NCBI RefSeq assembly: GCF_002001105.1 | Contig: NZ_MUNP01000059.1 | Coordinates: forward strand, 62,001 to 126,000 | Direction of reading: 5' to 3' | DNA from: Rhodanobacter sp. C06 | GTDB lineage: Bacteria > Pseudomonadota > Gammaproteobacteria > Xanthomonadales > Rhodanobacteraceae | DNA length: 64,000 bases | Shown: piece by piece, positions 1 to 64,000 of the stretch | How the letters are laid out: the number at the start of each line of letters is the position of its first letter | Numbering within the stretch: the stretch's first letter is position 1 | Notes under the pieces: model-generated | What the model saw: only the letters and a program-made list of their open reading frames with translations | Told to the model about the DNA's origin: nothing | Database searches by the model: none | Translations under genes and position numbers: made by a program

Positions 1-774
1 GTAGCCGATCAGGCCGGTCATGCCGACATCGTTGGGGTTGTCCCACTCGATGTGCTCCTTGCCGCCCAACGCGTGCACCACCGGTGCCTTCAGCGTGGCG
101 GCGAGGCGCATCACCGTGTCGTGCGCGCCGGCGCAACCGCGCCCGCAGAACAAGGTGACCTTGCGGCCGCCGGCCAGCAGTCCGGCCAGCTTGTCGAGTT
201 GCTCGGACGACGGCACCACCACCGGCGCGGCGGGTAGCAGGCTGGCGGCATCGGCGACCGGGCCGCTCGCCTCGGCCAGCGCGACGTCGCCGGGGATCAC
301 CAGCACCGACACGCCGCGCTGCGCGATCGCGGTGCGTACCGCGATCTCGGCGGCGCGATGGATCTGGCTGGGGCTGCTCACCAGTTCGCAGTAGTGGCTG
401 CATTCCTGGAACAGGTTCTGCGGATGGGTTTCCTGGAAGTAGCCGCTGCCGATCTCCACCGAGGGGATGTGCGCGGCGATCGCCAGCACCGGCGTGCGCG
501 AGCGCTGCGCGTCGTACAGGCCGTTGATGAGGTGCAGGTTGCCCGGTCCGCAGGAGCCGGCGCACACCGCCAGTTGCCCGGTGAGCTGCGATTCGGCGCC
601 GGCGGCGAACGCGGCGGCTTCCTCGTGCCGGTAATGGATCCAGCGCATCTCCTTGCGCTGGCGCAGCGACTCGGTGATGCCGTTGAGGCTGTCGCCGACC
701 ACGCCGTGGATGCGACGCACGCCGGCGTTGGCCAAGGTTTCGACCAGCACGTCGGCGACATTGCGGATGGCCAT
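1..774 (-). CDS. poxB: Pyruvate dehydrogenase (quinone) / PoxB-like ThDP enzyme, partial
   Basis: The first 258 codons are visible; the gene runs off the left edge, so the C-terminus is missing. It starts with [20 protein letters not shown] and continues with the N-terminal pyrimidine-binding domain of ThDP enzymes, including the [13 protein letters not shown] stretch with the catalytic Glu and the [19 protein letters not shown] segment. These match pyruvate:ubiquinone oxidoreductase, which decarboxylates pyruvate to acetate and CO2 at the membrane. The second half covers the central domain. Acetolactate synthase is the nearest alternative, but VGDSLNGI and the [11 protein letters not shown] context favour PoxB. 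Confidence 0.85.
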
Positions 775-851
775 GGCGCGCTCCTCGGTGACGGGAAGCG
801 CTCATGCTGGCATGGGGTTTCTTCCGGCGGCGTGAAGGCTGGCGGCAACGC

Positions 852-1880
852 TCAGCGCGCGCCGACCACCACGGGCTCCGGCTCCAGCCGCACGCCGAAC
901 CTGGCCTGCACGGTGGCGATCACGTTCTGTGCGAAGGCCCACAGCTCGCCGCCGCTGGCGTGGCCGTGGTTGACCAGCACCAGGGCGTGTCGGTTGGAGA
1001 TGCCGGCGTCGCCGTCGCGGCTGCCCTTGAGGCCTGCGGCCTCGATCAGCCAGGCGGCGGAGAGCTTGCTGCGGCCGTCGGCTTGCGGCCACGCGGGCAG
1101 TTCCGGGTGTTCACGCTTGAGCGCTTCGGCCTGCGCGGCATCGACCACGGGGTTCTTGAAGAAGCTGCCGGCGTTGCCGATCACCGCGGGGTCGGGCAGC
1201 TTGCGCGTGCGCAGGCGCACCACCGCCTCGGCGACGTGGAACGGGGCAGGCTTGTCCACGCCCATGCGCGCCAGTTCCTCGCGGATGCCTGCGTAGTCGA
1301 GCCGCAACTCGCGCGAGCGGGGCAGGGCGAAACGCACGGCGGTGACGATGTAGCGGCCGGGTTCGTGCTTGAACAGCGAATCGCGGTAGCCGAACGCGCA
1401 AGCCACGCGGGCTAGCTGGGCCACGCGGTGTTCCTTCCTGTCCCAGGCCTCCACGCTCTCGATGAATTCGGCCACCTCGGTGCCGTAGGCGCCGATGTTC
1501 TGGATCGGCGCGGCGCCCACCGTGCCGGGAATCAGGATCAGGTTTTCCAGCCCCGCAAAGCCCTGGCCCAGCGACCAGCGCACGAAATCGTCCCAGCGCT
1601 CGCCGGCGGCCACCGCGATGCGCGCGACCTCACCGTCCTGCTCCACTTGCACGCCGCGCGTTGCCATCGCCAGCACGGTGCCGTCGAAGTCGCCGGCGAG
1701 CAGCAGGTTGCTGCCTTCGCCCAGCACCAGCAGCGGCGCGCTGCGCACGGCGGGGAAGTCCAGCAGTTCGGGCAGCTTCGCGGCGTCGCGCAGTTCGGCC
1801 AGCAGCTTGGCGCGCGCATTCACCCGCAGCGTGTTGCGGCTGGCGAGCGAGGCGTGTTCGGTGAGCGCGTAACCGCCCAT
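852..1880 (-). CDS. murB: UDP-N-acetylenolpyruvoylglucosamine reductase MurB
   Basis: FAD-dependent reductase that makes UDP-N-acetylmuramate in cytoplasmic peptidoglycan synthesis. The 342-aa product equals the usual length of type I MurB. Visible motifs are the FAD-binding LGEGSNLLL, IPGTVGAAPIQNIGAYG, the catalytic-serine segment GNAGSFFKNPVV, and the C-terminal SGGELWAFAQNV bearing the conserved Glu. The start at 1880 is chosen because a GGAG lies 9 nt upstream and the length fits. Two in-frame ATGs further upstream (1922 and 1901) lie in a 21-bp tandem duplication and would overlap the end of pyrD. Likely co-transcribed with pyrD. Confidence 0.95.
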   Translation of the reverse strand: MGGYALTEHASLASRNTLRVNARAKLLAELRDAAKLPELLDFPAVRSAPLLVLGEGSNLLLAGDFDGTVLAMATRGVQVEQDGEVARIAVAAGERWDDFVRWSLGQGFAGLENLILIPGTVGAAPIQNIGAYGTEVAEFIESVEAWDRKEHRVAQLARVACAFGYRDSLFKHEPGRYIVTAVRFALPRSRELRLDYAGIREELARMGVDKPAPFHVAEAVVRLRTRKLPDPAVIGNAGSFFKNPVVDAAQAEALKREHPELPAWPQADGRSKLSAAWLIEAAGLKGSRDGDAGISNRHALVLVNHGHASGGELWAFAQNVIATVQARFGVRLEPEPVVVGAR

Positions 1881-1922
1881 GTTGATTCGCTCCGCTGGCA
1901 TGTCGGTTCGCTCAGCGGGCAT
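1881..1922 (-). repeat. 21-bp tandem duplication at the murB start
   Basis: Two adjacent 21-bp units (1922-1902 and 1901-1881 on the minus strand) match at 17 of 21 positions. Each begins with ATG and carries a GAG-containing Shine-Dalgarno-like core, so murB is preceded by two spare in-frame start codons. The first unit overlaps the pyrD stop codon at 1912. Confidence 0.7.
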
Positions 1923-2949
1923 GGCTGCCTTCCTGTTGGCGGCGGATCTCGGCCACGCATTCGGCGATCAGCCGCGGGCCGCGGTAGATCAGGCCGGAAT
2001 AGAGCTGCACCAGGGTGGCGCCGTTGGCCAGCTTGTCGGCCGCGTCGCTGCCGTCGAGGACGCCGCCCACGCCCACGATGGGCACGCGTTCGCCCAGGCG
2101 CCGGCGCATGCCGCGCAGCACGTCGGTGGCGAGCGCGAACAGCGGCTTGCCGGACAGTCCACCCGCCTCGTTGCCGCGCGGGTCGTCCGCCACCAGCACG
2201 CGGTCGACGGTGGTATTGGTGCAGATCACGCCGTCGATGCCGCTGGCCAGCAGTGCCTCGGCGATGCCGTCCTGCTCGTGCTCGCTGAGGTCGGGCGCGA
2301 TCTTCAGCAGCATCGGCTTGCGCGCGCCGCTCTGCGAGCCGAGCTGTTCCTGTCGCTCGCGCAGCGTGGCTATGAAGCGGCGCAGCGTGGCCTCTTCCTG
2401 CAGGTCGCGCAGGCCCTGGGTGTTCGGCGAGGAGATGTTCACCGTGATGTAGCCGGCATGCCCGTACACGCGCTCCAGGCACAGCAGGTAATCGTCCACC
2501 GCGCGCTCGTTCGGCGTGTCCTTGTTCTTGCCGATGTTGATGCCGAGCACGCCGCGGTAGCTGGACTTGTCCACGTTGCGCACCAGCGCGTCGACGCCCG
2601 CGTTGTTGAAGCCCATGCGGTTGATGATGGCCTCGTGCTGCGGCAGCCGGAACAGCCGCGGCTTCGGATTGCCCGCCTGCGGCCGCGGCGTCACCGTGCC
2701 CACCTCGACGAAACCGAAGCCCAGCGCGCCCAGCGCGTCGAGATGGTCGGCGTTCTTGTCCAAGCCAGCAGCGAGACCGACGGGGTTCGGGAAGCGGAGG
2801 CCGAAGGCCTGCACCGGCAGTTCGGTGGCGGGCTTGGCGACGAAGCGCATCAGCTCGCTGCGATGGGCCACGTCGAGGCCGTACAAGGTGAGGCCGTGCG
2901 CGGTTTCGGCGTCCAGCGCGAACAGCAGGGGGCGGAGCAGGTCGTACAT
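1912..2949 (-). CDS. pyrD: Dihydroorotate dehydrogenase (quinone), class 2
   Basis: Membrane-associated flavoenzyme that oxidises dihydroorotate to orotate in pyrimidine synthesis and passes electrons to quinone. The 345-aa length is typical of class 2. It has the N-terminal amphipathic helix region ([18 protein letters not shown]), the FMN-binding [11 protein letters not shown], the [17 protein letters not shown] segment with the catalytic Ser, ICTNTT, and the C-terminal [28 protein letters not shown] phosphate-binding region. It lies just upstream of murB and probably forms an operon with it. Confidence 0.96.
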
Positions 2950-3000
2950 GAGGTGTCTCGAAGTGTTCCGGCGAAAATTGTTTGAGCGATCGGTTTTTGT

Positions 3001-3087
3001 TCGTCATTCCTGCGAAGGCAGGAATCCAGTGCCTTTGGCCTTCAGGGAATTGCAGTCACTGGATCCCAGCCTTCGCTGGGATGACGA
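3001..3087. repeat. Dispersed intergenic palindrome (TCATTCCTGCGAAGGCAGGAAT family)
   Basis: An imperfect inverted repeat with arms of about 30 bp: TCGTCATTCCTGCGAAGGCA at the left and CCAGCCTTCGCTGGGATGACGA at the right, each itself a small hairpin. A related, longer copy lies at 14314-14460. It sits between pyrD and the methyltransferase gene and could stop transcription from upstream. Confidence 0.75.
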
Positions 3088-3094
3088 GCCAATG

Positions 3095-3865
3095 CTAGAG
3101 CTGAAGCGTACCGACGATGATACGGGTGTCGTAGTCGAAGCTGATGCGGCCGTCTTGCTGGCAGCGCCTGAACAGTTCGCGCAACTCGGCGAGCATCGGC
3201 TCGTGTTGCGGATGACCTTCCTTCGGCGCATAGGACGACGACATCAACCGGCCGCGCAGGCCGTCGAAGTCCAGCAGCTGCTTGTGCTCGAAGCGCGCCG
3301 TGCCGCGCCAGCCGGCGCCGAACCAGCTGCGCATGCTGTCGTCGTCGGCGTAGCGCTCGGCCACGCTGGTGTAGTCGGTGCCATGGCGTTGCAGCAAGGC
3401 TTCGTAGCCTTCGAGGAAGGGCGTGCCGACGAGGCGGCGCGAGTTCCAGAAGATCGCCGCCAGCAGACCCGGGCGCAGGATGCGCGCGAACTCGCGCCGC
3501 GTGGTCACCGGGTCGAACCAGTGGAAGGCCTGCGCCACCGTCACCAGGTCGACGCTGGCGTCGGGCAGGCCAGTGGCGTTGGCGCGGCCGTCGACCGCCC
3601 GGAACCGCGGGTTGCCGCCCAGCCACGCGACGGCGGCTTCGCGCATCGCCGCGTTCGGTTCCACCGCGGTCACGGCGTGGCCGGCGTCGAGCAGCAGCTT
3701 GCTGGAGATGCCGGTGCCGGCGCCCACGTCGGCGACCCGCCAGTCCGGCGTCACGCCGTGCTCGCGATGCAGCCAGTCCAGCATCGCGGTCGGGTAATCC
3801 GGACGATGGCGCACATAGTCGGCGACGCGGTCGCTGAAGCGTTCGGTGCTGTGCAACGTGCTCAT
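3095..3865 (-). CDS. Class I SAM-dependent methyltransferase
   Basis: A 256-aa cytoplasmic methyltransferase of the UbiE/Methyltransf_11 type. The SAM-binding motif I is VADVGAGTGISSKLLL, followed by the acidic AVEPN end of strand 2 and LVTVAQAFHWFD as motif IV/post-I. The substrate cannot be read from the sequence. The start at 3865 (MSTLHSTERFSDRVADYV) is chosen because homologous proteins begin this way and it falls 4 bp after the stop of the upstream short-chain dehydrogenase; a longer frame to 4066 would overlap that gene. Likely translated from the same message. Confidence 0.85.
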   Translation of the reverse strand: MSTLHSTERFSDRVADYVRHRPDYPTAMLDWLHREHGVTPDWRVADVGAGTGISSKLLLDAGHAVTAVEPNAAMREAAVAWLGGNPRFRAVDGRANATGLPDASVDLVTVAQAFHWFDPVTTRREFARILRPGLLAAIFWNSRRLVGTPFLEGYEALLQRHGTDYTSVAERYADDDSMRSWFGAGWRGTARFEHKQLLDFDGLRGRLMSSSYAPKEGHPQHEPMLAELRELFRRCQQDGRISFDYDTRIIVGTLQL

Positions 3866-3869
3866 GGCT

Positions 3870-4640
3870 TCAACCTGAAAGACCCTGGCCACCGTCCACG
3901 CACAGGGTCTGGCCGGTGATCCAGCCGGCGTATGGCGAGGCGAGGAACAGCGCGGCGTGGGCGATTTCCTCCGGCGTGCCGTAGCGGCCGAACGGGATCT
4001 TCGCCAGCGTGGCGGCGTACAGCTCCGGCTCTGCGTGCCGGCGTCGATCCCACAAGCCGTCGGCAAACTCGATGGAACCCGGCGCGATCGCGTTGACGCG
4101 GATGCGCTGCTCCGCCAGCTGCAGCGCCTGCGAGGTGGTGTAGTGGCTGAGCGCCGCCTTCATCGCGGCGTAGGCGGAGCCATGGCGGCGCGGATGGAAG
4201 GCAGCGATGGAACTGGTGTGCAGGATGCAGGCCCGCGGCGAAGCCGCGAGGTGCGGCAGCGCGGCGCGCGAGGCGCGCACGGCGGCCATCAGGTCGACGT
4301 TGAAATTCGCGGACCAGGCCTCGTCGTCCTCGCTGAAGCCGTAGCCCGAGGCGTTGTTCACCAGCACGTCGATGCCGCCCAGCGCGGCGGCGGCCGCGGC
4401 TATCCAGGCCTCGATGGCGCCCGGCTTGCCCAGGTCGCAGGCTTGCGCATGCACCTGGCCGCCGTGCGCGGCAAGCGCGCGCGCCGCCTCGTCCAGCGCG
4501 ACCTGTCCGCGGGCGCAGATCGACACCGCGGCGCCGGCCTCGGCGAAGGCCAACGCGATGGCGCGGCCGATGCCCTTGCTGCCACCGGCGACGAGGACGC
4601 GCCAGCCGCGGAAATCGAAGGCCGCACGCGTCTCCGGCAT
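3870..4640 (-). CDS. Short-chain dehydrogenase/reductase (SDR)
   Basis: A 256-aa classical SDR. It has the NAD(P)-binding AGGSKGIGRA near residues 18-27, NNASGY in place of NNAG, the catalytic Ser at 143-144, and YAAMK with Tyr157 and Lys161. The C-terminus is GQTLCVDGGQGLSG, as in most of the family. Substrate unknown. It is 4 bp upstream of the methyltransferase, so the two probably act together. Starting at 4640 gives the normal SDR length; the open frame extends much further upstream only because it is antisense-free high-GC sequence through the ALDH gene. Confidence 0.88.
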   Translation of the reverse strand: MPETRAAFDFRGWRVLVAGGSKGIGRAIALAFAEAGAAVSICARGQVALDEAARALAAHGGQVHAQACDLGKPGAIEAWIAAAAAALGGIDVLVNNASGYGFSEDDEAWSANFNVDLMAAVRASRAALPHLAASPRACILHTSSIAAFHPRRHGSAYAAMKAALSHYTTSQALQLAEQRIRVNAIAPGSIEFADGLWDRRRHAEPELYAATLAKIPFGRYGTPEEIAHAALFLASPYAGWITGQTLCVDGGQGLSG

Positions 4641-4642
4641 CG

Positions 4643-4936
4643 TCAATGCCAGAAGTGCAGGCTGAAGCCGAGGAAGATGAAGCCGATCGCCACGATGATG
4701 AACAGCCCGCTGAGCACCAGTTGCGCGTAGCCCAACACCAGGCCGGCCACTGCCATGCCGTCGCCCTCGATGCTGCCCGGGGGCGCATGGCGGATTTCGC
4801 CGCGGGCCAGATGGCCGCAGACCACGGCGACGATAGCCCCGATGAACGGGAACACGCACCAAGCGGCGATGCCGAAGACCAGGCTGACCACGGCCAGCGC
4901 GTTGGTGCTGCGGCTTGCGGGAGGCTGATAGCTCAT
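4643..4936 (-). CDS. DUF4190 domain small membrane protein
   Basis: A 97-aa protein with two hydrophobic segments (about residues 14-40 and 62-92) separated by a short polar loop, GHLARGEIRHAPPGSIEGDGMAVAGLVLGY. This layout and the G-x-A-x2-GLVLGY motif are those of DUF4190 proteins, whose function is unknown. The stop lies 2 bp before the SDR start, suggesting one transcript. The start at 4936 (MSYQPPAS) is preferred; a longer frame runs back into a repeat. Confidence 0.8.
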   Translation of the reverse strand: MSYQPPASRSTNALAVVSLVFGIAAWCVFPFIGAIVAVVCGHLARGEIRHAPPGSIEGDGMAVAGLVLGYAQLVLSGLFIIVAIGFIFLGFSLHFWH

Positions 4937-4973
4937 GGCGTCGATCCTTGTGCGTGACCAGCAGAGGAGATTT

Positions 4974-5078
4974 CTCCCTCCCCTGCTTGCAGGGGAGGGT
5001 TGGGGTGGGGTGCTCGTCCCTATGCAGACATCGCGAACACCCCCTCCCAACCTCACCCCTGCAAACAGGGGGAGGGGA
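4974..5078. repeat. GC-rich inverted repeat of the CTCCCCTGCAGGGGAG type
   Basis: About 105 bp with two facing arms, CTCCCTCCCCTGCTTGCAGG at the left and CCCCTGCAAACAGGGGGAGG at the right, each able to form its own hairpin. A second element of the same layout is at 61771-61896. It separates the ALDH gene from the DUF4190 gene and may act as a terminator or mRNA end. Confidence 0.75.
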
Positions 5079-5086
5079 ACATCCGC

Positions 5087-6622
5087 TTACAGGTCGAACT
5101 TGATGCCCTGGGCCAGCGGCAGCGAGGTCGAGTAGTTGATGGTGTTGGTCTGGCGGCGCATGTAGACCTTCCATGCATCCGAGCCGGACTCGCGACCGCC
5201 GCCGGTTTCCTTCTCGCCGCCGAACGCGCCGCCGATCTCCGCACCGCTGGTGCCGATGTTGACGTTGGCGATGCCGCAGTCCGAACCGGCCGCCGACAGG
5301 AACTGCTCGCCCGCGCGCAGGTTGTTGGTGAAGATCGACGAGGACAGGCCTTGCGGCACGTCGTTCTGCATGTCGATCGCCTCGTCCAGCGTCTTGAACG
5401 GCATCACGTAGAGGATCGGCGCAAACGTCTCGGTCTGCACCACGTCGTCGGAATTCTTCACGCCGGTGACGATGGTCGGCAGCACGAAGTTGCCCTTGCG
5501 ATCGCTCAGCGCCGCACCGCCGGTGAGCACCTTGCCGCCGGCCGCCTTGGCCTTTTCCACCGCGGCGAGATAGCCCTGCACCGCCTCGCTGCTGTTGAGC
5601 GGGCCCATCAAGGTGGTGGCCAGCGTCGGATCGCCGATCTTGCCCTCGACCTGCTTGTAGGCCTTGACCAGGGTCTCGACCACGCCGTCGAAGATCGCCT
5701 CGTGCACGAACAGGCGGCGCGTGGTGGTGCAGCGCTGGCCGGCGGTGCCGACCGCGCCGAACACGATGCCGGGGATCGCCAGCTTCAGGTCGGCGCTTTC
5801 GTCCAGGATGATCGCGTTGTTGCCGCCCAGCTCCAGCAGCGAGCGGCCCATGCGCTGCGCCACGCGCTCGCCGACCATGCGGCCGACCTTGGTCGAGCCG
5901 GTGAAGCTGATCAGCGGGATGCGCTTGTCGTCGACGAAGCCCTGCGACAGCTCGGTGCCGGCATCGTTGAACAGGAAGAACAGGTCGGGGAAGCCGCCGG
6001 CCTTCAGCGCCTCGTTGCAGATCTTCATCGTGGCGATCGCGGACAGCGGCGTCTTCGGCGACGGCTTCCAGATGCAGATGTCGCCGGCGATGGTCGCCAG
6101 CATCGCGTTCCACGCCCACACCGCCACCGGGAAGTTGAACGCGCTGATGATGCCGACCAGGCCCAGCGGGTGGTACTGGTCGTACATGCGATGGCCGGGG
6201 CGCTCCGAGTGCATGGTGGCGCCGTACATCATGCGGCTCTGGCCCACCGCGAAGTCGGCGATGTCGATCATCTCCTGCACTTCGCCGTCGCCCTCGGGCT
6301 TGATCTTGCCCATCTCCAGCGCCACCAGCGAACCCAGCGCGTCCTTGTGCTTGCGCAGCGCCTCGCCGCACAGGCGCACCGCCTCGCCGCGCTGCGGCGC
6401 CGGCGTGGTGCGCCACACCTTGAAGGCGGCCTGCGCGCGCTCGACGATGATCTCGTAGTCCGCGGCGCTGGACGCATGCACGGTGCCCAGCACCTCGCCG
6501 GTGGCCGGGTTCACCGGCTGCAGCGCGCCGGCGTCGGTGGTCTTCGACCACTCGCCGTGGCCGAGGTAGCTGCCGGAATTGACGTCGGCCAGGCCGAGCG
6601 CGGAGAGGATGCTGTGGGACAT
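5087..6622 (-). CDS. Aldehyde dehydrogenase, ALDH7 family (aminoadipate-semialdehyde dehydrogenase-like)
   Basis: A 511-aa NAD-dependent aldehyde dehydrogenase. It shows the ALDH7 features [16 protein letters not shown], the cofactor-binding SFTGSTKVG (about 239-247), the general base Glu264 in LELGGNNAI, and the nucleophile Cys298 in [13 protein letters not shown]. The [23 protein letters not shown]-terminal part is typical of ALDH7/AmaB enzymes, which oxidise alpha-aminoadipate semialdehyde in lysine breakdown; the exact substrate is inferred. The start at 6622 ([10 protein letters not shown]) matches family length. It is transcribed divergently from tRNA-Arg. Confidence 0.92.
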
Positions 6623-6736
6623 GGGGACTCCAGTGCCGGGCGCGTGCGGCGCCCCGTTTCGAAACGGCAATTCTAGCAGGCGCGCCCCGCGCGCCGGTTC
6701 GCGCACTGCGGCAATCCATGCCAGAATCCGCGCCCT

Positions 6737-6813
6737 GGCCCCGTAGCTCAGCTGGATAGAGCGTCCCCCTCCTAAGGGGAAGGTCGCGCGTTCGAATCGC
6801 GCCGGGGTCACCA
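6737..6813 (+). tRNA. tRNA-Arg (anticodon CCU)
   Basis: A complete 77-nt cloverleaf with CCA encoded. The acceptor GGCCCCG pairs with CGGGGTC (one G-T pair), the D arm begins GCTCAGCTGG, the anticodon stem TCCCC/GGGGA encloses loop CTCCTAA giving anticodon CCU, and the T arm contains TTCGAAT. It reads AGG codons. A weak -10-like CAGAAT lies at 6722-6727. It borders the low-GC cassette at 6873-8715, which is a common arrangement for integrated DNA. Confidence 0.97.
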
Positions 6814-6821
6814 GATGCACG

Positions 6822-6843
6822 AAGGCCGGCGAGAGCCGGCCTT
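6822..6843 (+). terminator. Hairpin after tRNA-Arg
   Basis: A perfect 9-bp stem AAGGCCGGC/GCCGGCCTT around a GAGA loop starts 8 nt after the tRNA CCA. A loose T-rich stretch (TTTGGCGTTTT) follows. It probably ends the tRNA transcript. Confidence 0.7.
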
Positions 6844-6872
6844 TGGCGTTTTGGGATTGTGTGGCGCCTGAA

Positions 6873-7388
6873 TTAGGGGTGCTCCCAAATAGGTGGGCGC
6901 CGAACTCCGGTGACAAGTGAGTGCAGTGACGCAATTGCTTCATGAATTTTGGCGCATGCCTCTTTCACATCACTTATGTGGACTTGTTCAACTTGAAGTT
7001 TGAGAGAGCCTCTCGCAGTGGCGGATGTAATCTGTACAGAGCCAGTTTCTTCATCGTAAGTGAGGCCATTGTGGGAGAATTTGTTGCGGGCTTTCTGTGC
7101 GGACCGTAGTAATTCATATGTTGCTCCATATGTACCAAGGTGAGGGTAGGATGGGGTGAGGTGTTCGCATAGAGTTGATATTACGTCAATCCTTTGTTGG
7201 AACGTCATATGTGCAGTAGTTATTACTGCTCTTATATCCAGTAGATCGTCGTATCCAGCTAGTTTTCCAAATGCGACAACGGCGCCCGCTTCCAGGCTTC
7301 CCCATAGGATAGTCATGCGCCCAAGTTCTGTCATGAACTCGGTCGGAACCGGCCAGTTACCTGGGAAGCTATGTCGTTTAGGATGCAT
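6873..7388 (-). CDS. Hypothetical protein with HEPN-like RNxxxH motif
   Basis: A 171-aa protein not recognised as a named family. It looks mostly helical, and near residue 118 it has [10 protein letters not shown], i.e. Arg-Asn-x3-His. That is the Rx4-6H active-site pattern of HEPN ribonucleases, with the usual polar residue after the Arg. The N-terminal helix ([20 protein letters not shown]) resembles those of uncharacterised HEPN-like proteins. Nucleic-acid cleavage is an inference. It is the third gene of a minus-strand group, 56 bp after the preceding one, and the region is much lower in GC than the flanks, suggesting acquisition. Confidence 0.7.
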
Positions 7389-7444
7389 CTAAATACCTGG
7401 CGCTTGAATTAAATGTGGCAGAAAATCGATGATGTTTTGAGCTT

Positions 7445-8269
7445 TCAGATGCCAAAGTCATCAGAAAGGCTTTCTATGATTTCCTTCATGCGTTGGGGAG
7501 GCATGGCTCTATCCATCTTTTTAAAGCCAATTTGCCGAATCCACTTTTCTAGTCTCACGCTGTCGATCCCTTCGACTTCCTCGGATGCCGACTCAAGTAT
7601 TTCTTCAAGCAGTCCAGCCTCATCACCTTGGCGGCGTGCGTAAAAGCCAAGGTCAGAAATGTAGCGAAGTTTGGAGATCATCAAGCTCCAGTGAACAAGA
7701 TTTTCTTGTCGTTCGTAGGTATTTCCTGCTGGAAAGCGAATGTCTGTGAGCGACAATGGCGGTTTAAATACTAGTGACTTTTTGACCCAGCGAAGAATAT
7801 TTATTCCGCTTGTCCATGCGCCACCTCTGCTATTGCAGGTATAGATATAACTGCGCCCAAAAATTACAAATGCAAATTCAGATCTGACAGATTTGATTCT
7901 CTTCAGGGCGGCAATAGCGCCGATCTTATTCGATTCAGGTGCAACTAGTTGACGCCCGACTTGATCCGCAAGAACTGAGTCAATGTTACTGGATATGTAG
8001 ATGCTTTTCGGCATGCTCCAGTTCTCTGCATTTACATCCCGAATGGCGCTAATTTTGTCTTTGGGGAATTTGCTGAGATGAAAATCTCTCAGAGTAATGT
8101 TACGCTCCGCATCTATATCCTTGCGCATCAATTGACCGCAGGTGGTCTCGTAAGGGCGTCGTAGTAATTTTTTGAATTGCGAGCAGTACCCAAAAGAAGT
8201 GCCGACGGAGTCGTGTTGGAGTGCGTTGAACCAGCAGTTCTCGCAGGATATCAGCGCGGTTGAAGTCAT
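7445..8269 (-). CDS. Hypothetical protein with N-terminal Cys cluster
   Basis: A 274-aa protein that I do not recognise. Cysteines at 9, 12, 29 and 44 (ISCENCWF, YCSQF, TTCGQL) form a Cx2C-x16-C-x14-C pattern that could bind zinc or an Fe-S cluster. No membrane segment or known catalytic motif is evident. The C-terminal third is acidic and helical (GLLEEILESASEEVEGIDS). The start codon overlaps the stop of the upstream gene by 4 bp (ATGA at 8266-8269), so the two are translationally coupled. Low GC and unusual codon use compared with neighbours mark it as accessory. Confidence 0.7.
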   Translation of the reverse strand: MTSTALISCENCWFNALQHDSVGTSFGYCSQFKKLLRRPYETTCGQLMRKDIDAERNITLRDFHLSKFPKDKISAIRDVNAENWSMPKSIYISSNIDSVLADQVGRQLVAPESNKIGAIAALKRIKSVRSEFAFVIFGRSYIYTCNSRGGAWTSGINILRWVKKSLVFKPPLSLTDIRFPAGNTYERQENLVHWSLMISKLRYISDLGFYARRQGDEAGLLEEILESASEEVEGIDSVRLEKWIRQIGFKKMDRAMPPQRMKEIIESLSDDFGI

Positions 8270-8715
8270 TTGAATATTGCCGCCGTTGCAGTGTTGATGT
8301 CAGTTTGCGAGGTAAATTTTGCAAAATCTGATAGATGTTCGCTGTGCAACTCAACTAATTCTCTGGCACGACGTACATCCGATGCCCTGCTCCAGCTGGC
8401 ATTTCCTTTGCCTTTGCCAGTGAGAAGTTGGTTGAGCATTGTTCTGGGGATGTGTGCAACGTTGTAACTGGGCCACATGCTAGGGTTGGTTACGTAGATG
8501 CGGCCGCCATTTCTGGAGAAATATTGTGCAGTGGATTGAAGTTCAGATGTGGAAAGATATGGTGTTTCTCGGCCCAAGCCTTCGAGATAGAGAATATGTC
8601 GAATGATGGACTTGTCGGCCCCAAATGTTGGGGGTGTCGGGCCAGGATCCATATCTCCGCGATAGAGCGAGTCTTGTCCTAGCTTCCAGCTCTTCGGGGA
8701 TTTCGAATTACTCAT
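8266..8715 (-). CDS. Hypothetical protein, first gene of the low-GC cassette
   Basis: A 149-aa soluble protein of unknown family. It has TPPTFGADKSIIRHILYLEGLGRET, then an SRNGGRIYVTNPSMWPSY segment, then a basic helical region (GKGKGNASWSRASDVRRARELVELHSEH). There is no signal peptide. It begins the cassette transcribed toward tRNA-Arg and is coupled to the 274-aa gene by an ATGA overlap. The tight coupling suggests that the two products work in one complex or pathway. Confidence 0.65.
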   Translation of the reverse strand: MSNSKSPKSWKLGQDSLYRGDMDPGPTPPTFGADKSIIRHILYLEGLGRETPYLSTSELQSTAQYFSRNGGRIYVTNPSMWPSYNVAHIPRTMLNQLLTGKGKGNASWSRASDVRRARELVELHSEHLSDFAKFTSQTDINTATAAIFK

Positions 8716-8972
8716 TTGACACCCAAGTTAAATTTGATTGTTGAATGAAGCCTAATCCTGTGACCTAACGTGACAGTTTGGACTGCGATACCCGGAAACT
8801 TCCTGCGAGGCAACGATTTTCCCGATGATGGCGCCTATTCCTGCCATCTAATCCTGCAGCCTTTCCCGGAGGGCGACCATACAGCGATCCTCTCACCGGA
8901 AGTCGGGATCAGCAAGCCAAACACATAGGTAGGGCAGGTCGGCGCCATCCTTGGCACTTCCCGCAACCACGC
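8716..8972. other. Intergenic boundary between low-GC cassette and M28 peptidase gene
   Basis: 257 bp in which the base composition returns from the low-GC cassette to the high-GC chromosome. It should hold the cassette promoter. I see no tRNA fragment, direct repeat of the tRNA-Arg 3' end, or clear terminator. Confidence 0.5.
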
Positions 8973-11282
8973 TCAGCGTGGCTGCTTCAGCATCGCCGTG
9001 AGCTTGTCGAGCTGCGCGCGATACCCATAAAGCACCTTCGCGGTGACCACGGCATACCGATCCGCCTCGTCCCAACGCCGTGCCTCCAGCGCCTCGCGCA
9101 CGCCGGGTACGGTCTTGACGTCGTAGCCGGTGAGCATGCCGGGGGCGTAGATCATGTGCTTGAACCAGGTGCGACCGGGCAGGCCGTCGGGGTTGGTGAG
9201 CGATTGCTCCATGCGGCCCATCAGCGCGTTCAGTGCGGTGCGCTGGGTGTCGCCTAAATCGAGACCGGCGGCGGCGCGGGCGTGGTAGGCGGCCTCGTAG
9301 GCTTGCGCGCTCTGCTTGAGCTGTTTGGCGGCCCGGTCCAGCGGCGCAAGGTCGATCGCTGGCACGTCGGAGTCGCGTTCGGGCGGCGCCACCGGGCGGG
9401 TGGGATCGCTGGTCAGGGCGAACGCGTGCTGGTCCAGCAGGCGATGCTGTTCGGCGGTGGCCTTGCGGGTGTCGGCGACCAGCTTGTGCAGCTGGTCCAC
9501 GTAGCGGTCCAGCGTGGCGCTGAAGTCGCCGAAGCGCAGCGGCAGCACGCGGGCATCGGCGGCGCGCAGCACGATGTGGCCGGCGACCTTGGACAGCGCC
9601 ACGCCGTATGCGAACGTGGGGTCGCCGAAGCGCACGTAGTGGTCGAAGGAGTCGTAGCGCGAGTGGTAGATGCCGCCGTCGTCGTCTTCGCCGCTGAAGC
9701 CGAGGTCCAGCGAGGCGATGCCCAGGTGTTCGAGGACGGCGCTGTAGTCGGAGCCGGAGCCCAGCGCGGCGATCGGCAGGTCGCCGCCGGCCGCGGCGAG
9801 CTTGGCGTCTTCCTTCGTCTCCGCGTTCGCGCCCTTGGCGGCGCCTGCCACCAGCATGCGGGCACGCAGGCGTTGCTGCACGCTGACATGGGTTTCCGGA
9901 TCGGTGACGCCGGCGGCGACCTGGTTCACCAGGTGCTGCAGCGAATGGCTGCCGCCGGCGTCGAGGAAGCCGCGGCCGTTGGTGTCGGAGTTGACGTAGA
10001 GCACGGCCTTGGCCTGCAGCTCCTTCGCGTGCGTCTCGGCCCATTCGGTGGAGCCGAGCAGGCCCGGCTCCTCGCCGTCCCAGCTCGCGTAGACGAGGGT
10101 GCGCTGCGGACGCCAGCCCTGCTTGACCAGCGTGCCGATCGCCTTGGCTTCGGCCAGCAGCGCCACGTTGCCGGCGAGCGGGTCCCAGGCGCCGAACATC
10201 CAGCCGTCGTGGTGGTTGCCGCGGATGATCCACTGGTCCGGCTCGGTGGCACCCTTGAGCATGGCGATCACGTCGTAGACCGGCTTGCGGTCCCAGTTGG
10301 ATTCAACGACCAGGTGCGCCTTCGCCGTGCCCGGGCCGATGTGGTAGGTGAACGGCAGCGCGCCGCGCCAGTCGGCCGGCGCCACCGGGCCGCCCAGCGA
10401 TTGCAGCAGCGGCGTGGCGTCGGCGTACGAGATCGGCAGCACCGGGATCTTCATCAGCGTCTTCGCGTCCTTCAGCGCGAGATGCTTCGCGCCGGGGACG
10501 GAGCCATAGCCGGGCGTGGTGGGATCGCCGGGGTAGACCTGCATGTCGGCCACCGAGCCGCGCTGCACGCCGTCGGCCGGGCGCCAGCCGCCTTCCGGCC
10601 AGGCATCGCCCTGGTAATAGCCGTCGTCGCGCGGGTCGGAGTAGATCAGGCAGCCCACCGCGCCGTGTTCCTGCGCGAGCTTGGGCTTGAGGCCGCGCCA
10701 GCCGCCGCCGTAGCGCACGATCACGATCTTGCCCTTCACGGCTATGCCGCGGCGGGCCAGCGCCTTGTAGTCGTCCGGCATGCCGTGGTTGACGTAGACC
10801 AGCGGCGCGGTGACGTCGCCGTCGGCGCCGTAGACGTTGTACGGCGGCAACGTGCCGTCGCGGATCGCCGAGGTGGCATCGCCGGGCACGGCCGGCTCGC
10901 TGAGCTTCGCGGTGTAGGGCTTCGGCCCCAGCAGTTCCAGCGCCACCTTCTTCGGCGTGGGGTAGAGCACGTCGAAGGTCTCGATGTGCGCGTCCCAGCC
11001 CCATGCGCGGAACTTCGCCAGCATGAACTCGGCGTTCGCCTTGTCGTGCGGCGTGCCCACCTGGTTCGGCGCCGAGGACATCTGCTTCAGCCAGGCGCGC
11101 TGGTCGGCGGGGTCGAGCAGGGCGTCGAAGCGCTGCTCCAGAGTCCGCTGCTGCGCCGCGCCGTCGGCGGTGAAGCCGAGCATGCCGCCAGCGGGCGACG
11201 GATCGGCTGGCAAGGCGGCCGCGGCGGTGAAGGTGAGCAGGCAGCCCAGGGCCAATGCCGGGCGAATGGTCGGACGGATCAT
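8973..11282 (-). CDS. M28 family metallopeptidase (glutamate carboxypeptidase II-like), secreted
   Basis: A 769-aa exported zinc peptidase. The signal peptide is MIRPTIRPALALGCLLTFTAAAA. A PA-like insert spans about residues 110-310. The M28 co-catalytic zinc site is visible: GNHHDGW (His357/358), AWDP (Asp367), WDGEEPGLLGSTEW (Glu404/405), NSDTNGRG (Asp433) and GGIYHSRYDS (His). The C-terminus resembles the transferrin-receptor/PSMA dimerisation domain. It probably trims peptides in the periplasm or outside the cell. The start at 11282 puts the signal peptide at the N-terminus. Confidence 0.92.
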   Translation of the reverse strand: MIRPTIRPALALGCLLTFTAAAALPADPSPAGGMLGFTADGAAQQRTLEQRFDALLDPADQRAWLKQMSSAPNQVGTPHDKANAEFMLAKFRAWGWDAHIETFDVLYPTPKKVALELLGPKPYTAKLSEPAVPGDATSAIRDGTLPPYNVYGADGDVTAPLVYVNHGMPDDYKALARRGIAVKGKIVIVRYGGGWRGLKPKLAQEHGAVGCLIYSDPRDDGYYQGDAWPEGGWRPADGVQRGSVADMQVYPGDPTTPGYGSVPGAKHLALKDAKTLMKIPVLPISYADATPLLQSLGGPVAPADWRGALPFTYHIGPGTAKAHLVVESNWDRKPVYDVIAMLKGATEPDQWIIRGNHHDGWMFGAWDPLAGNVALLAEAKAIGTLVKQGWRPQRTLVYASWDGEEPGLLGSTEWAETHAKELQAKAVLYVNSDTNGRGFLDAGGSHSLQHLVNQVAAGVTDPETHVSVQQRLRARMLVAGAAKGANAETKEDAKLAAAGGDLPIAALGSGSDYSAVLEHLGIASLDLGFSGEDDDGGIYHSRYDSFDHYVRFGDPTFAYGVALSKVAGHIVLRAADARVLPLRFGDFSATLDRYVDQLHKLVADTRKATAEQHRLLDQHAFALTSDPTRPVAPPERDSDVPAIDLAPLDRAAKQLKQSAQAYEAAYHARAAAGLDLGDTQRTALNALMGRMEQSLTNPDGLPGRTWFKHMIYAPGMLTGYDVKTVPGVREALEARRWDEADRYAVVTAKVLYGYRAQLDKLTAMLKQPR

Positions 11283-11325
11283 GCGGAGACTCTCCTTCAC
11301 GAGCTGGGGTGTGGTGTGTCGACGG

Positions 11326-12780
11326 TCAGCCGCTGCAGCCGCGCGGCGGTGCGCCGGTTTGGCAGCCCAGCGTAGTCTGTTCCGGGAGCGCGGCGTGGCG
11401 ATCGTCGCCGCCACGCTTCGCCGGCACGGTGATGTTCTGGTGGTAGAGCTGCCTGCCGTCCTCGGTGCTGAAGCGCAGGCGGTACTTGCCGGGGCGCAGG
11501 TAGAGGTCGGAGCCCGGCACGCCCTGCGCGCTGATCGTCACCCGCACATTCAGCGTGCCGACCAGCGGAAGCTGGTCCAGCACCAGGCGATCGGCGGGGA
11601 TCGCGTCGTCGCTTTCATCGGCGTAGCGCGCCTCGACCAGGCAGGGGAAGTGTTGCTGACAGCGCGTGCCGTCGACGAACCAGGGGCTGCGCAGGCCACC
11701 CAGGCCCAGCCAGTCGGGCCGGCCGCGCACGAGGTGGACCGGCGGGAAGAACACGCTGACGTCGTAGCCCGGGCGCAAGGACCAGGGCTTGCCCGCGCCG
11801 CTGGTGAACACGATGGGCACGTGCGGATGCAGCTGCGCCATCACCGCGGCGTAGGTCGGGTGGTCGTCGTCGGCGAGCGCGTGCGGATACAGCACGGTCT
11901 GCTCGACCGACAGCATCGGCAGGTGCGTGAGCTTGTACAGATGCTCGGCCATCGAGGAGCCGCCGAGGTAGCGCCCCGATTTCACGATGTGCCCGTAGCC
12001 GGCATCGACCACCAGCCGTGCCGCGGGATCGCGCTTGAACACGGCGGCGTCGAGGTTGCGCGCCTGCTCGGCTTCGCGCGCGTCGCCGGTGGCGCTGGAG
12101 GTGGCCTCGTAGGCCACCACTTTGAAACCCAGCTTGAGGGCGGTGCGCACCATCTCGGCGCACACCGGTTCCTCGGTGTAGAAGCCGCTCTTGTCGACGG
12201 GATAGCCGCGCGCCTGCAGGCCGGTGTCGGTCTGGTACAGCGTCTCGGCGGCGAACCAGTCGAAACCCTCCGCGCGCAGGCGGCCCAGCAACTGCACGGT
12301 GAGGCTGCGGGTGAGCGCCACGTTGTGCGCCTCGTTCAGCAGCACGACGCGGTAGTTCTTCGCCAGCCCGGGGATCGCCGCCAGCGCGGGATGGGCAGCG
12401 TAGCCGGGCAGGCCCAGCGGCGAGGGGCGGTCGTCCGGCTCGGGCTGCTGCCTGATCGAGAAGCTGGCCGCCGCGTCGGGGTAGTCGCCGATGAAGCTCT
12501 GGTACCAGCTGATGTACTGGCCGAAGATCAGCCGGAATGCCGGCGACTTGTCCTCGTCCCAGGCATGGCGCATCACCTGGTACTGCGCGAGCAACCCCTG
12601 GTGCCGGTTCGCCGCGGCCATGATCCGGTCGGACTTGTCCGCCGCGGCGAGCTGCAGCGCCTGCCACTGGTCCGGCGTCAGGTCGGGTGTCTGGGCCGGC
12701 GTCTGGGCGGAGGAGGCACGCGGGCCGCATGCCAGCAATACGCAGGCGAGCAGGACAGCCGGGCGGCGGTGGGGGAACAT
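11326..12780 (-). CDS. Lipoprotein with ChaN/EreA (TIKI)-like fold, function unknown
   Basis: A 484-aa exported protein. The N-terminus MFPHRRPAVLLACVLLACGP contains a lipobox-like LLAC. The segment RVVLLNEAHNVALTRSLTVQLLGRLRAEGFDWFAAETLY recalls the first helix-strand unit of the ChaN/erythromycin-esterase/TIKI group, where conserved Glu and His residues form the active site; YGHIVK later in the protein also fits. A beta-rich C-terminal stretch follows residue 400. The substrate is unknown, and the family link rests on motif resemblance only. It lies between two secreted-enzyme genes in the same direction. Confidence 0.7.
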   Translation of the reverse strand: MFPHRRPAVLLACVLLACGPRASSAQTPAQTPDLTPDQWQALQLAAADKSDRIMAAANRHQGLLAQYQVMRHAWDEDKSPAFRLIFGQYISWYQSFIGDYPDAAASFSIRQQPEPDDRPSPLGLPGYAAHPALAAIPGLAKNYRVVLLNEAHNVALTRSLTVQLLGRLRAEGFDWFAAETLYQTDTGLQARGYPVDKSGFYTEEPVCAEMVRTALKLGFKVVAYEATSSATGDAREAEQARNLDAAVFKRDPAARLVVDAGYGHIVKSGRYLGGSSMAEHLYKLTHLPMLSVEQTVLYPHALADDDHPTYAAVMAQLHPHVPIVFTSGAGKPWSLRPGYDVSVFFPPVHLVRGRPDWLGLGGLRSPWFVDGTRCQQHFPCLVEARYADESDDAIPADRLVLDQLPLVGTLNVRVTISAQGVPGSDLYLRPGKYRLRFSTEDGRQLYHQNITVPAKRGGDDRHAALPEQTTLGCQTGAPPRGCSG

Positions 12781-12885
12781 CGGTTGCCTCTGGGAGGGAA
12801 GGCCTCGCCGCCTGCCGTTTTACCAGCCTCGCCGGACGCTGTCCCGTGGCGATGTCCGGAATGGGTCACAGGTCATGGACGAAGG

Positions 12886-13995
12886 TCACTGCAAACCCTG
12901 CCACACCGCCTTGAGCAGTTCGCCGTCGGGGTCGTTGGCCTGCTCCCAGTACATCAGGCCGCCCAGGTGCTGCGCCTTCACGTAGGCGGCCTTGGCGGCG
13001 ATGGACTGCGGATCGTCGTAGCTGATGAAGCTGCGCGTCTTGGCGTTCCACAGGTACGGCGCCTCGGCCTTGGCATCCCAGTAGCGCACGTAGCCTTGGC
13101 GGCCGATGTAGTCGGCCTTGAGCTGCGGCCACGCGATCATGGCCTGGAAGTGGCCAAAGCGCTGGAACAGGCCGTGGTGCGCCGGCTGCACGTCGGCGAA
13201 CTCGCGGCCATAGAACGCCACGCCAGGCACCAGTTTCTCCGGCGGCACGCCGGCGGCGCGGAACTGGCGCACCGCGCGCGCCAGCGTGCGCGCATCGGCC
13301 GGCGCCAGCGCGGAGGCGTGCAGGCCGGTGTGGTTGCAGGTGGTCGGCGTCATCGCGTTGCAGAAGTCGTAGGTCATCAGGTTGAACCAGTCCAGCGACG
13401 GCGCCACCGCGGCGATGGCTATGCCGTCCACGAACGGGCCGTCGGCGGCGGCGATGCTGAGCAGGTAGTGCTTGCCGTGGCCGTCGCGGTCGAACGTGGC
13501 GCGCAGCGTCTTCAGCAGGGCGGTGAAGTGTGCGCGATCCTGCGGACTGGAGGCGATGCCGGATTCGTGGTGGCCGGGGTATTCCCAGTCCACGTCGAGG
13601 CCGTCGGCATGCGTTGCCGCGAGCAGCGCCGCGGCGCTGTCGGCGAACTTCTGCCGGCTGGCCGCAGTAGCCGCCGCCTCGGAGAAGCCGCCGGCCTCCC
13701 AGCCGCCCACCGACACCGTTACTTTCAATTGCGGGTGCGCGGCCTTCAGCGCGATGCGCTGCGCCAGCCGCGCGCGGGCCGCGTCATTGAGCGTCACCTG
13801 GCCGTCGACCACCCGCGCGAACGCGAAGATCAAGGTGTCGATGCGATCCGCGTCGACCGTGGAAATGGGGTGCTGCGCGGTGTCGTAGGCCACCACGCGA
13901 TAGTGTTCGCCGGCGACGGGTGCGGCCAGCGCACCGAAGGGCAGCGCCAGCGCGGCCAGCAGCGCAAGCAGGGGGCGGATACGGCGTGACGGCAT
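12886..13995 (-). CDS. Glycoside hydrolase family 18 (chitinase-like), secreted
   Basis: A 369-aa exported enzyme with signal peptide MPSRRIRPLLALLAALALPFGALA. The GH18 TIM-barrel signatures are VTVSVGGW (about residues 92-99) and DGLDVDWEYPG with the catalytic Glu at 138 (DxxDxDxE complete). Also typical are FNLMTYDF and the C-terminal GGLMYWEQANDPDG. It should cleave chitin or chitooligosaccharides. No chitin-binding domain is present. The start at 13995 is chosen because it places the signal peptide first. Confidence 0.93.
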   Translation of the reverse strand: MPSRRIRPLLALLAALALPFGALAAPVAGEHYRVVAYDTAQHPISTVDADRIDTLIFAFARVVDGQVTLNDAARARLAQRIALKAAHPQLKVTVSVGGWEAGGFSEAAATAASRQKFADSAAALLAATHADGLDVDWEYPGHHESGIASSPQDRAHFTALLKTLRATFDRDGHGKHYLLSIAAADGPFVDGIAIAAVAPSLDWFNLMTYDFCNAMTPTTCNHTGLHASALAPADARTLARAVRQFRAAGVPPEKLVPGVAFYGREFADVQPAHHGLFQRFGHFQAMIAWPQLKADYIGRQGYVRYWDAKAEAPYLWNAKTRSFISYDDPQSIAAKAAYVKAQHLGGLMYWEQANDPDGELLKAVWQGLQ

Positions 13996-14098
13996 CGGGG
14001 AGAGTTCCGGAACGGGGAGTCCTCGATCATCGCAGTGCGCCGGCCGCACGGCCAGTGCGGCGATACACTGCAGCGATGCCTGACCGGAATCCTTGCGC

Positions 14099-14284
14099 GT
14101 GAGCATTGTCGACACGCCTGCCAACCCGCCTGACGATCCGCGGCCTGAGCCGCCGCCCGAGCCCGATCCGTCCGACTGTTGCGGCGAAGGCTGCGTGCCC
14201 TGCGTCTTCGACGCGTACGAGGCGGCACTGGAGCGCTACAAGGCCGCGTTGGCGGCGTGGCAGGCGCGGCATCCCGGTTGCTGA
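14099..14284 (+). CDS. Oxidoreductase-like domain small protein
   Basis: A roughly 61-aa protein with a proline/acid-rich N-terminus (PPDDPRPEPPPEPDPSD) followed by CCGEGCVPCVFDAYEAALERY. The CCGxGCxxCVxDxY motif defines the Oxidored-like N-terminal family found in many proteobacteria; its role is unknown, and the four Cys may bind a metal. A GTG start at 14099 is assumed; a TTG at 14093 is equally possible because no strong ribosome binding site separates them. Confidence 0.75.
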   Translation: MSIVDTPANPPDDPRPEPPPEPDPSDCCGEGCVPCVFDAYEAALERYKAALAAWQARHPGC

Positions 14285-14313
14285 CGATTGCCAGGGAATG
14301 CGCTGACTTCTGC

Positions 14314-14460
14314 TCGTCATCCCAGCGCAGGCCGCACAAGCGCACAGCGCGCAGAACGCCCGCAGGGCGCCCCCGAAGGGTCGAGCGCAGCGAGTCATCC
14401 AGTGCCTTCAAGTCATTGAACACGAAAGCACTGGATTCCTGCCTTCGCAGGAATGACGGG
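14314..14460. repeat. Dispersed intergenic palindrome, long copy
   Basis: An inverted-repeat element whose right end is CTGGATTCCTGCCTTCGCAG followed by GAATGACGG and whose left end is TCGTCATCCCAGCGCAGG, related to the copy at 3001-3087. This copy has an extra GC-rich middle part. It separates the small Cys-rich gene from the flavin monooxygenase gene. Confidence 0.7.
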
Positions 14461-14539
14461 CAAGAAGCCGATTCGTCAGGCCTTTCCAAGCGTGCCATCC
14501 GCCCCCAGATCAGGGCGCATCGTATTCCCGGATGCCGCC

Positions 14540-15553
14540 ATGATCCCGTTCTCCGTCCTCGACCTCGCACCGATCACCGCAGGCAGCGACGCCGCCCAGG
14601 CGTTCCGCAACACGCTGGACCTCGCGCAGCTCGCCGAGCGGCTGGGCTACCGGCGCTACTGGCTGGCCGAGCACCACAACATGCCGGGCATCGCCAGCGC
14701 GGCGACCGCGGTGCTGATCGGCCACGTGGCCGCCGGCACTTCGACGATCCGCGTCGGCGCCGGCGGCATCATGCTGCCGAACCACGCGCCGCTGCAGGTG
14801 GCCGAGGCGTTCGGCACGCTGGCCGCGCTTCACGGCGAGCGCATCGACCTCGGTCTGGGCCGCGCGCCCGGCACCGACCACGCCACCGCACGGGCGCTGC
14901 GCCGCTATTACGACAGCGCCGACGCGTTCCCGCAGGACGTGACGGAGCTGCTTGCCTACTTCGAACCGGCCGCGCCCGGCCAGGCGGTGCGCGCGGTGCC
15001 CGGCGCGGGCAGCGAGGTGCCGGTGTGGCTGCTCGGTTCCAGCCTGTTCGGCGCGCGGCTGGCCGCGCAGCTGGGCTTGCCGTATGCCTTCGCCTCGCAT
15101 TTCGCGCCCGACGCGATGGACGAGGCGCTGGCGCTGTACCGCCGCGACTTCCGTCCGTCGGCACGGCTGGCGCGGCCCCACGCGATGCTCGGGATCAACG
15201 TGGTGGCGGCCGCCAGCGATGCCGAGGCGCGGCGCCTGTTCACCACCCAGCAACAGAGCTTCATCAACCTGCGTCGCGGCCAACCTGGCCTGATCCCGCC
15301 GCCGATCGCCGACATCGAGGCGTACTGGACGCCGCCGGAAAAGCTGATGGTGGAGCGCGCGCTGGCCTGCGCGGTGGTCGGCGATGCCGTCACGGTGAAG
15401 CAGGGCATCGAGGCCTTCATCGATCGCCACCGGCCGGACGAGCTGATGATCGTCAGCAACGTGTTCGAGCATGCGCTGCGGCGGCGCTCGTACGAGCTGG
15501 TCGCCGCCGCGTGCGACCGGCTTGCGACGGGGGTTCATGCGGATCGGTCATAA
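14540..15553 (+). CDS. LLM class flavin-dependent oxidoreductase (luciferase-like)
   Basis: A 337-aa TIM-barrel FMN enzyme of the bacterial luciferase superfamily. It begins with [18 protein letters not shown], as in YhbW-type members, and has [25 protein letters not shown] and [25 protein letters not shown], then [10 protein letters not shown]. These are hallmark segments of the group. The physiological substrate is unknown. The start at 14540 gives the family's usual N-terminus and excludes the upstream repeat. Confidence 0.9.
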
Positions 15554-15590
15554 TGGCGGGCTTCCCTTGCTCTGACGAACCCCTTCCCGC

Positions 15591-16448
15591 ATGAAAACCC
15601 CAGCCGGCCTGCAGGCGCTGATCGATGACGGCGTGATCGACGAAGTGCTGCGCCCGCTGAAGAGCGGCAAGGAGGCGTCCGTCTACGTGGTGCGCTCCGG
15701 CGATGCGATCCGCTGCGCCAAGGTCTACAAGGACATGGCCCAGCGCAGCTTCCAGCAGCGCGTGCAGTACCAGGAAGGGCGCAAGGTGCGCGGCAGCCGG
15801 CAGGCGCGCGCGATGGGCAAGGCGACGAAGTTCGGCCGCAAGGAAGCCGAGGCCGCGTGGAAGAACGCCGAGGTGGACGCGCTTTACCAGCTCGTCGCCG
15901 CCGGCGTGCGGGTGCCGCAGCCGCACGGCTACTTCAACGGCGTGCTGGTGATGGAACTGGTCGCCGATGCCGACGGTTACTCCGCGCCGCGGCTGGGCGA
16001 GGTGGAACTGTCGGCGGAGACCGCGCGCGAGTTCCATCGCGTGCTGATCCGCCAGGTCGCGCGGATGCTGTGCGAGGGGCTGATCCACGGCGACCTGTCG
16101 GAATACAACGTGCTGGTGGCGCCGGACGGCCCGGTGATCATCGACCTGCCGCAGGTGGTCAGCGCGTCCGGCAACAACGCGGCGCGCACCATGCTGCGGC
16201 GGGACGTTGGCAATCTCACGATCAGCCTGGCGCGCTTCGCGCCGGAACTGCTCGACACGCATTACGCCGAGGAGATGTGGGCGCTGTTCGAGCAGGGCGA
16301 GTTGCAGCCGGACAGCGAACTGAGCGGCCATTTCGTGTTCGACGAGAGCGACGTCGACGTGGACAGCGTGATGCAATCGATTCTCGATGCGCGCGAGGAA
16401 GCGCGCATCCGCCAGCTGGGGCGCGAGGCGGCGCAGGCCGAGCCGTGA
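15591..16448 (+). CDS. RIO-type serine/threonine kinase
   Basis: A 285-aa RIO1-family kinase of the bacterial (PA4780-like) type. It has the ATP-binding loop SGKEASVY (25-32), the catalytic Lys in CAKVYK (44), the catalytic loop HGDLSEYN (166-173) with Asp168, and the metal-binding Asp185 in IIDLPQVV. An insertion rich in basic residues (about 52-85) resembles RIO flexible loops. Its target is unknown; archaeal and eukaryotic relatives act in ribosome maturation, which is not established for bacteria. Monocistronic. Confidence 0.92.
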   Translation: MKTPAGLQALIDDGVIDEVLRPLKSGKEASVYVVRSGDAIRCAKVYKDMAQRSFQQRVQYQEGRKVRGSRQARAMGKATKFGRKEAEAAWKNAEVDALYQLVAAGVRVPQPHGYFNGVLVMELVADADGYSAPRLGEVELSAETAREFHRVLIRQVARMLCEGLIHGDLSEYNVLVAPDGPVIIDLPQVVSASGNNAARTMLRRDVGNLTISLARFAPELLDTHYAEEMWALFEQGELQPDSELSGHFVFDESDVDVDSVMQSILDAREEARIRQLGREAAQAEP

Positions 16449-16456
16449 ACGCGCGC

Positions 16457-16526
16457 CGCAGGAGCGGCTTCAGCCGCGACGCATTTGTCCTCGCGGGACG
16501 CAATCGCGGCTGAAGCCGCTCCTGCG
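16457..16526. repeat. Palindrome, GGAGCGGCTTCAGCCGCGA family
   Basis: Perfect 23-bp arms (16457-16479 and 16504-16526) built on GCAGGAGCGGCTTCAGCCGC facing its complement, with a 24-nt spacer. Related copies lie at 50614-50670 and 60895-60948. It lies between two convergent genes and could terminate both. Confidence 0.85.
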
Positions 16527-16534
16527 GGGGCGAC

Positions 16535-16636
16535 TCACCGCTTGGCGGCTTTCTTCGCCGCCTTCTCGGCCTTCTTCTCCTTGGGCGTCTTCAGCGGCTT
16601 CTTCTTGTCGCTCTTTTTCTGTTCCATGCCTTTCAT
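16535..16636 (-). CDS. Small lysine-rich protein (33 aa)
   Basis: A very short, highly basic protein beginning MKGMEQKKSDKKKPLK and ending KKAEKAAKKAAKR. The strong ribosome binding site GGAG six nt before the ATG at 16636 supports translation. Similar short Lys/Ala-rich proteins occur as hypothetical proteins in xanthomonads. It could bind nucleic acid or ribosomes, but no function can be assigned. It ends against the palindrome at 16457-16526. Confidence 0.6.
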   Translation of the reverse strand: MKGMEQKKSDKKKPLKTPKEKKAEKAAKKAAKR

Positions 16637-16700
16637 GGCGTTCTCCTGCGGGTGGGTGTGCGGTGGCTGCATGGTGCCACTTTGCAGGGGCGATGGCATC

Positions 16701-16961
16701 AGAGCCTGTTCAATATCTCCGCGTGGCCCGCGCCGGGAGCTGTTTGCGCGCAGGCCAAGGAAGAACGAGGGAGTGGACGTCCGTCCACGACTGAGTGATG
16801 ACGCAGGGATGCGGGCAAACAGACCCGGCCCTTCGGGTTGCCTTGCCGTGGCCGCGATGCGGCAGCGCGGCTTGACCTGCCAGTCAGGCAGGCGCTGCGC
16901 CACGCGCCACCACCTGGCAGCCACGGCAAGGCAACGCGGGCTACGTGGAGATATTGAACAC
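16701..16961. repeat. Structured three-way-junction element, copy 1
   Basis: About 260 bp directly after the stop codon (16962-16964, minus strand) of the FKBP gene. Stem P1: 16708-16731 with 16936-16959, 24 bp with two G-T pairs. P2: 16732-16752 with 16810-16829, capped by GTGGACGTCCGTCCAC (16773-16788). P3: 16837-16852 with 16920-16935, 16 bp perfect, ending in further hairpins (CCTGCC/GGCAGG). P1, P2 and P3 abut with almost no linker, a classic three-way junction. A second copy at 43898-44164 keeps P2 nearly identical but has different, still complementary P1 and P3. It fills the gap between the Lys-rich gene and the FKBP gene; no coding frame is supported here. Confidence 0.85.
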
Positions 16962-17405
16962 TTAGTTCGGATTGACCTTCAGCAGCTTGAGCTCGAACAC
17001 CAGCGAGGCATTGGGCGGGATCACGCCGCCGGCGCCGTGTGCGCCGTAGCCGAGTTCGGCGGGAATCAGCAGGGTGCGTTCGCCGCCCACGTGCATGCCG
17101 GCCACGCCCTGGTCCCAACCCTTGATGACCATGCCTTGGCCCAGGGTGAAGGAGAACGGTTCGTTGCCGTGGTCGGCGGTGCTGTCGAACTTCGTGCCGT
17201 GCTTGTCCTTGGCGGTGTCGTCGTACAGCCAGCCGGTGTAGAGCACCTGCACGGTCATGCCGGGCTTGGCCTCGGCACCGCTGCCGACCTTGGTGTCGAT
17301 GGTGGTGAGCTTGTCCACCTGGCCGTGAGTGGCGGCGGTGGATTGCGGCGCGTGGTTGCAGGCGGCGAGGGCGAACAGGGCGAGCAGGGGCAGCAGCCAG
17401 CGCAT
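16962..17405 (-). CDS. FKBP-type peptidyl-prolyl isomerase, lipoprotein
   Basis: A 147-aa envelope protein with lipoprotein signal MRWLLPLLALFALAAC (lipobox LAAC, Cys16) followed by one FKBP domain. Family motifs include VQVLYTGWLYD, GTKFDST, FTLGQGMVIKGWDQGVAGMHVGGERTLLIPAELGYG and IPPNASLVFELKLL. It should speed cis-trans isomerisation at prolines in exported proteins. The start at 17405 places the lipobox correctly; a longer frame runs into the palindrome at 17433-17507. Confidence 0.92.
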   Translation of the reverse strand: MRWLLPLLALFALAACNHAPQSTAATHGQVDKLTTIDTKVGSGAEAKPGMTVQVLYTGWLYDDTAKDKHGTKFDSTADHGNEPFSFTLGQGMVIKGWDQGVAGMHVGGERTLLIPAELGYGAHGAGGVIPPNASLVFELKLLKVNPN

Positions 17406-17432
17406 GAGCAACTCCAGGCATGGGGAATGGGG

Positions 17433-17507
17433 GCAGGAGCGCACCCTGTGCGCGAATGCTCTTGCCGGTGTGCCGAAAAGAGCTTCGCGCACAAGCTGCA
17501 CTCCTGC
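17433..17507. repeat. Palindrome, GGAGCGCACCCTGTGCGCGA family
   Basis: Inverted repeat with left arm GCAGGAGCGCACCCTGTGCG plus CGA and a diverged right arm 17485-17507, upstream of the FKBP gene. A nearly perfect copy of the same family is inside ccmH at 39679-39756. Confidence 0.75.
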
Positions 17508-17519
17508 ATGATGGCGGAT

Positions 17520-18074
17520 TCAGGCGACGGCGTAATCGCCCATGCGCGCCTGCGGGCGAATCGCCAGCGTGCGGTCGCCGCTGATCAGCTGCAGCTCGCC
17601 GTCCTGGATCAGGCACTGCAGGCGCATGCCGCGATCGCACAGCGCGGCCAGTGCGCGCACGTCGGTTTCCGGGATGTCCAGCACGGCGAGATTGTCGTTG
17701 CGGGCGAGCGCGCCGGCCAGCTTGTCCCACCAGATGTCCGCGCCGCGTCCGCCGTAGGTGAACACCACGACCTGGCGCGCGCGGCCGCAGGCCTTGCGGA
17801 TGCGCGACTCGTCCGGCTGGCCGACTTCGATCCACAGCTCGATCTCGTCGGTATACGCCTTGCGCCACAGCGCCGGCTCGTCCTCGTCGCTGAGGCCCTT
17901 GCCGAACTCCAGCCGCTCGTCCGCGAACAGCACGAACGCGAGCAGGCGCACCATCAGGCGCTCCTCGGTCTCGGACGGATGCCGTGCCAGTGTCAGCGCA
18001 TGGCTGGCGTAGTAATGCCGGTCCATGTCGCTGATCGACAGCTCGGCCTTGTGGATGGTGGCGTTGAGGGCCAT
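17520..18074 (-). CDS. yaeQ: YaeQ family protein
   Basis: A 184-aa protein matching YaeQ along its length: MALNATIHKAELSISDMDRHYY at the start, HPSETEERLMVRLLAFVLFA, GLSDEDEPALW, EIELWIEVGQPDE, and GDYAVA at the end. YaeQ has a restriction-endonuclease-like (PD-(D/E)xK) fold, and the E. coli gene was found as a suppressor of rfaH loss; its real role is unclear. The start at 18074 is the usual family N-terminus. Confidence 0.9.
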   Translation of the reverse strand: MALNATIHKAELSISDMDRHYYASHALTLARHPSETEERLMVRLLAFVLFADERLEFGKGLSDEDEPALWRKAYTDEIELWIEVGQPDESRIRKACGRARQVVVFTYGGRGADIWWDKLAGALARNDNLAVLDIPETDVRALAALCDRGMRLQCLIQDGELQLISGDRTLAIRPQARMGDYAVA

Positions 18075-18117
18075 GTGCGTGCCTCGAGGACTGCAGCCGC
18101 ACATTGTACGCGCTGGC

Positions 18118-18861
18118 TCAGGCCGCCGCGGCCTGCGGCTGCGGCCAGACGTGCGCGGGGTAGTAGACCCGCATCATGCGCGCCACGTAGTCGACCAGGT
18201 TCGGATGGCGCTCGGCAGCCGCGCGCAGCGGCGTGTCGAAGAACGGGGTGAGGATCGCCGCGAGCACGCCGAAGGCGATCGCGTCGACGGCGTGCGGCCG
18301 GTCGCCGAACAGATATTCGCTCTCGCCCAGCAGCATGGCGATCGCATCGATGGAACGCGTGCCCAGTTCGGCGATCTGCTCGCGGCTGTGGCGGCCCAGG
18401 CCGTGCGCGTGCAGCTCGTTCTGCTTGGCGGCCTGCATGTCCTCGCGCAAGCGTTCGCGGATCGCCTCGGGCGCCCGGTCGGCGAAATGCGCAGGTCCCC
18501 TGGCGAAGTTCGCCGCGTCGATCCAGCGGAACCACACCATCGCCCAGTAGAGATGGTCCTCGACCATGCGTTCGATCGCCCAGGCTTCGGCGCGCTGGCG
18601 TGCGTCCAGGCCCGCGTCCAGGTCCACCCCGTGTTTGCGTTCAAGGTAGGCGCGGATGAAGCTGGAATCGCACACCAACTCGCCGGCGTCGTCGACGTAC
18701 GGCAGCTTGCCCTTGGGGGCTTCCGGCGGGATCGCGAACAGCTTGCGGTACGGCAGGTGGGCCATCTGCAGCTGCACCTCGGTCTTGGTGACGAAGGGGC
18801 TGGGATCGGGCAGGCCGAAGGCCGGGGCGCAACCGTACAAGGTGATGGGGGCGGTGGTCAT
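18118..18861 (-). CDS. Glutathione S-transferase family protein (Tom37/FAXC-like)
   Basis: A 247-aa protein with thioredoxin-like N-terminus (ITLYGCAPAFGLPDPSPFVTK, then PPEAPKGKLPYVDDAGELVCDSSFI) and an all-helical C-terminal domain ending near GDRPHAVDAIAFGVLAAIL. The GKLPYV and DSSFI segments mark the GST glutathione-site region, and the overall pattern is closest to the FAXC/Tom37-like subgroup. The catalytic role is uncertain. Confidence 0.8.
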   Translation of the reverse strand: MTTAPITLYGCAPAFGLPDPSPFVTKTEVQLQMAHLPYRKLFAIPPEAPKGKLPYVDDAGELVCDSSFIRAYLERKHGVDLDAGLDARQRAEAWAIERMVEDHLYWAMVWFRWIDAANFARGPAHFADRAPEAIRERLREDMQAAKQNELHAHGLGRHSREQIAELGTRSIDAIAMLLGESEYLFGDRPHAVDAIAFGVLAAILTPFFDTPLRAAAERHPNLVDYVARMMRVYYPAHVWPQPQAAAA

Positions 18862-18969
18862 GGCGAGGCTCCGTGGAAGTTGCGGGGAGTCTGGCGATGT
18901 CCTGCTGACAGCCTTGTGTCAGCAGGACGAACGGCGAGGCATGACTCCGGCCCGTCGAACGCGGGGGGC

Positions 18970-19725
18970 TCACGCCTTGGGCAACGCATCCAGCAGCGGC
19001 TTGATCAGGTCCAGCGGCAGCGGGAACACGATGGTGGAGGCCTTGCCGCTGCTGGACATGTCGGCCAGCGTCTGCAGGTAGCGCAGCTGCAGCGCCTGCG
19101 GCTGCTGCGACAGCATCGCGGCGGCGTCGCGCAGTTTCTCGGCGGCCTGCAGCTCGCCCTCGGCATGGATCACCTTGGCGCGCCGCTCGCGCTCGGCCTC
19201 GGCCTGGCGGGCGATCGCGCGCACCATGGTCTCGTTGAGGTCGACGTCCTTGATTTCGACGTTGGTGACCTTGATGCCCCAGGGGTCGGTGGCCTCGTCG
19301 AGGATCTGCTGCAGGCTGTGGTTGATCGAGTCGCGCTGCGACAGGATCTCGTCCAGCTCGTGCTGGCCCAGCACCGAGCGCAGCCGGGTTTGCGACAGCT
19401 GGCTGGTGGCCTGCAGGAAGTTCTCCACCTGCAGCACCGACTTGTCCGGCTCCACCACGCGGAAATACACCACCGCGTTCACCCGCACCGAGACGTTGTC
19501 GCGCGAGATCACGTCCTGCGGCGGCACGTCCATCACGGTCACGCGCAGGTCCACCCGCGTCATGCGCTGCACGATGGGCACCAGGATCACCAGGCCCGGA
19601 CCCTTGATGCCGGTGTAGCGGCCCAGCGTCAGCACCACGCCGCGCTGGTACTCCGGCAGCACCTTGATCGACAGGAACAGCAGCAGGACCACCACGATGA
19701 CGACGACACCACCGAACCCGATCAT
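18970..19725 (-). CDS. Slipin (SPFH/band 7 membrane protein)
   Basis: A 251-aa stomatin-like protein. One N-terminal membrane segment ([20 protein letters not shown]) precedes the SPFH domain with [55 protein letters not shown] and [22 protein letters not shown] coiled-coil-like [17 protein letters not shown] helix follows. The start overlaps the upstream nfeD stop by 4 bp. Slipin and NfeD proteins are standard partners in membrane microdomain or quality-control complexes. Confidence 0.95.
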
Positions 19726-21131
19726 GAAAGCTCTCCTTTATTCGCCTGCGAGGGCGTGACGTGAAGCAGCAAGCCGTGCCGTGCAGTGACGCGCACGCGC
19801 GTCCCGGCCGGCAGCGCGACTTCGCAATGTACTCGCCAGCGTTCGCCGCCGATCAGCGCCCAGCTCTCGCCGCCGGCCGACACCGCCTGCAGCAGCTCGC
19901 CGCCGGCCTGCAGCATCGGTTCGTCGCCGAGGAACGGCCTGGCCCGGCGCGCGCGCGACACCAGCCGCAGCAGCATGGCCAGCAACGCGACCGCACAGAA
20001 GGCGAGGCCGGCGATCACGCCCACGTTCACCTCGTAGCCCGGCACGCCGCGGTGGAACAACATGATCGAGCCGATCACGAACGCGATCACGCCACCGATG
20101 CCGACCACGCCCGCGGTGGGCACGAAGGCTTCCGCCAGCAGCAGGCCGATGCCCAACGCCATCAAGGCCAGCCCCGCGTAGTTCACCGGCAGCAGTTGCA
20201 ACGCGTACAGGCCCACCAGCAGGCAGATGCCGCCGGTGACGCCGGGCAGGTAGGTACCGGGGTGGAACGCTTCCAGGATCAGCCCGTAGATGCCGGCCAG
20301 CAGCAACAGGTAAGCGACGGTCGGATTGGTGATGATGCCCAGGAAGCGCGCCCGCCAGTCCGGCGGGTAGTCGTGCACGGCCAAGCCGCGCAGCTTCAGT
20401 ACCACGCTTCGGTCGCCAAGCTTCACCGTGCGGCCGTCGGCCTGCGCCAGCAGCGCATCGACATCGGCGGCGACGAAGTCGACCACGCGCTGGCTGGCCG
20501 CCTCGCTGGCGGTGAGCGTGGCCGCGCCGCGCACCGCCTGCTCGGCCCAGGCCGCGTTGCGTCCGTGCAGTTGCGCCAGCGAGCGGATGTAGGCGATCGC
20601 ATCGTTGAGCACCTTGCGGCTTTCGGCGTCGGGTGCGGGGCCACCGGACTCGGGCGAGCCGCTGCTTTTGGATGACGCGGGCGGGGTGCCGCCGATCGGC
20701 AGCGGCGTGCCGCCGCCGAGGCTGACCGGGGTCGCCGCGCCCAGGTGGGTGGCCGGCGCCATCGCCGCGATCGGGCAGGCATACAGGATGTAGGTGCCGG
20801 CCGAGGCCGCGCGCGCGCCGGCCGGCGCCACGTAGCCGAGCACCGGCAGCCGCGATGCCAGGACCGCGCTGACGATGCGCCGCATCGATTCGGCGAGGCC
20901 GCCAGGCGTGTCCATCTGCAGCACGATCGCCGTGGCGCCGTCGGCGTCGGCTTGCCGCATCGCAGCATCCACGTATTCCGCCGCGGCCGGTCCGATCGGG
21001 CCGTTCAGGTCGATCCGCGCCACGAAGCCGGCGTCGCCGCGTGCAGCCAGCGGCGATCCGGTAGCGAGCGCGAGCAGCGCCAGCGCCAGGCAGATGACGG
21101 CACCGAGGTTGAGCCATGGCCTGCGCCACAT
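19722..21131 (-). CDS. nfeD: NfeD family membrane-bound serine protease
   Basis: A 469-aa protein with an N-terminal signal anchor, a ClpP-like protease domain ([17 protein letters not shown]; the nucleophile Ser in [15 protein letters not shown]; catalytic Lys expected after), several C-terminal transmembrane helices (about 230-380), and a final NfeD OB-fold domain. It should cleave membrane proteins such as stomatin-like partners. The start at 21131 (MWRRPWLN) gives a proper signal segment. It is coupled to the slipin gene by ATGA. Confidence 0.93.
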
Positions 21132-21406
21132 GCAGATCTCCTTCCGAATTGCGGCGCCGTCACAGTGCGCCGGCAGGTGTTGCGGCAATGTCTAGGCAGT
21201 TTCCGGGCAGCGCGGTGGATGGTCCCGACTTGAGGAAACCCTGGTTTTGCTCATCATCCCGGCTTTCGCCGGGGTGGCGAACCTTGCGCGCCGGAGTATT
21301 TGGCGAAGCGCGCCGGCCGGGTCAGACGGTACTTTCGGGGCAAAATTTCGCGGTGCGCCCGATCCACGCTATCGTGCGCGGCAGCGTCCATCCGGGGAGT
21401 ACCAGC

Positions 21407-23407
21407 GTGAACCCATCCGCATCCAGCGCGTCCTCGCGCGCCGAACTGACCCTGCGCGGCCTGATCATCGGCATCGTGATCACCGTGTTGTTCACCGCGG
21501 CCAACGTGTTCTTCGGACTCAAGGCTGGCCTCACGTTCTCCACATCGATCCCGGCGGCGGTGATCTCGATGGCGATCCTCAAGGCCATGCGCGACGCCAC
21601 CATCCAGGAGAACAACATCGTGCAGACGGTGGCCTCGGCCGCCGGCACGTTGTCCTCGATCATCTTCGTGTTGCCGGGCCTGATCATGGTGGGTTGGTGG
21701 ACGGGCTTCCCGTTCTGGATGTCCTTCGGCATCTGCGCCACCGGCGGCGTGCTGGGCGTGATGTACACCATCCCACTGCGCCGCGCGCTGGTGACCGACT
21801 CGGACCTGCCGTACCCGGAAGGCGTGGCCTGCGCCGAGGTGCTCAAGGTGGGCTCGGGTTCGTCGGAGGCCGCGGCCGAGTCGGTGGAATCAGGCGGGGC
21901 GGGGCTGAAGGCAGTGCTGGCTGGCTCGATCGTCTCGGCGGTGTTCTACGTGGTGGTGCAGACCAAGCTGTTCGCCACCTCGGTGTCGAGCTATTTCCGT
22001 ATCGGCGACAAGGGGGCGGCCACCGGTTTCGATTTCAGCCTCTCCTTTGCGCTGTTCGCGGTGGGCCACCTGGTCGGCCTGTGGGTGGGTGTGGCGATGC
22101 TGTTCGGCGCGGTGATCAGCTGGTCGTGGGCGGTGCCGCACTTCTTGCTGCTGCACCCGGAGACCGGGGCGGCGATAGACGCGGCGCAGGCCACCTGGAG
22201 CCACTATGTGCGCTTCGTGGGCGCCGGCACCATCGGCGTGGCGGCGATCTGGACCCTGGCCAAGCTGGTCAAGCCGGTGGTTGGCGGCCTGGCCGGCGCG
22301 ATGGCCGCCGCGCGCGTGCGCAAGGCCGGCCAAGCGCACACGCTGGCGCGCACCGAGCAGGACATGCCGATTGGCATCGTCGGCCTGATCACCTTGCTGT
22401 GCTTGATCCCGGTGGCCTTGCTGCTGTGGCATTTCAGCACGATCAGCGGGCTGGGCGGGCATACCTGGTTGCTGGTGGGCGGCGGTGTGCTGTTCGTGGT
22501 GATCCTGAGCTTCCTGGTCTCCACGGTGTGCGGCTACATGGCGGGCCTGATCGGTTCGTCGAACAGCCCGCTGTCGGGTATCGGCATCCTGGTGGTGATC
22601 ATCGCTGCGCTGCTGCTGGTGCTGTTCGTGAAGGCGCTGGTGCCGGCGGAGGCGGGCAAGGCGTTGGTGGCGTTCGCGCTGTTCATCACCTCGATCGTGT
22701 TCGCGGTGGCCTCGATCGCCAACAACAACTTGCAGGACCTCAAGACCGGTCAGCTGGTCGACGCCACGCCGTGGAAGCAGCAGGCGGCGCTGGTGGTCGG
22801 CGTGATCGCCGGCGCGCTGGTGATCCCGCCGGTGCTGGATCTGCTGCAGCACGCCTACGGCTTCCTTGGCGCGCCGGGTGCGAACCCGGCGACCGCGCTA
22901 CCGGCGCCGCAGGCCGGGTTGATCTCGGCATTGGCGCAAGGCGTGATCCAGAACAACATCGACTGGAGCCTGATCGGCCTGGGTGCCGGCATCGGCGTGG
23001 CGCTGATCGTGCTGGACGCGGTGCTGGCGAGCACCACCAAGTCGGTGCGCCTGCCGCCGCTCGCGGTGGGACTGGGCATGTACCTGCCGACCTCGACCAC
23101 TCTGATGGTGGTGGTCGGTGCGCTGGTCGGGGCGTGGTTCGACAAGCGCGCCGAGCGCGGTCCGAAGGCGGAGCCGACCAAGCAGCTCGGCGTGCTGCTG
23201 GCCTCGGGCCTGATCGTGGGCGAGAGCTTGCTCGGGGTGCTGGTAGCCGCGTTGGTGGCCTTCACCGGCAAGCCCATGCCGCTGGCCCTGGTCGGTTCGG
23301 GGTTCGACACTGCGGCGATCTGGATCGGCGGCATCGTGTTCGCGGGCAGCGTGGTGGTGATGTATCGCTGGATCGCGCGCATGGGGCAGGGCACATCCGC
23401 GCGGTAA
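21407..23407 (+). CDS. OPT family oligopeptide transporter
   Basis: A 666-aa inner-membrane protein with about 15 hydrophobic segments, typical of prokaryotic OPT transporters that take up peptides. It has TANVFFGLKAGLTFSTSIPAAVISMAIL near the N-terminus, ENNIVQTVASAAGTLSSIIFVLPGL, and DLPYPEGVACAEVLK, which are signature segments of the family. The GTG start at 21407 is chosen because GGGGAG lies 8 nt upstream. Transcribed divergently from nfeD; the 275-bp gap includes a short CATCCCGGCTTTCGCCGGGG hairpin. Confidence 0.93.
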   Translation: MNPSASSASSRAELTLRGLIIGIVITVLFTAANVFFGLKAGLTFSTSIPAAVISMAILKAMRDATIQENNIVQTVASAAGTLSSIIFVLPGLIMVGWWTGFPFWMSFGICATGGVLGVMYTIPLRRALVTDSDLPYPEGVACAEVLKVGSGSSEAAAESVESGGAGLKAVLAGSIVSAVFYVVVQTKLFATSVSSYFRIGDKGAATGFDFSLSFALFAVGHLVGLWVGVAMLFGAVISWSWAVPHFLLLHPETGAAIDAAQATWSHYVRFVGAGTIGVAAIWTLAKLVKPVVGGLAGAMAAARVRKAGQAHTLARTEQDMPIGIVGLITLLCLIPVALLLWHFSTISGLGGHTWLLVGGGVLFVVILSFLVSTVCGYMAGLIGSSNSPLSGIGILVVIIAALLLVLFVKALVPAEAGKALVAFALFITSIVFAVASIANNNLQDLKTGQLVDATPWKQQAALVVGVIAGALVIPPVLDLLQHAYGFLGAPGANPATALPAPQAGLISALAQGVIQNNIDWSLIGLGAGIGVALIVLDAVLASTTKSVRLPPLAVGLGMYLPTSTTLMVVVGALVGAWFDKRAERGPKAEPTKQLGVLLASGLIVGESLLGVLVAALVAFTGKPMPLALVGSGFDTAAIWIGGIVFAGSVVVMYRWIARMGQGTSAR

Positions 23408-23481
23408 TCGCGGACGCTTGTTCATCGCCTGCAACAGAGCCTGCCCTAAACTAGAAGCCTCCCAGGGAAAACGAGCGTCGC

Positions 23482-26088
23482 GTGGAGCAGGAAAAAGTCG
23501 AGCAGGTGCCACGCACGGATGAAGCCCTGAATCCGCCCAGCCAGCGGGTGGTACTGCTGCGGCGCATCGCCGGGCCGCTGCTGTCGGTGGGCATGCTGGT
23601 GCTGGCGCTGTGGGCGCTGCACCTGCTGGCGCGCCATGTCACCTATCACGAGATCCGCGAGTACGTGGCCAGCGTGTCGCGCGAGCGCTTGTTGCTGGCG
23701 ATCGTGCTGACCACGCTGGGCTTCGGCGTGATGTCGCTGTACGACCGCTTCGGCCTGCAAGCCATCGGCAGGAAGCTGCCGTGGCGGCGGGTCACCCTGA
23801 TCTCCTTCATCAGCTACGCCTTCAGCAATGCGGTGGGCATGTCGTTCCTGGTGTCGGGTTCGATCCGCTACCGCTTCTACCTGCAGAACGGCCTCTCCAC
23901 CGCCGAGATCGCGAAGCTGGTGCTGTATTGCACGCTGAGCTTCTGGCTGGGGCTGCTGGCGCTGACCGGCGTGACCTTGCTGATCGTGCCGTTGCCCGCG
24001 GGCCTGCCGTTGAGCGATTGGCGCATCACGGTGGCGATCGCGTTGACCGCGGTGCCACTGGCCTGGGTGCTCGGCGGCTTCATCCGCAAGCCGCTGAAAC
24101 TCTGGCGCTGGCGCGTGCTGCTGCCGCGGCCGCTGTCGGCACTGCGCCAGGTGCTGGTGGGCGCGCTGGACTGGTGGTTGGCGGCGGCGGTGATGTACGT
24201 GCTGATGCCGGACAGCCTGCATGCGGGCTTCGGGCATTTCCTGGCGATCTTCGTGATCGCCCAGATCGTGGGCCTGGTCAGCCACGTGCCGGGCGGCCTG
24301 GGCGTGTTCGAGACGGTGATGCTGGCCGGCTTCCACGCCACCGACGACAAGCACCTCGCCGCCCCCATCCTCGGTGCGCTGGCGATGTTCCGCATCGTCT
24401 ACTACCTGATGCCGTTGTGCACGGCGACCATGCTGGTGCTGCAGCGCGAGGCGCGTGGCTTGCGCCAGAAGTCGCTGTGGTCGCCATGGTTCAACAGCCT
24501 GTTGCCCTCGTTCTTTGCGGGACTGACCCTGGTGTCCGGCGCGGTGCTGCTGTTCTCGGGCGCCACCCGGGCGCTGCCGGACCGCATGGCGATCCTGCGC
24601 GACGTACTGCCGCTGTCGGTGCTGGAGGTCTCGCACCTCTTGGCCAGCGTGATCGGCATGCTGCTGCTGATCCTCGCCCGCGGCCTGCAGCGGCGGCTGG
24701 ACGCGGCCTACTGGCTGACCCTGGTGCTGCTGGTGGCCGGTGCGGTGCTCTCCCTGCTCAAGGGCATCGACTACGAGGAGGCGAGCCTGCTGGCCTTGCT
24801 GGCGCTGGCGCTGGCGCCGGCGCACCGGCTGTTCTACCGGCGTGCCTCGCTGTTCAGCACCAACTTCTCGGTGGGCTGGATCGTGGCGATCGTCGCGGTG
24901 TTCGGCTGCGCCACCTGGCTGGTGATGTTCAGCTACAAGCACGTGGAGTACAGCAGCAGCCTGTGGTGGGAGTTCAGCTTCCACCAGGGCGGCGCGCCGC
25001 GCGCACTACGCGCACTGGTGGGCGCGGCGGCGGCGGGCCTGCTGTTCGCGCTGGCGGCACTGATCAAGCCGCAGCGCCTGCGCCGCGTGCCGCCCAGCGA
25101 AGCAGAGCTGCAGCGCGCGCTGCCGCTGATCCGCCATTTCCATTCCGCGCAGGCGCACCTGGCCCTGATGGGCGACAAGCACCTGCTGTTCGACGAGCAG
25201 GGCAAGGCCTTCCTGATGTACGACACCGAAGGCCGCAGCTGGGTCACCATGGGCGATCCGGTGGGCGCGGACGAGGACGCGCGGCGCGAGCTGGTGTGGA
25301 GCTTCATGGAGCAGTGCGAGCGCGCGGGCGGCTGGCCGGTGTTCTACCAGGTCTGCCCCGGGGACCTGGACATGTACCTCGAAGTGGGCATGAACCTGTT
25401 GAAGATCGGCGAGGAGGCGCGCGTGCGGCTCGCGGACTTCAACCTCGACGGCAAGACGAAGAAGACCTTGCGCGGCACGATCAACAGGCTGGGCCGCGAC
25501 GGCCTGCGGCTGGAGATCGTGCCGGCGGACGCGGTGGCGCCGCTGCTGCCGCGGCTCAAGGAGATCTCCGACGCGTGGCTGGCCGACAAGCACGCACGCG
25601 AGAAGCGCTTCTCGCTGGGCGCGTTCGATCCGCGCTACCTGGTGCGCACGCCGATGGCGCTGGTGTGGCAGGGCGAACGGATCGTGGCCTTCGCGAACCT
25701 GTTCCTTACCGAGACGAAGGAAGAAGCCTCGCTGGACCTGATGCGCTTCGCGCCGGAAGGGCCGTCCGGCATCATGGATTTCCTGTTCGTCGAACTGATG
25801 CAGTGGGCGAAGCAGCAGGAGTATCGCTGGTTCAACCTGGGCATGGCGCCGCTGGCCGGCCTCACCAGCCGGCGCCAGGCACCGCTGTGGAACCGCTTCG
25901 GCGCGCTGGTGTTCGGCCGCGGCGAACGCTTCTACAATTTCCAGGGCCTGCAGCGCTACAAGGACAAGTTCGATCCCGAATGGGAACCGCGCTACATGGC
26001 CGTGCCCGGCGGCATCGCGCTGCCGATGATACTTGCCAACGTGGCCAGCCTGATCTCCGGTGGCCTCACCGGAGTCGTGCGTCGATGA
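23482..26088 (+). CDS. mprF: Aminoacyl-phosphatidylglycerol synthase/flippase MprF
   Basis: An 868-aa protein with an N-terminal multi-pass flippase region (about residues 20-530, including HVPGGLGVFETVML) and a cytoplasmic C-terminal DUF2156/GNAT-fold synthase domain (about 560-850, e.g. FNLDGKTKKTLRGTINRLGRDGL and WFNLGMAPLAGL). MprF transfers Lys or Ala from aminoacyl-tRNA to phosphatidylglycerol and flips the product, lowering the surface charge and raising resistance to cationic peptides. The GTG start at 23482 is assumed. The stop overlaps the virJ start (ATGA), forming an operon like lpiA-atvA of Rhizobium. Confidence 0.93.
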   Translation: MEQEKVEQVPRTDEALNPPSQRVVLLRRIAGPLLSVGMLVLALWALHLLARHVTYHEIREYVASVSRERLLLAIVLTTLGFGVMSLYDRFGLQAIGRKLPWRRVTLISFISYAFSNAVGMSFLVSGSIRYRFYLQNGLSTAEIAKLVLYCTLSFWLGLLALTGVTLLIVPLPAGLPLSDWRITVAIALTAVPLAWVLGGFIRKPLKLWRWRVLLPRPLSALRQVLVGALDWWLAAAVMYVLMPDSLHAGFGHFLAIFVIAQIVGLVSHVPGGLGVFETVMLAGFHATDDKHLAAPILGALAMFRIVYYLMPLCTATMLVLQREARGLRQKSLWSPWFNSLLPSFFAGLTLVSGAVLLFSGATRALPDRMAILRDVLPLSVLEVSHLLASVIGMLLLILARGLQRRLDAAYWLTLVLLVAGAVLSLLKGIDYEEASLLALLALALAPAHRLFYRRASLFSTNFSVGWIVAIVAVFGCATWLVMFSYKHVEYSSSLWWEFSFHQGGAPRALRALVGAAAAGLLFALAALIKPQRLRRVPPSEAELQRALPLIRHFHSAQAHLALMGDKHLLFDEQGKAFLMYDTEGRSWVTMGDPVGADEDARRELVWSFMEQCERAGGWPVFYQVCPGDLDMYLEVGMNLLKIGEEARVRLADFNLDGKTKKTLRGTINRLGRDGLRLEIVPADAVAPLLPRLKEISDAWLADKHAREKRFSLGAFDPRYLVRTPMALVWQGERIVAFANLFLTETKEEASLDLMRFAPEGPSGIMDFLFVELMQWAKQQEYRWFNLGMAPLAGLTSRRQAPLWNRFGALVFGRGERFYNFQGLQRYKDKFDPEWEPRYMAVPGGIALPMILANVASLISGGLTGVVRR

Positions 26089-26897
26089 GCCTGTCGAAAC
26101 GAGGAAAGCGGATCATGTGGGCAGGTATCGGTGCATGCGTGTTGGGAGTGGCCCTGGTCTGGACGCCGTTCTCCAAGCCCAGCCTGGAGAACTCCACCAT
26201 CGTGCTCACGCCAGCTGCCGGCGTGCAGGCGCCCGCGGGCAAGGACGACGTGCTCACCATCCTGTATTCCGGCGACGGCGGCTGGGCCGACCTCGACAAG
26301 CAGCTCGGCAACGCCTTCGTGGCGCGCGGCATCCCGGTGCTGGGCATCAACGCGTTCAAGTATTTCTGGCGCAACCGCGACCCGGATGTCGCTGCCGCCG
26401 AGCTCGACGCGCTGATGACGAAATACCTCGACCAGTGGCACAAGCGGCGCGTGTGGCTGGTGGGCTTCTCGTTCGGCGCCGACGTGCTGCCCACGCTGAT
26501 CGACAAGCTCAGCCCGGCCAACCGCGCGCGGATCACCCAGCTGGTGCTGCTCTCGCCCAGCCGCGATACCAGCTTCGAGATCCAGTTCGAGGGTTACATG
26601 ATCACGCAGGGCCGCTTCAAGGCCTTCGTGAAGACCGTGCTGGAGAAGTTCAACAAGGTGCCGCACTACGACGCGCTGCCGCCGGTGGTGGCGCTGAAGC
26701 ACCAGTTCCCGCTGGTCTGCTACTACGGCAAGGACGATGCCGACGACAGCCTGTGCACCGACCCCGGCCTGCCGGCGTGGGTGACCGTGCACCCCAAGAA
26801 CGGCGACCACCACTTCGAGGGCGGCTACCAGCCGCTGGCGGCGCAGATGATCGACGAGATCCCGGCCGGCACGACGGGTGGCGACACGGCGCATTGA
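26085..26897 (+). CDS. virJ: AcvB/VirJ family alpha/beta hydrolase (aminoacyl-PG hydrolase)
   Basis: A 270-aa protein with an N-terminal signal anchor (IMWAGIGACVLGVALVWTPF) and a VirJ alpha/beta-hydrolase domain: LYSGDGGWADLDK, the nucleophile motif VGFSFGADVLPTL, LLSPSRDTSFEIQ and NGDHHFEGGY with the catalytic His. In Agrobacterium, AcvB degrades lysyl-phosphatidylglycerol in the periplasm. Coupling with mprF supports the same substrate here: MprF makes the lipid and this protein breaks it down. The exact amino acid is unknown. Confidence 0.9.
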   Translation: MSLSKRGKRIMWAGIGACVLGVALVWTPFSKPSLENSTIVLTPAAGVQAPAGKDDVLTILYSGDGGWADLDKQLGNAFVARGIPVLGINAFKYFWRNRDPDVAAAELDALMTKYLDQWHKRRVWLVGFSFGADVLPTLIDKLSPANRARITQLVLLSPSRDTSFEIQFEGYMITQGRFKAFVKTVLEKFNKVPHYDALPPVVALKHQFPLVCYYGKDDADDSLCTDPGLPAWVTVHPKNGDHHFEGGYQPLAAQMIDEIPAGTTGGDTAH

Positions 26898-26943
26898 CGC
26901 GGTTCGCGCGACACTTCCCGTCCTTCGCACGGGAGATACGCTC

Positions 26944-27285
26944 ATGCTCGACTGGCTGGAATACCGCAAGGAACTGCTCGGTCGCATCGGCGAGGTCGGC
27001 AAGCTCAGCCCCGACACGCTGCGTGGCTACCAGACCCTGAGTGCCGCCGGCGGCAAGACCGGCCACCTGGACGCCAAGACCCGCGAGCTGATCTCGCTGG
27101 CGGTGGCGGTCACCACGCGCTGCGACGGCTGCATCACCGTGCATACCGGGGAGGCGTTGAAGCACGGCGCCACCCGCGAGGAGATCGCCGAGGCGCTGGG
27201 CGTGGCAGTGGCGATGAACGCCGGCGCCGCACTGGTGTATTCGGCGCGCGTGATGGATGCGGTGGCCGCGCACGGCGGGGCATGA
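26944..27285 (+). CDS. Carboxymuconolactone decarboxylase/AhpD-like protein
   Basis: A 113-aa protein with the AhpD/CMD fold. The redox motif is TRCDGCITVHTGEALKHGATREEIAEAL (CxxC followed by His), which is typical of peroxidase-like alkylhydroperoxidase members. It probably acts in peroxide reduction with a thiol partner. It follows virJ by 46 bp in the same direction. Confidence 0.88.
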   Translation: MLDWLEYRKELLGRIGEVGKLSPDTLRGYQTLSAAGGKTGHLDAKTRELISLAVAVTTRCDGCITVHTGEALKHGATREEIAEALGVAVAMNAGAALVYSARVMDAVAAHGGA

Positions 27286-27360
27286 CCCGTCGCCGCGGGA
27301 TGTCCGGGCGGTCGCGACCGTCGCATAATGCTCGCCGCGATTGACCGGACAACCCGCGCC

Positions 27361-27747
27361 ATGCCCAACCCGAAGATCCCCGACGACGCCAGGCTCGACC
27401 GCATCGTGGCCGAGGCGCGCCGCGCGGCCGAGCAGCGCGAGCTGGGCTATCGCGAGCGCGCGCTGAAGATGTACCCGTGGGTGTGCGGGCGCTGCGGGCG
27501 CGAATTCACCCGCGCGAACGTGCGCGAACTCACCGTGCACCACCGCAACCACAACCACGACGACAACCCGGCCGACGGCAGCAACTGGGAGCTGCTGTGC
27601 GTGTACTGCCACGACAACGAGCATTCGCGCCACATCGACCACGTGCGCGGCGCCGGCTACGATCTCGCCGCGCCGGAACAGGCGCCCGCCACCGGCAACC
27701 CGTTCGCCGACCTCAAGGCGATGCTGGAAGCGAAGGGCAGGCACTGA
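27361..27747 (+). CDS. yajD: YajD family HNH nuclease
   Basis: A 128-aa protein with two zinc-binding CxxC pairs (WVCGRCGREF and LLCVYCHDNEH) framing the HNH motif LTVHHRNHNHDDNPADGSNWELL. It matches YajD, an uncharacterised HNH endonuclease widely present in gammaproteobacteria. The start at 27361 (MPNPKIPDDARL) is preferred over an ATG 33 bp upstream. Cytoplasmic. Confidence 0.9.
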   Translation: MPNPKIPDDARLDRIVAEARRAAEQRELGYRERALKMYPWVCGRCGREFTRANVRELTVHHRNHNHDDNPADGSNWELLCVYCHDNEHSRHIDHVRGAGYDLAAPEQAPATGNPFADLKAMLEAKGRH

Positions 27748-27760
27748 GCGGCGCGCACGC

Positions 27761-28252
27761 ATGTCGCTGACGATGCTCGGCTGTCTGTTCACGTTCGGCG
27801 TGCTGGCGCACAACGCGGAAGAGGCCTGGCGGCTTCCAGCTTGGTCGGCACGGGCCGGCAAGTGGCGTGTTGCCGTGGCGGCGCCGGTGTTCCGCTTCGC
27901 CGCCCTCGTGCTGTCGGGCCTGTTCGTCGCGATCACGCTTTCCGCGTCGGTTTCCGCGGCCGGCGGGGTGGCCGCTTATCTGATGGCCGGCTATGTGCTG
28001 GCGATGGTGCTGAATGTCTTCATGCCGCACATCCTCGTCACCGTCGCGACACGCCAGTACATGCCGGGCACGGTCACGGCGCTGTTGCTGAATCTGCCGC
28101 TGGGATCGCTGTACTTGCGGCGGGCGTGGTCGGAACGCAGCGTCGATCCGCACGTGTTCGGCTGGGCTGGTCCGCTGGTGGTGCTGGCGATCCTGGTCGC
28201 GATGCCGCTGCTGTTCGCCTTGGGCCGCAAACTGCGCGCGGTTTCTGCCTGA
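27761..28252 (+). CDS. HXXEE domain membrane protein
   Basis: A 163-aa integral membrane protein with four to five hydrophobic segments. The first helix contains LAHNAEEAWR, the HxxEE motif that names this family, and a later helix has VLNVFMPHIL with the second conserved Asn and His. Such motifs could bind a metal inside the membrane. The function is unknown. Confidence 0.82.
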   Translation: MSLTMLGCLFTFGVLAHNAEEAWRLPAWSARAGKWRVAVAAPVFRFAALVLSGLFVAITLSASVSAAGGVAAYLMAGYVLAMVLNVFMPHILVTVATRQYMPGTVTALLLNLPLGSLYLRRAWSERSVDPHVFGWAGPLVVLAILVAMPLLFALGRKLRAVSA

Positions 28253-28292
28253 CGCGGCGGCCTCGTGGGCCGCGCATCGCGGGCACCGTACA

Positions 28293-29393
28293 ATGGCCGC
28301 CCGTTTCCATCCCGAAATCACCGTGACTGCAGCCGGTTTCTCCACGGCCGCGCCCGAGGCGGCGCTGGCCGCCCTGTTCGTGCCGTTCGCCGGCGGCGAG
28401 TTGTCGCTGCCGGCCGATGGCCGCGCGCTGTTCCTGCGCGCCCGCGCCGGCGTGCGCCTGCGCGAACTGGCCCGGCCCAGCTGGTTGTGCGAGCAGAGCT
28501 TCCTGCCGTTCGCCGACGAGCTGGCGCGCTGCGGCCTGCGCGTGGGCGAGCCGGCCGAGGGTGAAACCTTCCCGCTGGTGCTGTTGCTGCCGCCGCGCCA
28601 GCGCGACGAGGCGCGTGCCTTGTTCGCCCGTGCGCTGGACCACCTCGCGCCGGGCGGCACGCTGGTGGCGAGCATGGCCAAGGCCGAAGGCGCGAAGTCC
28701 GGCGAAGCGGATCTGGCGCGGCTCGCGGGCACGACGGGCAGCCTGTCCAAGCACCACGGCCGGGTGTTCTGGGCCACGCCGGATCCGGACGCCATCGACC
28801 GTGCCCTGCAGGACGAGTGGCGCGCGCTGGATGCGCCGCGCGAAACCCTGGATGGCTGGTGGAGCCGTCCCGGCCTGTTCGCCTGGGATCGCGTGGACCG
28901 TGCCTCCGCCTTGCTCGCCGCGCACTTCCCGGCCGACCTCGGTGGTCGCGTGGCCGATCTCGGCGCGGGCTACGGCTATCTCTCGACGCAATTGATCGAG
29001 CACTGCCCCGGCATCGCCGCGCTGGACTTGTACGAGGCGGAAGCGCGCGCACTGGAACCGGCGCGCCGCAATGTTGCCAACGCGCTGCATGCCGCGGGCC
29101 GCGATCTGCCGGTGAACGTGCACTGGCACGACGTCACCCGCGGCCTGCCGCAGCGCTACGACGTCATCGTCAGCAACCCGCCGTTCCACCTCGGTCGCGC
29201 CGACCTGCCGGAACTCGGGCGCGCCTTCATCGCCAGCGCCGCCGACGCGCTGACGGCGCGGGGCCGCCTGCTGATCGTGGCGAATCGCCACCTGCCGTAT
29301 GAGGCGTTGCTTGCCGCGCGCTTCGCCGACGTGCGCGCGCTCGCCATGCAGGACGGCTTCAAGGTGATCGAGGCTCGCGGAGTGCGCGCATGA
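28293..29393 (+). CDS. rsmC: Class I methyltransferase, RsmC-like (16S rRNA G1207)
   Basis: A 366-aa protein with a degenerate N-terminal half and a C-terminal methyltransferase half, the layout of RsmC. SAM motif I is VADLGAGYGYLSTQLI, followed by LDLYEAE, and motif IV is VIVSNPPFHLG (NPPF, for exocyclic amino N-methylation of guanine). It should methylate G1207 of 16S rRNA. The start at 28293 is uncertain; a GTG at 28323 is possible. It overlaps the next gene by 4 bp. Confidence 0.85.
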   Translation: MAARFHPEITVTAAGFSTAAPEAALAALFVPFAGGELSLPADGRALFLRARAGVRLRELARPSWLCEQSFLPFADELARCGLRVGEPAEGETFPLVLLLPPRQRDEARALFARALDHLAPGGTLVASMAKAEGAKSGEADLARLAGTTGSLSKHHGRVFWATPDPDAIDRALQDEWRALDAPRETLDGWWSRPGLFAWDRVDRASALLAAHFPADLGGRVADLGAGYGYLSTQLIEHCPGIAALDLYEAEARALEPARRNVANALHAAGRDLPVNVHWHDVTRGLPQRYDVIVSNPPFHLGRADLPELGRAFIASAADALTARGRLLIVANRHLPYEALLAARFADVRALAMQDGFKVIEARGVRA

Positions 29394-30097
29394 AACTGGT
29401 GAAGCTGCTCGCCAACCTCGGCTACGGCAGCCGCAAGGACGTGGCCTGGATGTTCCGCGAGGGCCGCATCACCGACGCCGACGGCGAGGTGCTGTACGCC
29501 GACGACAAGATCGAGCACGCGCGCATCCGTCTCGATGGCGAGCCGCTGGACCCGCCCACGGGCCTGGTGCTGATGCTGCACAAACCGCTGGGCGTCACCT
29601 GTTCGCGCAAGGACCCCGGCCGCGTGGTCTACGATCTGCTGCCGCCGCGCTACCGCATGCGTGAACCCGCGCTCTCCACCGTGGGCCGGCTCGACCGCGA
29701 CACCTCGGGCCTGCTGCTGCTTACCGACGACGGCGCGCTGCTGCACCGGATCATCTCGCCCAAGGCCGAGGTGGCCAAGATCTACGAGGCCACGCTGGCG
29801 GAGGACCTGCGCGGCGACGAAGCCGCGCTGTTCGCCAGCGGCACGCTGCTGCTGGAATCGGAAACCACGCCGCTCGCCCCGGCCACGCTTGACGCGCTCG
29901 GTCCGCGCCATGCGCGGCTGATCCTGCACGAAGGCCGCTACCACCAGGTGCGCCGCATGTTCGCCGCCACCGGCAACCGGGTGGAAACGTTGCAGCGCGT
30001 CGCCGTCGGCGCGCTCGCACTGGACGCGCTGGCGCCCGGCGAGTGGCGCGCGCTGGAAGCGGACGACGTGGCGCGGATCTTCGCCGACGCGAGATGA
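29390..30097 (+). CDS. RsuA-family pseudouridine synthase
   Basis: A 235-aa enzyme with an N-terminal S4-like RNA-binding domain (MKLVKLLANLGYGSRKDVAWMF) and the catalytic domain with GRLDRDTSGLLLLTDDG, where the first Asp is the nucleophile. The ending includes EGRYHQVRRMFAATGN. RsuA modifies U516 of 16S rRNA; related RluE/RluF act on 23S rRNA, and the target here is not certain. Translationally coupled with the rsmC-like gene, giving an rRNA-modification pair. Confidence 0.9.
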   Translation: MKLVKLLANLGYGSRKDVAWMFREGRITDADGEVLYADDKIEHARIRLDGEPLDPPTGLVLMLHKPLGVTCSRKDPGRVVYDLLPPRYRMREPALSTVGRLDRDTSGLLLLTDDGALLHRIISPKAEVAKIYEATLAEDLRGDEAALFASGTLLLESETTPLAPATLDALGPRHARLILHEGRYHQVRRMFAATGNRVETLQRVAVGALALDALAPGEWRALEADDVARIFADAR

Positions 30098-30104
30098 ATC
30101 GGCG

Positions 30105-30440
30105 TCAGCTCAGCACCACCGGCGTGGGGATGGGGTGCGCGCTGCGCCACTTGTCACGCTCGTAGCGGCAACTGGGGCCACCCATCGCATACTTGCGGCA
30201 GATCCCGGGGCGCTCCTCATAGATGCTGCAGCACATGCGCACCGGGTCGAGCGCGGCGCACCAGCCTTCCTCGCCCTTGGCCAGCGTCTCCATGCCATGC
30301 GCATCGCGGTGGATCAACCAGGCGGGCACGTGGTCGTCGGGCATCAGCACCACGGTGAGGCGGCAGCACACGGCTTCGCAGGCGTCGCAATGCACGCGCG
30401 GGTCGATGCTCTCGGCGTAGGGGTCGGTATCGGTATTCAC
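30105..30440 (-). CDS. YkgJ family cysteine cluster protein
   Basis: A 111-aa cytoplasmic protein with the CxxCxxxCC (HCDACEAVCC), CAALDPVRMCCSIYEERPGICRKY and GPSCRYE cysteines that define the YkgJ/Fe-S-zinc cluster family. The role is unknown, and metal binding is likely. The stop faces the end of the pseudouridine synthase gene. Confidence 0.85.
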   Translation of the reverse strand: MNTDTDPYAESIDPRVHCDACEAVCCRLTVVLMPDDHVPAWLIHRDAHGMETLAKGEEGWCAALDPVRMCCSIYEERPGICRKYAMGGPSCRYERDKWRSAHPIPTPVVLS

Positions 30441-30485
30441 TCGTCAGCATGACAGCTGTCGCCGTGCGACATGTGAAGCGCAGGT

Positions 30486-31070
30486 TCAATCGATGTCGCG
30501 CCACAGCGCCTGCCAGCCGGCGAGGCCGAGCCGGCGCAGCGTATCGAGGTTGCGCCGGTAGATCTCGTCGGTGTCGCTCATCGCCTCCATCGCGCGCTCC
30601 ACGCTGGCCTCGCGCAGCAGGTGCAGGGTGGGATACGGCGAGCGATTGCTGAAGTTCTCGCTGTCGTCCGGTGCGCTGTCGGCGAACTGGTAATGCGGAT
30701 GGAAGCTGGCCACCTGCAGCACGCCGTCCAGCCGCAACGCCTCCACCGCGGCATCGGCCACGTCGAGGAAATCGTTGTAGTCGAGGAAGTCGCCGAACAC
30801 CTGTGGATGGATCAGCAAGGTGGTCTCGCAGTCGGCCCGGTCGGCCGCGGCCAGGCTCTGCAGTTCGCCGCACAGGTCGTCGAGCAGGGTATCGCCGTCG
30901 CGCGCGTGGCTCACCGCATAGCGTATCGTGCCCTGCACGAACGGCGCCCGCGCGAACGGACACAGGTTGAGCCCGACCACCGCGCGCTCCACCCAGCGTC
31001 GGGTCGCCTCGATGTACGGCATGTCCGCGGGCGTGAGGCCGGCAGTGATCGCGTCGCTGGACTGGGGCAT
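30486..31070 (-). CDS. DUF1415 domain-containing protein
   Basis: A 194-aa cytoplasmic protein with the DUF1415 pattern: RWVERAVVGLNLCPFARAPFVQGTIRYAVS near the start, TTLLIHPQVFGDFLDYNDFLDVA, and FHPHYQFADSAPDDSENFSNRSPYPTLHLLREASVERA. The conserved His, Tyr and Asp residues are suggestive, but the activity is not known. It lies 45 bp upstream of the YkgJ gene on the same strand. Confidence 0.88.
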   Translation of the reverse strand: MPQSSDAITAGLTPADMPYIEATRRWVERAVVGLNLCPFARAPFVQGTIRYAVSHARDGDTLLDDLCGELQSLAAADRADCETTLLIHPQVFGDFLDYNDFLDVADAAVEALRLDGVLQVASFHPHYQFADSAPDDSENFSNRSPYPTLHLLREASVERAMEAMSDTDEIYRRNLDTLRRLGLAGWQALWRDID

Positions 31071-31129
31071 GGCCGCCTCGGAGGATGGGCTGTCGCCCGC
31101 GCCAGCATGCTACGCCGCGCGGCCAAAGA

Positions 31130-31153
31130 AAAACCGCGCCGAGGCGCGGTTTT
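31130..31153 (-). terminator. Rho-independent terminator after tRNA-Ala
   Basis: A 10-bp stem AAAACCGCGC/GCGCGGTTTT with a 4-nt loop, followed on the minus strand by TTTCTTT. It lies 23 bp after the tRNA-Ala 3' end and ends its transcript. Confidence 0.85.
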
Positions 31154-31175
31154 CCGGGTGTTGCTGGAATGGAAT

Positions 31176-31251
<76 letters not shown>

Positions 31252-31264
31252 ACGCGAGCTGCGC

Positions 31265-31293
31265 ATCTTAGCAGCGGCCCGCGGCCGCGCCAA
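31265..31293 (-). promoter_or_regulatory. Promoter of tRNA-Ala
   Basis: On the minus strand a -35 TTGGCG (31293-31288) is 17 bp from a -10 TAAGAT (31270-31265), 13 nt before the tRNA. It lies in the gap after rnd. Confidence 0.55.
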
Positions 31294-31323
31294 GACCCCG
31301 CGGTGGTTTCGGCGGTGCCTGCT

Positions 31324-32436
31324 TCAGTCGGGGAGCAGGGTGGGCAACTGTTCGCGCAGCACCGTGGCGCGCCAGCCGTCGAGGAAATCCGGCCACTCGC
31401 GGGTGACCACGTATTCCTCCAGCACCTTGCGCGGGCAGAGCAGGCCGGGCGGCAAGTCCAGCTCGGTGGCGCGCGCGTCGACCAGGGTCTTCATCGCGTT
31501 CAGCGCCTGCTTGGCGGCGCCCTGCGGGTGGGCGGGAATGGGTGCGGTGGCGGCGATCTCCTCCGCTTCGACGGGTTCGCGCAGCAAGGCGAACAGCTCG
31601 CCGCGCTGGGCGCTGCGCAGGGCGCGCTGGCCGCGGCCGCGTTGTTCCAGTTCGGCGAGGCTGGCAGGCGGCTGCTGGGTCAGGCTCAGCGCCAGCGCGT
31701 CGTCCACCAGCCAGGGGCGCGGGCGATCCAGCGTGCGTGCGCTGCGGTCGCGCCACAGCAGGATGCGGCGCAGCAGGGCCTGCTGTTCCGGCCGCCACTC
31801 GGCGGCGCCGCGCAGCGCGCGCTGCGGTTGCGGATCGCCGTCGCGATGGCTGGCGCGTTGCTTCAGCCGTGCGCAGTCCTCGGCGAACCAATCGCTGCGC
31901 CCGCGCTGCTGCAGGCGTTCGGCGAGCTGGGCGTGGATGGATTGCAGGTACACCACGTCGAGCGTCGCGTAGCTGCGCTGCGAGGCGGTGAGCGGGCGCT
32001 GCATCCAGTCCGAGCGCGTCTCGCCCTTGTCCAGTTCGTCGCCGCACAGCTCCGCGACCAGCGCGCGGTAGCTGATGCCCAGCCCCATGCCGACGAAGGC
32101 GGCGGCGATCTGGGTGTCGAACAGCACGCGCGGGCCGTCGGGCAGCAGCGGCGCCAGCGTTTCCAGATCCTCGCTGGCGCTGTGCATCACGGTGACGGCG
32201 TCGCCCGCGCCCAGCCCGGGCTGCAGTGCATCGCCGATCGCGAAGGCCAGCGGATCGACCAGCGCGTGGCGGCCGCGGCAACCCAGCTGCAGCAGGGCAA
32301 GCTGCGGGTGGAAGGTGTCGCGGCGCATGAACTCGGTGTCCAGCCCGACCACGGCATCCGCCGGCACGTCGCCCAGCCAGGCTTGCAGCGTGGCGCGGTC
32401 GGCGATCCAGTCGGCGGTAACGTCGGGCAGGGGCAT
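31324..32436 (-). CDS. rnd: Ribonuclease D
   Basis: A 370-aa 3'-5' exoribonuclease for tRNA 3' trimming. DEDD exonuclease motifs: GLDTEF (Asp33, Glu35), HSASEDLETL (Asp90) and SYATLDVVYL (Tyr and Asp). An HRDC domain (about 215-290) and a second helical domain follow. The start at 32436 (MPLPDVTADW) gives the standard length; a longer frame would run into the upstream promoter region. It stands opposite the SUMF1-like gene. Confidence 0.94.
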   Translation of the reverse strand: MPLPDVTADWIADRATLQAWLGDVPADAVVGLDTEFMRRDTFHPQLALLQLGCRGRHALVDPLAFAIGDALQPGLGAGDAVTVMHSASEDLETLAPLLPDGPRVLFDTQIAAAFVGMGLGISYRALVAELCGDELDKGETRSDWMQRPLTASQRSYATLDVVYLQSIHAQLAERLQQRGRSDWFAEDCARLKQRASHRDGDPQPQRALRGAAEWRPEQQALLRRILLWRDRSARTLDRPRPWLVDDALALSLTQQPPASLAELEQRGRGQRALRSAQRGELFALLREPVEAEEIAATAPIPAHPQGAAKQALNAMKTLVDARATELDLPPGLLCPRKVLEEYVVTREWPDFLDGWRATVLREQLPTLLPD

Positions 32437-32539
32437 GCGTGGGTATCCTCGAAAAGCGCGGAGCGTGCATTGCCCCGTCATCGGTCGTGACATATGGTGA
32501 GCAGCGCACGATAACAGGCCGGTCCGGGAACGCCCAAGC

Positions 32540-34480
32540 ATGCCGAGCAACATCACGCTGCATCGCCAACGCACCTTCGGTGGCGTGATCGGCATCGTCG
32601 TGCTGGCCTTCGGGCTCGGCTACCACTTCTTTCCGCGCCTGTTCCACGCGGAGCCGGGCGAGGTCGTGCGGCGCAGTGTGCCGGCGTTGCCGGCCGCGGC
32701 GCCCGGCGGCACGGCGACGGCCAGCGAGCCCGCCGAAGAGGAATTGAACGCCGGGCCGCCGCTGACCCTGGCACCCACCGCGGTGATCGCCGCGCGGCTG
32801 AGCCGCGGGCATGCGCAGCTGCCGAAGCAGCTGACGCCTGATCCGCCGAAGCTGCGCGTGCTGCTGGATCGTGCCGACAAGGCGCTTGCCGCCGGCGACC
32901 TTGGCGGCGGCAAGGACAGCGCCGCGGCGCTCTACCTGCAGGCCGCGAAGGACAAGCCGGACAGCCGCCGCGCCGCGCAGGGCGTGATCGACGTGCACGC
33001 GCGGCTGGTGGCGCAGGCCGAGCGCGCCATCGCGCTCGGCAATGCCGAGGAGGCCGGCGAGCAGCTGGCAGCACTGCAGCAGCTGCCCGGCAGCGCGGAC
33101 GACGCGGCGCGCCTCGCCGCCGCGCTGAAGACGCTCACCGACGTGCGTCCGCTGCTGACGCAGGCGGCCGGCCTGCTGCAGCAAGGCAAGGCGGACCAGC
33201 CCGCCGGCCGCAGCGCGCTGGACATCTACCGCCAGGTGCAGCAGCTCGATCCGCAGAATGCGGTGGCCGAGCAGGGCGTGCTCGACGTGCAACACGTGGT
33301 GCTGGACCGCGCGCTGGCCGCGGTGGCGCAGAACGATTTCGCCGGCGCGGACAAGGTGCTGGCCGAGGCGCAGGCGATCCGCCCGGGTTCGCAGCAATTG
33401 CACGACGTGCGCCAGCGGGTGGACGACATGCGCACGGCGCGCGCCAGCGGCGTGCTGGGCCAGGCGCACTCCGCGCTGGATGCGGGCAATCTCGCGCTGG
33501 CGAAGCAGCTTGCCGGGCAGGCCGCGGCGATCAGCCCGCAACTGGCCGGACTCGCCGCGTTCGAGCAGCAGCTGGTCAATGCCCAGCTCTACGCCAGCCG
33601 CAAGCCCGGCCAGGTATTCACGGATCGCTACGTCGACCTGCCGGGACAGTCCCCGGCGATGGTGGTGATTCCCACCGGCAGCTTCCTGATGGGCGCGGCC
33701 GACGACGACAGCGGACGCAACGCCGCCGAGCAGCCGCAGCACAAGATCGGCATCGAACAGGGCTTCGCGATGGCGCGCAGCGCGATCACCGTGGGCCAGT
33801 TCCGCGAATTCGTGCGCGAGAGCGGCTACGTGCCGGACTCGGTGAAGCAGGGCGGCGCCAGCGTCTACGACGAGCGCAGCGGCGCGATGCGCGACGACAG
33901 CAGCGCCACCTGGCAGGACGATTACGCCGGCCGCAAGGCCGCCGACAACCTGCCGGTGGTCAACATCTCCTGGGGCGACGCCAAGGCCTACGCCGACTGG
34001 CTCAGCCAGCGCACCGGCAGGAAATACCGCCTGCCCAGCGAGGCCGAATTCGCCTACGCATTGCGCGCCGGCACCACCACGCGCTACTGGTGGGGCAACG
34101 GTACGCCGGACCGCAAGGTGGAGAACCTCACCGGCTCGCGGGACCGTTCGCCCAGCGGCCGGCGCTGGAACCACGCGTTCAACGGCTACGGCGACGGCTA
34201 CTGGGGACCGGCGCCGGTGATGAGCTTCGCGCCCAATCCGTTCGGCCTGTACGACATGGGCGGCAACGTCTCCGAATGGGTGGCCGACTGCTGGCACGAC
34301 AACTATATCCGCGCGCCGGTCGACGGCAGCGCCTGGCTCAACCCCGGCTGCAGCGTGCGCGTGCTGCGCGGCGGCTCCTGGGGCAGTTCGCCCGACCAGG
34401 CGCGTTCGGCCTGGCGGCAGGGCGCCGACGGCGGCGTGCGCAGCGGCCGGGTCGGCTTCCGCGTGGTGCGCGAGCTGTAA
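32540..34480 (+). CDS. TPR-like/formylglycine-generating-enzyme-fold (SUMF1) membrane protein
   Basis: A 646-aa protein. One membrane helix (about residues 14-31, GVIGIVVLAFGLGYHFFP) anchors a large periplasmic part: an Ala/Gln-rich helical repeat region (about 60-350) and a C-terminal sulfatase-modifying-factor fold (about 365-646) with IPTGSFLMG, NLPVVNISWGDAKAYADWL, YRLPSEAEFAYALRAGT, GLYDMGGNVSEWVADCW and RVLRGGSWGSS. The catalytic cysteine pair of true formylglycine enzymes is absent after RGGSW, so it is probably a binding or structural protein. The function is unknown. Confidence 0.85.
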   Translation: MPSNITLHRQRTFGGVIGIVVLAFGLGYHFFPRLFHAEPGEVVRRSVPALPAAAPGGTATASEPAEEELNAGPPLTLAPTAVIAARLSRGHAQLPKQLTPDPPKLRVLLDRADKALAAGDLGGGKDSAAALYLQAAKDKPDSRRAAQGVIDVHARLVAQAERAIALGNAEEAGEQLAALQQLPGSADDAARLAAALKTLTDVRPLLTQAAGLLQQGKADQPAGRSALDIYRQVQQLDPQNAVAEQGVLDVQHVVLDRALAAVAQNDFAGADKVLAEAQAIRPGSQQLHDVRQRVDDMRTARASGVLGQAHSALDAGNLALAKQLAGQAAAISPQLAGLAAFEQQLVNAQLYASRKPGQVFTDRYVDLPGQSPAMVVIPTGSFLMGAADDDSGRNAAEQPQHKIGIEQGFAMARSAITVGQFREFVRESGYVPDSVKQGGASVYDERSGAMRDDSSATWQDDYAGRKAADNLPVVNISWGDAKAYADWLSQRTGRKYRLPSEAEFAYALRAGTTTRYWWGNGTPDRKVENLTGSRDRSPSGRRWNHAFNGYGDGYWGPAPVMSFAPNPFGLYDMGGNVSEWVADCWHDNYIRAPVDGSAWLNPGCSVRVLRGGSWGSSPDQARSAWRQGADGGVRSGRVGFRVVREL

Positions 34481-34589
34481 TTTCGCCGCACCGCACTACA
34501 CCAAAGCCCCTAAATTCGCGTAGATTGTGCAGGCCGCACGGCCATCGCCTCGCTGGAGGCGGTGCCTTACTCAACCACGATGGATGCCC

Positions 34590-34982
34590 ATGGCTACCAA
34601 GACCACTGCCAAGAAAGCCCCCGCCAAGGCCGCCAAGCCGGCGCCGAAGGCCGCTCCCGCCGCGATCAAGCCGATCAAGGACTCGCTCAGCAAGTCCGGC
34701 CTGATCTCCCACATCGCCCAGCAGACCAGCGTCGAGACCAAGCACGTCAAGGCCGTGCTCGCCGCGCTGGAGCACGCCGTGCTCGGTGCCGTACACAAGA
34801 AGGGCGCCGGCCAGTTCACCCTGCCGGGCCTGTTCAAGATCAACGCGATCCAGGTGCCGGCCAAGCCGAAGCGCACCGGCATCAACCCGTTCACCAAGCA
34901 GGAACAGGTGTTCGCGGCCAAGCCGGCCACGGTGAAGGTGAAGGTGCGTCCGCTGAAGAAGCTCAAGGACGCCGCGCTCTGA
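34590..34982 (+). CDS. HU-family DNA-binding protein with histone-H1-like N-terminal tail
   Basis: A 130-aa nucleoid protein. Residues 1-32 form a Lys/Ala/Pro tail (TKTTAKKAPAKAAKPAPKAA), and residues 36-130 an HU/IHF-type domain with SLSKSGLISHIAQQTSVETKHVKAVL and the arm KPKRTGINPFTKQEQVFAAKPATVKVKVRPLK. It should bind and compact DNA; the tail adds non-specific affinity, as in other xanthomonads and deinococci. The start at 34590 is used; no better signal exists upstream. Confidence 0.9.
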   Translation: MATKTTAKKAPAKAAKPAPKAAPAAIKPIKDSLSKSGLISHIAQQTSVETKHVKAVLAALEHAVLGAVHKKGAGQFTLPGLFKINAIQVPAKPKRTGINPFTKQEQVFAAKPATVKVKVRPLKKLKDAAL

Positions 34983-34990
34983 GGCGCGCC

Positions 34991-35021
34991 GATGCCTGCC
35001 GGCGGTTCGCCGGCAGGCATC
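34991..35021 (+). terminator. Strong hairpin after the HU gene
   Basis: A perfect 13-bp stem GATGCCTGCCGGC/GCCGGCAGGCATC with loop GGTTC begins 8 bp after the stop codon. There is no T-tract, so it may instead protect the mRNA 3' end. Confidence 0.6.
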
Positions 35022-35208
35022 GCCTCTCGGCCCGGATGACGGGCAGGGCACGGGCCGCGCAAGCGGCCTGTGTCGTATCCGGCGTCATGCCGATGGCTCC
35101 CGTCGATCGAGTCGCGGCATGCCCCGCATGTGCCACGCGCCATCGATCGCGCGGGATTACCGCGGGCTAGACTGTCCGCCGGAATCATGGGCCAGCGAGG
35201 AGCAGTGC

Positions 35209-36138
35209 GTGCCAGCTTCCATCCCGCAAGCGGTCGACACCCCACTCACCCATGCCGCCATCTTCCTGGTCGTGACGGTGAACCCCGGGCCGCAGCATCG
35301 CGACGCCGTGCGTGCGTTCTGCGGCGACTTGCCGGGGTTGCTGCGCGCGGTGGGTTTCCGCGATCCCGAGGGGCGGCTGTCCTGCGTCGCGGCGTTCGGT
35401 TCCGAGGCCTGGGACCGGCTGTTCGGACCGCCGCGGCCGAAGGAACTGCATCCGTTCCGCGAGATCCGCGGCAAGCACCATGCCGTCGCCACGCCGGGCG
35501 ACATCCTGTTCCACATCCGCGCCACGCGCATGGACCTGTGTTTCGAGCTGGCGATGCAGATCATGTCCCGGCTCGGCGATGCCGTCGCGGTGGCGGACGA
35601 GGTGCACGGCTTCAAGTACTTCGACAACCGCGATCTGCTCGGTTTCGTCGACGGCACGGAGAATCCCGTGGGGCAGGACGCGATCGGCGCCACCGTGATC
35701 GGCGACGAGGACGCGGGGTTCGCCGGCGGCAGCTACGTGATCGTGCAGAAGTACCTGCACGACCTGAAAGGTTGGGATACGTTGCCCGTGGAAGCGCAGG
35801 AAAAGATCATCGGCCGCACCAAGCTCTCCAATGTCGAGCTGGATGACGCGGTGAAGCCGAGCTGCGCGCACAACGCGCTGACCACCATCGTCGAGGACGG
35901 CGAGGAACTGGACATCGTGCGCGACAACATGCCGTTCGGCGACGTGGGCAAGGGCGAGTTCGGCACCTATTTCATCGGCTACGCCAGGTCCCCGCGCCGG
36001 ATCGAGCAGATGCTGCAGAACATGTTCGTCGGCAACCCGCCGGGCAACTACGACCGCCTGCTCGACTACAGCCGCGCCGTCACCGGCTCGCTGTTCTTCG
36101 TGCCGCCTGCGGCGTTTCCGGAAAGCCTCGCGGACTGA
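35209..36138 (+). CDS. Dyp-type heme peroxidase
   Basis: A 309-aa dye-decolourising peroxidase of the YfeX/TyrA group. Signatures: LLGFVDGTENP with the catalytic Asp of GxxDG, CAHNALTTIVEDG holding the proximal heme His, RDNMPFGDVGKGEFGTYFIGYARSP with the distal Arg region, and NMFVGNPPGNYDRLLDYS at the end. It uses peroxide to oxidise dyes or other substrates; no encapsulin gene is nearby. The GTG start at 35209 is chosen because GAGGAG lies upstream at suitable spacing. Confidence 0.92.
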   Translation: MPASIPQAVDTPLTHAAIFLVVTVNPGPQHRDAVRAFCGDLPGLLRAVGFRDPEGRLSCVAAFGSEAWDRLFGPPRPKELHPFREIRGKHHAVATPGDILFHIRATRMDLCFELAMQIMSRLGDAVAVADEVHGFKYFDNRDLLGFVDGTENPVGQDAIGATVIGDEDAGFAGGSYVIVQKYLHDLKGWDTLPVEAQEKIIGRTKLSNVELDDAVKPSCAHNALTTIVEDGEELDIVRDNMPFGDVGKGEFGTYFIGYARSPRRIEQMLQNMFVGNPPGNYDRLLDYSRAVTGSLFFVPPAAFPESLAD

Positions 36139-36248
36139 CGGCCGGCGTCGGCAAGCGCGGCCCCCTGGAGGCTGTCGCCACCGACCCTCGGCTTGCGGAT
36201 GTCGCGGGTAAGCAAGTGCGAAGCGGCGCCATCCGCCCGGATTGCGGA

Positions 36249-36275
36249 CAAAACAAAGGCCCCGAACGGGGGCCT
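36249..36275 (-). terminator. Rho-independent terminator after tRNA-Leu
   Basis: On the minus strand a stem AGGCCCC/GGGGCCT with a 5-nt loop is followed by TTTGTTTTG, 8 bp beyond the tRNA 3' end. Confidence 0.85.
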
Positions 36276-36282
36276 GAGTCTT

Positions 36283-36368
36283 TGGTACCGGTGATAGGAC
36301 TCGAACCTACACTCTGTCGCCAGAAGCGGATTTTGAGTCCGCCGCGTCTACCATTCCGCCACACCGGC
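36283..36368 (-). tRNA. tRNA-Leu (anticodon CAA)
   Basis: An 86-nt class II tRNA with CCA encoded. The acceptor GCCGGTG pairs with CACCGGT, the anticodon loop CTCAAAA gives CAA (reads UUG), a long variable arm TGGCGACAGAGTG follows, and the T arm contains GTTCGAGTCC. Confidence 0.97.
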
Positions 36369-36381
36369 ACGTGGGCTGTGC

Positions 36382-36410
36382 ATTATGCCGGCTTCAGTGC
36401 ACCGGGTCGA
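36382..36410 (-). promoter_or_regulatory. Promoter of tRNA-Leu
   Basis: On the minus strand a -35 TCGACC (36410-36405) and a -10 CATAAT (36387-36382) are 17 bp apart, 13 nt before the tRNA. The -35 lies inside the end of the cysteine dioxygenase gene. Confidence 0.5.
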
Positions 36411-36975
36411 GGCCCAGCTGGCGCTCGCAGCGCTCGTAGCCGGTTTCGCCGGCCAGCGGCTGAAACACCGCGCAGTGGGTCATGTTGCCGGAGTAGATGT
36501 GCAGGCTGACCGCGATGTCGCGGTCGCTGGGGTTGCGGATGGTGTGGTACTCGTGCGGCGGGATCAGGCTGCCGGCGGAGCCGGGGCCGGCCTGCACCGA
36601 GCCCACCGGCTGGAAGCGGCAGTGGCCGTCCTGGTCGTCGAGCCGTTCGTACTGCACTACGTCGAGCGCGCCGTACCACACGCCTTCCACGCACCACATG
36701 CCGGCATGGTCGTGGATCGGCGTGCCTTGGCCCGGGCCCCAGGTCATCGCCACCACGCAGTAGCCGTGGTCCTCGCTGCGGTACAGCTCGCGCCGCGCGT
36801 AGCGGCCTTCGGCGGTTTCGAGCACGCACTCGGGCAGTTGCACCTCGTGGCTGCGGATCAGCCGGCACAGGCTGTTGCGCAGGCTGTCGGTGATCGCCGG
36901 CGTGCTGCCCTGGGCGACCGCGGTGTCGATCGCGGCGATCAGCTGGCGACAGCCGGGGAATTCGGTGGTGAGCAT
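36394..36975 (-). CDS. Cysteine dioxygenase family (cupin) protein
   Basis: A 193-aa cupin with the iron-binding motif GTPIHDHAGMWCVEGVWYGAL and a second motif LIPPHEYHTIRNPSDRDIAVSLHIY. It matches bacterial cysteine (or 3-mercaptopropionate) dioxygenases, which turn the thiol into a sulfinate. The choice of substrate is not settled by sequence. It ends just before the tRNA-Leu promoter. Confidence 0.85.
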   Translation of the reverse strand: MLTTEFPGCRQLIAAIDTAVAQGSTPAITDSLRNSLCRLIRSHEVQLPECVLETAEGRYARRELYRSEDHGYCVVAMTWGPGQGTPIHDHAGMWCVEGVWYGALDVVQYERLDDQDGHCRFQPVGSVQAGPGSAGSLIPPHEYHTIRNPSDRDIAVSLHIYSGNMTHCAVFQPLAGETGYERCERQLGLDPVH

Positions 36976-37043
36976 GGCGTTCTCGGTAAAACTGGCAAGG
37001 TGTCACCATTCTACCAGTGCACCGCGAGCAGGTTCCTCGACAG

Positions 37044-38168
37044 TCAGAGCCGCGCGAGAAAGCTGCCGATGGCGTGGCTGTAGTTCTCGATGTCGACGAG
37101 GAAGGCGTCGTGGCCCTGCGGCGAGTCCAGCGCCACGAATTCCACCGCGGCACCGGCGGCCTGTAGGCCTTCAGCGATCTGCTCCTGCTGCTCCAGCGGG
37201 AACAGGATGTCGGTGCTGACGCCGATCACCAGCGCGCGCTCGATGCGGATGCGCTTGAGGCCTTCGGCCACGCTGCCCCCGCCGTATTCGGCGATGTCGA
37301 ACCAGTCGCTGGCGCGCGAGAGGTAGAGGTAGCTGTTCGGATCGAAGCTGCGCACGAAGCGGCGGGCGTGGCCTTCGAGGTAGGACTCCACCTGGAATTC
37401 GAAACCAAACGGCTGTTCCTCGCGCTGCTCGGCGTCGAGGCGGATGCGCGCGAAGCGGCCATTCCATTCCATCGCCGAGCGGTAGGTGATGACGCCCAGC
37501 TTGCGCGCGATGCTCATGCCCATGTCGGGGTAGCGCGTGCCGTCGGCATGGATGTCGTAGTCGCCGCCGGCCCAATTGGGGTCGAGCCGGATCGCCTCGC
37601 GCTGCAGCGAGCGGATCGCGATGGCGAACGGCTGCGCCTGCGGCGCGGTGTCCACGCTGACGTGGGCGCGCACGGTGCCGGGATGCAGCAGCATGTAGGC
37701 CAGCGCGGCCATGCCGCCCATCGAGCAGCCGACCAGACAGGCGAGGCGCTCGATGCCGAGGCCTTGCACCACGTCGTGCGCGGCGTTCGCCACGTCTTCC
37801 AGCGCGAGTTCCGGAAAATCCAGCCGGTACGCCTCGCCGGTGGCGGGGTTGATCGAGGCGGGGCAGGTGGAGCCCTTGTCGCTGCCCAGCGAGTTCACGC
37901 AGATCACGAACCAGCGCGAGCTGTCGATGGCCTTGCCAGGGCCGGCCATGCCTTCCCACCAGCCGGGTGTGGGATCTTCCGCGCTCGACATCATGTGCGC
38001 GCTGGGCGAGAGGCCGGTGAGCACCAGGATCGCGTTGTCGCGCGCGGCGTTCAGCGTGCCCCAGGTCTCATAGGCCACGCGCGCGCCGTGCAGCGTGCCG
38101 CCGCGCTTCATGGGGAACGGCGAGGGCAGGACACAGTAGCGGCGGGCGTCGGCCGATCCTTCGGGCAT
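37044..38168 (-). CDS. metX: MetX-type acyltransferase (homoserine or serine O-acyltransferase)
   Basis: A 374-aa alpha/beta hydrolase-fold acyltransferase. The nucleophile is Ser149 in VGCSMGGMAAL; Asp and His are in STDILFP and GHDAFLVD. The segments GLSPSAHMMSS, WWEGMAGPGKAID and NSLGSDKGSTCPASINPATG are MetX landmarks. MetX acylates homoserine for methionine synthesis; relatives in Xanthomonadales have been reported to succinylate serine for cysteine synthesis, so the substrate may be serine and succinyl-CoA. It follows ccmI by 3 bp and is probably co-transcribed with the ccm operon. Confidence 0.88.
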   Translation of the reverse strand: MPEGSADARRYCVLPSPFPMKRGGTLHGARVAYETWGTLNAARDNAILVLTGLSPSAHMMSSAEDPTPGWWEGMAGPGKAIDSSRWFVICVNSLGSDKGSTCPASINPATGEAYRLDFPELALEDVANAAHDVVQGLGIERLACLVGCSMGGMAALAYMLLHPGTVRAHVSVDTAPQAQPFAIAIRSLQREAIRLDPNWAGGDYDIHADGTRYPDMGMSIARKLGVITYRSAMEWNGRFARIRLDAEQREEQPFGFEFQVESYLEGHARRFVRSFDPNSYLYLSRASDWFDIAEYGGGSVAEGLKRIRIERALVIGVSTDILFPLEQQEQIAEGLQAAGAAVEFVALDSPQGHDAFLVDIENYSHAIGSFLARL

Positions 38169-38171
38169 GGC

Positions 38172-39212
38172 TCAAAGCACCTTGTCGATGGTGATGGCGA
38201 TGGGCGTCCTGCGGTCGGTGTCCACGACGCCGGCGCTGCCTTCGAGGTCGCCGGGCTGGGCGATCGGCTGGCCGCTGTGGCTGATGCGCGCGGAAACCAC
38301 CACGCGCGCCACCGAGGAGAGCTTCAGCTCCGGCGTCATCGCCATCGCGTCGCTGAGCGTGGCGGCGACGGGCAGCGCGCCGGCGTCGAACTTCGCCACG
38401 GCCAGCGGCATCGGCGGACCGCTCACCGCGCGGGCGTAGACGTAGAGCTGGTCGCCGGGTTTGAGCTTGCCCTTGAGCGCGGGAGCGAGGCTCACTTCCA
38501 CCTTCAGCGCGGCGCCCTGGCGGGCGACGGGCGCGGGCTCGTCGGCGGGCTTGATGCCGGCGCGGGCCTCGGCGTTCGCGATCTGCTCGGCCACGGCCTT
38601 GGCCACGCTGGAGCCGGGTTCCAGCAGCGGCTGCAGCTTGCGCCAGGTGGCGGCGGCGTTCGCGTACTGCGTGTGCTGGAACTGGCTGATGCCGAGCAGC
38701 CACAGCGCGCGCTGGCTGTCCGGCTGCAGCTCCAGCGCGTGCTGCAGCAGCGCTAGCGCGCGGCCCTCGATCAGGTGGTCGCTGCGCGCCATCGAGTCGG
38801 TCTCGGCCCAGCCCACCATCGCCGCCACGTTGTTCGGATCGATCTTGAGCGCCTGGTCCCAGGCGTCGCGTGCTTCCTCCGGCTGCTTCAGCGCGGTGGT
38901 GGCCTGGGCGAGCAGGGCCCAGCCCTGTGCATCGTTCGGCTGTTGCTGGAGATGCGCGCGCAGTTCGGTCAGCGCCTGCTGGAAATCCATCGGCTTGGGC
39001 GCGGCGGGCACGCCATCCAGCGCGACGGGCGTGCCGATGTGCAGGTACAGCGCGCCGGCGCCGATCGGCAGCAGCAGGGCGATAGCCAGCGCCAGCGCGA
39101 ACACACTGCGTGGGCGGCCATGGCGGCGACCTTCGCGCAGCAACGGCACCAGCAGCAGGGCCAGCGCCACCGCAACCATCGCGGCGGCGAGCAGATAGAA
39201 CGCGAGCTTCAC
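38172..39212 (-). CDS. ccmI: Cytochrome c biogenesis protein CcmI (CycH)
   Basis: A 346-aa inner-membrane protein with two N-terminal helices (FYLLAAAMVAVALALLLVPLL; VFALALAIALLLPIGAGALYL) and a periplasmic TPR domain (about 85-230, e.g. NDAQGWALLAQATTALKQPEEARDAWDQAL). CcmI holds apocytochrome c for heme ligation with CcmFH. The start overlaps the ccmH stop (ATGA). Confidence 0.92.
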   Translation of the reverse strand: MKLAFYLLAAAMVAVALALLLVPLLREGRRHGRPRSVFALALAIALLLPIGAGALYLHIGTPVALDGVPAAPKPMDFQQALTELRAHLQQQPNDAQGWALLAQATTALKQPEEARDAWDQALKIDPNNVAAMVGWAETDSMARSDHLIEGRALALLQHALELQPDSQRALWLLGISQFQHTQYANAAATWRKLQPLLEPGSSVAKAVAEQIANAEARAGIKPADEPAPVARQGAALKVEVSLAPALKGKLKPGDQLYVYARAVSGPPMPLAVAKFDAGALPVAATLSDAMAMTPELKLSSVARVVVSARISHSGQPIAQPGDLEGSAGVVDTDRRTPIAITIDKVL

Positions 39213-39787
39213 CAGTCGTCCCCCATGTCGGCCGGCGCGTTGCCGGCCTGCCTGCCGTCGGCAGGCTTGTCATCGTCGATGGCACCGTTGCCGCGGTTGC
39301 GCCGGCGGATCGCCACCGTGACCACCGCGCCGCCGGCCAGCAGGATCGCCAGCGGCCCGAACCACAGCAGCCAGGTGCCCGGCTTCAGCGGCGGGTCGTA
39401 CAGCACGAAGTCGGAATAGCGATCCACCAGGTACTGCTTGATCTCGGCGTCGCTCTTGCCCTGCTGCATCAGCTGGAACACTTCCAGGCGCAGGTCGCGG
39501 GCGAGGTCGGCGTTGGAGTCGGCCAGGTTCTCGTTCTGGCAGACCATGCAGCGCAGCTGCTTCGTGAGGTTCTGGAAGCGCACTTCCTGCGCGTGGTCCT
39601 GGAACGGCAGCGGCTCGATCGCGCCGCTGGCGGCGAAGGCGTGGCCGGCAAACATCAGCAGCGCTACCACCGAAACCCGTAGGAGCGCACCCTGTGCGCG
39701 ACGGCTCTTGCGCGGGCTTTCGGCGAAGGGCATTCGCGCACAGGGTGCGCTCCTACCGGAGGGGCGTTGCCACGGGAACAGGCTCAT
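39209..39787 (-). CDS. ccmH: Cytochrome c biogenesis protein CcmH, with in-frame palindrome insertion
   Basis: A 192-aa apocytochrome-reducing thiol protein. The active motif LRCMVCQNENLADSNADLA puts Cys80 and Cys83 in the periplasm, and one C-terminal helix (GTWLLWFGPLAILLAGGAVV) anchors it. The start at 39787 is fixed by the 4-bp ATGA overlap with ccmG. Residues about 10-36 (SAPCARMPFAESPRKSRRA...) are encoded by the 78-bp palindrome 39679-39756, a multiple of three, so the reading frame passes through it. The signal-like helix VSVVALLMFAGHAFA follows. Without this insert the protein would have the normal length. Confidence 0.9.
   Translation of the reverse strand: MSLFPWQRPSGRSAPCARMPFAESPRKSRRAQGALLRVSVVALLMFAGHAFAASGAIEPLPFQDHAQEVRFQNLTKQLRCMVCQNENLADSNADLARDLRLEVFQLMQQGKSDAEIKQYLVDRYSDFVLYDPPLKPGTWLLWFGPLAILLAGGAVVTVAIRRRNRGNGAIDDDKPADGRQAGNAPADMGDDW
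39679..39756. repeat. Palindrome of the GGAGCGCACCCTGTGCGCGA family inside ccmH
   Basis: Perfect 23-bp arms (39679-39701 and 39734-39756) around a 32-nt spacer. It is a sister of 17433-17507. Total length 78 bp, exactly 26 codons, fully inside ccmH and upstream of its signal-anchor helix. Confidence 0.9.
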
Positions 39788-40326
39788 GGCGCCTCCCGCT
39801 TCACGGCATCGATCGCCGGCTGCAGTTCCCGCGCGATCACCTCGGGGGTGAGCGGGCCGATGTGCTTGTAGCGGATCACGCCCTTCGCATCGATCAGGAA
39901 GCTCTCCGGCGCGCCGTACACGCCGAAGTCGATCGCGGTGCGGCCGGGCTGGTCGGCGATCACCAGGTCGTAGGGGCTGCCGTGCTCGCGCAGCCAGCGC
40001 CTGGCGTCGTCGGGCACGTCCTTGTAGTCGTAGCCCACCAGCGCGATGCCGAGCTGGCGGCCGTCGGCCATCAGCACCGGGTGTTCCTCGGCGCAGGCCA
40101 CGCACCAGCTGGCGAACACGTTGATGAGGTAGGGCTTGCCGAGCAGGCTGGCCTTGGTCACGGTCTGGTCGGGCGCGTCCAGTTTCGGCAGCGCGAAATC
40201 CGGCGCGGGCTTGTCGATCAGCGGCGACGGCACGTAGCGCGCGTCGTGCCAGCTGTTCCACCAGATGCCGAAACCGAACAGGCCGACCAGGCTGATGAAG
40301 ACGAGGAGCGGCACGAAGCGCTTCAT
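39784..40326 (-). CDS. ccmG: Thiol:disulfide interchange protein DsbE/CcmG
   Basis: A 180-aa membrane-anchored thioredoxin-like protein. The N-terminal helix (FVPLLVFISLVGLFGFGIWW) leads to a periplasmic domain with ASWCVACAEEHPVL (Cys75 and Cys78) and IDAKGVIRYKHIGPLTPEV with the cis-Pro region GAPESFLID. It keeps CcmH and apocytochrome c reduced. It overlaps ccmF upstream and ccmH downstream by 4 bp each. Confidence 0.95.
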   Translation of the reverse strand: MKRFVPLLVFISLVGLFGFGIWWNSWHDARYVPSPLIDKPAPDFALPKLDAPDQTVTKASLLGKPYLINVFASWCVACAEEHPVLMADGRQLGIALVGYDYKDVPDDARRWLREHGSPYDLVIADQPGRTAIDFGVYGAPESFLIDAKGVIRYKHIGPLTPEVIARELQPAIDAVKREAP

Positions 40327-42302
40327 GCAGGCGACTCCTGCGGTTGCGGCTCGATCGGCGGAAATGCGGCTTCGGCCGCGATGCGCTTGATACGGAAGCG
40401 GCGGTCACCGGCGCAGACGAAGCCACCCAGCATCATCAGCAGGCCGCCGCCCCAGATCCAGCGGATGAAGGGCTTGTAGTACAGCCGCAGCGCCCAGGCA
40501 CCCTCGATGTTGTTCGCGTCCATCGGCTCGCCCAGCGCCACGTACAGGTCGCGGAACACGCCGGCGTCCACGGCCGACTCGGTCTGCACCTGCTCGCGCG
40601 CATAGGTGCGCTTCTGCGGATGCATCACCGCCACGGTGCGGCCGTCGCGCGACACGGTGACCACGCCCTGGTCGGCGCGCCAGTTCGGGCCGGTGGTGCG
40701 GTGCACGCCGTCGAAGCGGAAGTCGTAGCCGGCTATGACTTCGTGCTGGCCAGGCGCCAGGCGCACGTCATGGGTGACGCTCAGCGACTCGGACAGCAAC
40801 ACGCCGATCACGAACACGGCGACGCCCAGGTGCGCCAGCAGCATGCCTGCCATCTCGGCCGGATAGCGGCGGCCACGCGGCAGCTCGCGCCAGCGCTTGA
40901 GCGCGTACAGCAGCACACCCACCGCGATCCACACCGCCGCGGCCACGCCGGCGATCGCCTTCAGCTGGCCCTGCACGAAGAACGCCGCCACGATCGCGCA
41001 GGCCGCCGCGGCGATGCCGGCGCGCAGCGCCACCTGTTTCAGCGCGCCGCCGTCGGCCTTGCCCCAGTGCAGGAACGGCCCGAACGGCAGCAACAGCACG
41101 ACCGGCGCCATCAGCAGCGGGAACAGCAGGCCGAAATAGGGCGGGCCCACCGAGATGCGGCCCAGGTGCAGCGCGTCGCCGATCAGCGGGAACAGCGTGC
41201 CCAGCATCACCATCGCCGCGGCCACCGCGAACATCAGGTTGCCGATCAGCAGCGCGGTCTCGCGCGAGATAATCTGGAAAGGCCGGCCGCCGGTCACCTT
41301 CGGCGCGCGCAAGGCGTACAGCAGCAGCGAGCCGCCCACCACGATCGCCATGAAGATCAGGATGAACACGCCGCGGCGCGGATCGGAGGCGAACGCATGC
41401 ACCGAAGTGAGCACGCCCGAGCGCACCAGGAAGGTACCCAGCAGCGAGAACGAGAACGCGAAGATCGACAGCAGCAGGGTCCACGCGCGCAGGCCGCCGC
41501 GCTTCTCGGTGATCGCCTGAGCGTGGATCAGCGCCGCGCCGATCAGCCACGGCATGAAGCTGGCGTTCTCCACCGGGTCCCAGAACCACCAGCCGCCCCA
41601 GCCCAGTTCGGCATAGGCCCACCAGCTGCCGGCCACGATGCCCAGGGTGAGGAAGCCCCACGCCGCGTTGGTCCACGGTCGCGCCCAGCGCACCCAAGCC
41701 TGTTCGACTTCACCGCCGAGCAGTGCCGCGATGGAGAACGCGAACGCCACCGAGAAGCCCACGTAGCCCATGTACAGCACGGGCGGGTGGAAGGTCATGC
41801 CGGGGTCCTGCAGCACCGGGTTGAGGTCGGCGCCGTTCGCCGGCATCGGCAGCAGGCGACCGAACGGATCGGAGGTGAAGATGATGAAGGCGAGGAAGCC
41901 GATCGCGACCAGTCCCATCACGCCCAGCACGCGCGCGGCGAACACCTCCGGCAGCTTGTGGCTCAGTGCGGCCAGCGCCACCGTCCACACGTTGAGGATC
42001 AGGATCCACAGCAGCAGCGAGCCCTCGTGCGCGCCCCATACCGCGGCGATGCGGTAGTACCAGGGCAGGGTGAGGTTGGAGTTGTCGGCCACGTATTGCA
42101 CCGAGAAATCGAAGTGCAGGAAGGCCCACGCGAGGATGCCGAACGCCATCGCCACGAACACCGCCTGGCCGGCGGCGGCGGGGCGGGCCACCGCCATCAG
42201 CGCGCGGTTGCCGCGCCACGCGCCGATCAGCGGCAGCACGCCTTGCGCGATGGCGAGCAGGAAGGCGAGTACCAGCGCGAGCTGGCCGAGTTCGGGGGTC
42301 AT
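40323..42302 (-). CDS. ccmF: Heme lyase CcmF
   Basis: A 659-aa inner-membrane protein with about 15 helices. The tryptophan-rich heme-handling motif WGGWWFWDPVENASFMPWL is present, as are FHPPVLYMGYVGFSVAFAFS and SSF-like GSWWAYAELGWGGWW. CcmF attaches heme from CcmE to cytochrome c with CcmH. It begins 106 bp after ccmE, a gap filled by a repeat, and overlaps ccmG by 4 bp. Confidence 0.95.
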   Translation of the reverse strand: MTPELGQLALVLAFLLAIAQGVLPLIGAWRGNRALMAVARPAAAGQAVFVAMAFGILAWAFLHFDFSVQYVADNSNLTLPWYYRIAAVWGAHEGSLLLWILILNVWTVALAALSHKLPEVFAARVLGVMGLVAIGFLAFIIFTSDPFGRLLPMPANGADLNPVLQDPGMTFHPPVLYMGYVGFSVAFAFSIAALLGGEVEQAWVRWARPWTNAAWGFLTLGIVAGSWWAYAELGWGGWWFWDPVENASFMPWLIGAALIHAQAITEKRGGLRAWTLLLSIFAFSFSLLGTFLVRSGVLTSVHAFASDPRRGVFILIFMAIVVGGSLLLYALRAPKVTGGRPFQIISRETALLIGNLMFAVAAAMVMLGTLFPLIGDALHLGRISVGPPYFGLLFPLLMAPVVLLLPFGPFLHWGKADGGALKQVALRAGIAAAACAIVAAFFVQGQLKAIAGVAAAVWIAVGVLLYALKRWRELPRGRRYPAEMAGMLLAHLGVAVFVIGVLLSESLSVTHDVRLAPGQHEVIAGYDFRFDGVHRTTGPNWRADQGVVTVSRDGRTVAVMHPQKRTYAREQVQTESAVDAGVFRDLYVALGEPMDANNIEGAWALRLYYKPFIRWIWGGGLLMMLGGFVCAGDRRFRIKRIAAEAAFPPIEPQPQESPA

Positions 42303-42313
42303 GGCTGGAGGCC

Positions 42314-42441
42314 GGGAACGGGGAACGGGAAACGGGGAACGGTGTGTTGCGATGCGATGGACATGGTCTTGCTCCGGTCAGGCGATGGAGGACGGGACGC
42401 GATGGGCTTACCCGCCACCCGCTCCCCGTTCCCCGTTTCCC
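42314..42441. repeat. GGGAACGGGGAACGGG inverted repeat between ccmE and ccmF
   Basis: Facing arms, GGGAACGGGGAACGGGAAAC-type at 42314-42341 and GCTCCCCGTTCCCCGTTTCC at 42421-42440. The right arm reaches into ccmE and encodes its last residues. Confidence 0.7.
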
Positions 42442-42890
42442 TCTTCTTCGATCTTCTTGTCCGCATGCGCCTTCGCCATCGCGTCCTTGAGCTCCTTCGG
42501 CATGTAGGTCTCGTCGTGCTTGGCGAGCACCTCGGTGGCCACGAAGCGGGCGCCGTCCATGTGGCCGGTGGCGATCACCGACTGGTTGTCGCGGAACAGG
42601 TCGGGCAGGATGCCGGTGTATTCCACCGGCATCGCGCCTCCGGCGTCGACCACGGTGAAGGTGACCTGCAGCGAATCCTTGCTGCGCTGGATCGAACCGG
42701 CCTTGACCATGCCGCCGAGACGGAAAGTCTTGTACTGCGTCGCCTGACCCGACTGCACCTGGCTCGGGGTGAACAGGTAGTTCATGTTCTGCTGCAGCGC
42801 GTACACGCCGAGGCTGATCGCCAAGGCGGCGGCGATCGCCACCACGACCACGATGGTGAGCCGGCGCTTGCGGGTGGGGTTCATGGCCAT
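42408..42890 (-). CDS. ccmE: Heme chaperone CcmE
   Basis: A 160-aa periplasmic chaperone with one N-terminal helix ([24 protein letters not shown]), an OB-fold domain, and the heme-binding [12 protein letters not shown] with covalent His125 and Tyr129. The last residues, [13 protein letters not shown], come from an arm of the repeat 42314-42441, so the normal C-terminus has been replaced. The start at 42890 has AGGAA at good spacing. Confidence 0.94.
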
Positions 42891-42905
42891 GGATGTTCCT
42901 GCCCC

Positions 42906-43139
42906 TCAGGGCGATCGCGAAACGGAAGTGGCGCGACGCTCGCGCGCGGCCTGGCGCGTCAGCCGGCCGCGCAGTTCGCGCAGGATGCGGCGGCGGCGCA
43001 GCCGCGGCGCCAGCGTGTCGGCGACCAGCACTGCGAAGAACACCGCATAGGCCGGCCATACATAAGCCGCATAGCCGCCCATCCTGAAGAAGGCGGCCGC
43101 GTCGCCACCCACGGCCAGTAAGTGCTGCATGGCGCTCAT
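42906..43139 (-). CDS. ccmD: Heme exporter protein CcmD
   Basis: A 77-aa small membrane protein with one helix (GGYAAYVWPAYAVFFAVLVADTL) followed by a very basic tail (RLRRRRILRELRGRLTRQAARERRA), as in CcmD. It stabilises the CcmABC:CcmE complex. The start at 43139 overlaps the ccmC stop by 4 bp, which fixes the reading frame. Confidence 0.88.
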   Translation of the reverse strand: MSAMQHLLAVGGDAAAFFRMGGYAAYVWPAYAVFFAVLVADTLAPRLRRRRILRELRGRLTRQAARERRATSVSRSP

Positions 43140-43894
43140 GGAGTTGCCTCCGCCTCGGCGATCTGGCGCACCCAGTCCTTGCCGCCCTCCAGCGCCAGCA
43201 GGTCGGTGCGCGCGCGGCGGCACAGGCTGGCCGCATAGTAGGCCTTGGTGGCCAGCGTCATCACCAGCAGCGGCCACAGCATGTCCCAGGCCATCTTCGA
43301 ATGGCCGAACACGTTCACCGTGCTGCCCTGGTGCAAGGTGTTCCACCACACCACCGAGTAGTGCACGATCGGCACGTTGATCACGCCGATGATCGCGAGG
43401 AAGCTCGCGGCGCGCGCGCCCTGGCGGCGATCCTCGAACGCGTGGTAAAGCCCGATCACGCCGAGGTACAGGAACAGCAGCACCAGCTCGGAAGTGAGCC
43501 GCGCATCCCAGGTCCACCAGGTGCCCCACATCGGCTTGCCCCACAGCGAGCCGGTGACCAGGGTGATGAAGGTGAACGCCGCGCCGATCGGCGCCGATTC
43601 CATCGCCACCACCTCGGCCAGTTTCATGCGCCACACCAGCGCCATGAAGCCGGACACGCCCATCACCGCGTAGACGAACATGCTCATCCACGCGCTGGGC
43701 ACGTGGATGAAGATGATGCGGTAGGCGTCGCCCTGCTGGTAATCCGCCGGCGCCAGCACCAGGCCGCCGTACAGGCCGATCGCGCCGGCGAGCAGCGCCA
43801 GCCCCATCGCCCATGGCCGCACCGCACCCGCGAAGCGATAGAACGTCGGCGGCGAGCCGAGCTTGTGCAACCAGAGCGGGATCCACTTCGACAT
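43136..43894 (-). CDS. ccmC: Heme exporter protein CcmC
   Basis: A 252-aa inner-membrane protein with six helices and the heme-handling motif WGTWWTWDARLTSELVLLFLY; His residues in IIFIHVPSAWMS and VPIVHYSVVWWNTLHQG are the conserved ligands. It loads heme onto CcmE. The start at 43894 (MSKWIPLWLHKLG) is standard. Upstream lies the structured element copy 2 rather than a plain spacer. Confidence 0.95.
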   Translation of the reverse strand: MSKWIPLWLHKLGSPPTFYRFAGAVRPWAMGLALLAGAIGLYGGLVLAPADYQQGDAYRIIFIHVPSAWMSMFVYAVMGVSGFMALVWRMKLAEVVAMESAPIGAAFTFITLVTGSLWGKPMWGTWWTWDARLTSELVLLFLYLGVIGLYHAFEDRRQGARAASFLAIIGVINVPIVHYSVVWWNTLHQGSTVNVFGHSKMAWDMLWPLLVMTLATKAYYAASLCRRARTDLLALEGGKDWVRQIAEAEATP

Positions 43895-43897
43895 GCT

Positions 43898-44164
43898 AGA
43901 GCCTGCTAATGCCCGCCAAGTGCCCCGCGCCGGGATCTGTTTGCGCGCAGCCCAAGGAGGAACGAAGGAGTGGACGTCCGTCCACGACCGAGAGATGACG
44001 CCGGAATGCGGGCAAACAGACCCGGCCCTGCGGGTTGCCATCGAGTGGCCGCCATGCGGCAGCCCGCGGCTTGGCCTGACGGCCAGTCAGGCCGGCGCCA
44101 CGCCCTACCACCTGGCGACCACTCGATGACAACGCGAGGTACTTGGTGGGCATTAGCAGGCTCT
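43898..44164. repeat. Structured three-way-junction element, copy 2
   Basis: 267 bp that fill the whole gap between ccmB and ccmC. P1: 43898-43928 with 44134-44164, 31 bp with two G-T pairs and one mismatch. P2: 43929-43949 with 44007-44026, same sequence core as copy 1 (CTGTTTGC/GCAAACAG), capped by GTGGACGTCCGTCCAC (43970-43985). P3: 44034-44048 with 44119-44133, one mismatch. The innermost hairpin GCCTGAC/GTCAGGC differs from copy 1. Its right end overlaps the last base of the ccmB stop codon. Confidence 0.85.
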
Positions 44165-44850
44165 CAGGCGTCCAGGGCAATGCGCAGGGCTGCTGCGCAG
44201 GCCAGCGGCGCCAACACCACGCAGAGGATGAGTGCGGCGCCCAGCCAAGCGACCGGGGCGAACCACGGAAGGCCCTCTTGGGCGGCTGCCACGGCACCGG
44301 CCGCGAAGATCACCACCGGCACGCACAGCGGCAGCAACATCAAGGCCAGCAGCATACCAGAGCGCCGCGTGCCGGCCGTCAGCGCCACCAGCACCGCGCC
44401 GAGCAGGCTGAGCAGCGGCGTGGCCAGCAGCAGGGCGAGCAGCAGCGCGGGTATCGCGGTGGTCGGCAGGTGCAGCATCCCGGCCAGCAACGGCGCGATC
44501 ACGACCAGCGGCAGCGCGGTGGCGAGCCAGTGCGCCAGGATCTTCATGCCCAGCATCAGCGCCAGCGGCTGCGGCGCCAGCACCAGCTGTTCCAGCGAGC
44601 CATCCTCGATGTCGCTGGCGAACATCGCGTCCAGCGCCAGCAGCATCGCCAGCAGCACGGTCACCAGCACCACGCCGCCCGCGATCCGCTGCAGCAACGC
44701 CAGGTCCGGCCCCAGCGCGAACGGGAACAGCACCACCACGATCACCGCGTACAGCACCGGCATCGCCAGGTCGCCGCGCCGCCGCCATGCCAGCAGGAGA
44801 TCCCGCCGCAACATCGCGGCGCAGGCTCGCGGCAGCGAGGCGCGGCTCAT
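44164..44850 (-). CDS. ccmB: Heme exporter protein CcmB
   Basis: A 228-aa permease of the CcmAB ABC complex with six hydrophobic segments, including DLLLAWRRRGDLAMPVLYAVIVVVLFPFALGPDLALLQRIAGG and LAHWLATALPLVVIAPLLAGML. CcmAB uses ATP to release holo-CcmE from CcmCD. Its stop codon abuts structured element copy 2. Confidence 0.94.
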   Translation of the reverse strand: MSRASLPRACAAMLRRDLLLAWRRRGDLAMPVLYAVIVVVLFPFALGPDLALLQRIAGGVVLVTVLLAMLLALDAMFASDIEDGSLEQLVLAPQPLALMLGMKILAHWLATALPLVVIAPLLAGMLHLPTTAIPALLLALLLATPLLSLLGAVLVALTAGTRRSGMLLALMLLPLCVPVVIFAAGAVAAAQEGLPWFAPVAWLGAALILCVVLAPLACAAALRIALDA

Positions 44851-44907
44851 GGCTGTGCTCCCTCCCCTGTGAGCAAGGGGATGGGAATGGAAACATGGCG
44901 ATGCGGC

Positions 44908-45540
44908 TTATGCATGCATGCGTATCCGCTGCGGCTCGCCGCCGTGGAACCCCACCGCGCCATGGCTGCTCACCAGCACGGCGCCGCCAGCTGCCACGTG
45001 CCTCTCCAGCAGGCGATTGACCAGCGCAATGCCGTGCCGGTCGAGGTTCGCGTACGGCTCATCGAGCAGCCACAGCGCCGCCGGCTGCAGCAGCAGGCGC
45101 GCCAGCGCGGCGCGCTTCTTCTGCCCGGCGGAGAGCCGCCGCAGCGGCTCGTCCCCGTAGCCGGCGAGGCCGACCTCGTCGAGCACGGCATCCACCGTGA
45201 TGTCGTCGCGCCGGCCGTGCAGGCCCGTCGCAAAGACGAGATTCTCGCGCGGGCCCAGCTCCAGCTTCTGGCCCAGCTGGTGGCCGAGGAACAGGATCTC
45301 GCCCGCACAGGCGTCGCGCTGCCACGGTGCGCCGCGCCACAACAGCCGGCCCTCGCTCGCGTGCAACAGGCCGGCCAGCAGGCGCAGCAAGGTGGTCTTG
45401 CCGCTGCCGTTGTCGCCCTCGACCAGTGCCAGCTCGCCCGCGTTCAGGCGGAAATCCAGCGGCGCGAACACCGGCTCGTCCTGGCGGTGGAAGCTCAGGC
45501 GATGCGCTTCAAGCAAGGGGACGGAAGTAGCTGCGGTCAT
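44908..45540 (-). CDS. ccmA: Cytochrome c biogenesis ATP-binding protein CcmA
   Basis: A 210-aa ABC ATPase. Walker A GDNGSGKTT (42-50), Q-loop region FLGHQLGQKLELGPRENL, signature LSAGQKKRAALARLLL, Walker B LWLLDEPYANLD and the H-loop SSHGAVG are all present. It powers CcmB. First gene of the ccmABCDEFGHI-metX operon. The start at 45540 (MTAATSVPLLEAHRL) is preferred over an upstream ATG. Confidence 0.95.
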   Translation of the reverse strand: MTAATSVPLLEAHRLSFHRQDEPVFAPLDFRLNAGELALVEGDNGSGKTTLLRLLAGLLHASEGRLLWRGAPWQRDACAGEILFLGHQLGQKLELGPRENLVFATGLHGRRDDITVDAVLDEVGLAGYGDEPLRRLSAGQKKRAALARLLLQPAALWLLDEPYANLDRHGIALVNRLLERHVAAGGAVLVSSHGAVGFHGGEPQRIRMHA

Positions 45541-45604
45541 TGCTTCCATTGTCCGCAATGCCCCGCGGGCTTGTCCATGCGGCGTGCTGCCGCTGGGTGG
45601 CGAC

Positions 45605-46024
45605 TCAAGTCTGCATGCTGTTCAGCAGGCGCAGCTCGGCCGGACCATCGGCCACGCCATGCACGTAGGCGAGTTGTCCGTGCTGGCGCGCCAGCGCATC
45701 CAGCGTCGCGCCGTCGGCGCCCACGGCGAACAGGCTGGGCTCGCTCCAGCCGCTGGTGCCCACGCCGATGGCCGGGTACACCGCGACGCCGGGCAAGCTG
45801 CGCAAGGCGTCGAGCAGCTCGCGCTGGGCGGCAGCGTTCTCGGCCGGCGCGCGGCGCCGCGCCTGCGGGTTCCAGGCGGTGATGAAGCCCCACGGCCGCG
45901 CACCGATCACGCCGGCCAGCTCGGGCTGCGGCCGCAGATTGATGCGGATCGTCGACCAGATGACCGTGTCGATGCTGACCCAGTAGGCCGTGCTGAGAAA
46001 GGCTTCTTGCAGTGAATCATCCAT
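45605..46024 (-). CDS. DUF3293 domain-containing protein
   Basis: A 139-aa protein with the DUF3293 pattern: AYWVSIDTVIWSTIRINLRPQPELAGVIGARPWGFITAWNPQA and the later LPGVAVYPAIGVGTSGWSEPSLFAVG. The function is unknown. It overlaps the kmo stop by 8 bp, so the two genes are coupled. Confidence 0.85.
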   Translation of the reverse strand: MDDSLQEAFLSTAYWVSIDTVIWSTIRINLRPQPELAGVIGARPWGFITAWNPQARRRAPAENAAAQRELLDALRSLPGVAVYPAIGVGTSGWSEPSLFAVGADGATLDALARQHGQLAYVHGVADGPAELRLLNSMQT

Positions 46025-47423
46025 GGCGCAATACCGGCAAAGGGGACAGGCGAGCTTGCAGCATGGCCGCGGCCGCATCGAGGTCGACGGCTTCGACATC
46101 GGGCGCACCGCGCAGCAGCTCCTCCAGCAACGCATCCTGGGCGCGCCCGCGCTCCAGCGCGTAGGCGTAGGGCAGGTGGGTGAAGGTGACCAGCCGGTAG
46201 CGCGCCATGTAGTGGCCGGGGATGCGCTCGGCCAGCTGCGCGCCCAGCGCGCGCTTGGCCAGATAGTGCGGGTCGGCCACCGAGTCGCGCATTTCCACGT
46301 AGTTCTCCAATGCCATCGCGGCGATCGCGTTCGCGTTCGGCTGGCGGATGCGCTGGAACTCGGCGAACACGCCGGCGCTGTCGTTCGGCGATGCGGCGAG
46401 CAACTCGACCAGTGTCACCGTGTCCTCGAAGCCGCAGTTCATGCCCTGGCCGTGGAACGGCACGATGGCGTGCGCCGCATCGCCCACCAGCAGGGCGCGG
46501 CCGTCGAGGTGCCAGCGGTCGAGGTAAAGCGTGGAGAGCGTGCCCACCGGATGCTCCGCGTAGTCCGCGTCGAAGCGCGGGAGCAGCGGCAGCAGGTCGG
46601 GGAAGTCCGCGGCGAAGAACGCGCGCGCCGCGGCAGCGTCGCGCAGGGTGGCGAAGCTGGGGTGCGCGCCCTGCGCGGGCAGGAACAGCGTGACGGTGAA
46701 GCTGCCCTCGGCATTCGGCAGCGCGATGCACATGTAGCCACCGCGCGGCCAGATATGCAGCGCGTGCGGCTCCAGCGCGAAGCGGCCTTCGCCACCGGAC
46801 TGTTGCACCAGCGCGGGTGGCAAGTTGTCGGCGGCGGGAATCTCCAGCTCCTTGTAGCCGTGCCCCAGCGGCTCGGTGCGCTCGCCCAGCGGCGCGTAGG
46901 CGTTCATTGCCGCACGCAGCGCCGAGCCCGCGCCATCGGCGCCGATCAGCAGGCCGGTATCGTGCTCGCGCTGCATGCCGTCCTCGTCGGCCAGCCGGAT
47001 GCGGCGCCGGTCGAAATCCGCATCCAGCAGCGACTGGCCGAAGTGGAAGCGCACGCCGGAGGCCTCGGCCGCATCCAGCAGCAGCATGTTCAACGCGCCG
47101 CGCGAGACCGACCAGATCACCTCGCTGTCGTCCACGCCGTAGCGCTGCAGCCCACTGGTGCCGTTTGTCGCGTGCACCATGCGCCCGCGCATCATCACCG
47201 CCCGCTTGAGCACCTCGTCGGCCAGCCCTGTCGTGCGCAGCGCCTGCAGGCCGCGCTCGGCCAGCGCGAGGTTGATCGAACGCCCACCGAGAAAGCCCCC
47301 GCGGCGCGGATCGGGCCGCTTCTCGAACACCTCCACCGCGAAGCCGTGCTGCGCCAGCTGCCGCGCCAGCAGGGCGCCCACCAGGCCGCCGCCGATCAGG
47401 GTGAGGGATGGACGCTGCGTCAT
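46017..47423 (-). CDS. kmo: Kynurenine 3-monooxygenase
   Basis: A 468-aa FAD monooxygenase that hydroxylates kynurenine using NADPH and oxygen. FAD motifs: LIGGGLVGALLARQLAQHGFAVEVFEKRPDPR (Rossmann), DGAGSALR and GDAAHAIVPFHGQGMNCGFED. The GRSINLALAERGLQALR segment is typical of KMO, where it helps bind substrate. Xanthomonads use this pathway for tryptophan catabolism and for quinolinate/NAD. The start at 47423 is preferred; an upstream ATG lacks the family N-terminus. Confidence 0.94.
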   Translation of the reverse strand: MTQRPSLTLIGGGLVGALLARQLAQHGFAVEVFEKRPDPRRGGFLGGRSINLALAERGLQALRTTGLADEVLKRAVMMRGRMVHATNGTSGLQRYGVDDSEVIWSVSRGALNMLLLDAAEASGVRFHFGQSLLDADFDRRRIRLADEDGMQREHDTGLLIGADGAGSALRAAMNAYAPLGERTEPLGHGYKELEIPAADNLPPALVQQSGGEGRFALEPHALHIWPRGGYMCIALPNAEGSFTVTLFLPAQGAHPSFATLRDAAAARAFFAADFPDLLPLLPRFDADYAEHPVGTLSTLYLDRWHLDGRALLVGDAAHAIVPFHGQGMNCGFEDTVTLVELLAASPNDSAGVFAEFQRIRQPNANAIAAMALENYVEMRDSVADPHYLAKRALGAQLAERIPGHYMARYRLVTFTHLPYAYALERGRAQDALLEELLRGAPDVEAVDLDAAAAMLQARLSPLPVLRHG

Positions 47424-47499
47424 GTCGCGTTCCGTCGAAGGGATCGCGCCACTGTTCCGCAAGCGGCGCGCGACTGCAATACGCGCCGGGCCATGCGCC

Positions 47500-48270
47500 T
47501 CAGAAGCTCATGAAATACCCGCCGTTCACCGGCAGGTTGACGCCGGTGAGGTAGCCGGCGTCGTCGGCGGTGAGGAAGGTCACGGCGCGGGCGATGTCGC
47601 CGGGCTGGCCGAGCCTGCCCACCGGGATGCCGGCAACGATCTGGGCGCGGATCTCGGCGGGCACCGCGGCCACCATCGGCGTGTCGCAGTAGCCGGGCGA
47701 AACGCTGTTGACGGTGACGCCCTTGCGCGCGGTTTCGCGCGCCAGCGCCATGCTGAAGCCGTGCACGCCGGCCTTGGCGGCCGAGTAGTTGGTCTGGCCG
47801 AACTGGCCGGTCTGGCCGTTCACCGAGCTGATGTTGACGATGCGGCCGAAGCCGCGCGTGCTCATGCCCTCCACCACGGCGTGACAGGTGTTGAACAGGC
47901 CGTCGAGGTTCACCCGCATCAGCTCATGCCATTGCGTAGGCGTCATCTTGCGCAGGCTGGCGTCGCGGGTGATGCCGGCGGCGTTGACCAGGATGTCCAC
48001 GCCGCCATGCTCGCGTTCGAGGCGGCCGATCAGCGCGGCGCAGGCGTCGTGGTCACTGACGTCCATCGCTTCGTGGCTGATCGCGTCGCCGAACTCGGCA
48101 ACGGCCGCGCGGAACCCCGTGAGGCGCGACTCGCTGGCGGGCAGGTCGGCCGCGACCACGCGGCGGCCGGCCTTGGCCAGCTGGCGGCAGATTTCGGTGC
48201 CGAGGCCGCCGAGGCCGCCGGTGACCAGGGCCAGGCGCGTGGGGGCACCGTTCATGGGGGATGAGGTCAT
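47500..48270 (-). CDS. phbB: Acetoacetyl-CoA reductase (PhbB-type SDR)
   Basis: A 256-aa SDR. NADP motif VTGGLGGLGTEI, NAAGITRD, catalytic Ser149 in NISSVNGQTGQFGQ, Tyr162 and Lys166 in YSAAKAG, and PGYCDTPMVAAVP downstream. The VNGQTGQFGQTNYSAAKAG block is characteristic of PhbB, which supplies 3-hydroxybutyryl-CoA for polyhydroxyalkanoate. The start at 48270 has GGAAC upstream; 48255 is an alternative. Downstream of phaR on the same strand. Confidence 0.92.
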   Translation of the reverse strand: MTSSPMNGAPTRLALVTGGLGGLGTEICRQLAKAGRRVVAADLPASESRLTGFRAAVAEFGDAISHEAMDVSDHDACAALIGRLEREHGGVDILVNAAGITRDASLRKMTPTQWHELMRVNLDGLFNTCHAVVEGMSTRGFGRIVNISSVNGQTGQFGQTNYSAAKAGVHGFSMALARETARKGVTVNSVSPGYCDTPMVAAVPAEIRAQIVAGIPVGRLGQPGDIARAVTFLTADDAGYLTGVNLPVNGGYFMSF

Positions 48271-48284
48271 GGTTTGTTCCGTTG

Positions 48285-48335
48285 TCTTTGCGATCATCCT
48301 TGATCGCGAAAATCACATGGGCGGCGATCCTTGGC
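48285..48335. repeat. 50-bp repeat with GCGATCA/TGATCGC hairpin, copy 1
   Basis: Shares about 50 bp with 56168-56220 in inverted orientation, including TTTGCGATCATCCTTGATCG and the following AAAATCA and GGGCGGC blocks. It lies just upstream of phbB. Confidence 0.65.
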
Positions 48336-48349
48336 CGCACTCTTCATAT

Positions 48350-48380
48350 CAAACAAAACGCGCCGCTTTGGGCGGCGCGT
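48350..48380 (-). terminator. Rho-independent terminator after phaR
   Basis: On the minus strand ACGCGCCGC/GCGGCGCGT with a 5-nt loop is followed by TTTTGTTTG. It lies 22 bp after phaR, so phbB probably has its own promoter. Confidence 0.85.
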
Positions 48381-48401
48381 GGTGGCAAGCGGGAGGTGCC
48401 T

Positions 48402-48896
48402 TCAGCCGGTCTTCTTGTGGCCGCCGCGGCTGCCGCCTTGCGGGGTGATCTGCGCGGCGGCATCGAGCAGGCCGCGCTGCATGGTCTTCCAGGCGTCCAT
48501 GTTGCGCTCGGTCAGCTCGTTCACCATCGCCCACGGGGTCTGCCCCATCAAGCTGTTGAGCTGGGTGCGGAACTGCTGCTGCTGGTCGAGGAATACCTGC
48601 AGGCTGCGCTCCAGGTACGGGCCCATGAAGCCCTGCAGTGAATCACCGTAGAAGCGGATGATCTGGCTGAGCAGTTGGGGCGACAGCATCGGCTGCCCCT
48701 TCTCCTCGTGCTCGGAGATGATCTGCAGCAGCACGGAGCGGGTGAGATCCTCGCCGGTCTTGGCATCGCGGACTTCGAAGTCCTCGTTGTCCAGCACCAG
48801 CTGACGCACCTCCTCCAACGTGATGTAGCTGGAGATCTCGGTGTCGTAGAGCCGACGGTTCGGGTACTTTTTGATGGTGCGCTTGGTTTGTGCCAT
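48402..48896 (-). CDS. phaR: Polyhydroxyalkanoate synthesis repressor PhaR
   Basis: A 164-aa regulator with the PhaR DNA-binding N-terminus (RTIKKYPNRRLYDTEISSYITLEEVRQLV) and the PHB-accumulation domain (LLQIISEHEEKGQPMLSPQLLSQIIRFYGDSLQGFMGPYLE). It represses phasin and PHA genes and also binds PHA granules. The start at 48896 is the usual one. No PHA synthase gene is in this window. Confidence 0.95.
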   Translation of the reverse strand: MAQTKRTIKKYPNRRLYDTEISSYITLEEVRQLVLDNEDFEVRDAKTGEDLTRSVLLQIISEHEEKGQPMLSPQLLSQIIRFYGDSLQGFMGPYLERSLQVFLDQQQQFRTQLNSLMGQTPWAMVNELTERNMDAWKTMQRGLLDAAAQITPQGGSRGGHKKTG

Positions 48897-49032
48897 GCAA
48901 CGAAGCTAGCAGAGAATATTGCGCCGCACCAGTAGACCACTGGCATGCGTTCGGCAGAATTGGTCTGCTCCGCGACGGGCCGTGGCGTGGCGATGTGCGC
49001 CGCAGTGGTCTGCAGCAAAGCCCGGTGCGGGC

Positions 49033-50586
49033 TCAGTGCCCCATGGCACCGCCCGCGCTGCCGAACGGCGGTTTGGCGAACCACAGGATCGGGATCAGCA
49101 GCAGGAACAGCACTGCGCAGCCCCAGAACACGTCGTTCACCGCCAGGGTGAGCGCCTCGCGGTTCACCAGCTGGTCGATCAGCCCCAGGCTCTGCTGATG
49201 CGGCATGCCGTGGTTGGCGAGGTCCTGCAGGAACTGCGTGGCCGCGGGATGGCCGGGGCTGACGTTCTCGGTGAGGTTGGCATGGTGCAGTTCACTGCGG
49301 TGCTGCCACAGAGTCACCGTGATCGCGGTGGACATGGAGGAACCCATGGTGCGGCAGAAGTTGGACAGGCCCGAGGCGCTGGCGATCTCCGAGGCGGGCA
49401 GGCCGGAGAGGTAGATCTGGTTCAGCGGGATGAAGAAGCAGGGGATCGCCAGGCCCATCACGAAGCGGGGCACCACCAGCGTGCCGAACGAGGCGTTGCT
49501 GTCGAAGCTGGCGAACCACCACGAGGTGAACGCGAAGATGACGAAGGCGAACGTCACCACCGCGCGCAGTTCCAGCCGGTGCATGTTCTTGCCCAGGATC
49601 GGCGATATCAGGAACGCCAGCACGCCCACCGGCGCGGTGGCGAGGCCGGCCCAGGTGGCGGTGTAACCCAAGTCGATCTGCAGCCACAGCGGGAACACCA
49701 CGTTGATGCCGAAGAACGCGAACATGCCCAGCGTCAGCGCCACCACGCCCACGGTGAAGTTGCGCTGCTTGAACAGCGACAGGTCGATCACCGGGTGCTT
49801 GGCGTGGATTTCCCACACCACCAGGAAGGTGAGGCAGACCAGCGCGGTGATGCCCAGCGTGAGGATCAGCGGCGAGGCGAACCAGTCGTGATCGTTGCCG
49901 TTGTCCAGCATGAATTGCAGGCAGCCCACACCCACCACCAGCAGCACCAGGCCCACCATGTCGATCGGCGCCTTGAAGGTCTTCGTCTCGCGCTTGTGCA
50001 GGATCGACCAGGTGATCACCGCTGCGGCGATGCCCACCGGCAGGTTGATGTAGAAAATCCACGGCCAGGAGAAGTTGTCGGTGAGCCAGCCGCCCAGGAT
50101 CGGGCCGAAGATCGGCGCCACCACCACGGTCATCGCCCACAATGCAAGCGCAATGCCCTGTTTCTCCTTCGGGTAACTGGTCAGCAGCAGGGTCAGCGAC
50201 AGCGCCACCATCGGGCCGGAACCCGCGCCCTGCAGCAGCCGGCAGACCACCAGCATCGGCATGCTGGTGGCCAGGCCGCACAGCATCGAGAAGACCACGA
50301 ACAGCAGCACCGACACCACGAAGGTGCGTACTTCGCCGAAGCGGCGCGCGATCCAGCCGGTGAGCGGCTGCATGATCGCGCTGGCCAGCGCGTAGGAACT
50401 GATCGTCCAGGTGCCCTCGCTGGGGCTCACGCCGAGGCTGCCGGAGATGTGCGGCACGGCCACGTTGACGATGGTCATGTCCAGCACTTCCATGAAGGTG
50501 CTGAACGCGACGGCGATGGTGAGCAGCGCCAGCGGACCGCCATGCAGCGGCTTCAGCGGGGCGGCGTTCTCGGGCGTGGTGGCCAT
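49033..50586 (-). CDS. emrB: DHA2 family MFS efflux transporter (EmrB-like)
   Basis: A 517-aa inner-membrane drug:proton antiporter with 14 predicted helices. Motif A-like and C motifs are visible: TWTISSYALASAIMQPLTGWIARRFGEVR and LLQGAGSGPMVALSLTLLLTSYPKEKQGIALALWAMTVVVAPIFGPILGGWL. It pairs with the adaptor (EmrA) upstream and the NodT-type outer-membrane channel to form a tripartite pump. An 87-bp palindrome-bearing spacer separates it from emrA. Confidence 0.93.
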   Translation of the reverse strand: MATTPENAAPLKPLHGGPLALLTIAVAFSTFMEVLDMTIVNVAVPHISGSLGVSPSEGTWTISSYALASAIMQPLTGWIARRFGEVRTFVVSVLLFVVFSMLCGLATSMPMLVVCRLLQGAGSGPMVALSLTLLLTSYPKEKQGIALALWAMTVVVAPIFGPILGGWLTDNFSWPWIFYINLPVGIAAAVITWSILHKRETKTFKAPIDMVGLVLLVVGVGCLQFMLDNGNDHDWFASPLILTLGITALVCLTFLVVWEIHAKHPVIDLSLFKQRNFTVGVVALTLGMFAFFGINVVFPLWLQIDLGYTATWAGLATAPVGVLAFLISPILGKNMHRLELRAVVTFAFVIFAFTSWWFASFDSNASFGTLVVPRFVMGLAIPCFFIPLNQIYLSGLPASEIASASGLSNFCRTMGSSMSTAITVTLWQHRSELHHANLTENVSPGHPAATQFLQDLANHGMPHQQSLGLIDQLVNREALTLAVNDVFWGCAVLFLLLIPILWFAKPPFGSAGGAMGH

Positions 50587-50613
50587 GGGGATTCGCTGGG
50601 TATGGTGGGCGTA

Positions 50614-50670
50614 TCGCGGCTGAAGCCGCTCCTGCAGGCATCTGTGTCGTAGGAGTGGCCTCAGCCGCGA
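50614..50670. repeat. Palindrome between emrA and emrB
   Basis: Arms TCGCGGCTGAAGCCGCTCCT (50614-50633) and GTAGGAGTGGCCTCAGCCGC (50649-50668) of the same family as 16457-16526. In an operon it could slow transcription into emrB. Confidence 0.75.
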
Positions 50671-50673
50671 TGC

Positions 50674-51861
50674 TTACTTGCCGAGATTGGCTTCGATCAC
50701 CTTCGCGGCCTCGGCGTCGGCCTCGCTGGCGATGCGGTCGTACACGGTGGTCTCGGCAGCCGGCAGGGCGGGGCCGGCCGCCAGCACCTTGCCCTGGTCG
50801 TGGCTGATGTCCACGGTGACGTCGGCGGACAGGCCCACGCGCAGCGGATGCTGGTCCAGTTCCTTGTCGTCCAGCGCGATGCGCACCGGCACGCGCTGCA
50901 CCACCTTGATCCAGTTGCCGGTGGCGTTCTGCGCGGGCAGCAGCGAGAACACGCTGCCGGTGCCGGCGCCCAGGCCAACGACCTTGCCGCGGTATTCCAC
51001 CTTGCCGCCGTAGAGGTCGGTGGTGATCTTCGCGGGCTGGCCGATGCGGATGTGACGCAGCTGGTTTTCCTTGAAGTTCGCGTCCACCCACAGGTCGTGC
51101 AGCGGCACCACACTCATCAGCGGCTGGCCGGGCGCCACGCTGTTGCCCAGCTGCACGCTGCGCTCGGCCACGTAGCCGGACACCGGCGCCACGATGGTGT
51201 TGCGCTGGGCGGCCACCCAGGCGGCGCGGAAGTTCGCGCGTGCCTGCTGCACGGCGGGGTTGCCGGCGATGTCGGTCCCGGCGATGGCGGCATGCGCGGC
51301 CTTGGCCTGCGCCTGGGCCGCATCCAGCGCGGCCTGTGCGCCGGCCACGGCGTCGCGCAGGTGCTGCACGATCTCGGGCGATTCGGCCTGGGCGGCGACC
51401 AGCGGCAGGTGGCGCTTCAGGTCGGCCTGGGCCTTCTGCAGTTCGACCTTGCGCGCCGCCACCGCGGCGTCGGCGCCGCTGGCGCTGTCGGTCTGGCCAC
51501 GCACCTGGCGCACCGCGAGCGCCAGCGCACTGCGCGCCTGGCGCAGGCGCACGTCGGCGTCGGTGGGATCGAGACGCACCAGCACCTGGCCGGCGTCGAC
51601 GTGTTCTGTGTTGTCGGCCAGCACCGCCACCACGGTGCCGGGCACCTGGGCGGAGATGCCCACCAGGTTGCCGCCCACGTAGGCGTTGTCGGTGCTCTCG
51701 CGGGTGGAGAACACGAAGAGCCAGAGCAGGAACCAGGCCAGCGCGGCGAGGATGAACACCGTCGTCACGATCACCAGCGCACGCCTGCGCCTGGGCGGAT
51801 CCTTGGCGGCGAAACCGCTGTCGTTGCGGTCCTGCGGCTGGGCGGATTCGGTGGCGCTCAT
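50674..51861 (-). CDS. emrA: HlyD/EmrA family periplasmic adaptor
   Basis: A 395-aa membrane fusion protein. N-terminal helix (ALVIVTTVFILAALAWFLLWLFVF), then STRESTDNAYVGGNLVGISAQVPGTVVAVLADNTEHVDAGQVLVRLD (lipoyl domain), a coiled-coil hairpin (about 100-215) and APVSGYVAERSVQLGNSVAPGQPL. It links the EmrB pump to the outer-membrane channel. Its start overlaps the channel gene stop by 4 bp. Confidence 0.94.
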   Translation of the reverse strand: MSATESAQPQDRNDSGFAAKDPPRRRRALVIVTTVFILAALAWFLLWLFVFSTRESTDNAYVGGNLVGISAQVPGTVVAVLADNTEHVDAGQVLVRLDPTDADVRLRQARSALALAVRQVRGQTDSASGADAAVAARKVELQKAQADLKRHLPLVAAQAESPEIVQHLRDAVAGAQAALDAAQAQAKAAHAAIAGTDIAGNPAVQQARANFRAAWVAAQRNTIVAPVSGYVAERSVQLGNSVAPGQPLMSVVPLHDLWVDANFKENQLRHIRIGQPAKITTDLYGGKVEYRGKVVGLGAGTGSVFSLLPAQNATGNWIKVVQRVPVRIALDDKELDQHPLRVGLSADVTVDISHDQGKVLAAGPALPAAETTVYDRIASEADAEAAKVIEANLGK

Positions 51862-53375
51862 GGGCGTGGGCTCCGGCTGATGTTCGGGGAAGTGGGAGTC
51901 GTGCTGGCGGTGTCGGCGGGCATGCGGTAGCCGCCGCCCAGCGCCTTGATCAGGGCGAGATCGGTGGTCAGCGCCTGGGCATGCAGGCTGACCGCCTGAT
52001 CCCGTTGCTGCAGCAACTGCGCCTGCGCGGCCAGACCTTCACGGGCGTCGCGCACGCCTTGGCGCAGGCGGGCCTGCGCGCTGGCGACGAGATGCTCGTC
52101 GGCGTCGACCTGCTGCCTTTGCTGCCGGCGGGTCGTGGCCAGTTGCTCGGCGGCCAGCGCCTGGCTGGCGACCTCGCGGGCGGCATGGAACACCGTCGCG
52201 TCGTACTGCGCCACCGCGTCGCCGAGCTGGGCGCGGCTGATGCCGTAGGCAGCCTTCAGCCGGCCGCCCTCGAAGATCGGCAGATGCAGCGCGGGGGTAA
52301 GCCCGAACACGCGGCTGCCCGCGCTGAACACGTTGTCCAGGCTGCCGGAGCTGCCGCCGCCGAACAGCGCCGGCGCGCCCTGGTTGGTGCTGGACAGTCC
52401 GGCCATCGCGGTGATGCTGATGTCCGGGAAGAACTGCGCGCGGGCCACATCGGTCTGCTTCAGCGCCGCCTCCACCTGCCAGCGGCTGGCGGCGATGTCG
52501 GGGCGGCGGGCGATCAGGTCGAGTTTGGCGTCGGCGGGCAGCGCGCCGCCGGTGGCGGGCAGCGGCCGTGGCGCGAGCGGCGGCAAGTGTTCCGGCGCCA
52601 CGCCGAGCAGGGCGGCCAGCGCCACCTTGCGGATCTGCGCCGAGCTTTCCAGCGCGGTCTGTGCCTGCTGCACAGCGATGACGCGCGAACGGGCCTCCTG
52701 CACGGTATCGGGCAGGTCCACGCCTTGCCGCACGCGCAGCTCGGCGATGGCTAGCAGGCGCTGCTGCACGGCCAACGACTGCCGGGCCAGCGCCAGCCGG
52801 GCCTCGTCGGCGAGCCAGCCGAAATAGGTGTCCGCCACCGCGTTCTGGATCGTCAGCGCGGCCGCGCTGCGCTGCGCCTCGGCGGCATGCGCCTGGTCCA
52901 GCGCGCTCTCGATCGCCGCCCGCTTCTTGCCCCACCAGTCGAACTCGTACTGGAACTGCACGCCCAAGTCGGCCTGGTTGTACCAGGTGAAGCCCAGGAA
53001 CTTCGGCGGGATCATGCCGTGCTCACTCAGGCGCTGCCGCGTGACTTGGGCGCTGCCGTTGATGCTCAGCCCGGCCTGCGCGGCGGCAAGCTTCACCGAT
53101 TGCTCGGCGGTGTGCACGCGGCCTTGCGCCTGGACGAGGTCGGGCGACTGCTGCAGCGCCGTCGCCATCAGTTGGTCGAGTTGCGGGTCGTCATAGGCGC
53201 GCCACCAGTCGGTGGCCGGCCAGCCGGCGCGGGTGGGTGCCGAGAGGCCGGCCAGCGGCACGTCGTCGCGCAGCGCAGGGTGCTGCAGTTTCGGCGGTGC
53301 GAACGCGCAGCCGGCGAGTGTCAAGGCGACGGCAAGGGCCAGGGCCACGCGTGGGCGGGGCGGGGCGAAAGTCAT
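51858..53375 (-). CDS. Outer-membrane efflux lipoprotein (NodT/OprM family)
   Basis: A 505-aa TolC-like channel with lipobox signal VALALAVALTLAGC (Cys about 22). Two OEP domains follow: DWWRAYDDPQLDQLMATALQQSPDL and FGLTPALHLPIFEGGRLKAAYGISRAQ are typical. The start at 53375 gives the lipoprotein signal. It sits between marR and emrA as the second gene of the efflux operon. Confidence 0.93.
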   Translation of the reverse strand: MTFAPPRPRVALALAVALTLAGCAFAPPKLQHPALRDDVPLAGLSAPTRAGWPATDWWRAYDDPQLDQLMATALQQSPDLVQAQGRVHTAEQSVKLAAAQAGLSINGSAQVTRQRLSEHGMIPPKFLGFTWYNQADLGVQFQYEFDWWGKKRAAIESALDQAHAAEAQRSAAALTIQNAVADTYFGWLADEARLALARQSLAVQQRLLAIAELRVRQGVDLPDTVQEARSRVIAVQQAQTALESSAQIRKVALAALLGVAPEHLPPLAPRPLPATGGALPADAKLDLIARRPDIAASRWQVEAALKQTDVARAQFFPDISITAMAGLSSTNQGAPALFGGGSSGSLDNVFSAGSRVFGLTPALHLPIFEGGRLKAAYGISRAQLGDAVAQYDATVFHAAREVASQALAAEQLATTRRQQRQQVDADEHLVASAQARLRQGVRDAREGLAAQAQLLQQRDQAVSLHAQALTTDLALIKALGGGYRMPADTASTTPTSPNISRSPRP

Positions 53376-53386
53376 CTGGGGCTCCT

Positions 53387-53911
53387 TCACGACGCGTCGT
53401 CCGCGTCGAGCTGGTCGAGGTTGCGGGCGAGCTTGCGCAGCAGGCGGCTGAGCTGACGCCGGTCGGTGGCGCTGAAGCCGGCGAACATCGCCTCCACGCG
53501 GGGAAACATCGGCGGCAGCAGCTTCTGCACGAAGCGGCGGCCGGCGGCGGTGATGCGCATCAATACGCAGCGGCGATCCTCGACGCTGGCGCCGCGCGAG
53601 ATCAGGCCGCGCTTGACCAACGCGTTGCCGATGCGGGTCATGTTGGTGCTGCCCTGCGAGGTGAACTCGCACAGCTCGCCGGGGGTGGAACTGCCGTCCG
53701 GGCGGCTGTGCAGCATCACCAGGGTAAGGAATTCGCTGTGGTTCAGCTGGTGCTGCCGGATTTGTTCCCCCAGCCCATCGTCGAGGCGGGCGCCCACCAT
53801 CACCATCAACCGGCACAGCGTGACCTGCTCGGCGGGCAGATGCGGAATGACCTCGCGCATCCGCCCGATACCCTCGTCCATCATCGCGATGCAGTTGTCG
53901 AGACGCGCCAT
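53387..53911 (-). CDS. MarR family transcriptional regulator
   Basis: A 174-aa winged-helix regulator with MLHSRPDGSSTPGELCEFTSQGSTNMTRIGNALVKRGLISRGASVEDRRCVLMRITAAGRRFVQKLLP, where DRR and the wing are clear. It likely represses the marR-channel-emrA-emrB operon that it heads. A palindrome immediately upstream (53924-53941) is the likely operator. Confidence 0.92.
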   Translation of the reverse strand: MARLDNCIAMMDEGIGRMREVIPHLPAEQVTLCRLMVMVGARLDDGLGEQIRQHQLNHSEFLTLVMLHSRPDGSSTPGELCEFTSQGSTNMTRIGNALVKRGLISRGASVEDRRCVLMRITAAGRRFVQKLLPPMFPRVEAMFAGFSATDRRQLSRLLRKLARNLDQLDADDAS

Positions 53912-53923
53912 TTCACCAATTCA

Positions 53924-53941
53924 TATTTCACCAGTGAAATA
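53924..53941. promoter_or_regulatory. MarR operator palindrome
   Basis: Perfect 18-bp inverted repeat TATTTCACCAGTGAAATA, ending 13 bp before the regulator start codon, plus a direct half-site ATTTCACCA overlapping the start. This arrangement suits autoregulation. Confidence 0.7.
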
Positions 53942-53980
53942 AATTCTGGCGTGGCTTGTCATGCGGTGCAAGTGCCGCGA

Positions 53981-54760
53981 TCAACGGGCTGCGGGTTCAG
54001 GCAGTCGAAACAACTTGCGGGCGTTGGCGGTGGTTGCAGCTGCCACCGCGTGCTCCGGCTCGCCGCGCAGCGCCGCCACGCAACGCAGCACCTCGGCGAC
54101 GCGTGCCGGTTCGTTGCGCTGGCCGCGGTGGTTCGCGTCGGGCTGGTCCGGTGCGTCGCTCTCCAGCAGCAGGAACTCGATCGGCATGTCCGCCACGATG
54201 CGGCGCAGGCGCTGCGCCCGCTCGTAGGTCACCGGTCCGCCGATGCCGACCATGAAGCCGAGGTTCCACAGCCGGCGTGCCTGCTCCTCGCTGCCGGAGA
54301 AGCTGTGCACCACGCCGCGCACGCCGGGATGGCGGCGCAGGGTGAGGATCACTTCCTCCAGTGCCTGGCGGGCGTGCACGATCACCGGCAGGTGGAGCTC
54401 GCGGGCCAGCGCCAGTTGCCGCGCAAAGTAATCGCGCTGCAGTGCGGGGTCCAATTCGTGGGCGTGGAAATCCAGCCCGATCTCGCCGACCGCCACGGCA
54501 GCGTTCGCGTCACACCATGACAACAAGGCATCCACATCGCCGGGCGCATGCTGCTGCAGGTACAGCGGGTGCAGGCCGTAGGCAGGAAACAGCGTGCGTG
54601 GATGCGCCGCGCAGAGGTCGCGGATGCGCGTCCAGCTGACTGCATCCACGGCCGGCACCACCAGTTGCTCGATGCCGGCGTCGCGCGCCCGCTGCAGCAC
54701 CTGGGCGCGGTCGGCATCGAAGGCGCGGTCGTCAAGATGGACGTGGCTGTCGGCAAGCAC
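53981..54760 (-). CDS. TatD family hydrolase
   Basis: A 259-aa metal-dependent TIM-barrel hydrolase. DSHVHLDD near the start and VGEIGLDFHAH, VIVHARQALEEVI, GVVHSFSGSEEQA and LLLESDAPDQ are TatD landmarks, including the two-metal ligands. TatD enzymes act as 3'-5' exonucleases in DNA repair or RNA turnover. It faces the marR gene region; no partner is evident. Confidence 0.93.
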   Translation of the reverse strand: MLADSHVHLDDRAFDADRAQVLQRARDAGIEQLVVPAVDAVSWTRIRDLCAAHPRTLFPAYGLHPLYLQQHAPGDVDALLSWCDANAAVAVGEIGLDFHAHELDPALQRDYFARQLALARELHLPVIVHARQALEEVILTLRRHPGVRGVVHSFSGSEEQARRLWNLGFMVGIGGPVTYERAQRLRRIVADMPIEFLLLESDAPDQPDANHRGQRNEPARVAEVLRCVAALRGEPEHAVAAATTANARKLFRLPEPAAR

Positions 54761-54947
54761 GGGCGTGATGCGTCTCTCGTTTTCCGATACCGGACGTCGA
54801 TGTCGGCTGAAGCGATCTCAACGTGAAGTTAGTGTAACGGCGACGGTCTAGGTGTTATTCAGATACGTGAAGGTTCAATGGCGCTGCAGGTCGCAGGCGG
54901 GGCATGTCGCACCCGTCGCGGTCGGACACTGACAGAGGAGGATGGAT

Positions 54948-55556
54948 ATGAACAGGTTGATGGTCAATGCACTCAATGTGGGGATTGCTGCCGCGCTGGC
55001 CGTCGGCTTGTCGGCCTGCAATCGCAGCGCCGATGCCGGCACGCAGGGCGCGCAGGCGGCGGCCTCCGCGGCGGCACCGATGCCTGCACAGCAGCCGGCG
55101 CAACCGGCGGGTCCGCAGTACGCCCAGGTGACCAGCGTGACGCCGGTACGTTCGTCCGGGACGGCGGCGCATCAGGTCTGCCGCGACGAGGTGGTGAATC
55201 ACACCGCGCCGCCGAAGGACCAGCACAACATCGCCGGTACCGCGATCGGCGCCGTCGCCGGCGGCCTGCTCGGCCACATGGTCGGTGGTGGCAAGGGCAA
55301 GACGCTGGCCACGGTGGCCGGTGCGGTGGGCGGCGGCTACGCCGGCAACCGCATCGAGAACGCGCATCACCAGCCGCAAGTGACCCAGACGACGGAGCAG
55401 CGTTGCAGCACGGTCGCCGGCAGCAACGGCAAGATCATCGGTTACGACGTGCAGTACGTGTACAACGGCGTCACCCGCACCACGCGCATGGATCACGACC
55501 CGGGCGATCGCGTGCAGGTGCAGGAGGGCGTGACCGCCGTTTCGGACGCCCGTTGA
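54948..55556 (+). CDS. Glycine-zipper 2TM lipoprotein
   Basis: A 202-aa lipoprotein: signal MNRLMVNALNVGIAAALAVGLSAC, then an Ala/Pro/Gln-rich linker and a glycine-zipper domain [42 protein letters not shown]. Such proteins insert in the outer membrane (SlyB/Lpp-like). The start at 54948 has GAGGAG 7 nt upstream; 54942 is another ATG. It precedes a related gene by 34 bp, suggesting duplication or an operon. Confidence 0.87.
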   Translation: MNRLMVNALNVGIAAALAVGLSACNRSADAGTQGAQAAASAAAPMPAQQPAQPAGPQYAQVTSVTPVRSSGTAAHQVCRDEVVNHTAPPKDQHNIAGTAIGAVAGGLLGHMVGGGKGKTLATVAGAVGGGYAGNRIENAHHQPQVTQTTEQRCSTVAGSNGKIIGYDVQYVYNGVTRTTRMDHDPGDRVQVQEGVTAVSDAR

Positions 55557-55590
55557 TCACCGGTTCCGCAGCCCTCGAAGGAGCAGTGCA

Positions 55591-56079
55591 ATGAACATCA
55601 CCATGCGACGCATCGTTCCGGCGGCCGTGTTGGCGGCGGGGCTGGCGCTGTCTGGTTGCGCCACCGGTCCCGGCTACGGCAACGGTGGCTACCAGCAGGG
55701 TTACGGGCAGGGCCGTGGCGGTGGCTACGGCCGCTGCCAGGGCTGCGGTGTGGTGCAGGATGTGCAGCCGGTGTACGTCGACAATGGCAATGGCAACGGC
55801 GGCGTGCTGGGTGCGGTGATCGGCGCCGTGGCCGGCGGCGTGCTGGGCAGCACCATCGGCAAGGGTGACGGCCGCAAGGCTGCCACGGTGGTCGGTGCGG
55901 TGGCCGGCGGTGTCGTCGGCAACCAGATCGGCAAGCGTTCCGACGATGGCGACAATGCCTGGCGGATCGTGGTGCGGTTGGACAACGGCCAGTACGCCAC
56001 GGTGACCCAGCGCGATAACCCGAATGTGCGCAACGGCGACTACGTGCAGGTGCGCGACGGGCAGGTCTACCCGATGTAG
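55591..56079 (+). CDS. Glycine-zipper 2TM lipoprotein (second)
   Basis: A 162-aa lipoprotein: signal MNITMRRIVPAAVLAAGLALSGC, a Gly/Tyr/Gln linker, then GVLGAVIGAVAGGVLGSTIGKGDGRKAATVVGAVAGGVVGNQIGKR, a clear glycine zipper, and a beta-rich tail (WRIVVRLDNGQYATVTQRDNPNVRNGDYVQV). Probably outer-membrane. It is closely related in layout to the gene just upstream, so the pair looks like a duplication. Confidence 0.88.
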   Translation: MNITMRRIVPAAVLAAGLALSGCATGPGYGNGGYQQGYGQGRGGGYGRCQGCGVVQDVQPVYVDNGNGNGGVLGAVIGAVAGGVLGSTIGKGDGRKAATVVGAVAGGVVGNQIGKRSDDGDNAWRIVVRLDNGQYATVTQRDNPNVRNGDYVQVRDGQVYPM

Positions 56080-56090
56080 GTTCTTCGAAG

Positions 56091-56123
56091 TGGACGTCTG
56101 GATGTCTGGACGTCTGGATGTCC
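56091..56123. repeat. 8-bp tandem repeat (GGACGTCT/GGATGTCT)
   Basis: Four consecutive 8-bp units alternating TGGACGTC and TGGATGTC, between the second lipoprotein gene and its terminator. A simple-sequence tract prone to slippage. Confidence 0.75.
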
Positions 56124-56127
56124 AAAT

Positions 56128-56156
56128 GAAAAGGCCCTCGCAAGAGGGCCTTTTTT
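56128..56156 (+). terminator. Rho-independent terminator after the lipoprotein pair
   Basis: Stem AGGCCCTC/GAGGGCCT with loop GCAA, A-rich before and TTTTTT after. A textbook bidirectional terminator. Confidence 0.93.
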
Positions 56157-56167
56157 TATGAAGTGCA

Positions 56168-56220
56168 GCCATGGATGGCCGCCCGTTTGATTTTAGCGAT
56201 CAAGGATGATCGCAAAGATG
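56168..56220. repeat. 50-bp repeat with GCGATCA/TGATCGC hairpin, copy 2
   Basis: Sister of 48285-48335 in inverted orientation; contains GCGATCAAGGATGATCGC as a perfect 7-bp hairpin with AGGA loop. It ends right at the sleB stop codon. Confidence 0.65.
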
Positions 56221-56655
56221 TCAGTTCACGGCGTAGAACGTGTGGTCGCCGATCGTGATCGATGGCTTGTTGCGCGACCATGCCGGCGCTATCGCCACGG
56301 TGGCGAAGTGATCGGCGCGCGGCACCACGGCGCTGCGCTGGTTCGCCGGCAGCTGCCAGACGTGGATCATCCGTCCGGCGATTTCCCATGCCTTGTGGAA
56401 AGCCTCGACGTTGGTGATCTCGAACGAGCCGGGCGTGGTGGTGGTGGCGAACTGATGCGGCGCCATCACGACTTCGCACACCGTGTTGCCCCACTGGCCG
56501 CGTTCGCGGCGCCGCATCGCCACTTCGGCGACGGCCATCTGGCCGACGGTGGATTGGCTGCGCGCCTCCAGGTACACCGTCGTGGCCAGGCACGCCTGGT
56601 TCGCGACGGGTTGCGGCATCAGGGTGGTCATCCACAACAGCATGGAAAGTTTCAT
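56221..56655 (-). CDS. SleB-family cell wall hydrolase
   Basis: A 144-aa protein with the SleB/hydrolase-2 domain: QACLATTVYLEARSQSTVGQMAVAEVAMRRRERGQWGNTVCEVVMAPHQF, where the Glu of YLEAR is the catalytic acid. The short N-terminal helix (MKLSMLLWMTTLMPQPVA) is a signal peptide. It should cleave peptidoglycan glycan strands. The start at 56655 gives the signal sequence; a longer frame lacks it. Confidence 0.85.
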   Translation of the reverse strand: MKLSMLLWMTTLMPQPVANQACLATTVYLEARSQSTVGQMAVAEVAMRRRERGQWGNTVCEVVMAPHQFATTTTPGSFEITNVEAFHKAWEIAGRMIHVWQLPANQRSAVVPRADHFATVAIAPAWSRNKPSITIGDHTFYAVN

Positions 56656-57118
56656 TGTCTGCCTCCAGCGTGCTGTACGCGCAGACCTAAGGAACTGTCC
56701 GGGCGCCGTTGCGGTGGACGGGCTGGCAGGCCGTTCCACCTGGATTGATCGCACAGCCGAAACTTGTGGCTGGGCGAATGCCACGGGATTGTGGCGTTCG
56801 AGCGGCGGCATCTGTGCCGATCGAGGATGTTGTCGAGGCGCTGCGCGGCAGCGGTGCCGTGTAGCCTGCAACTTGTTCCGCACTTGGGCGGGTGTTCCAT
56901 CCGGCGTTCTTCACCGGGTCGCGCCGATACGGAATCTTCCGGTTCGTCGCGTGCTTCGGCAGCCGTGGGTAGCGGATGCCGCATCGATAGGGTGGGCGGA
57001 GCCTAACGGCGGATTTTTTTCACGGCAAGTGCCGGGGTGTTCCGATTCAACGCGCACTCATGCAAAACGTCGACAAAAGTGAACGACTGTTCACGCAACT
57101 GCGACGATGTACACGCTT
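56656..57118. other. 463-bp intergenic region, no gene seen
   Basis: Between the sleB-like gene and ygfZ. No frame has a convincing start, ribosome binding site and family match. It contains an inverted repeat GTGAACGACTGTTCAC at 57079-57094, just after ygfZ, and a T-tract at 57012-57018. A small RNA or promoter cannot be excluded. Confidence 0.5.
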
Positions 57119-57922
57119 CTAGCTCTCCCAGCGATGTTGCATGCACAACATCAGGCCATCGTCGAGTTGCAGTGCGTCGCGCTCCGTCATCGTTGATGCG
57201 ATGTCGTCGTTCAACACCGCGAGTGCGTCGATGTTGTTGCCATCGTCGACGACATCGAGCAGCACGCCGATGTCGTTGCCGTCGCGATGCAGGATGTCGC
57301 CGGCGATCGCGTTGCGCGTGAGGCGCACGTTGCACAGACGTCGCTTGTGCCCGCCGCGCCAGTGCAGGCGCGCAACGATTTCCTGGCCGGGATAGCAGCC
57401 CTTGTCGATCGCGACGGCTTGCAGGCGATGCAGCGACAGTGCGGGCGGCAGCAAGACATCGAGTGCGGAAGCCGGCAGCCAGGGCCAACCCAGCAGGATT
57501 TGTGCTCGTCGCCAGTGCTCGTCGCCCGTGCCGTCGGCAACGAGCTGCAGACTGTGCGAGCCGCAACCCAGCGCGACGGCGTTCGATGCGACGTGCGCGG
57601 TGTGCAGCGGCAATGCGGCACCGGTGGCCAGCACCTGCCATGGCGACGGTTGCAGCGTGAGCCTGGAGCGGAACACGTAGCGTCGCAGGGCTTCGCCCAG
57701 CGTCGCCGCGTCGCCGCCGCGCAGCAGCAGCAGCAGCCGTTGTTCGTCCAGCCGCGCCAGATGGAACAGTGCACGCACGCGGCCTTGCGCACCCAGCCAT
57801 GCGCCGAACTGCCACGCGCCGACGGCGAGTGACTGGACGTTGCTGCTGAATTGCGCGTGCGCGTGGGCGAGCGCGTCGGGACCTTCGATCAGCAGGGTTT
57901 CGGCATGGCGGGTAGTCGACAT
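57119..57922 (-). CDS. ygfZ: YgfZ/GcvT-domain folate-binding protein
   Basis: A 267-aa folate-dependent factor for Fe-S cluster enzymes. The defining KGCYxGQE motif is present as AIDKGCYPGQEIVARLHWRG with the conserved Cys. The N-terminal half has GRVRALFHLARLDEQRLLLLL. YgfZ helps Fe-S proteins such as succinate dehydrogenase mature, and sdh lies next to it in divergent orientation. The start at 57922 (MSTTRHAETLL) is preferred over longer frames. Confidence 0.9.
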   Translation of the reverse strand: MSTTRHAETLLIEGPDALAHAHAQFSSNVQSLAVGAWQFGAWLGAQGRVRALFHLARLDEQRLLLLLRGGDAATLGEALRRYVFRSRLTLQPSPWQVLATGAALPLHTAHVASNAVALGCGSHSLQLVADGTGDEHWRRAQILLGWPWLPASALDVLLPPALSLHRLQAVAIDKGCYPGQEIVARLHWRGGHKRRLCNVRLTRNAIAGDILHRDGNDIGVLLDVVDDGNNIDALAVLNDDIASTMTERDALQLDDGLMLCMQHRWES

Positions 57923-58055
57923 AGACACATGCAGGTGTGGTCGGCGGCGGCGGAACACAAGTCGCCGTGGTGCCCGGTGCAGGCAGCGCTCGCGACATTC
58001 GTCAAGGTTGTGCGGCACTGCGGCAAGTATTAACCTTCCGCGGCTTGCAATGACC

Positions 58056-58223
58056 ATGTCCGACACTTCCCGCCCAACCGAATCCAGGCCTGCATCCGCT
58101 TCCGCGGAACCGCCGGTCGTGCCCGCGCAACCGGCGGGGGAGAAGGCGGCGACGAAGCGGCTGGCGCCCGATCCCACCCGCTACGGCGATTGGGAAAAGA
58201 ACGGGCGCTGCATCGATTTCTGA
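58056..58223 (+). CDS. SDHAF4-like (DUF1674) succinate dehydrogenase assembly factor
   Basis: A 55-aa protein with a Pro/Ala-rich start and the DUF1674/SDHAF4 C-terminus RLAPDPTRYGDWEKNGRCIDF, where the final GDWE-(x2)-GRCIDF is the family mark. In mitochondria SDHAF4 protects the SdhA flavoprotein before it joins the complex. Its place directly before sdhC supports the same role. The start at 58056 or 58050 is possible. Confidence 0.85.
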   Translation: MSDTSRPTESRPASASAEPPVVPAQPAGEKAATKRLAPDPTRYGDWEKNGRCIDF

Positions 58224-58307
58224 TGCGTCGCGCGGCGGCATGCGTCGTCGCGCGTTGCGGTACGGCTTGGAAGACAGCTCCAGCGATTCCACTTCAGGAT
58301 AGCCGCC

Positions 58308-58703
58308 ATGGCAGACACGCGACGACCGCTCTCTCCCCATCTGCAGGTCTACAAGTGGCAGGTGCAGATGATGACCTCCATCCTGCATCGCGCCACCGGC
58401 ATCGCGTTGGCCGTGGGCACGCTCCTGGTGGTCTGGGGCCTGCTGGCACTGGCCGCCGGCGAAAGCCACTTCGACCAGTTCAAGACCTGCATCGGCAGCC
58501 CGCTCGGCATCATTCTGCTGGTCGGCTGGAGTTGGGCGCTGTTCTATCACTTGTGCAACGGCATCCGTCACCTGGTGCAGGACACCGGTGCGGGTTATGC
58601 GATTCCGCAGTTCGTGCGTTCGAGCTGGCTGTCGGTGATCGTCAGCCTGCTGCTGGTGATCCTTGTCTGGGCCTATGTGCTGACCGCCGGAGGTGCCGCA
58701 TGA
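58308..58703 (+). CDS. sdhC: Succinate dehydrogenase cytochrome b556 subunit SdhC
   Basis: A 131-aa inner-membrane protein with three helices. RPLSPHLQVYKWQVQMMTSILHRATGIAL and LFYHLCNGIRHLVQDTG carry the family signature with the heme-ligand His. It anchors the SDH complex and passes electrons to quinone. The stop overlaps the sdhD start by 4 bp. Confidence 0.94.
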   Translation: MADTRRPLSPHLQVYKWQVQMMTSILHRATGIALAVGTLLVVWGLLALAAGESHFDQFKTCIGSPLGIILLVGWSWALFYHLCNGIRHLVQDTGAGYAIPQFVRSSWLSVIVSLLLVILVWAYVLTAGGAA

Positions 58704-59095
58704 GCGCGAACGCGAAGGATCTGCGCCATCCGCTGAAGCGCGCGCGTGGCCTCGGCTCCGCGCAGTCGGGCGTGGGCCACTGGTGGACGCAGCGTGTCAC
58801 CGCCGCAGCGCTGATCCTGCTCGGCGTGTGGTTCGTCATCACCGTGTTGTCGCTGCTGCACGCCGACTACGCCACGGCGAAGGCTGCGGTGGCGAAGCCG
58901 TGGAACGCGCTGCTGCTGATCCTGTTCATCGTCACCATGTTCTGGCACGCCGTGCTCGGCCTGCAGGTGGTGATCGAAGACTACGTGCACACCCGCTGGA
59001 AGGAAGTGGTGCTGCTGGTGGCGATCAAGTTCCTCGCGGTGCTGTGCGCGCTCGCGGGCGTGCTGGCCGTGCTGCGCATCGCATTGGGAGTCTGA
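58700..59095 (+). CDS. sdhD: Succinate dehydrogenase membrane anchor SdhD
   Basis: A 131-aa inner-membrane subunit with three helices: [52 protein letters not shown] (conserved His and Asp-Tyr) and [23 protein letters not shown]. It forms the quinone-binding part with SdhC. The start at 58700 is set by the ATGA overlap. Confidence 0.92.
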
Positions 59096-59099
59096 GACC

Positions 59100-60887
59100 G
59101 TGGAAAGCTACAAGATCCAGCAGCACAAGTACGACGTGGTGGTGGTCGGCGCCGGCGGCGCGGGCCTGCGCGCCACCTTCGGCCTGGCCGAGAAGGGCCT
59201 GAAGGCCGCCTGCATCACCAAGGTGTTCCCGACCCGCTCGCACACGGTGGCGGCACAGGGCGGCATCGCCGCCGCGCTCGGCAACATGGGCGAGGACGAC
59301 TGGCGTTTCCACTTCTACGACACGGTGAAGGGCGGCGACTGGCTGGGCGACCAGGACGCGATCGAGTACATGTGCAAGAACGCGCCACAGTCGGTGATCG
59401 AGCTGGAGCACTACGGCGTGCCGTTCTCGCGCACCGAGGACGGCCACATCTACCAGCGTCCGTTCGGCGGCATGACCACGCACTACGGCAAGGGCACCGC
59501 GCAGCGCACCTGCGCCGCCGCCGACCGCACCGGCCACGCGATCCTGCACACGCTGTACCAGCAGGCGCTGGCGCACGATGCCGAGTTCTTCGTCGAGTAC
59601 TTCGCGATCGACTTGATCTTCGACGACGAGGGCGTCTGCCGCGGCGTGCTGGCGCTGGACATGAACGAGGGCACCCTGCACCTGTTCCGCGGCCAGGCCG
59701 TTGTGCTGGCCACCGGCGGCTACGGTCGCGCCTATTTCAGCGCCACCTCGGCGCACACCTGCACCGGCGACGGCGGCGGCATGGTGCTGCGCGCCGGCCT
59801 GGCGCTGCAGGACATGGAGTTCGTGCAGTTCCATCCCACCGGCATCTACGGCGCGGGCTGCCTCATTACCGAAGGCGTGCGCGGCGAAGGCGGCTACCTC
59901 ACCAATTCCGAGGGCGAGCGCTTCATGGAGCGCTATGCGCCCAGCGCCAAGGACCTGGCCTCGCGCGACGTGGTCAGCCGCGCCATCACCATCGAGATCC
60001 GCGAAGGCCGCGGCGTGGGCGAGCACAAGGACCACGCCTTCCTCAACCTGATGCATCTCGGCCCCGAGGTGATCCACGAGCGGCTGCCGGGCATCGCCGA
60101 ATCGGCGCGCATCTTCGCCGGCGTGGACGTGACCAAGGAGCCGATCCCGATCCTGCCCACGGTGCACTACAACATGGGCGGCATCCCGACCAACTATCAC
60201 GGCGAAGTGGTGCAGAAGAAGGGCGACGATGTCGACGCCGTGGTGCCGGGCCTGTTCGCGATTGGCGAGGCGGCTTGCGTGTCGGTGCACGGCGGCAACC
60301 GGCTGGGTTCCAACTCGTTGCTCGACCTGGTGGTGTTCGGCCGCGCGGTGGCGCACCGCTGCGCCGAGCTGGTCAAGCCGGGCGCGGCGCACAAGGACCT
60401 GCCTGCCAGTGCGCTGGACCAGGCGCTGGCCCGCTTCGACGGCCTGCGCCACGCCAGCGGCGAGCTGCCCACCGCACAGATCCGCCTCGACATGCAGCGC
60501 ACCATGCAGACCGATGCCGCGGTGTTCCGCACGGGTGAAACGCTCAAGGAAGGCTGCGAGAAGATCGACGCGGTGCACGCCTCGTTCAAGCACGTGAAGG
60601 TCAGCGACCGCTCGATGGTGTGGAACTCCGACCTGATCGAGACGCTGGAACTGGCCAACCTGCTCGACCAGGCGGTGGCCACCATGCACTCGGCGGAGCA
60701 GCGCCCGGAGAGCCGCGGCGCCCATGCGCGCGAGGACTTCCCGGACCGCAATGATGCCGAATGGATGAAGCACACCATGGTCAAGGTGGACGAAAACGGC
60801 AAGACCAGCTTCGACTACCGCCCGGTGCACATGTTCACCCTGACCGACGAGGTCGAGGTGGTGCCGCCGAAGAAGCGAGTCTATTGA
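59100..60887 (+). CDS. sdhA: Succinate dehydrogenase flavoprotein subunit SdhA
   Basis: A 595-aa flavoprotein that oxidises succinate to fumarate. FAD motif [18 protein letters not shown], covalent FAD His48 in [11 protein letters not shown], and [21 protein letters not shown] with the catalytic region are all visible. GTG start at 59100, 4 bp after sdhD. Confidence 0.97.
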
Positions 60888-60894
60888 CGCCCCC

Positions 60895-60948
60895 GTAGGA
60901 GCGGCTTCAGCCGCGACCAGAGGTCATCGGGGCCGCAGCCCCTCCTAC
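60895..60948. repeat. Palindrome between sdhA and sdhB
   Basis: Left arm GTAGGAGCGGCTTCAGCCGC of the 16457 family, with a diverged right arm ending CCCCTCCTAC. It lies inside the sdh operon. Confidence 0.7.
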
Positions 60949-60972
60949 AAGTTCGATTGAAGGGTTCCGCAC

Positions 60973-61752
60973 ATGGCAGAGTTTTCGCTACCCAAGAATT
61001 CCAGGATCCAGCCAGGCAAGCACTTTCCGGCGAAGGATGCGAAGAAGCCCCGCACCTTCCGCATCTATCGCTGGAGCCCGGACGACGGCCAGAACCCGCG
61101 CATCGACACCTACGAGGTGGATCTGGCCGCGTGCGGCCCGATGGTTCTGGACGCGCTGCTCAAGATCAAGAACGAGATCGACCCCACGCTCACGCTGCGT
61201 CGCTCTTGCCGCGAGGGCATCTGCGGCTCGTGCGCGATGAACATCGACGGCACCAACACGCTGGCCTGCATCTGCGCGATCGACAACGTGGCCAAGGGCG
61301 ACGTGAAGATCTACCCGCTGCCGCACATGCCGGTGGTGAAGGATCTGGTGCCCGACCTCACCCACTTCTACGCCCAGTTCGCCTCGATCAAGCCGTGGAT
61401 GCGCACGCAGAGCGCCGCGCCGTACAAGGAGCGCCTGCAGTCGCCGGAAGACCGCAAGAAGCTCGATGGCCTGTACGAGTGCATCCTGTGCGCCTGCTGC
61501 TCCACCAGCTGCCCCAGCTACTGGTGGAACGGCGACCGCTACCTCGGCCCGGCGATCCTGCTGCAGGCCTACCGCTGGATCGTGGACAGCCGCGACGAGG
61601 ACACCGGCGCCCGCCTGGACGACCTGGAAGACCCGTTCAAGCTCTACCGCTGCCACACCATCATGAACTGCGCGCGCACCTGCCCGAAGGGTTTGAACCC
61701 GGCCAAGGCGATCGCGGAGATCAAGAAGCTGATGGTGGAGCGGCGGGCGTAA
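60973..61752 (+). CDS. sdhB: Succinate dehydrogenase iron-sulfur subunit SdhB
   Basis: A 259-aa Fe-S protein. [2Fe-2S] cluster: [22 protein letters not shown]; [4Fe-4S] and [3Fe-4S]: [15 protein letters not shown] and [21 protein letters not shown]. It moves electrons from SdhA to the membrane part. Last of the four core subunits, 85 bp after sdhA. Confidence 0.97.
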
Positions 61753-61770
61753 GCCTGCTTTTCCCTCTCC

Positions 61771-61896
61771 CCTCCGGGGAGAGGGCAGGGTGAGGGGGCG
61801 GGTGCTCGCGGGAAGCTTGAACGAGGAAATCCTTCGATGATGGATCGACGCAAGATCGCCCCCTCACCTCAATCCTCTCCCCGAAGGGGAGAGGAG
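61771..61896. repeat. CTCTCCCC/GGGGAGAG repeat after sdhB
   Basis: Two hairpins, CTCTCCCCTCCGGGGAGAG and CTCTCCCCGAAGGGGAGAG, face each other over about 126 bp, the same layout as 4974-5078. Confidence 0.75.
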
Positions 61897-61927
61897 GCAA
61901 AGGAGGCGCTACGCGCGCTTTGATCTT

Positions 61928-62176
61928 ATGGACGCTGCCCGCATCAAGCGCCTGCGCTGGCGCACCCGCCGCGGCACCCGCGAACTCGATGCGCTGTTCG
62001 GTGGCTGGCTCGACGAGGCCTTTCCGCACGCCGACGAGGCGCAACAGCAAGCCTTCGACGAACTGCTCGACGTGCAGGACCCTGACCTGTGGGATTGGGT
62101 GATGGGCCACGCGAAGGCGCCGCGCGCGGACTGGCAGGCGATCATCGATGACATCCGTGCCCGCCATCGGCTTTGA
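61928..62176 (+). CDS. sdhE: FAD assembly factor SdhE
   Basis: An 82-aa all-helical protein with the flavinylation motif RRGTRELDALFGGWL (RGxxE) and DVQDPDLWDWVMG. SdhE helps attach FAD to SdhA. It overlaps ygfX by 29 bp, the same arrangement as E. coli ygfY-ygfX. Confidence 0.93.
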   Translation: MDAARIKRLRWRTRRGTRELDALFGGWLDEAFPHADEAQQQAFDELLDVQDPDLWDWVMGHAKAPRADWQAIIDDIRARHRL

Positions 62177-62585
62177 ATACCGGCCTTCGCGCTGGTTGCC
62201 GCGCCTGCTGCAGGCCGTGGCGGTCCTGGCCATGCTGGCGGTGCTGCTGAGCGGCCTGCCGTGGTGGCTGAAGACGGTGTTGCTCGTTGCCGTCGCGCTG
62301 GTCGCGTATCGCGCCATGCGCCGCTGGTCGGCCTCCCTGGTGCGGGCGGCGGGTTGGAGCGGTGAAGGCGGCTGGAGCCTGCGGCTCGCCGATCACAGCG
62401 ACCTGCCGGCCAGCCTGGCTTCGTTTCGGGTGCTAGGCGCCTGCATCCTGCTGCGGCTGCGCGCCGCTCCGCTGGGCGAGCAGGTGCTGCTGCTGGCGCC
62501 GGACAACAGCGATGCGGACATCCGCCGCCGCCTGCGCATGCGGCTGGCCACCGTGCAACTGGACGAAGCCACGCCGCGCATCTGA
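62148..62585 (+). CDS. ygfX: YgfX-like membrane protein (CptA homologue)
   Basis: A 145-aa protein with two N-terminal helices (LLQAVAVLAMLAVLLSGLPWWL; TVLLVAVALVAYRAM) and a cytoplasmic tail with GEGGWSLRLADHSDLPASLASFRVLG and LLLLAPDNSDADIRRRLRMRL. It fits YgfX/CptA, the partner of SdhE (YgfY/CptB), proposed as a membrane toxin that blocks cell division. Whether it acts that way here is not known. Confidence 0.85.
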   Translation: MTSVPAIGFEYRPSRWLPRLLQAVAVLAMLAVLLSGLPWWLKTVLLVAVALVAYRAMRRWSASLVRAAGWSGEGGWSLRLADHSDLPASLASFRVLGACILLRLRAAPLGEQVLLLAPDNSDADIRRRLRMRLATVQLDEATPRI

Positions 62586-62691
62586 ACCCCGGCTCCCGCA
62601 GGCACTTCGCGGCGCCTGCGTTGTCCCAGCGAATGCCGGATAATGCCGGTTCCTTCGGGCGAGCCGCCCAGCCATTCACCTGCGACCGCCC

Positions 62692-63933
62692 ATGTTCCGA
62701 CCGCTCGAGCTTTTCATCGGCCTGCGCTATACCCGCGCCAAGCGGCGCAACCAGTTCATCTCCTTCATCTCCGCGGTCTCCATCGTCTGCATCTCGATCA
62801 GCGTGATCGCGCTGATCACCGTGATGTCGGTGATGAACGGCTTCGACTACCAGATGAAGACGCGCATCCTCGGCGCGATCTCGCACGCGACCATCTCCGG
62901 CATCGGCCAGAGCATCGAGGACTGGCCGCGTGCGCTGAAGATCGCCGAGGCGAACCCGCACGTAAAGGGCGCTGCACCCTATGTGGAAATCCAGGCGCTG
63001 CTGCAGGGCCGGGCGCCGGCCGCGGCGATGGTGCGCGGCATCGATCCGGCGCTGGAGCCGAAGGTGGTCGACATCGGCCAGCACATGGTGCACGGCAAGC
63101 TAGCCGCGCTCACCCCCGGCAGCTGGAACATCGTGCTGGGGCAGGATCTCGCCACCCAGCTCGGCGTGAGCGTGGGCGACCAGGTGGTGATGGCGGTGCC
63201 GGAATTCCGCGCCACGCCGTTCGGCGGCGTGCCGCGCATGCGCGGCTTCCACGTGGTGGGCACGTTCGCGATGGGCATGGAGCAGTTCGACTCCGGCCTC
63301 GCCCTGGTCAACATCCAGGACGCAGAGAAGCTCAACAGCTTGAGCGGACCCAGCGGCATCCGCCTGAAGCTGGACGACCTGTTCAACGCGCGCCCGGTGG
63401 CGCACGAACTGGCCGACCGGCTGGGCCAGATCTACCAGGTGCAGACCTGGGAGCAGACCAACGCCAACCTGTTCTCCGCGATCTCGATGGAGAAGAAGGT
63501 GATGGGCGTCATCCTGTCGCTGATCATCCTGGTGGCGGTGATCAACTTGGTCTCGATGCTGATGATGCTGGTCACCGACAAGCAGGCCGACATCGCGATC
63601 CTGCGCACGCTGGGCGCCACGCCGCGCAGCGTGATGGGCATGTTCATGGTGCAGGGCTTGCTGGTGGGCCTGGTCGGCATCGGTTTCGGCGTGAGCCTGG
63701 GTTCGCTGCTGTCGTGGAAGCTGCCGGGCATCGTGAAGGTGATCGAGCACGTCTTCCACGTGCAGTTCCTGTCGCCGGACGTGTATTACATCAGCGAGGT
63801 GCCCAGCCGGCTCGAGTTGCATGACGTGGGCTGGGTGGCCTTGGTCACGTTCGCGTTCTCGCTGCTGGCCACCTTGTATCCCGCGTGGCGCGCCTCGCGC
63901 ACGCAGCCGGCGCAGGCGCTGCGCTATGAGTGA
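62692..63933 (+). CDS. lolC: Lipoprotein-releasing system permease LolC
   Basis: A 413-aa ABC permease with four helices and a large periplasmic loop. MFRPLELFIGLRYTRAKRRNQFISFISAVSIVCISISVIALITVMSVMNGF is the LolC/E N-terminus, and the tail YPAWRASRTQPAQALRYE is typical. It extracts outer-membrane lipoproteins from the inner membrane. It overlaps lolD by 8 bp. Confidence 0.94.
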   Translation: MFRPLELFIGLRYTRAKRRNQFISFISAVSIVCISISVIALITVMSVMNGFDYQMKTRILGAISHATISGIGQSIEDWPRALKIAEANPHVKGAAPYVEIQALLQGRAPAAAMVRGIDPALEPKVVDIGQHMVHGKLAALTPGSWNIVLGQDLATQLGVSVGDQVVMAVPEFRATPFGGVPRMRGFHVVGTFAMGMEQFDSGLALVNIQDAEKLNSLSGPSGIRLKLDDLFNARPVAHELADRLGQIYQVQTWEQTNANLFSAISMEKKVMGVILSLIILVAVINLVSMLMMLVTDKQADIAILRTLGATPRSVMGMFMVQGLLVGLVGIGFGVSLGSLLSWKLPGIVKVIEHVFHVQFLSPDVYYISEVPSRLELHDVGWVALVTFAFSLLATLYPAWRASRTQPAQALRYE

Positions 63934-64000
63934 GACCACCCGGAATAAGAGCGTCCCGATGCCGTCGAACGATTGCGTGCTGCGCGCCCATCGCGTGGCC
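63926..64000 (+). CDS. lolD: Lipoprotein-releasing system ATP-binding protein LolD, partial
   Basis: Only the first 25 codons (MSETTRNKSVPMPSNDCVLRAH...) are in the window; the rest lies beyond the right edge. Coupling to lolC and the CVLRAHRVA start fit LolD, the ATPase that drives LolCE. No ATPase motif is visible in this part. Confidence 0.8.
   Translation, partial: MSETTRNKSVPMPSNDCVLRAHRVA

What the first reader, a model, noticed from the sequence alone, without database searches (positions are those of the whole stretch)
16701..44164. Two copies of a ~260-bp three-way-junction element with covarying stems
Seen in sequence: copies at 16701-16961 and 43898-44164 share the same fold. P2 (e.g. 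16732-16752 with 16810-16829) and its hairpin GTGGACGTCCGTCCAC are nearly identical in both. P1 and P3 differ strongly between copies yet pair within each: P1 has 24 and 31 bp, and P3 begins GTTGCCTTGCCGTGG in one copy and GTTGCCATCGAGTGG in the other, each with its own complement. The innermost hairpin also changes in a compensating way (CCTGCC/GGCAGG versus GCCTGAC/GTCAGGC). P1, P2 and P3 meet with almost no linker. Both copies begin right at the stop codon of a minus-strand gene and have the same orientation. Inference: selection on structure, as for a structured RNA or a hairpin-forming mobile element. G-T pairs slightly favour the plus-strand form (four versus two).
Basis: partly seen in the sequence, partly recalled or inferred. 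Interest (0 to 1): 0.85.

Follow-up and report, generated by a model that had tools for sequence, protein, structure and literature searches.

The report
Folded jumping repeat at gene ends
The two look-alike stretches are copies of a small, gene-less jumping DNA element that often lands right at the ends of genes and keeps an elaborate branched fold even as its letters change, which makes it an unusual but recognisable member of a known kind of mobile repeat.

Summary
In detail: both copies fold as described (z -11.0 and -10.5). They belong to a dispersed family: 22 distinct full or near-full places in the own genome, and motif hits in 36 of 299 genomes of the order. It is a miniature inverted-repeat element (MITE) of the IS5 family: P1 is its terminal inverted repeat (GAGCCTG...CAGGCTC), with a TNA duplication in 43 of 117 copies (26 of 31 in Fulvimonas R45). 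The same ends flank an IS5-type transposase there, and empty sites exist in relatives for both window copies. Every TNA is a stop codon on one strand; 47 of 95 sites abut a gene's stop codon. The fold is constrained: in 92 aligned copies P1, P2 and P3 covary (0 of 500 shuffles reach the observed scores), and P2 carries four conserved tandem G.A mismatches. Strand evidence conflicts: P2 leans plus, P3 strongly minus, P1 neither. In a Rhodanobacter-rich set host genes mostly read the minus strand (47 versus 10 sites), but three other sets show no bias. Template switching could explain P1 but not the conserved mismatches. Function is unproven; I favour action as a folded segment of host mRNA. New variant of a known kind.

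The parts
16702..16961 (+). MITE copy 1 (right terminal repeat shortened)
43899..44163 (+). MITE copy 2, 265 bp, between ccmB and ccmC
16699..16701 (.). TCA, left target triplet of copy 1 (right side reads TTA; the empty site in G010 reads GATGGCACTCAGTTCGG)
16962..16964 (-). TTA = stop codon (TAA) of the FKBP-type gene, right edge of copy 1
44164..44166 (-). TCA = stop codon (TGA) of ccmB, right edge of copy 2; the left flank reads CTA, so the duplication is not exact; empty sites of G002, G003 and G004 carry TCA here
43892..43894 (-). CAT = start codon of ccmC (Cytochrom_C_asm), 4 bp from the element
16702..16732 (+). P1 5' arm (terminal inverted repeat), copy 1
16936..16961 (+). P1 3' arm, copy 1 (truncated)
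16733..16828 (+). P2 arm, copy 1
16759..16772 (+). 5' side of the tandem G.A module in P2, copy 1
   Evidence: alignment columns 59-72
16789..16802 (+). 3' side of the tandem G.A module in P2, copy 1
   Evidence: alignment columns 89-102
16837..16935 (+). P3 arm, copy 1
43899..43928 (+). P1 5' arm, copy 2
44134..44163 (+). P1 3' arm, copy 2
43930..44025 (+). P2 arm with tandem G.A module, copy 2
44034..44133 (+). P3 arm, copy 2

Best explanation
The element is a non-autonomous IS5-family MITE of about 265 bp. SHOWN: terminal inverted repeats, target duplication in many copies, dispersed copies, empty sites, and an IS5-type transposase gene with the same ends in one relative. INFERRED: that transposase moves the element in trans by acting on the outer part of P1. 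SHOWN: insertions mostly avoid gene interiors and often sit exactly at a stop codon; because every TNA is a stop codon on one strand, the duplication can rebuild the stop and spare the gene. SHOWN: the internal fold is conserved through covariation, and four tandem G.A mismatches in P2 are conserved. INFERRED (about 45%): the fold acts as RNA inside host transcripts read through the element, as a compact structured segment at gene ends and between operon genes that affects mRNA processing or decay and makes the insertion tolerable. Closing P1 would bring the stop codon of the upstream gene next to the start codon of the next one. Not shown: any transcript, any protein partner, any effect on expression.
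For: MITE: 117 full copies extracted from 185 sequences; TNA duplicated exactly in 43 of the 80 with TNA on the left; by source 26 of 31 in R45, 3 of 21 own, 14 of 65 other. IS in L073 with ends GAGCCTGTTCAAAGTCTC and DUF4096 and DDE_Tnp_1 ORFs; NF033580 139.2 bits for the second ORF against a cut-off of 110. Empty sites. Insertion: 0 of 95 sites inside a called gene; 47 of 95 with a stop codon within 3 bp of an end, against 59 of 333 tolerated TNA triplets in the window; 15 of 17 fetched G018 copies, which have other ends and target CTAG. Structure: change on both sides in 26 of 31 P1 pairs, 18 of 32 P2 pairs, 29 of 43 P3 pairs; 0 of 500 shuffles reach any observed measure. G.A tandems in 77 to 91 of 92 per position; spacer pairs AU45/GC36/GU8 and GC36/AU29/GU11; in the 32 rows not found through the P2 motif 31-32 of 32, except columns 71/90 with 23. 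Host-transcript link: own plus 'other' set 47 sites with both neighbours reading the element's minus strand, 10 the plus strand; G010 11 versus 1, replication neutral at 10 versus 8. Conservation in place: in 10 of 21 pairs with matching flanks the element is more alike than both flanks, e.g. 94.7% against 85-86% (L261/L118) (indels not counted).
Against: No orientation bias in Fulvimonas R45 (6 ++, 7 --), G018 (5, 4) or one locus per genome (10, 10), so the transcription signal is not general; shared insertions also make sites non-independent. One of 30 loci lies inside a called gene. P1 tolerates G.T and A.C equally, unlike selection on one RNA strand. P2 points to the plus strand while host genes in the biased set read the minus strand. 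In some pairs the element is less alike than its flanks (window/L192 80.9% against 89-90%, L159/L093 80.5% against 88-94%, window/L186 96.6% against 97-99%). No promoter- or terminator-like site was found in or next to either copy.
Confidence: 0.6

Rival explanations
1. The complementary arms are kept equal mainly by mutation, not selection: replication template switching between inverted-repeat arms rewrites one arm from the other, so double changes look compensatory.
For: P1 has no strand preference among mismatches. Watson-Crick to Watson-Crick double changes occur at the same insertion site in different species: 29 over 21 pairs, 19 of them in the 17 pairs left after dropping one non-orthologous and three indel-shifted pairs (trios make pairs non-independent). 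P3 is inverted in L168. The mechanism is published for RNA hairpins (PMC8794818, outline and abstract seen).
Against: Four tandem G.A mismatches in P2 and C.A mismatches in P3 persist across genera beside covarying pairs; rampant templating would be expected to erase them.
Confidence: 0.3
2. The fold works as DNA: a cruciform or single-stranded hairpin used in transposition or bound by a protein, which would explain why P2 is constrained on one strand and P3 on the other.
For: P1 neutral, P2 plus, P3 minus. Fold retained when the ends change type. Orthologous copies differ in decay.
Against: The ends shared by the autonomous IS are only about 18 bp. In G010 orientation follows transcription, not replication. 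Tandem G.A pairs can form in RNA and DNA alike (recalled).
Confidence: 0.25
3. P2 in its plus-strand form is an independent small RNA or riboregulator carried as cargo.
For: Conserved G.A module with a hairpin that varies as GTGGAC, GTGTAC, GTGTAT, GCGTAT and GTTTAT with matching partners and more G.T than A.C (27 of the 85 G.T come from one column).
Against: No sigma-70-like promoter found in or beside either window copy. No Rfam family at gathering score; weak matches only.
Confidence: 0.12

Closest known systems
IS5-family MITEs
   Same: Short, terminal inverted repeats, small target duplication, many intergenic copies, an IS with matching ends
   Different: Nearly the whole element is a covarying branched fold with a conserved tandem G.A module, and the core occurs with at least two end types and targets (TNA and CTAG)
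Correia elements (Neisseria) and ERIC (enterobacteria)
   Same: MITE-like repeats with stable RNA folds in transcripts; the review PMC10969869 (passages) reports RNase III cleavage of Correia transcripts and RNase E effects of ERIC
   Different: Other ends and taxa; no dedicated comparison was made, and processing was not tested here
REP/BIME palindromes
   Same: Palindromic repeats outside genes, at 3' ends and between operon genes (recalled)
   Different: This element is much longer and has the terminal repeats and target duplication of a DDE transposon

Membership tests
MITE | terminal inverted repeats | tested here: met
   P1, 31 ungapped columns in 107 copies (kept if 22 or more columns pair): 3024 of 3317 cells Watson-Crick
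MITE | target-site duplication | tested here: met
   TNA duplicated exactly in 43 of 117 copies; 26 of 31 in R45, 3 of 21 in the own genome; not exact in either window copy
MITE | under about 500 bp, no transposase | tested here: met
   201-327 bp among 117 copies, but the extraction kept only 200-400 bp; shorter forms of 50-187 bp
MITE | dispersed multi-copy with empty sites | tested here: met
IS5-derived MITE | autonomous IS with the same ends | tested here: met
   L073 in G006; over the family cut-off in 2 of 8 genomes searched, not in G000 or G010
IS5-derived MITE | mobilised by that transposase | not testable with these tools
   needs a transposition assay
structured RNA | covariation beyond chance | tested here: met
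   relatedness not fully controlled
structured RNA | one strand favoured by G.U wobble | tested here: inconclusive
   P1 neutral, P2 plus, P3 minus
structured RNA | transcribed | not testable with these tools
   no expression data
known Rfam family | match at gathering score | tested here: not met
   three tRNAs only in the window; weak matches, E 0.19 to 0.53

The most novel reading that the evidence does not exclude
A transposable element whose spread is tied to an RNA fold: it inserts into stop codons, rebuilds the stop, and folds away in the mRNA so that the terminating ribosome and the next start codon stay close together. The fold, including a four-fold tandem G.A module, is then the trait by which copies are tolerated and kept, and in Rhodanobacter copies are retained in one orientation relative to transcription.
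Probability: 0.15. Interest if true: 0.85.

Novelty: new variant of a known kind. Interest (0 to 1): 0.58.

Why it matters
It offers a natural set of many copies, young and old, with empty sites, in which selection on structure, template switching and orientation bias can be told apart. It also warns that covariation alone does not prove a functional RNA when a helix is made of transposon ends. The conserved tandem G.A module is a defined structure with no known partner.

Tried and rejected
Gene calls were wrong: the model was trained on shadow ORFs and put the ccm genes on the wrong strand. They were replaced by the GC3-trained caller, and their opposite orientation result is discarded. The pattern had 17 instead of 15 free bases, so their 0 of 369 and 0 of 299 mean nothing; one search repeats the order search with the right spacing (36 of 299, no hit in the reversed control shown). 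The class was not searched again. The corrected motif matched about half of 140 known copies (72 to 81), so absences are weak.

Rows left out; 29 hits without recognisable ends; 107 of 117 copies; its P3 table was empty through an indexing slip and was redone with 98 of 117 (7 short, 6 without GGGTTG, 5 with indels, 1 without CAAC); 95 of 117 (22 short flanks). Alignment A1: 92 of 140 copies (distinct, 255-270 bp, L168 left out because P3 is inverted); 60 of the 92 came from the 19-base motif scan, which fixes columns 73-91, so conservation there is partly by construction; one search gives the 32 other rows; 17 of the 21 motif hits in G018; no 300-bp limit to neighbours was used there or. One search includes one pair that is not orthologous (L149/L014) and three shifted by indels (L109/L155, window/L192, L186/L192).

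Also tried: plasmid and phage collections, no match. Rfam. A plus-strand coding reading was looked at by eye only. A CsrA-type GGA loop was considered from memory; the loop varies. Papers: searches; no description of this element seen in their listings; PMC2267715 and PMC8794818 outline and abstract, PMC10969869 passages; the rest listing only.
Full report
What is there. Two copies, 16702-16961 and 43899-44163, fold into P1, P2, a small CCC-NNN-GGG hairpin and P3. The own genome gives 38 matches. After merging pieces, and counting once a pair that lies in an exact inverted duplication (L017 and L018, 3261 bp identical), these are 22 distinct full or near-full places plus fragments. Of 41 genomes first searched 19 match. 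With the P2 motif 36 of 299 genomes of the order match: by my hand count 29 of 76 in the own family and 7 in one other family (f2). The three Streptomyces loci and one Thermoleophilia locus that I looked at do not fold alike.

It is a MITE. Copies end in GAGCCTG...CAGGCTC. TNA is duplicated exactly in 43 of 117 copies: 26 of 31 in Fulvimonas R45, 3 of 21 in the own genome, 14 of 65 elsewhere. Neither window copy keeps an exact duplication. The same ends also bracket shorter elements of 50 to 187 bp that hold little more than P1, or P1 with P2 or P3 parts. In G006 the same ends flank an IS5-type transposase in two ORFs. No match over the family cut-off was found in G000 or G010, so the window copies may be stranded; G000 is a draft. 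At ccmB-ccmC the site is empty in at least G001, G002, G003, G004, G005, G009 and G013, and filled in G000, G010 and G008. At the FKBP gene it is empty in G010. G018 carries the same core with other ends (GGGCGTGTCAT) and target CTAG.

Where it sits. With a gene caller that recovers ccmB, ccmC and the FKBP gene (families), 0 of 95 sites are inside a gene, though 1 of 30 is. A stop codon lies within 3 bp of an end in 47 of 95 sites; in a crude control 59 of 333 tolerated TNA triplets in the window are gene stops. TAA, TGA, TTA and TCA are all stop codons on one strand, so the target itself favours this and the duplication can restore the stop. Of the 54 sites where both neighbours read the minus strand, 30 have the upstream stop within 3 bp, 18 have the next start codon 2 to 8 bp away, and 11 have both.

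Structure. In 92 aligned copies all three helices covary: scores 0.425, 0.168 and 0.226 against shuffled means 0.157, 0.084 and 0.059, and slid versions at or below 0.082. The controls do not fully remove relatedness. P2 has four tandem G.A mismatches at columns 60-61, 63-64, 67-68 and 71-72, opposite 100-101, 97-98, 93-94 and 89-90; they are conserved while spacer pairs change together. One spacer pair is poorer: columns 66/95 are unpaired in 19 of 92. The search motif fixes columns 73-91 in 60 rows; in the other 32 rows the G.A positions hold in 31 or 32, except 71/90 with 23.

Which strand. G.T on the plus strand is a wobble pair for plus RNA, and A.C is the same for minus RNA. P1: 126 G.T, 121 A.C. 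P2: 85 and 35, 27 of the 85 from one column. P3: 42 and 455, 331 of the 455 from five columns and so probably inherited. In 19 elements of other genera by the tool's labels P3 has 8 and 83, five of the eight in the inverted P3, and P1 19 and 11. Orientation in 95 sites: both neighbours reading the minus strand 54, the plus strand 16, convergent 11, divergent 9, rest incomplete. Minus versus plus by source: own genome 13 and 3, other 34 and 7, R45 7 and 6 (R45 against the rest p 0.06). G018 4 and 5. G010 11 and 1, with no replication bias, 10 against 8; G010 is close to the own genome and shares insertions with it. One locus per genome: 10 and 10. R45 plus G018 against the rest gives p 0.009, a comparison chosen after seeing the data. 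Sites shared by descent were not removed, so these p values are too small.

In-place evolution. Among 21 pairs of copies with matching flanks, the element is more alike than both flanks in 10 true pairs, mixed in 4, and less alike or equal in 6; one pair is not orthologous (my tally). In 17 usable pairs P1 shows 19 Watson-Crick to Watson-Crick double changes, five of them in L119/L112. This fits selection on some copies, but template switching or conversion between copies can also make such changes.

Verdict. An IS5-family MITE, not seen described in the searches made here, with an unusually constrained fold. Its function is unproven.

Noticed in passing
   Followed up: partly
L017/L018 (G000:C44): 3261 bp occur twice in exact inverted orientation about 66 kb apart on one contig; real or an assembly artefact
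   Followed up: partly
L073 1902-3136: The IS carries partial tandem duplications of its left and right ends, the outer pair flanked by TGA
   Followed up: partly
L019, L020, L021, L023, L186: A roughly 40-bp hairpin-bearing insert with its own matching variants sits in P2 in four copies but between P2 and P3 in L186
   Followed up: no
L065, L070, L075: 50-55 bp near-perfect palindromes made of little but the terminal repeats
   Followed up: no
L211, L212, L214, L216 beside the FKBP gene: A different palindromic repeat (TTACTTCTCTTTGG...AAAGAGAAGTAACT or close variants) recurs next to the gene in these relatives
   Followed up: no
L321 (G018): IS5-type remnant near a CTAG-flanked end that resembles the G018 MITE ends
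   Followed up: partly
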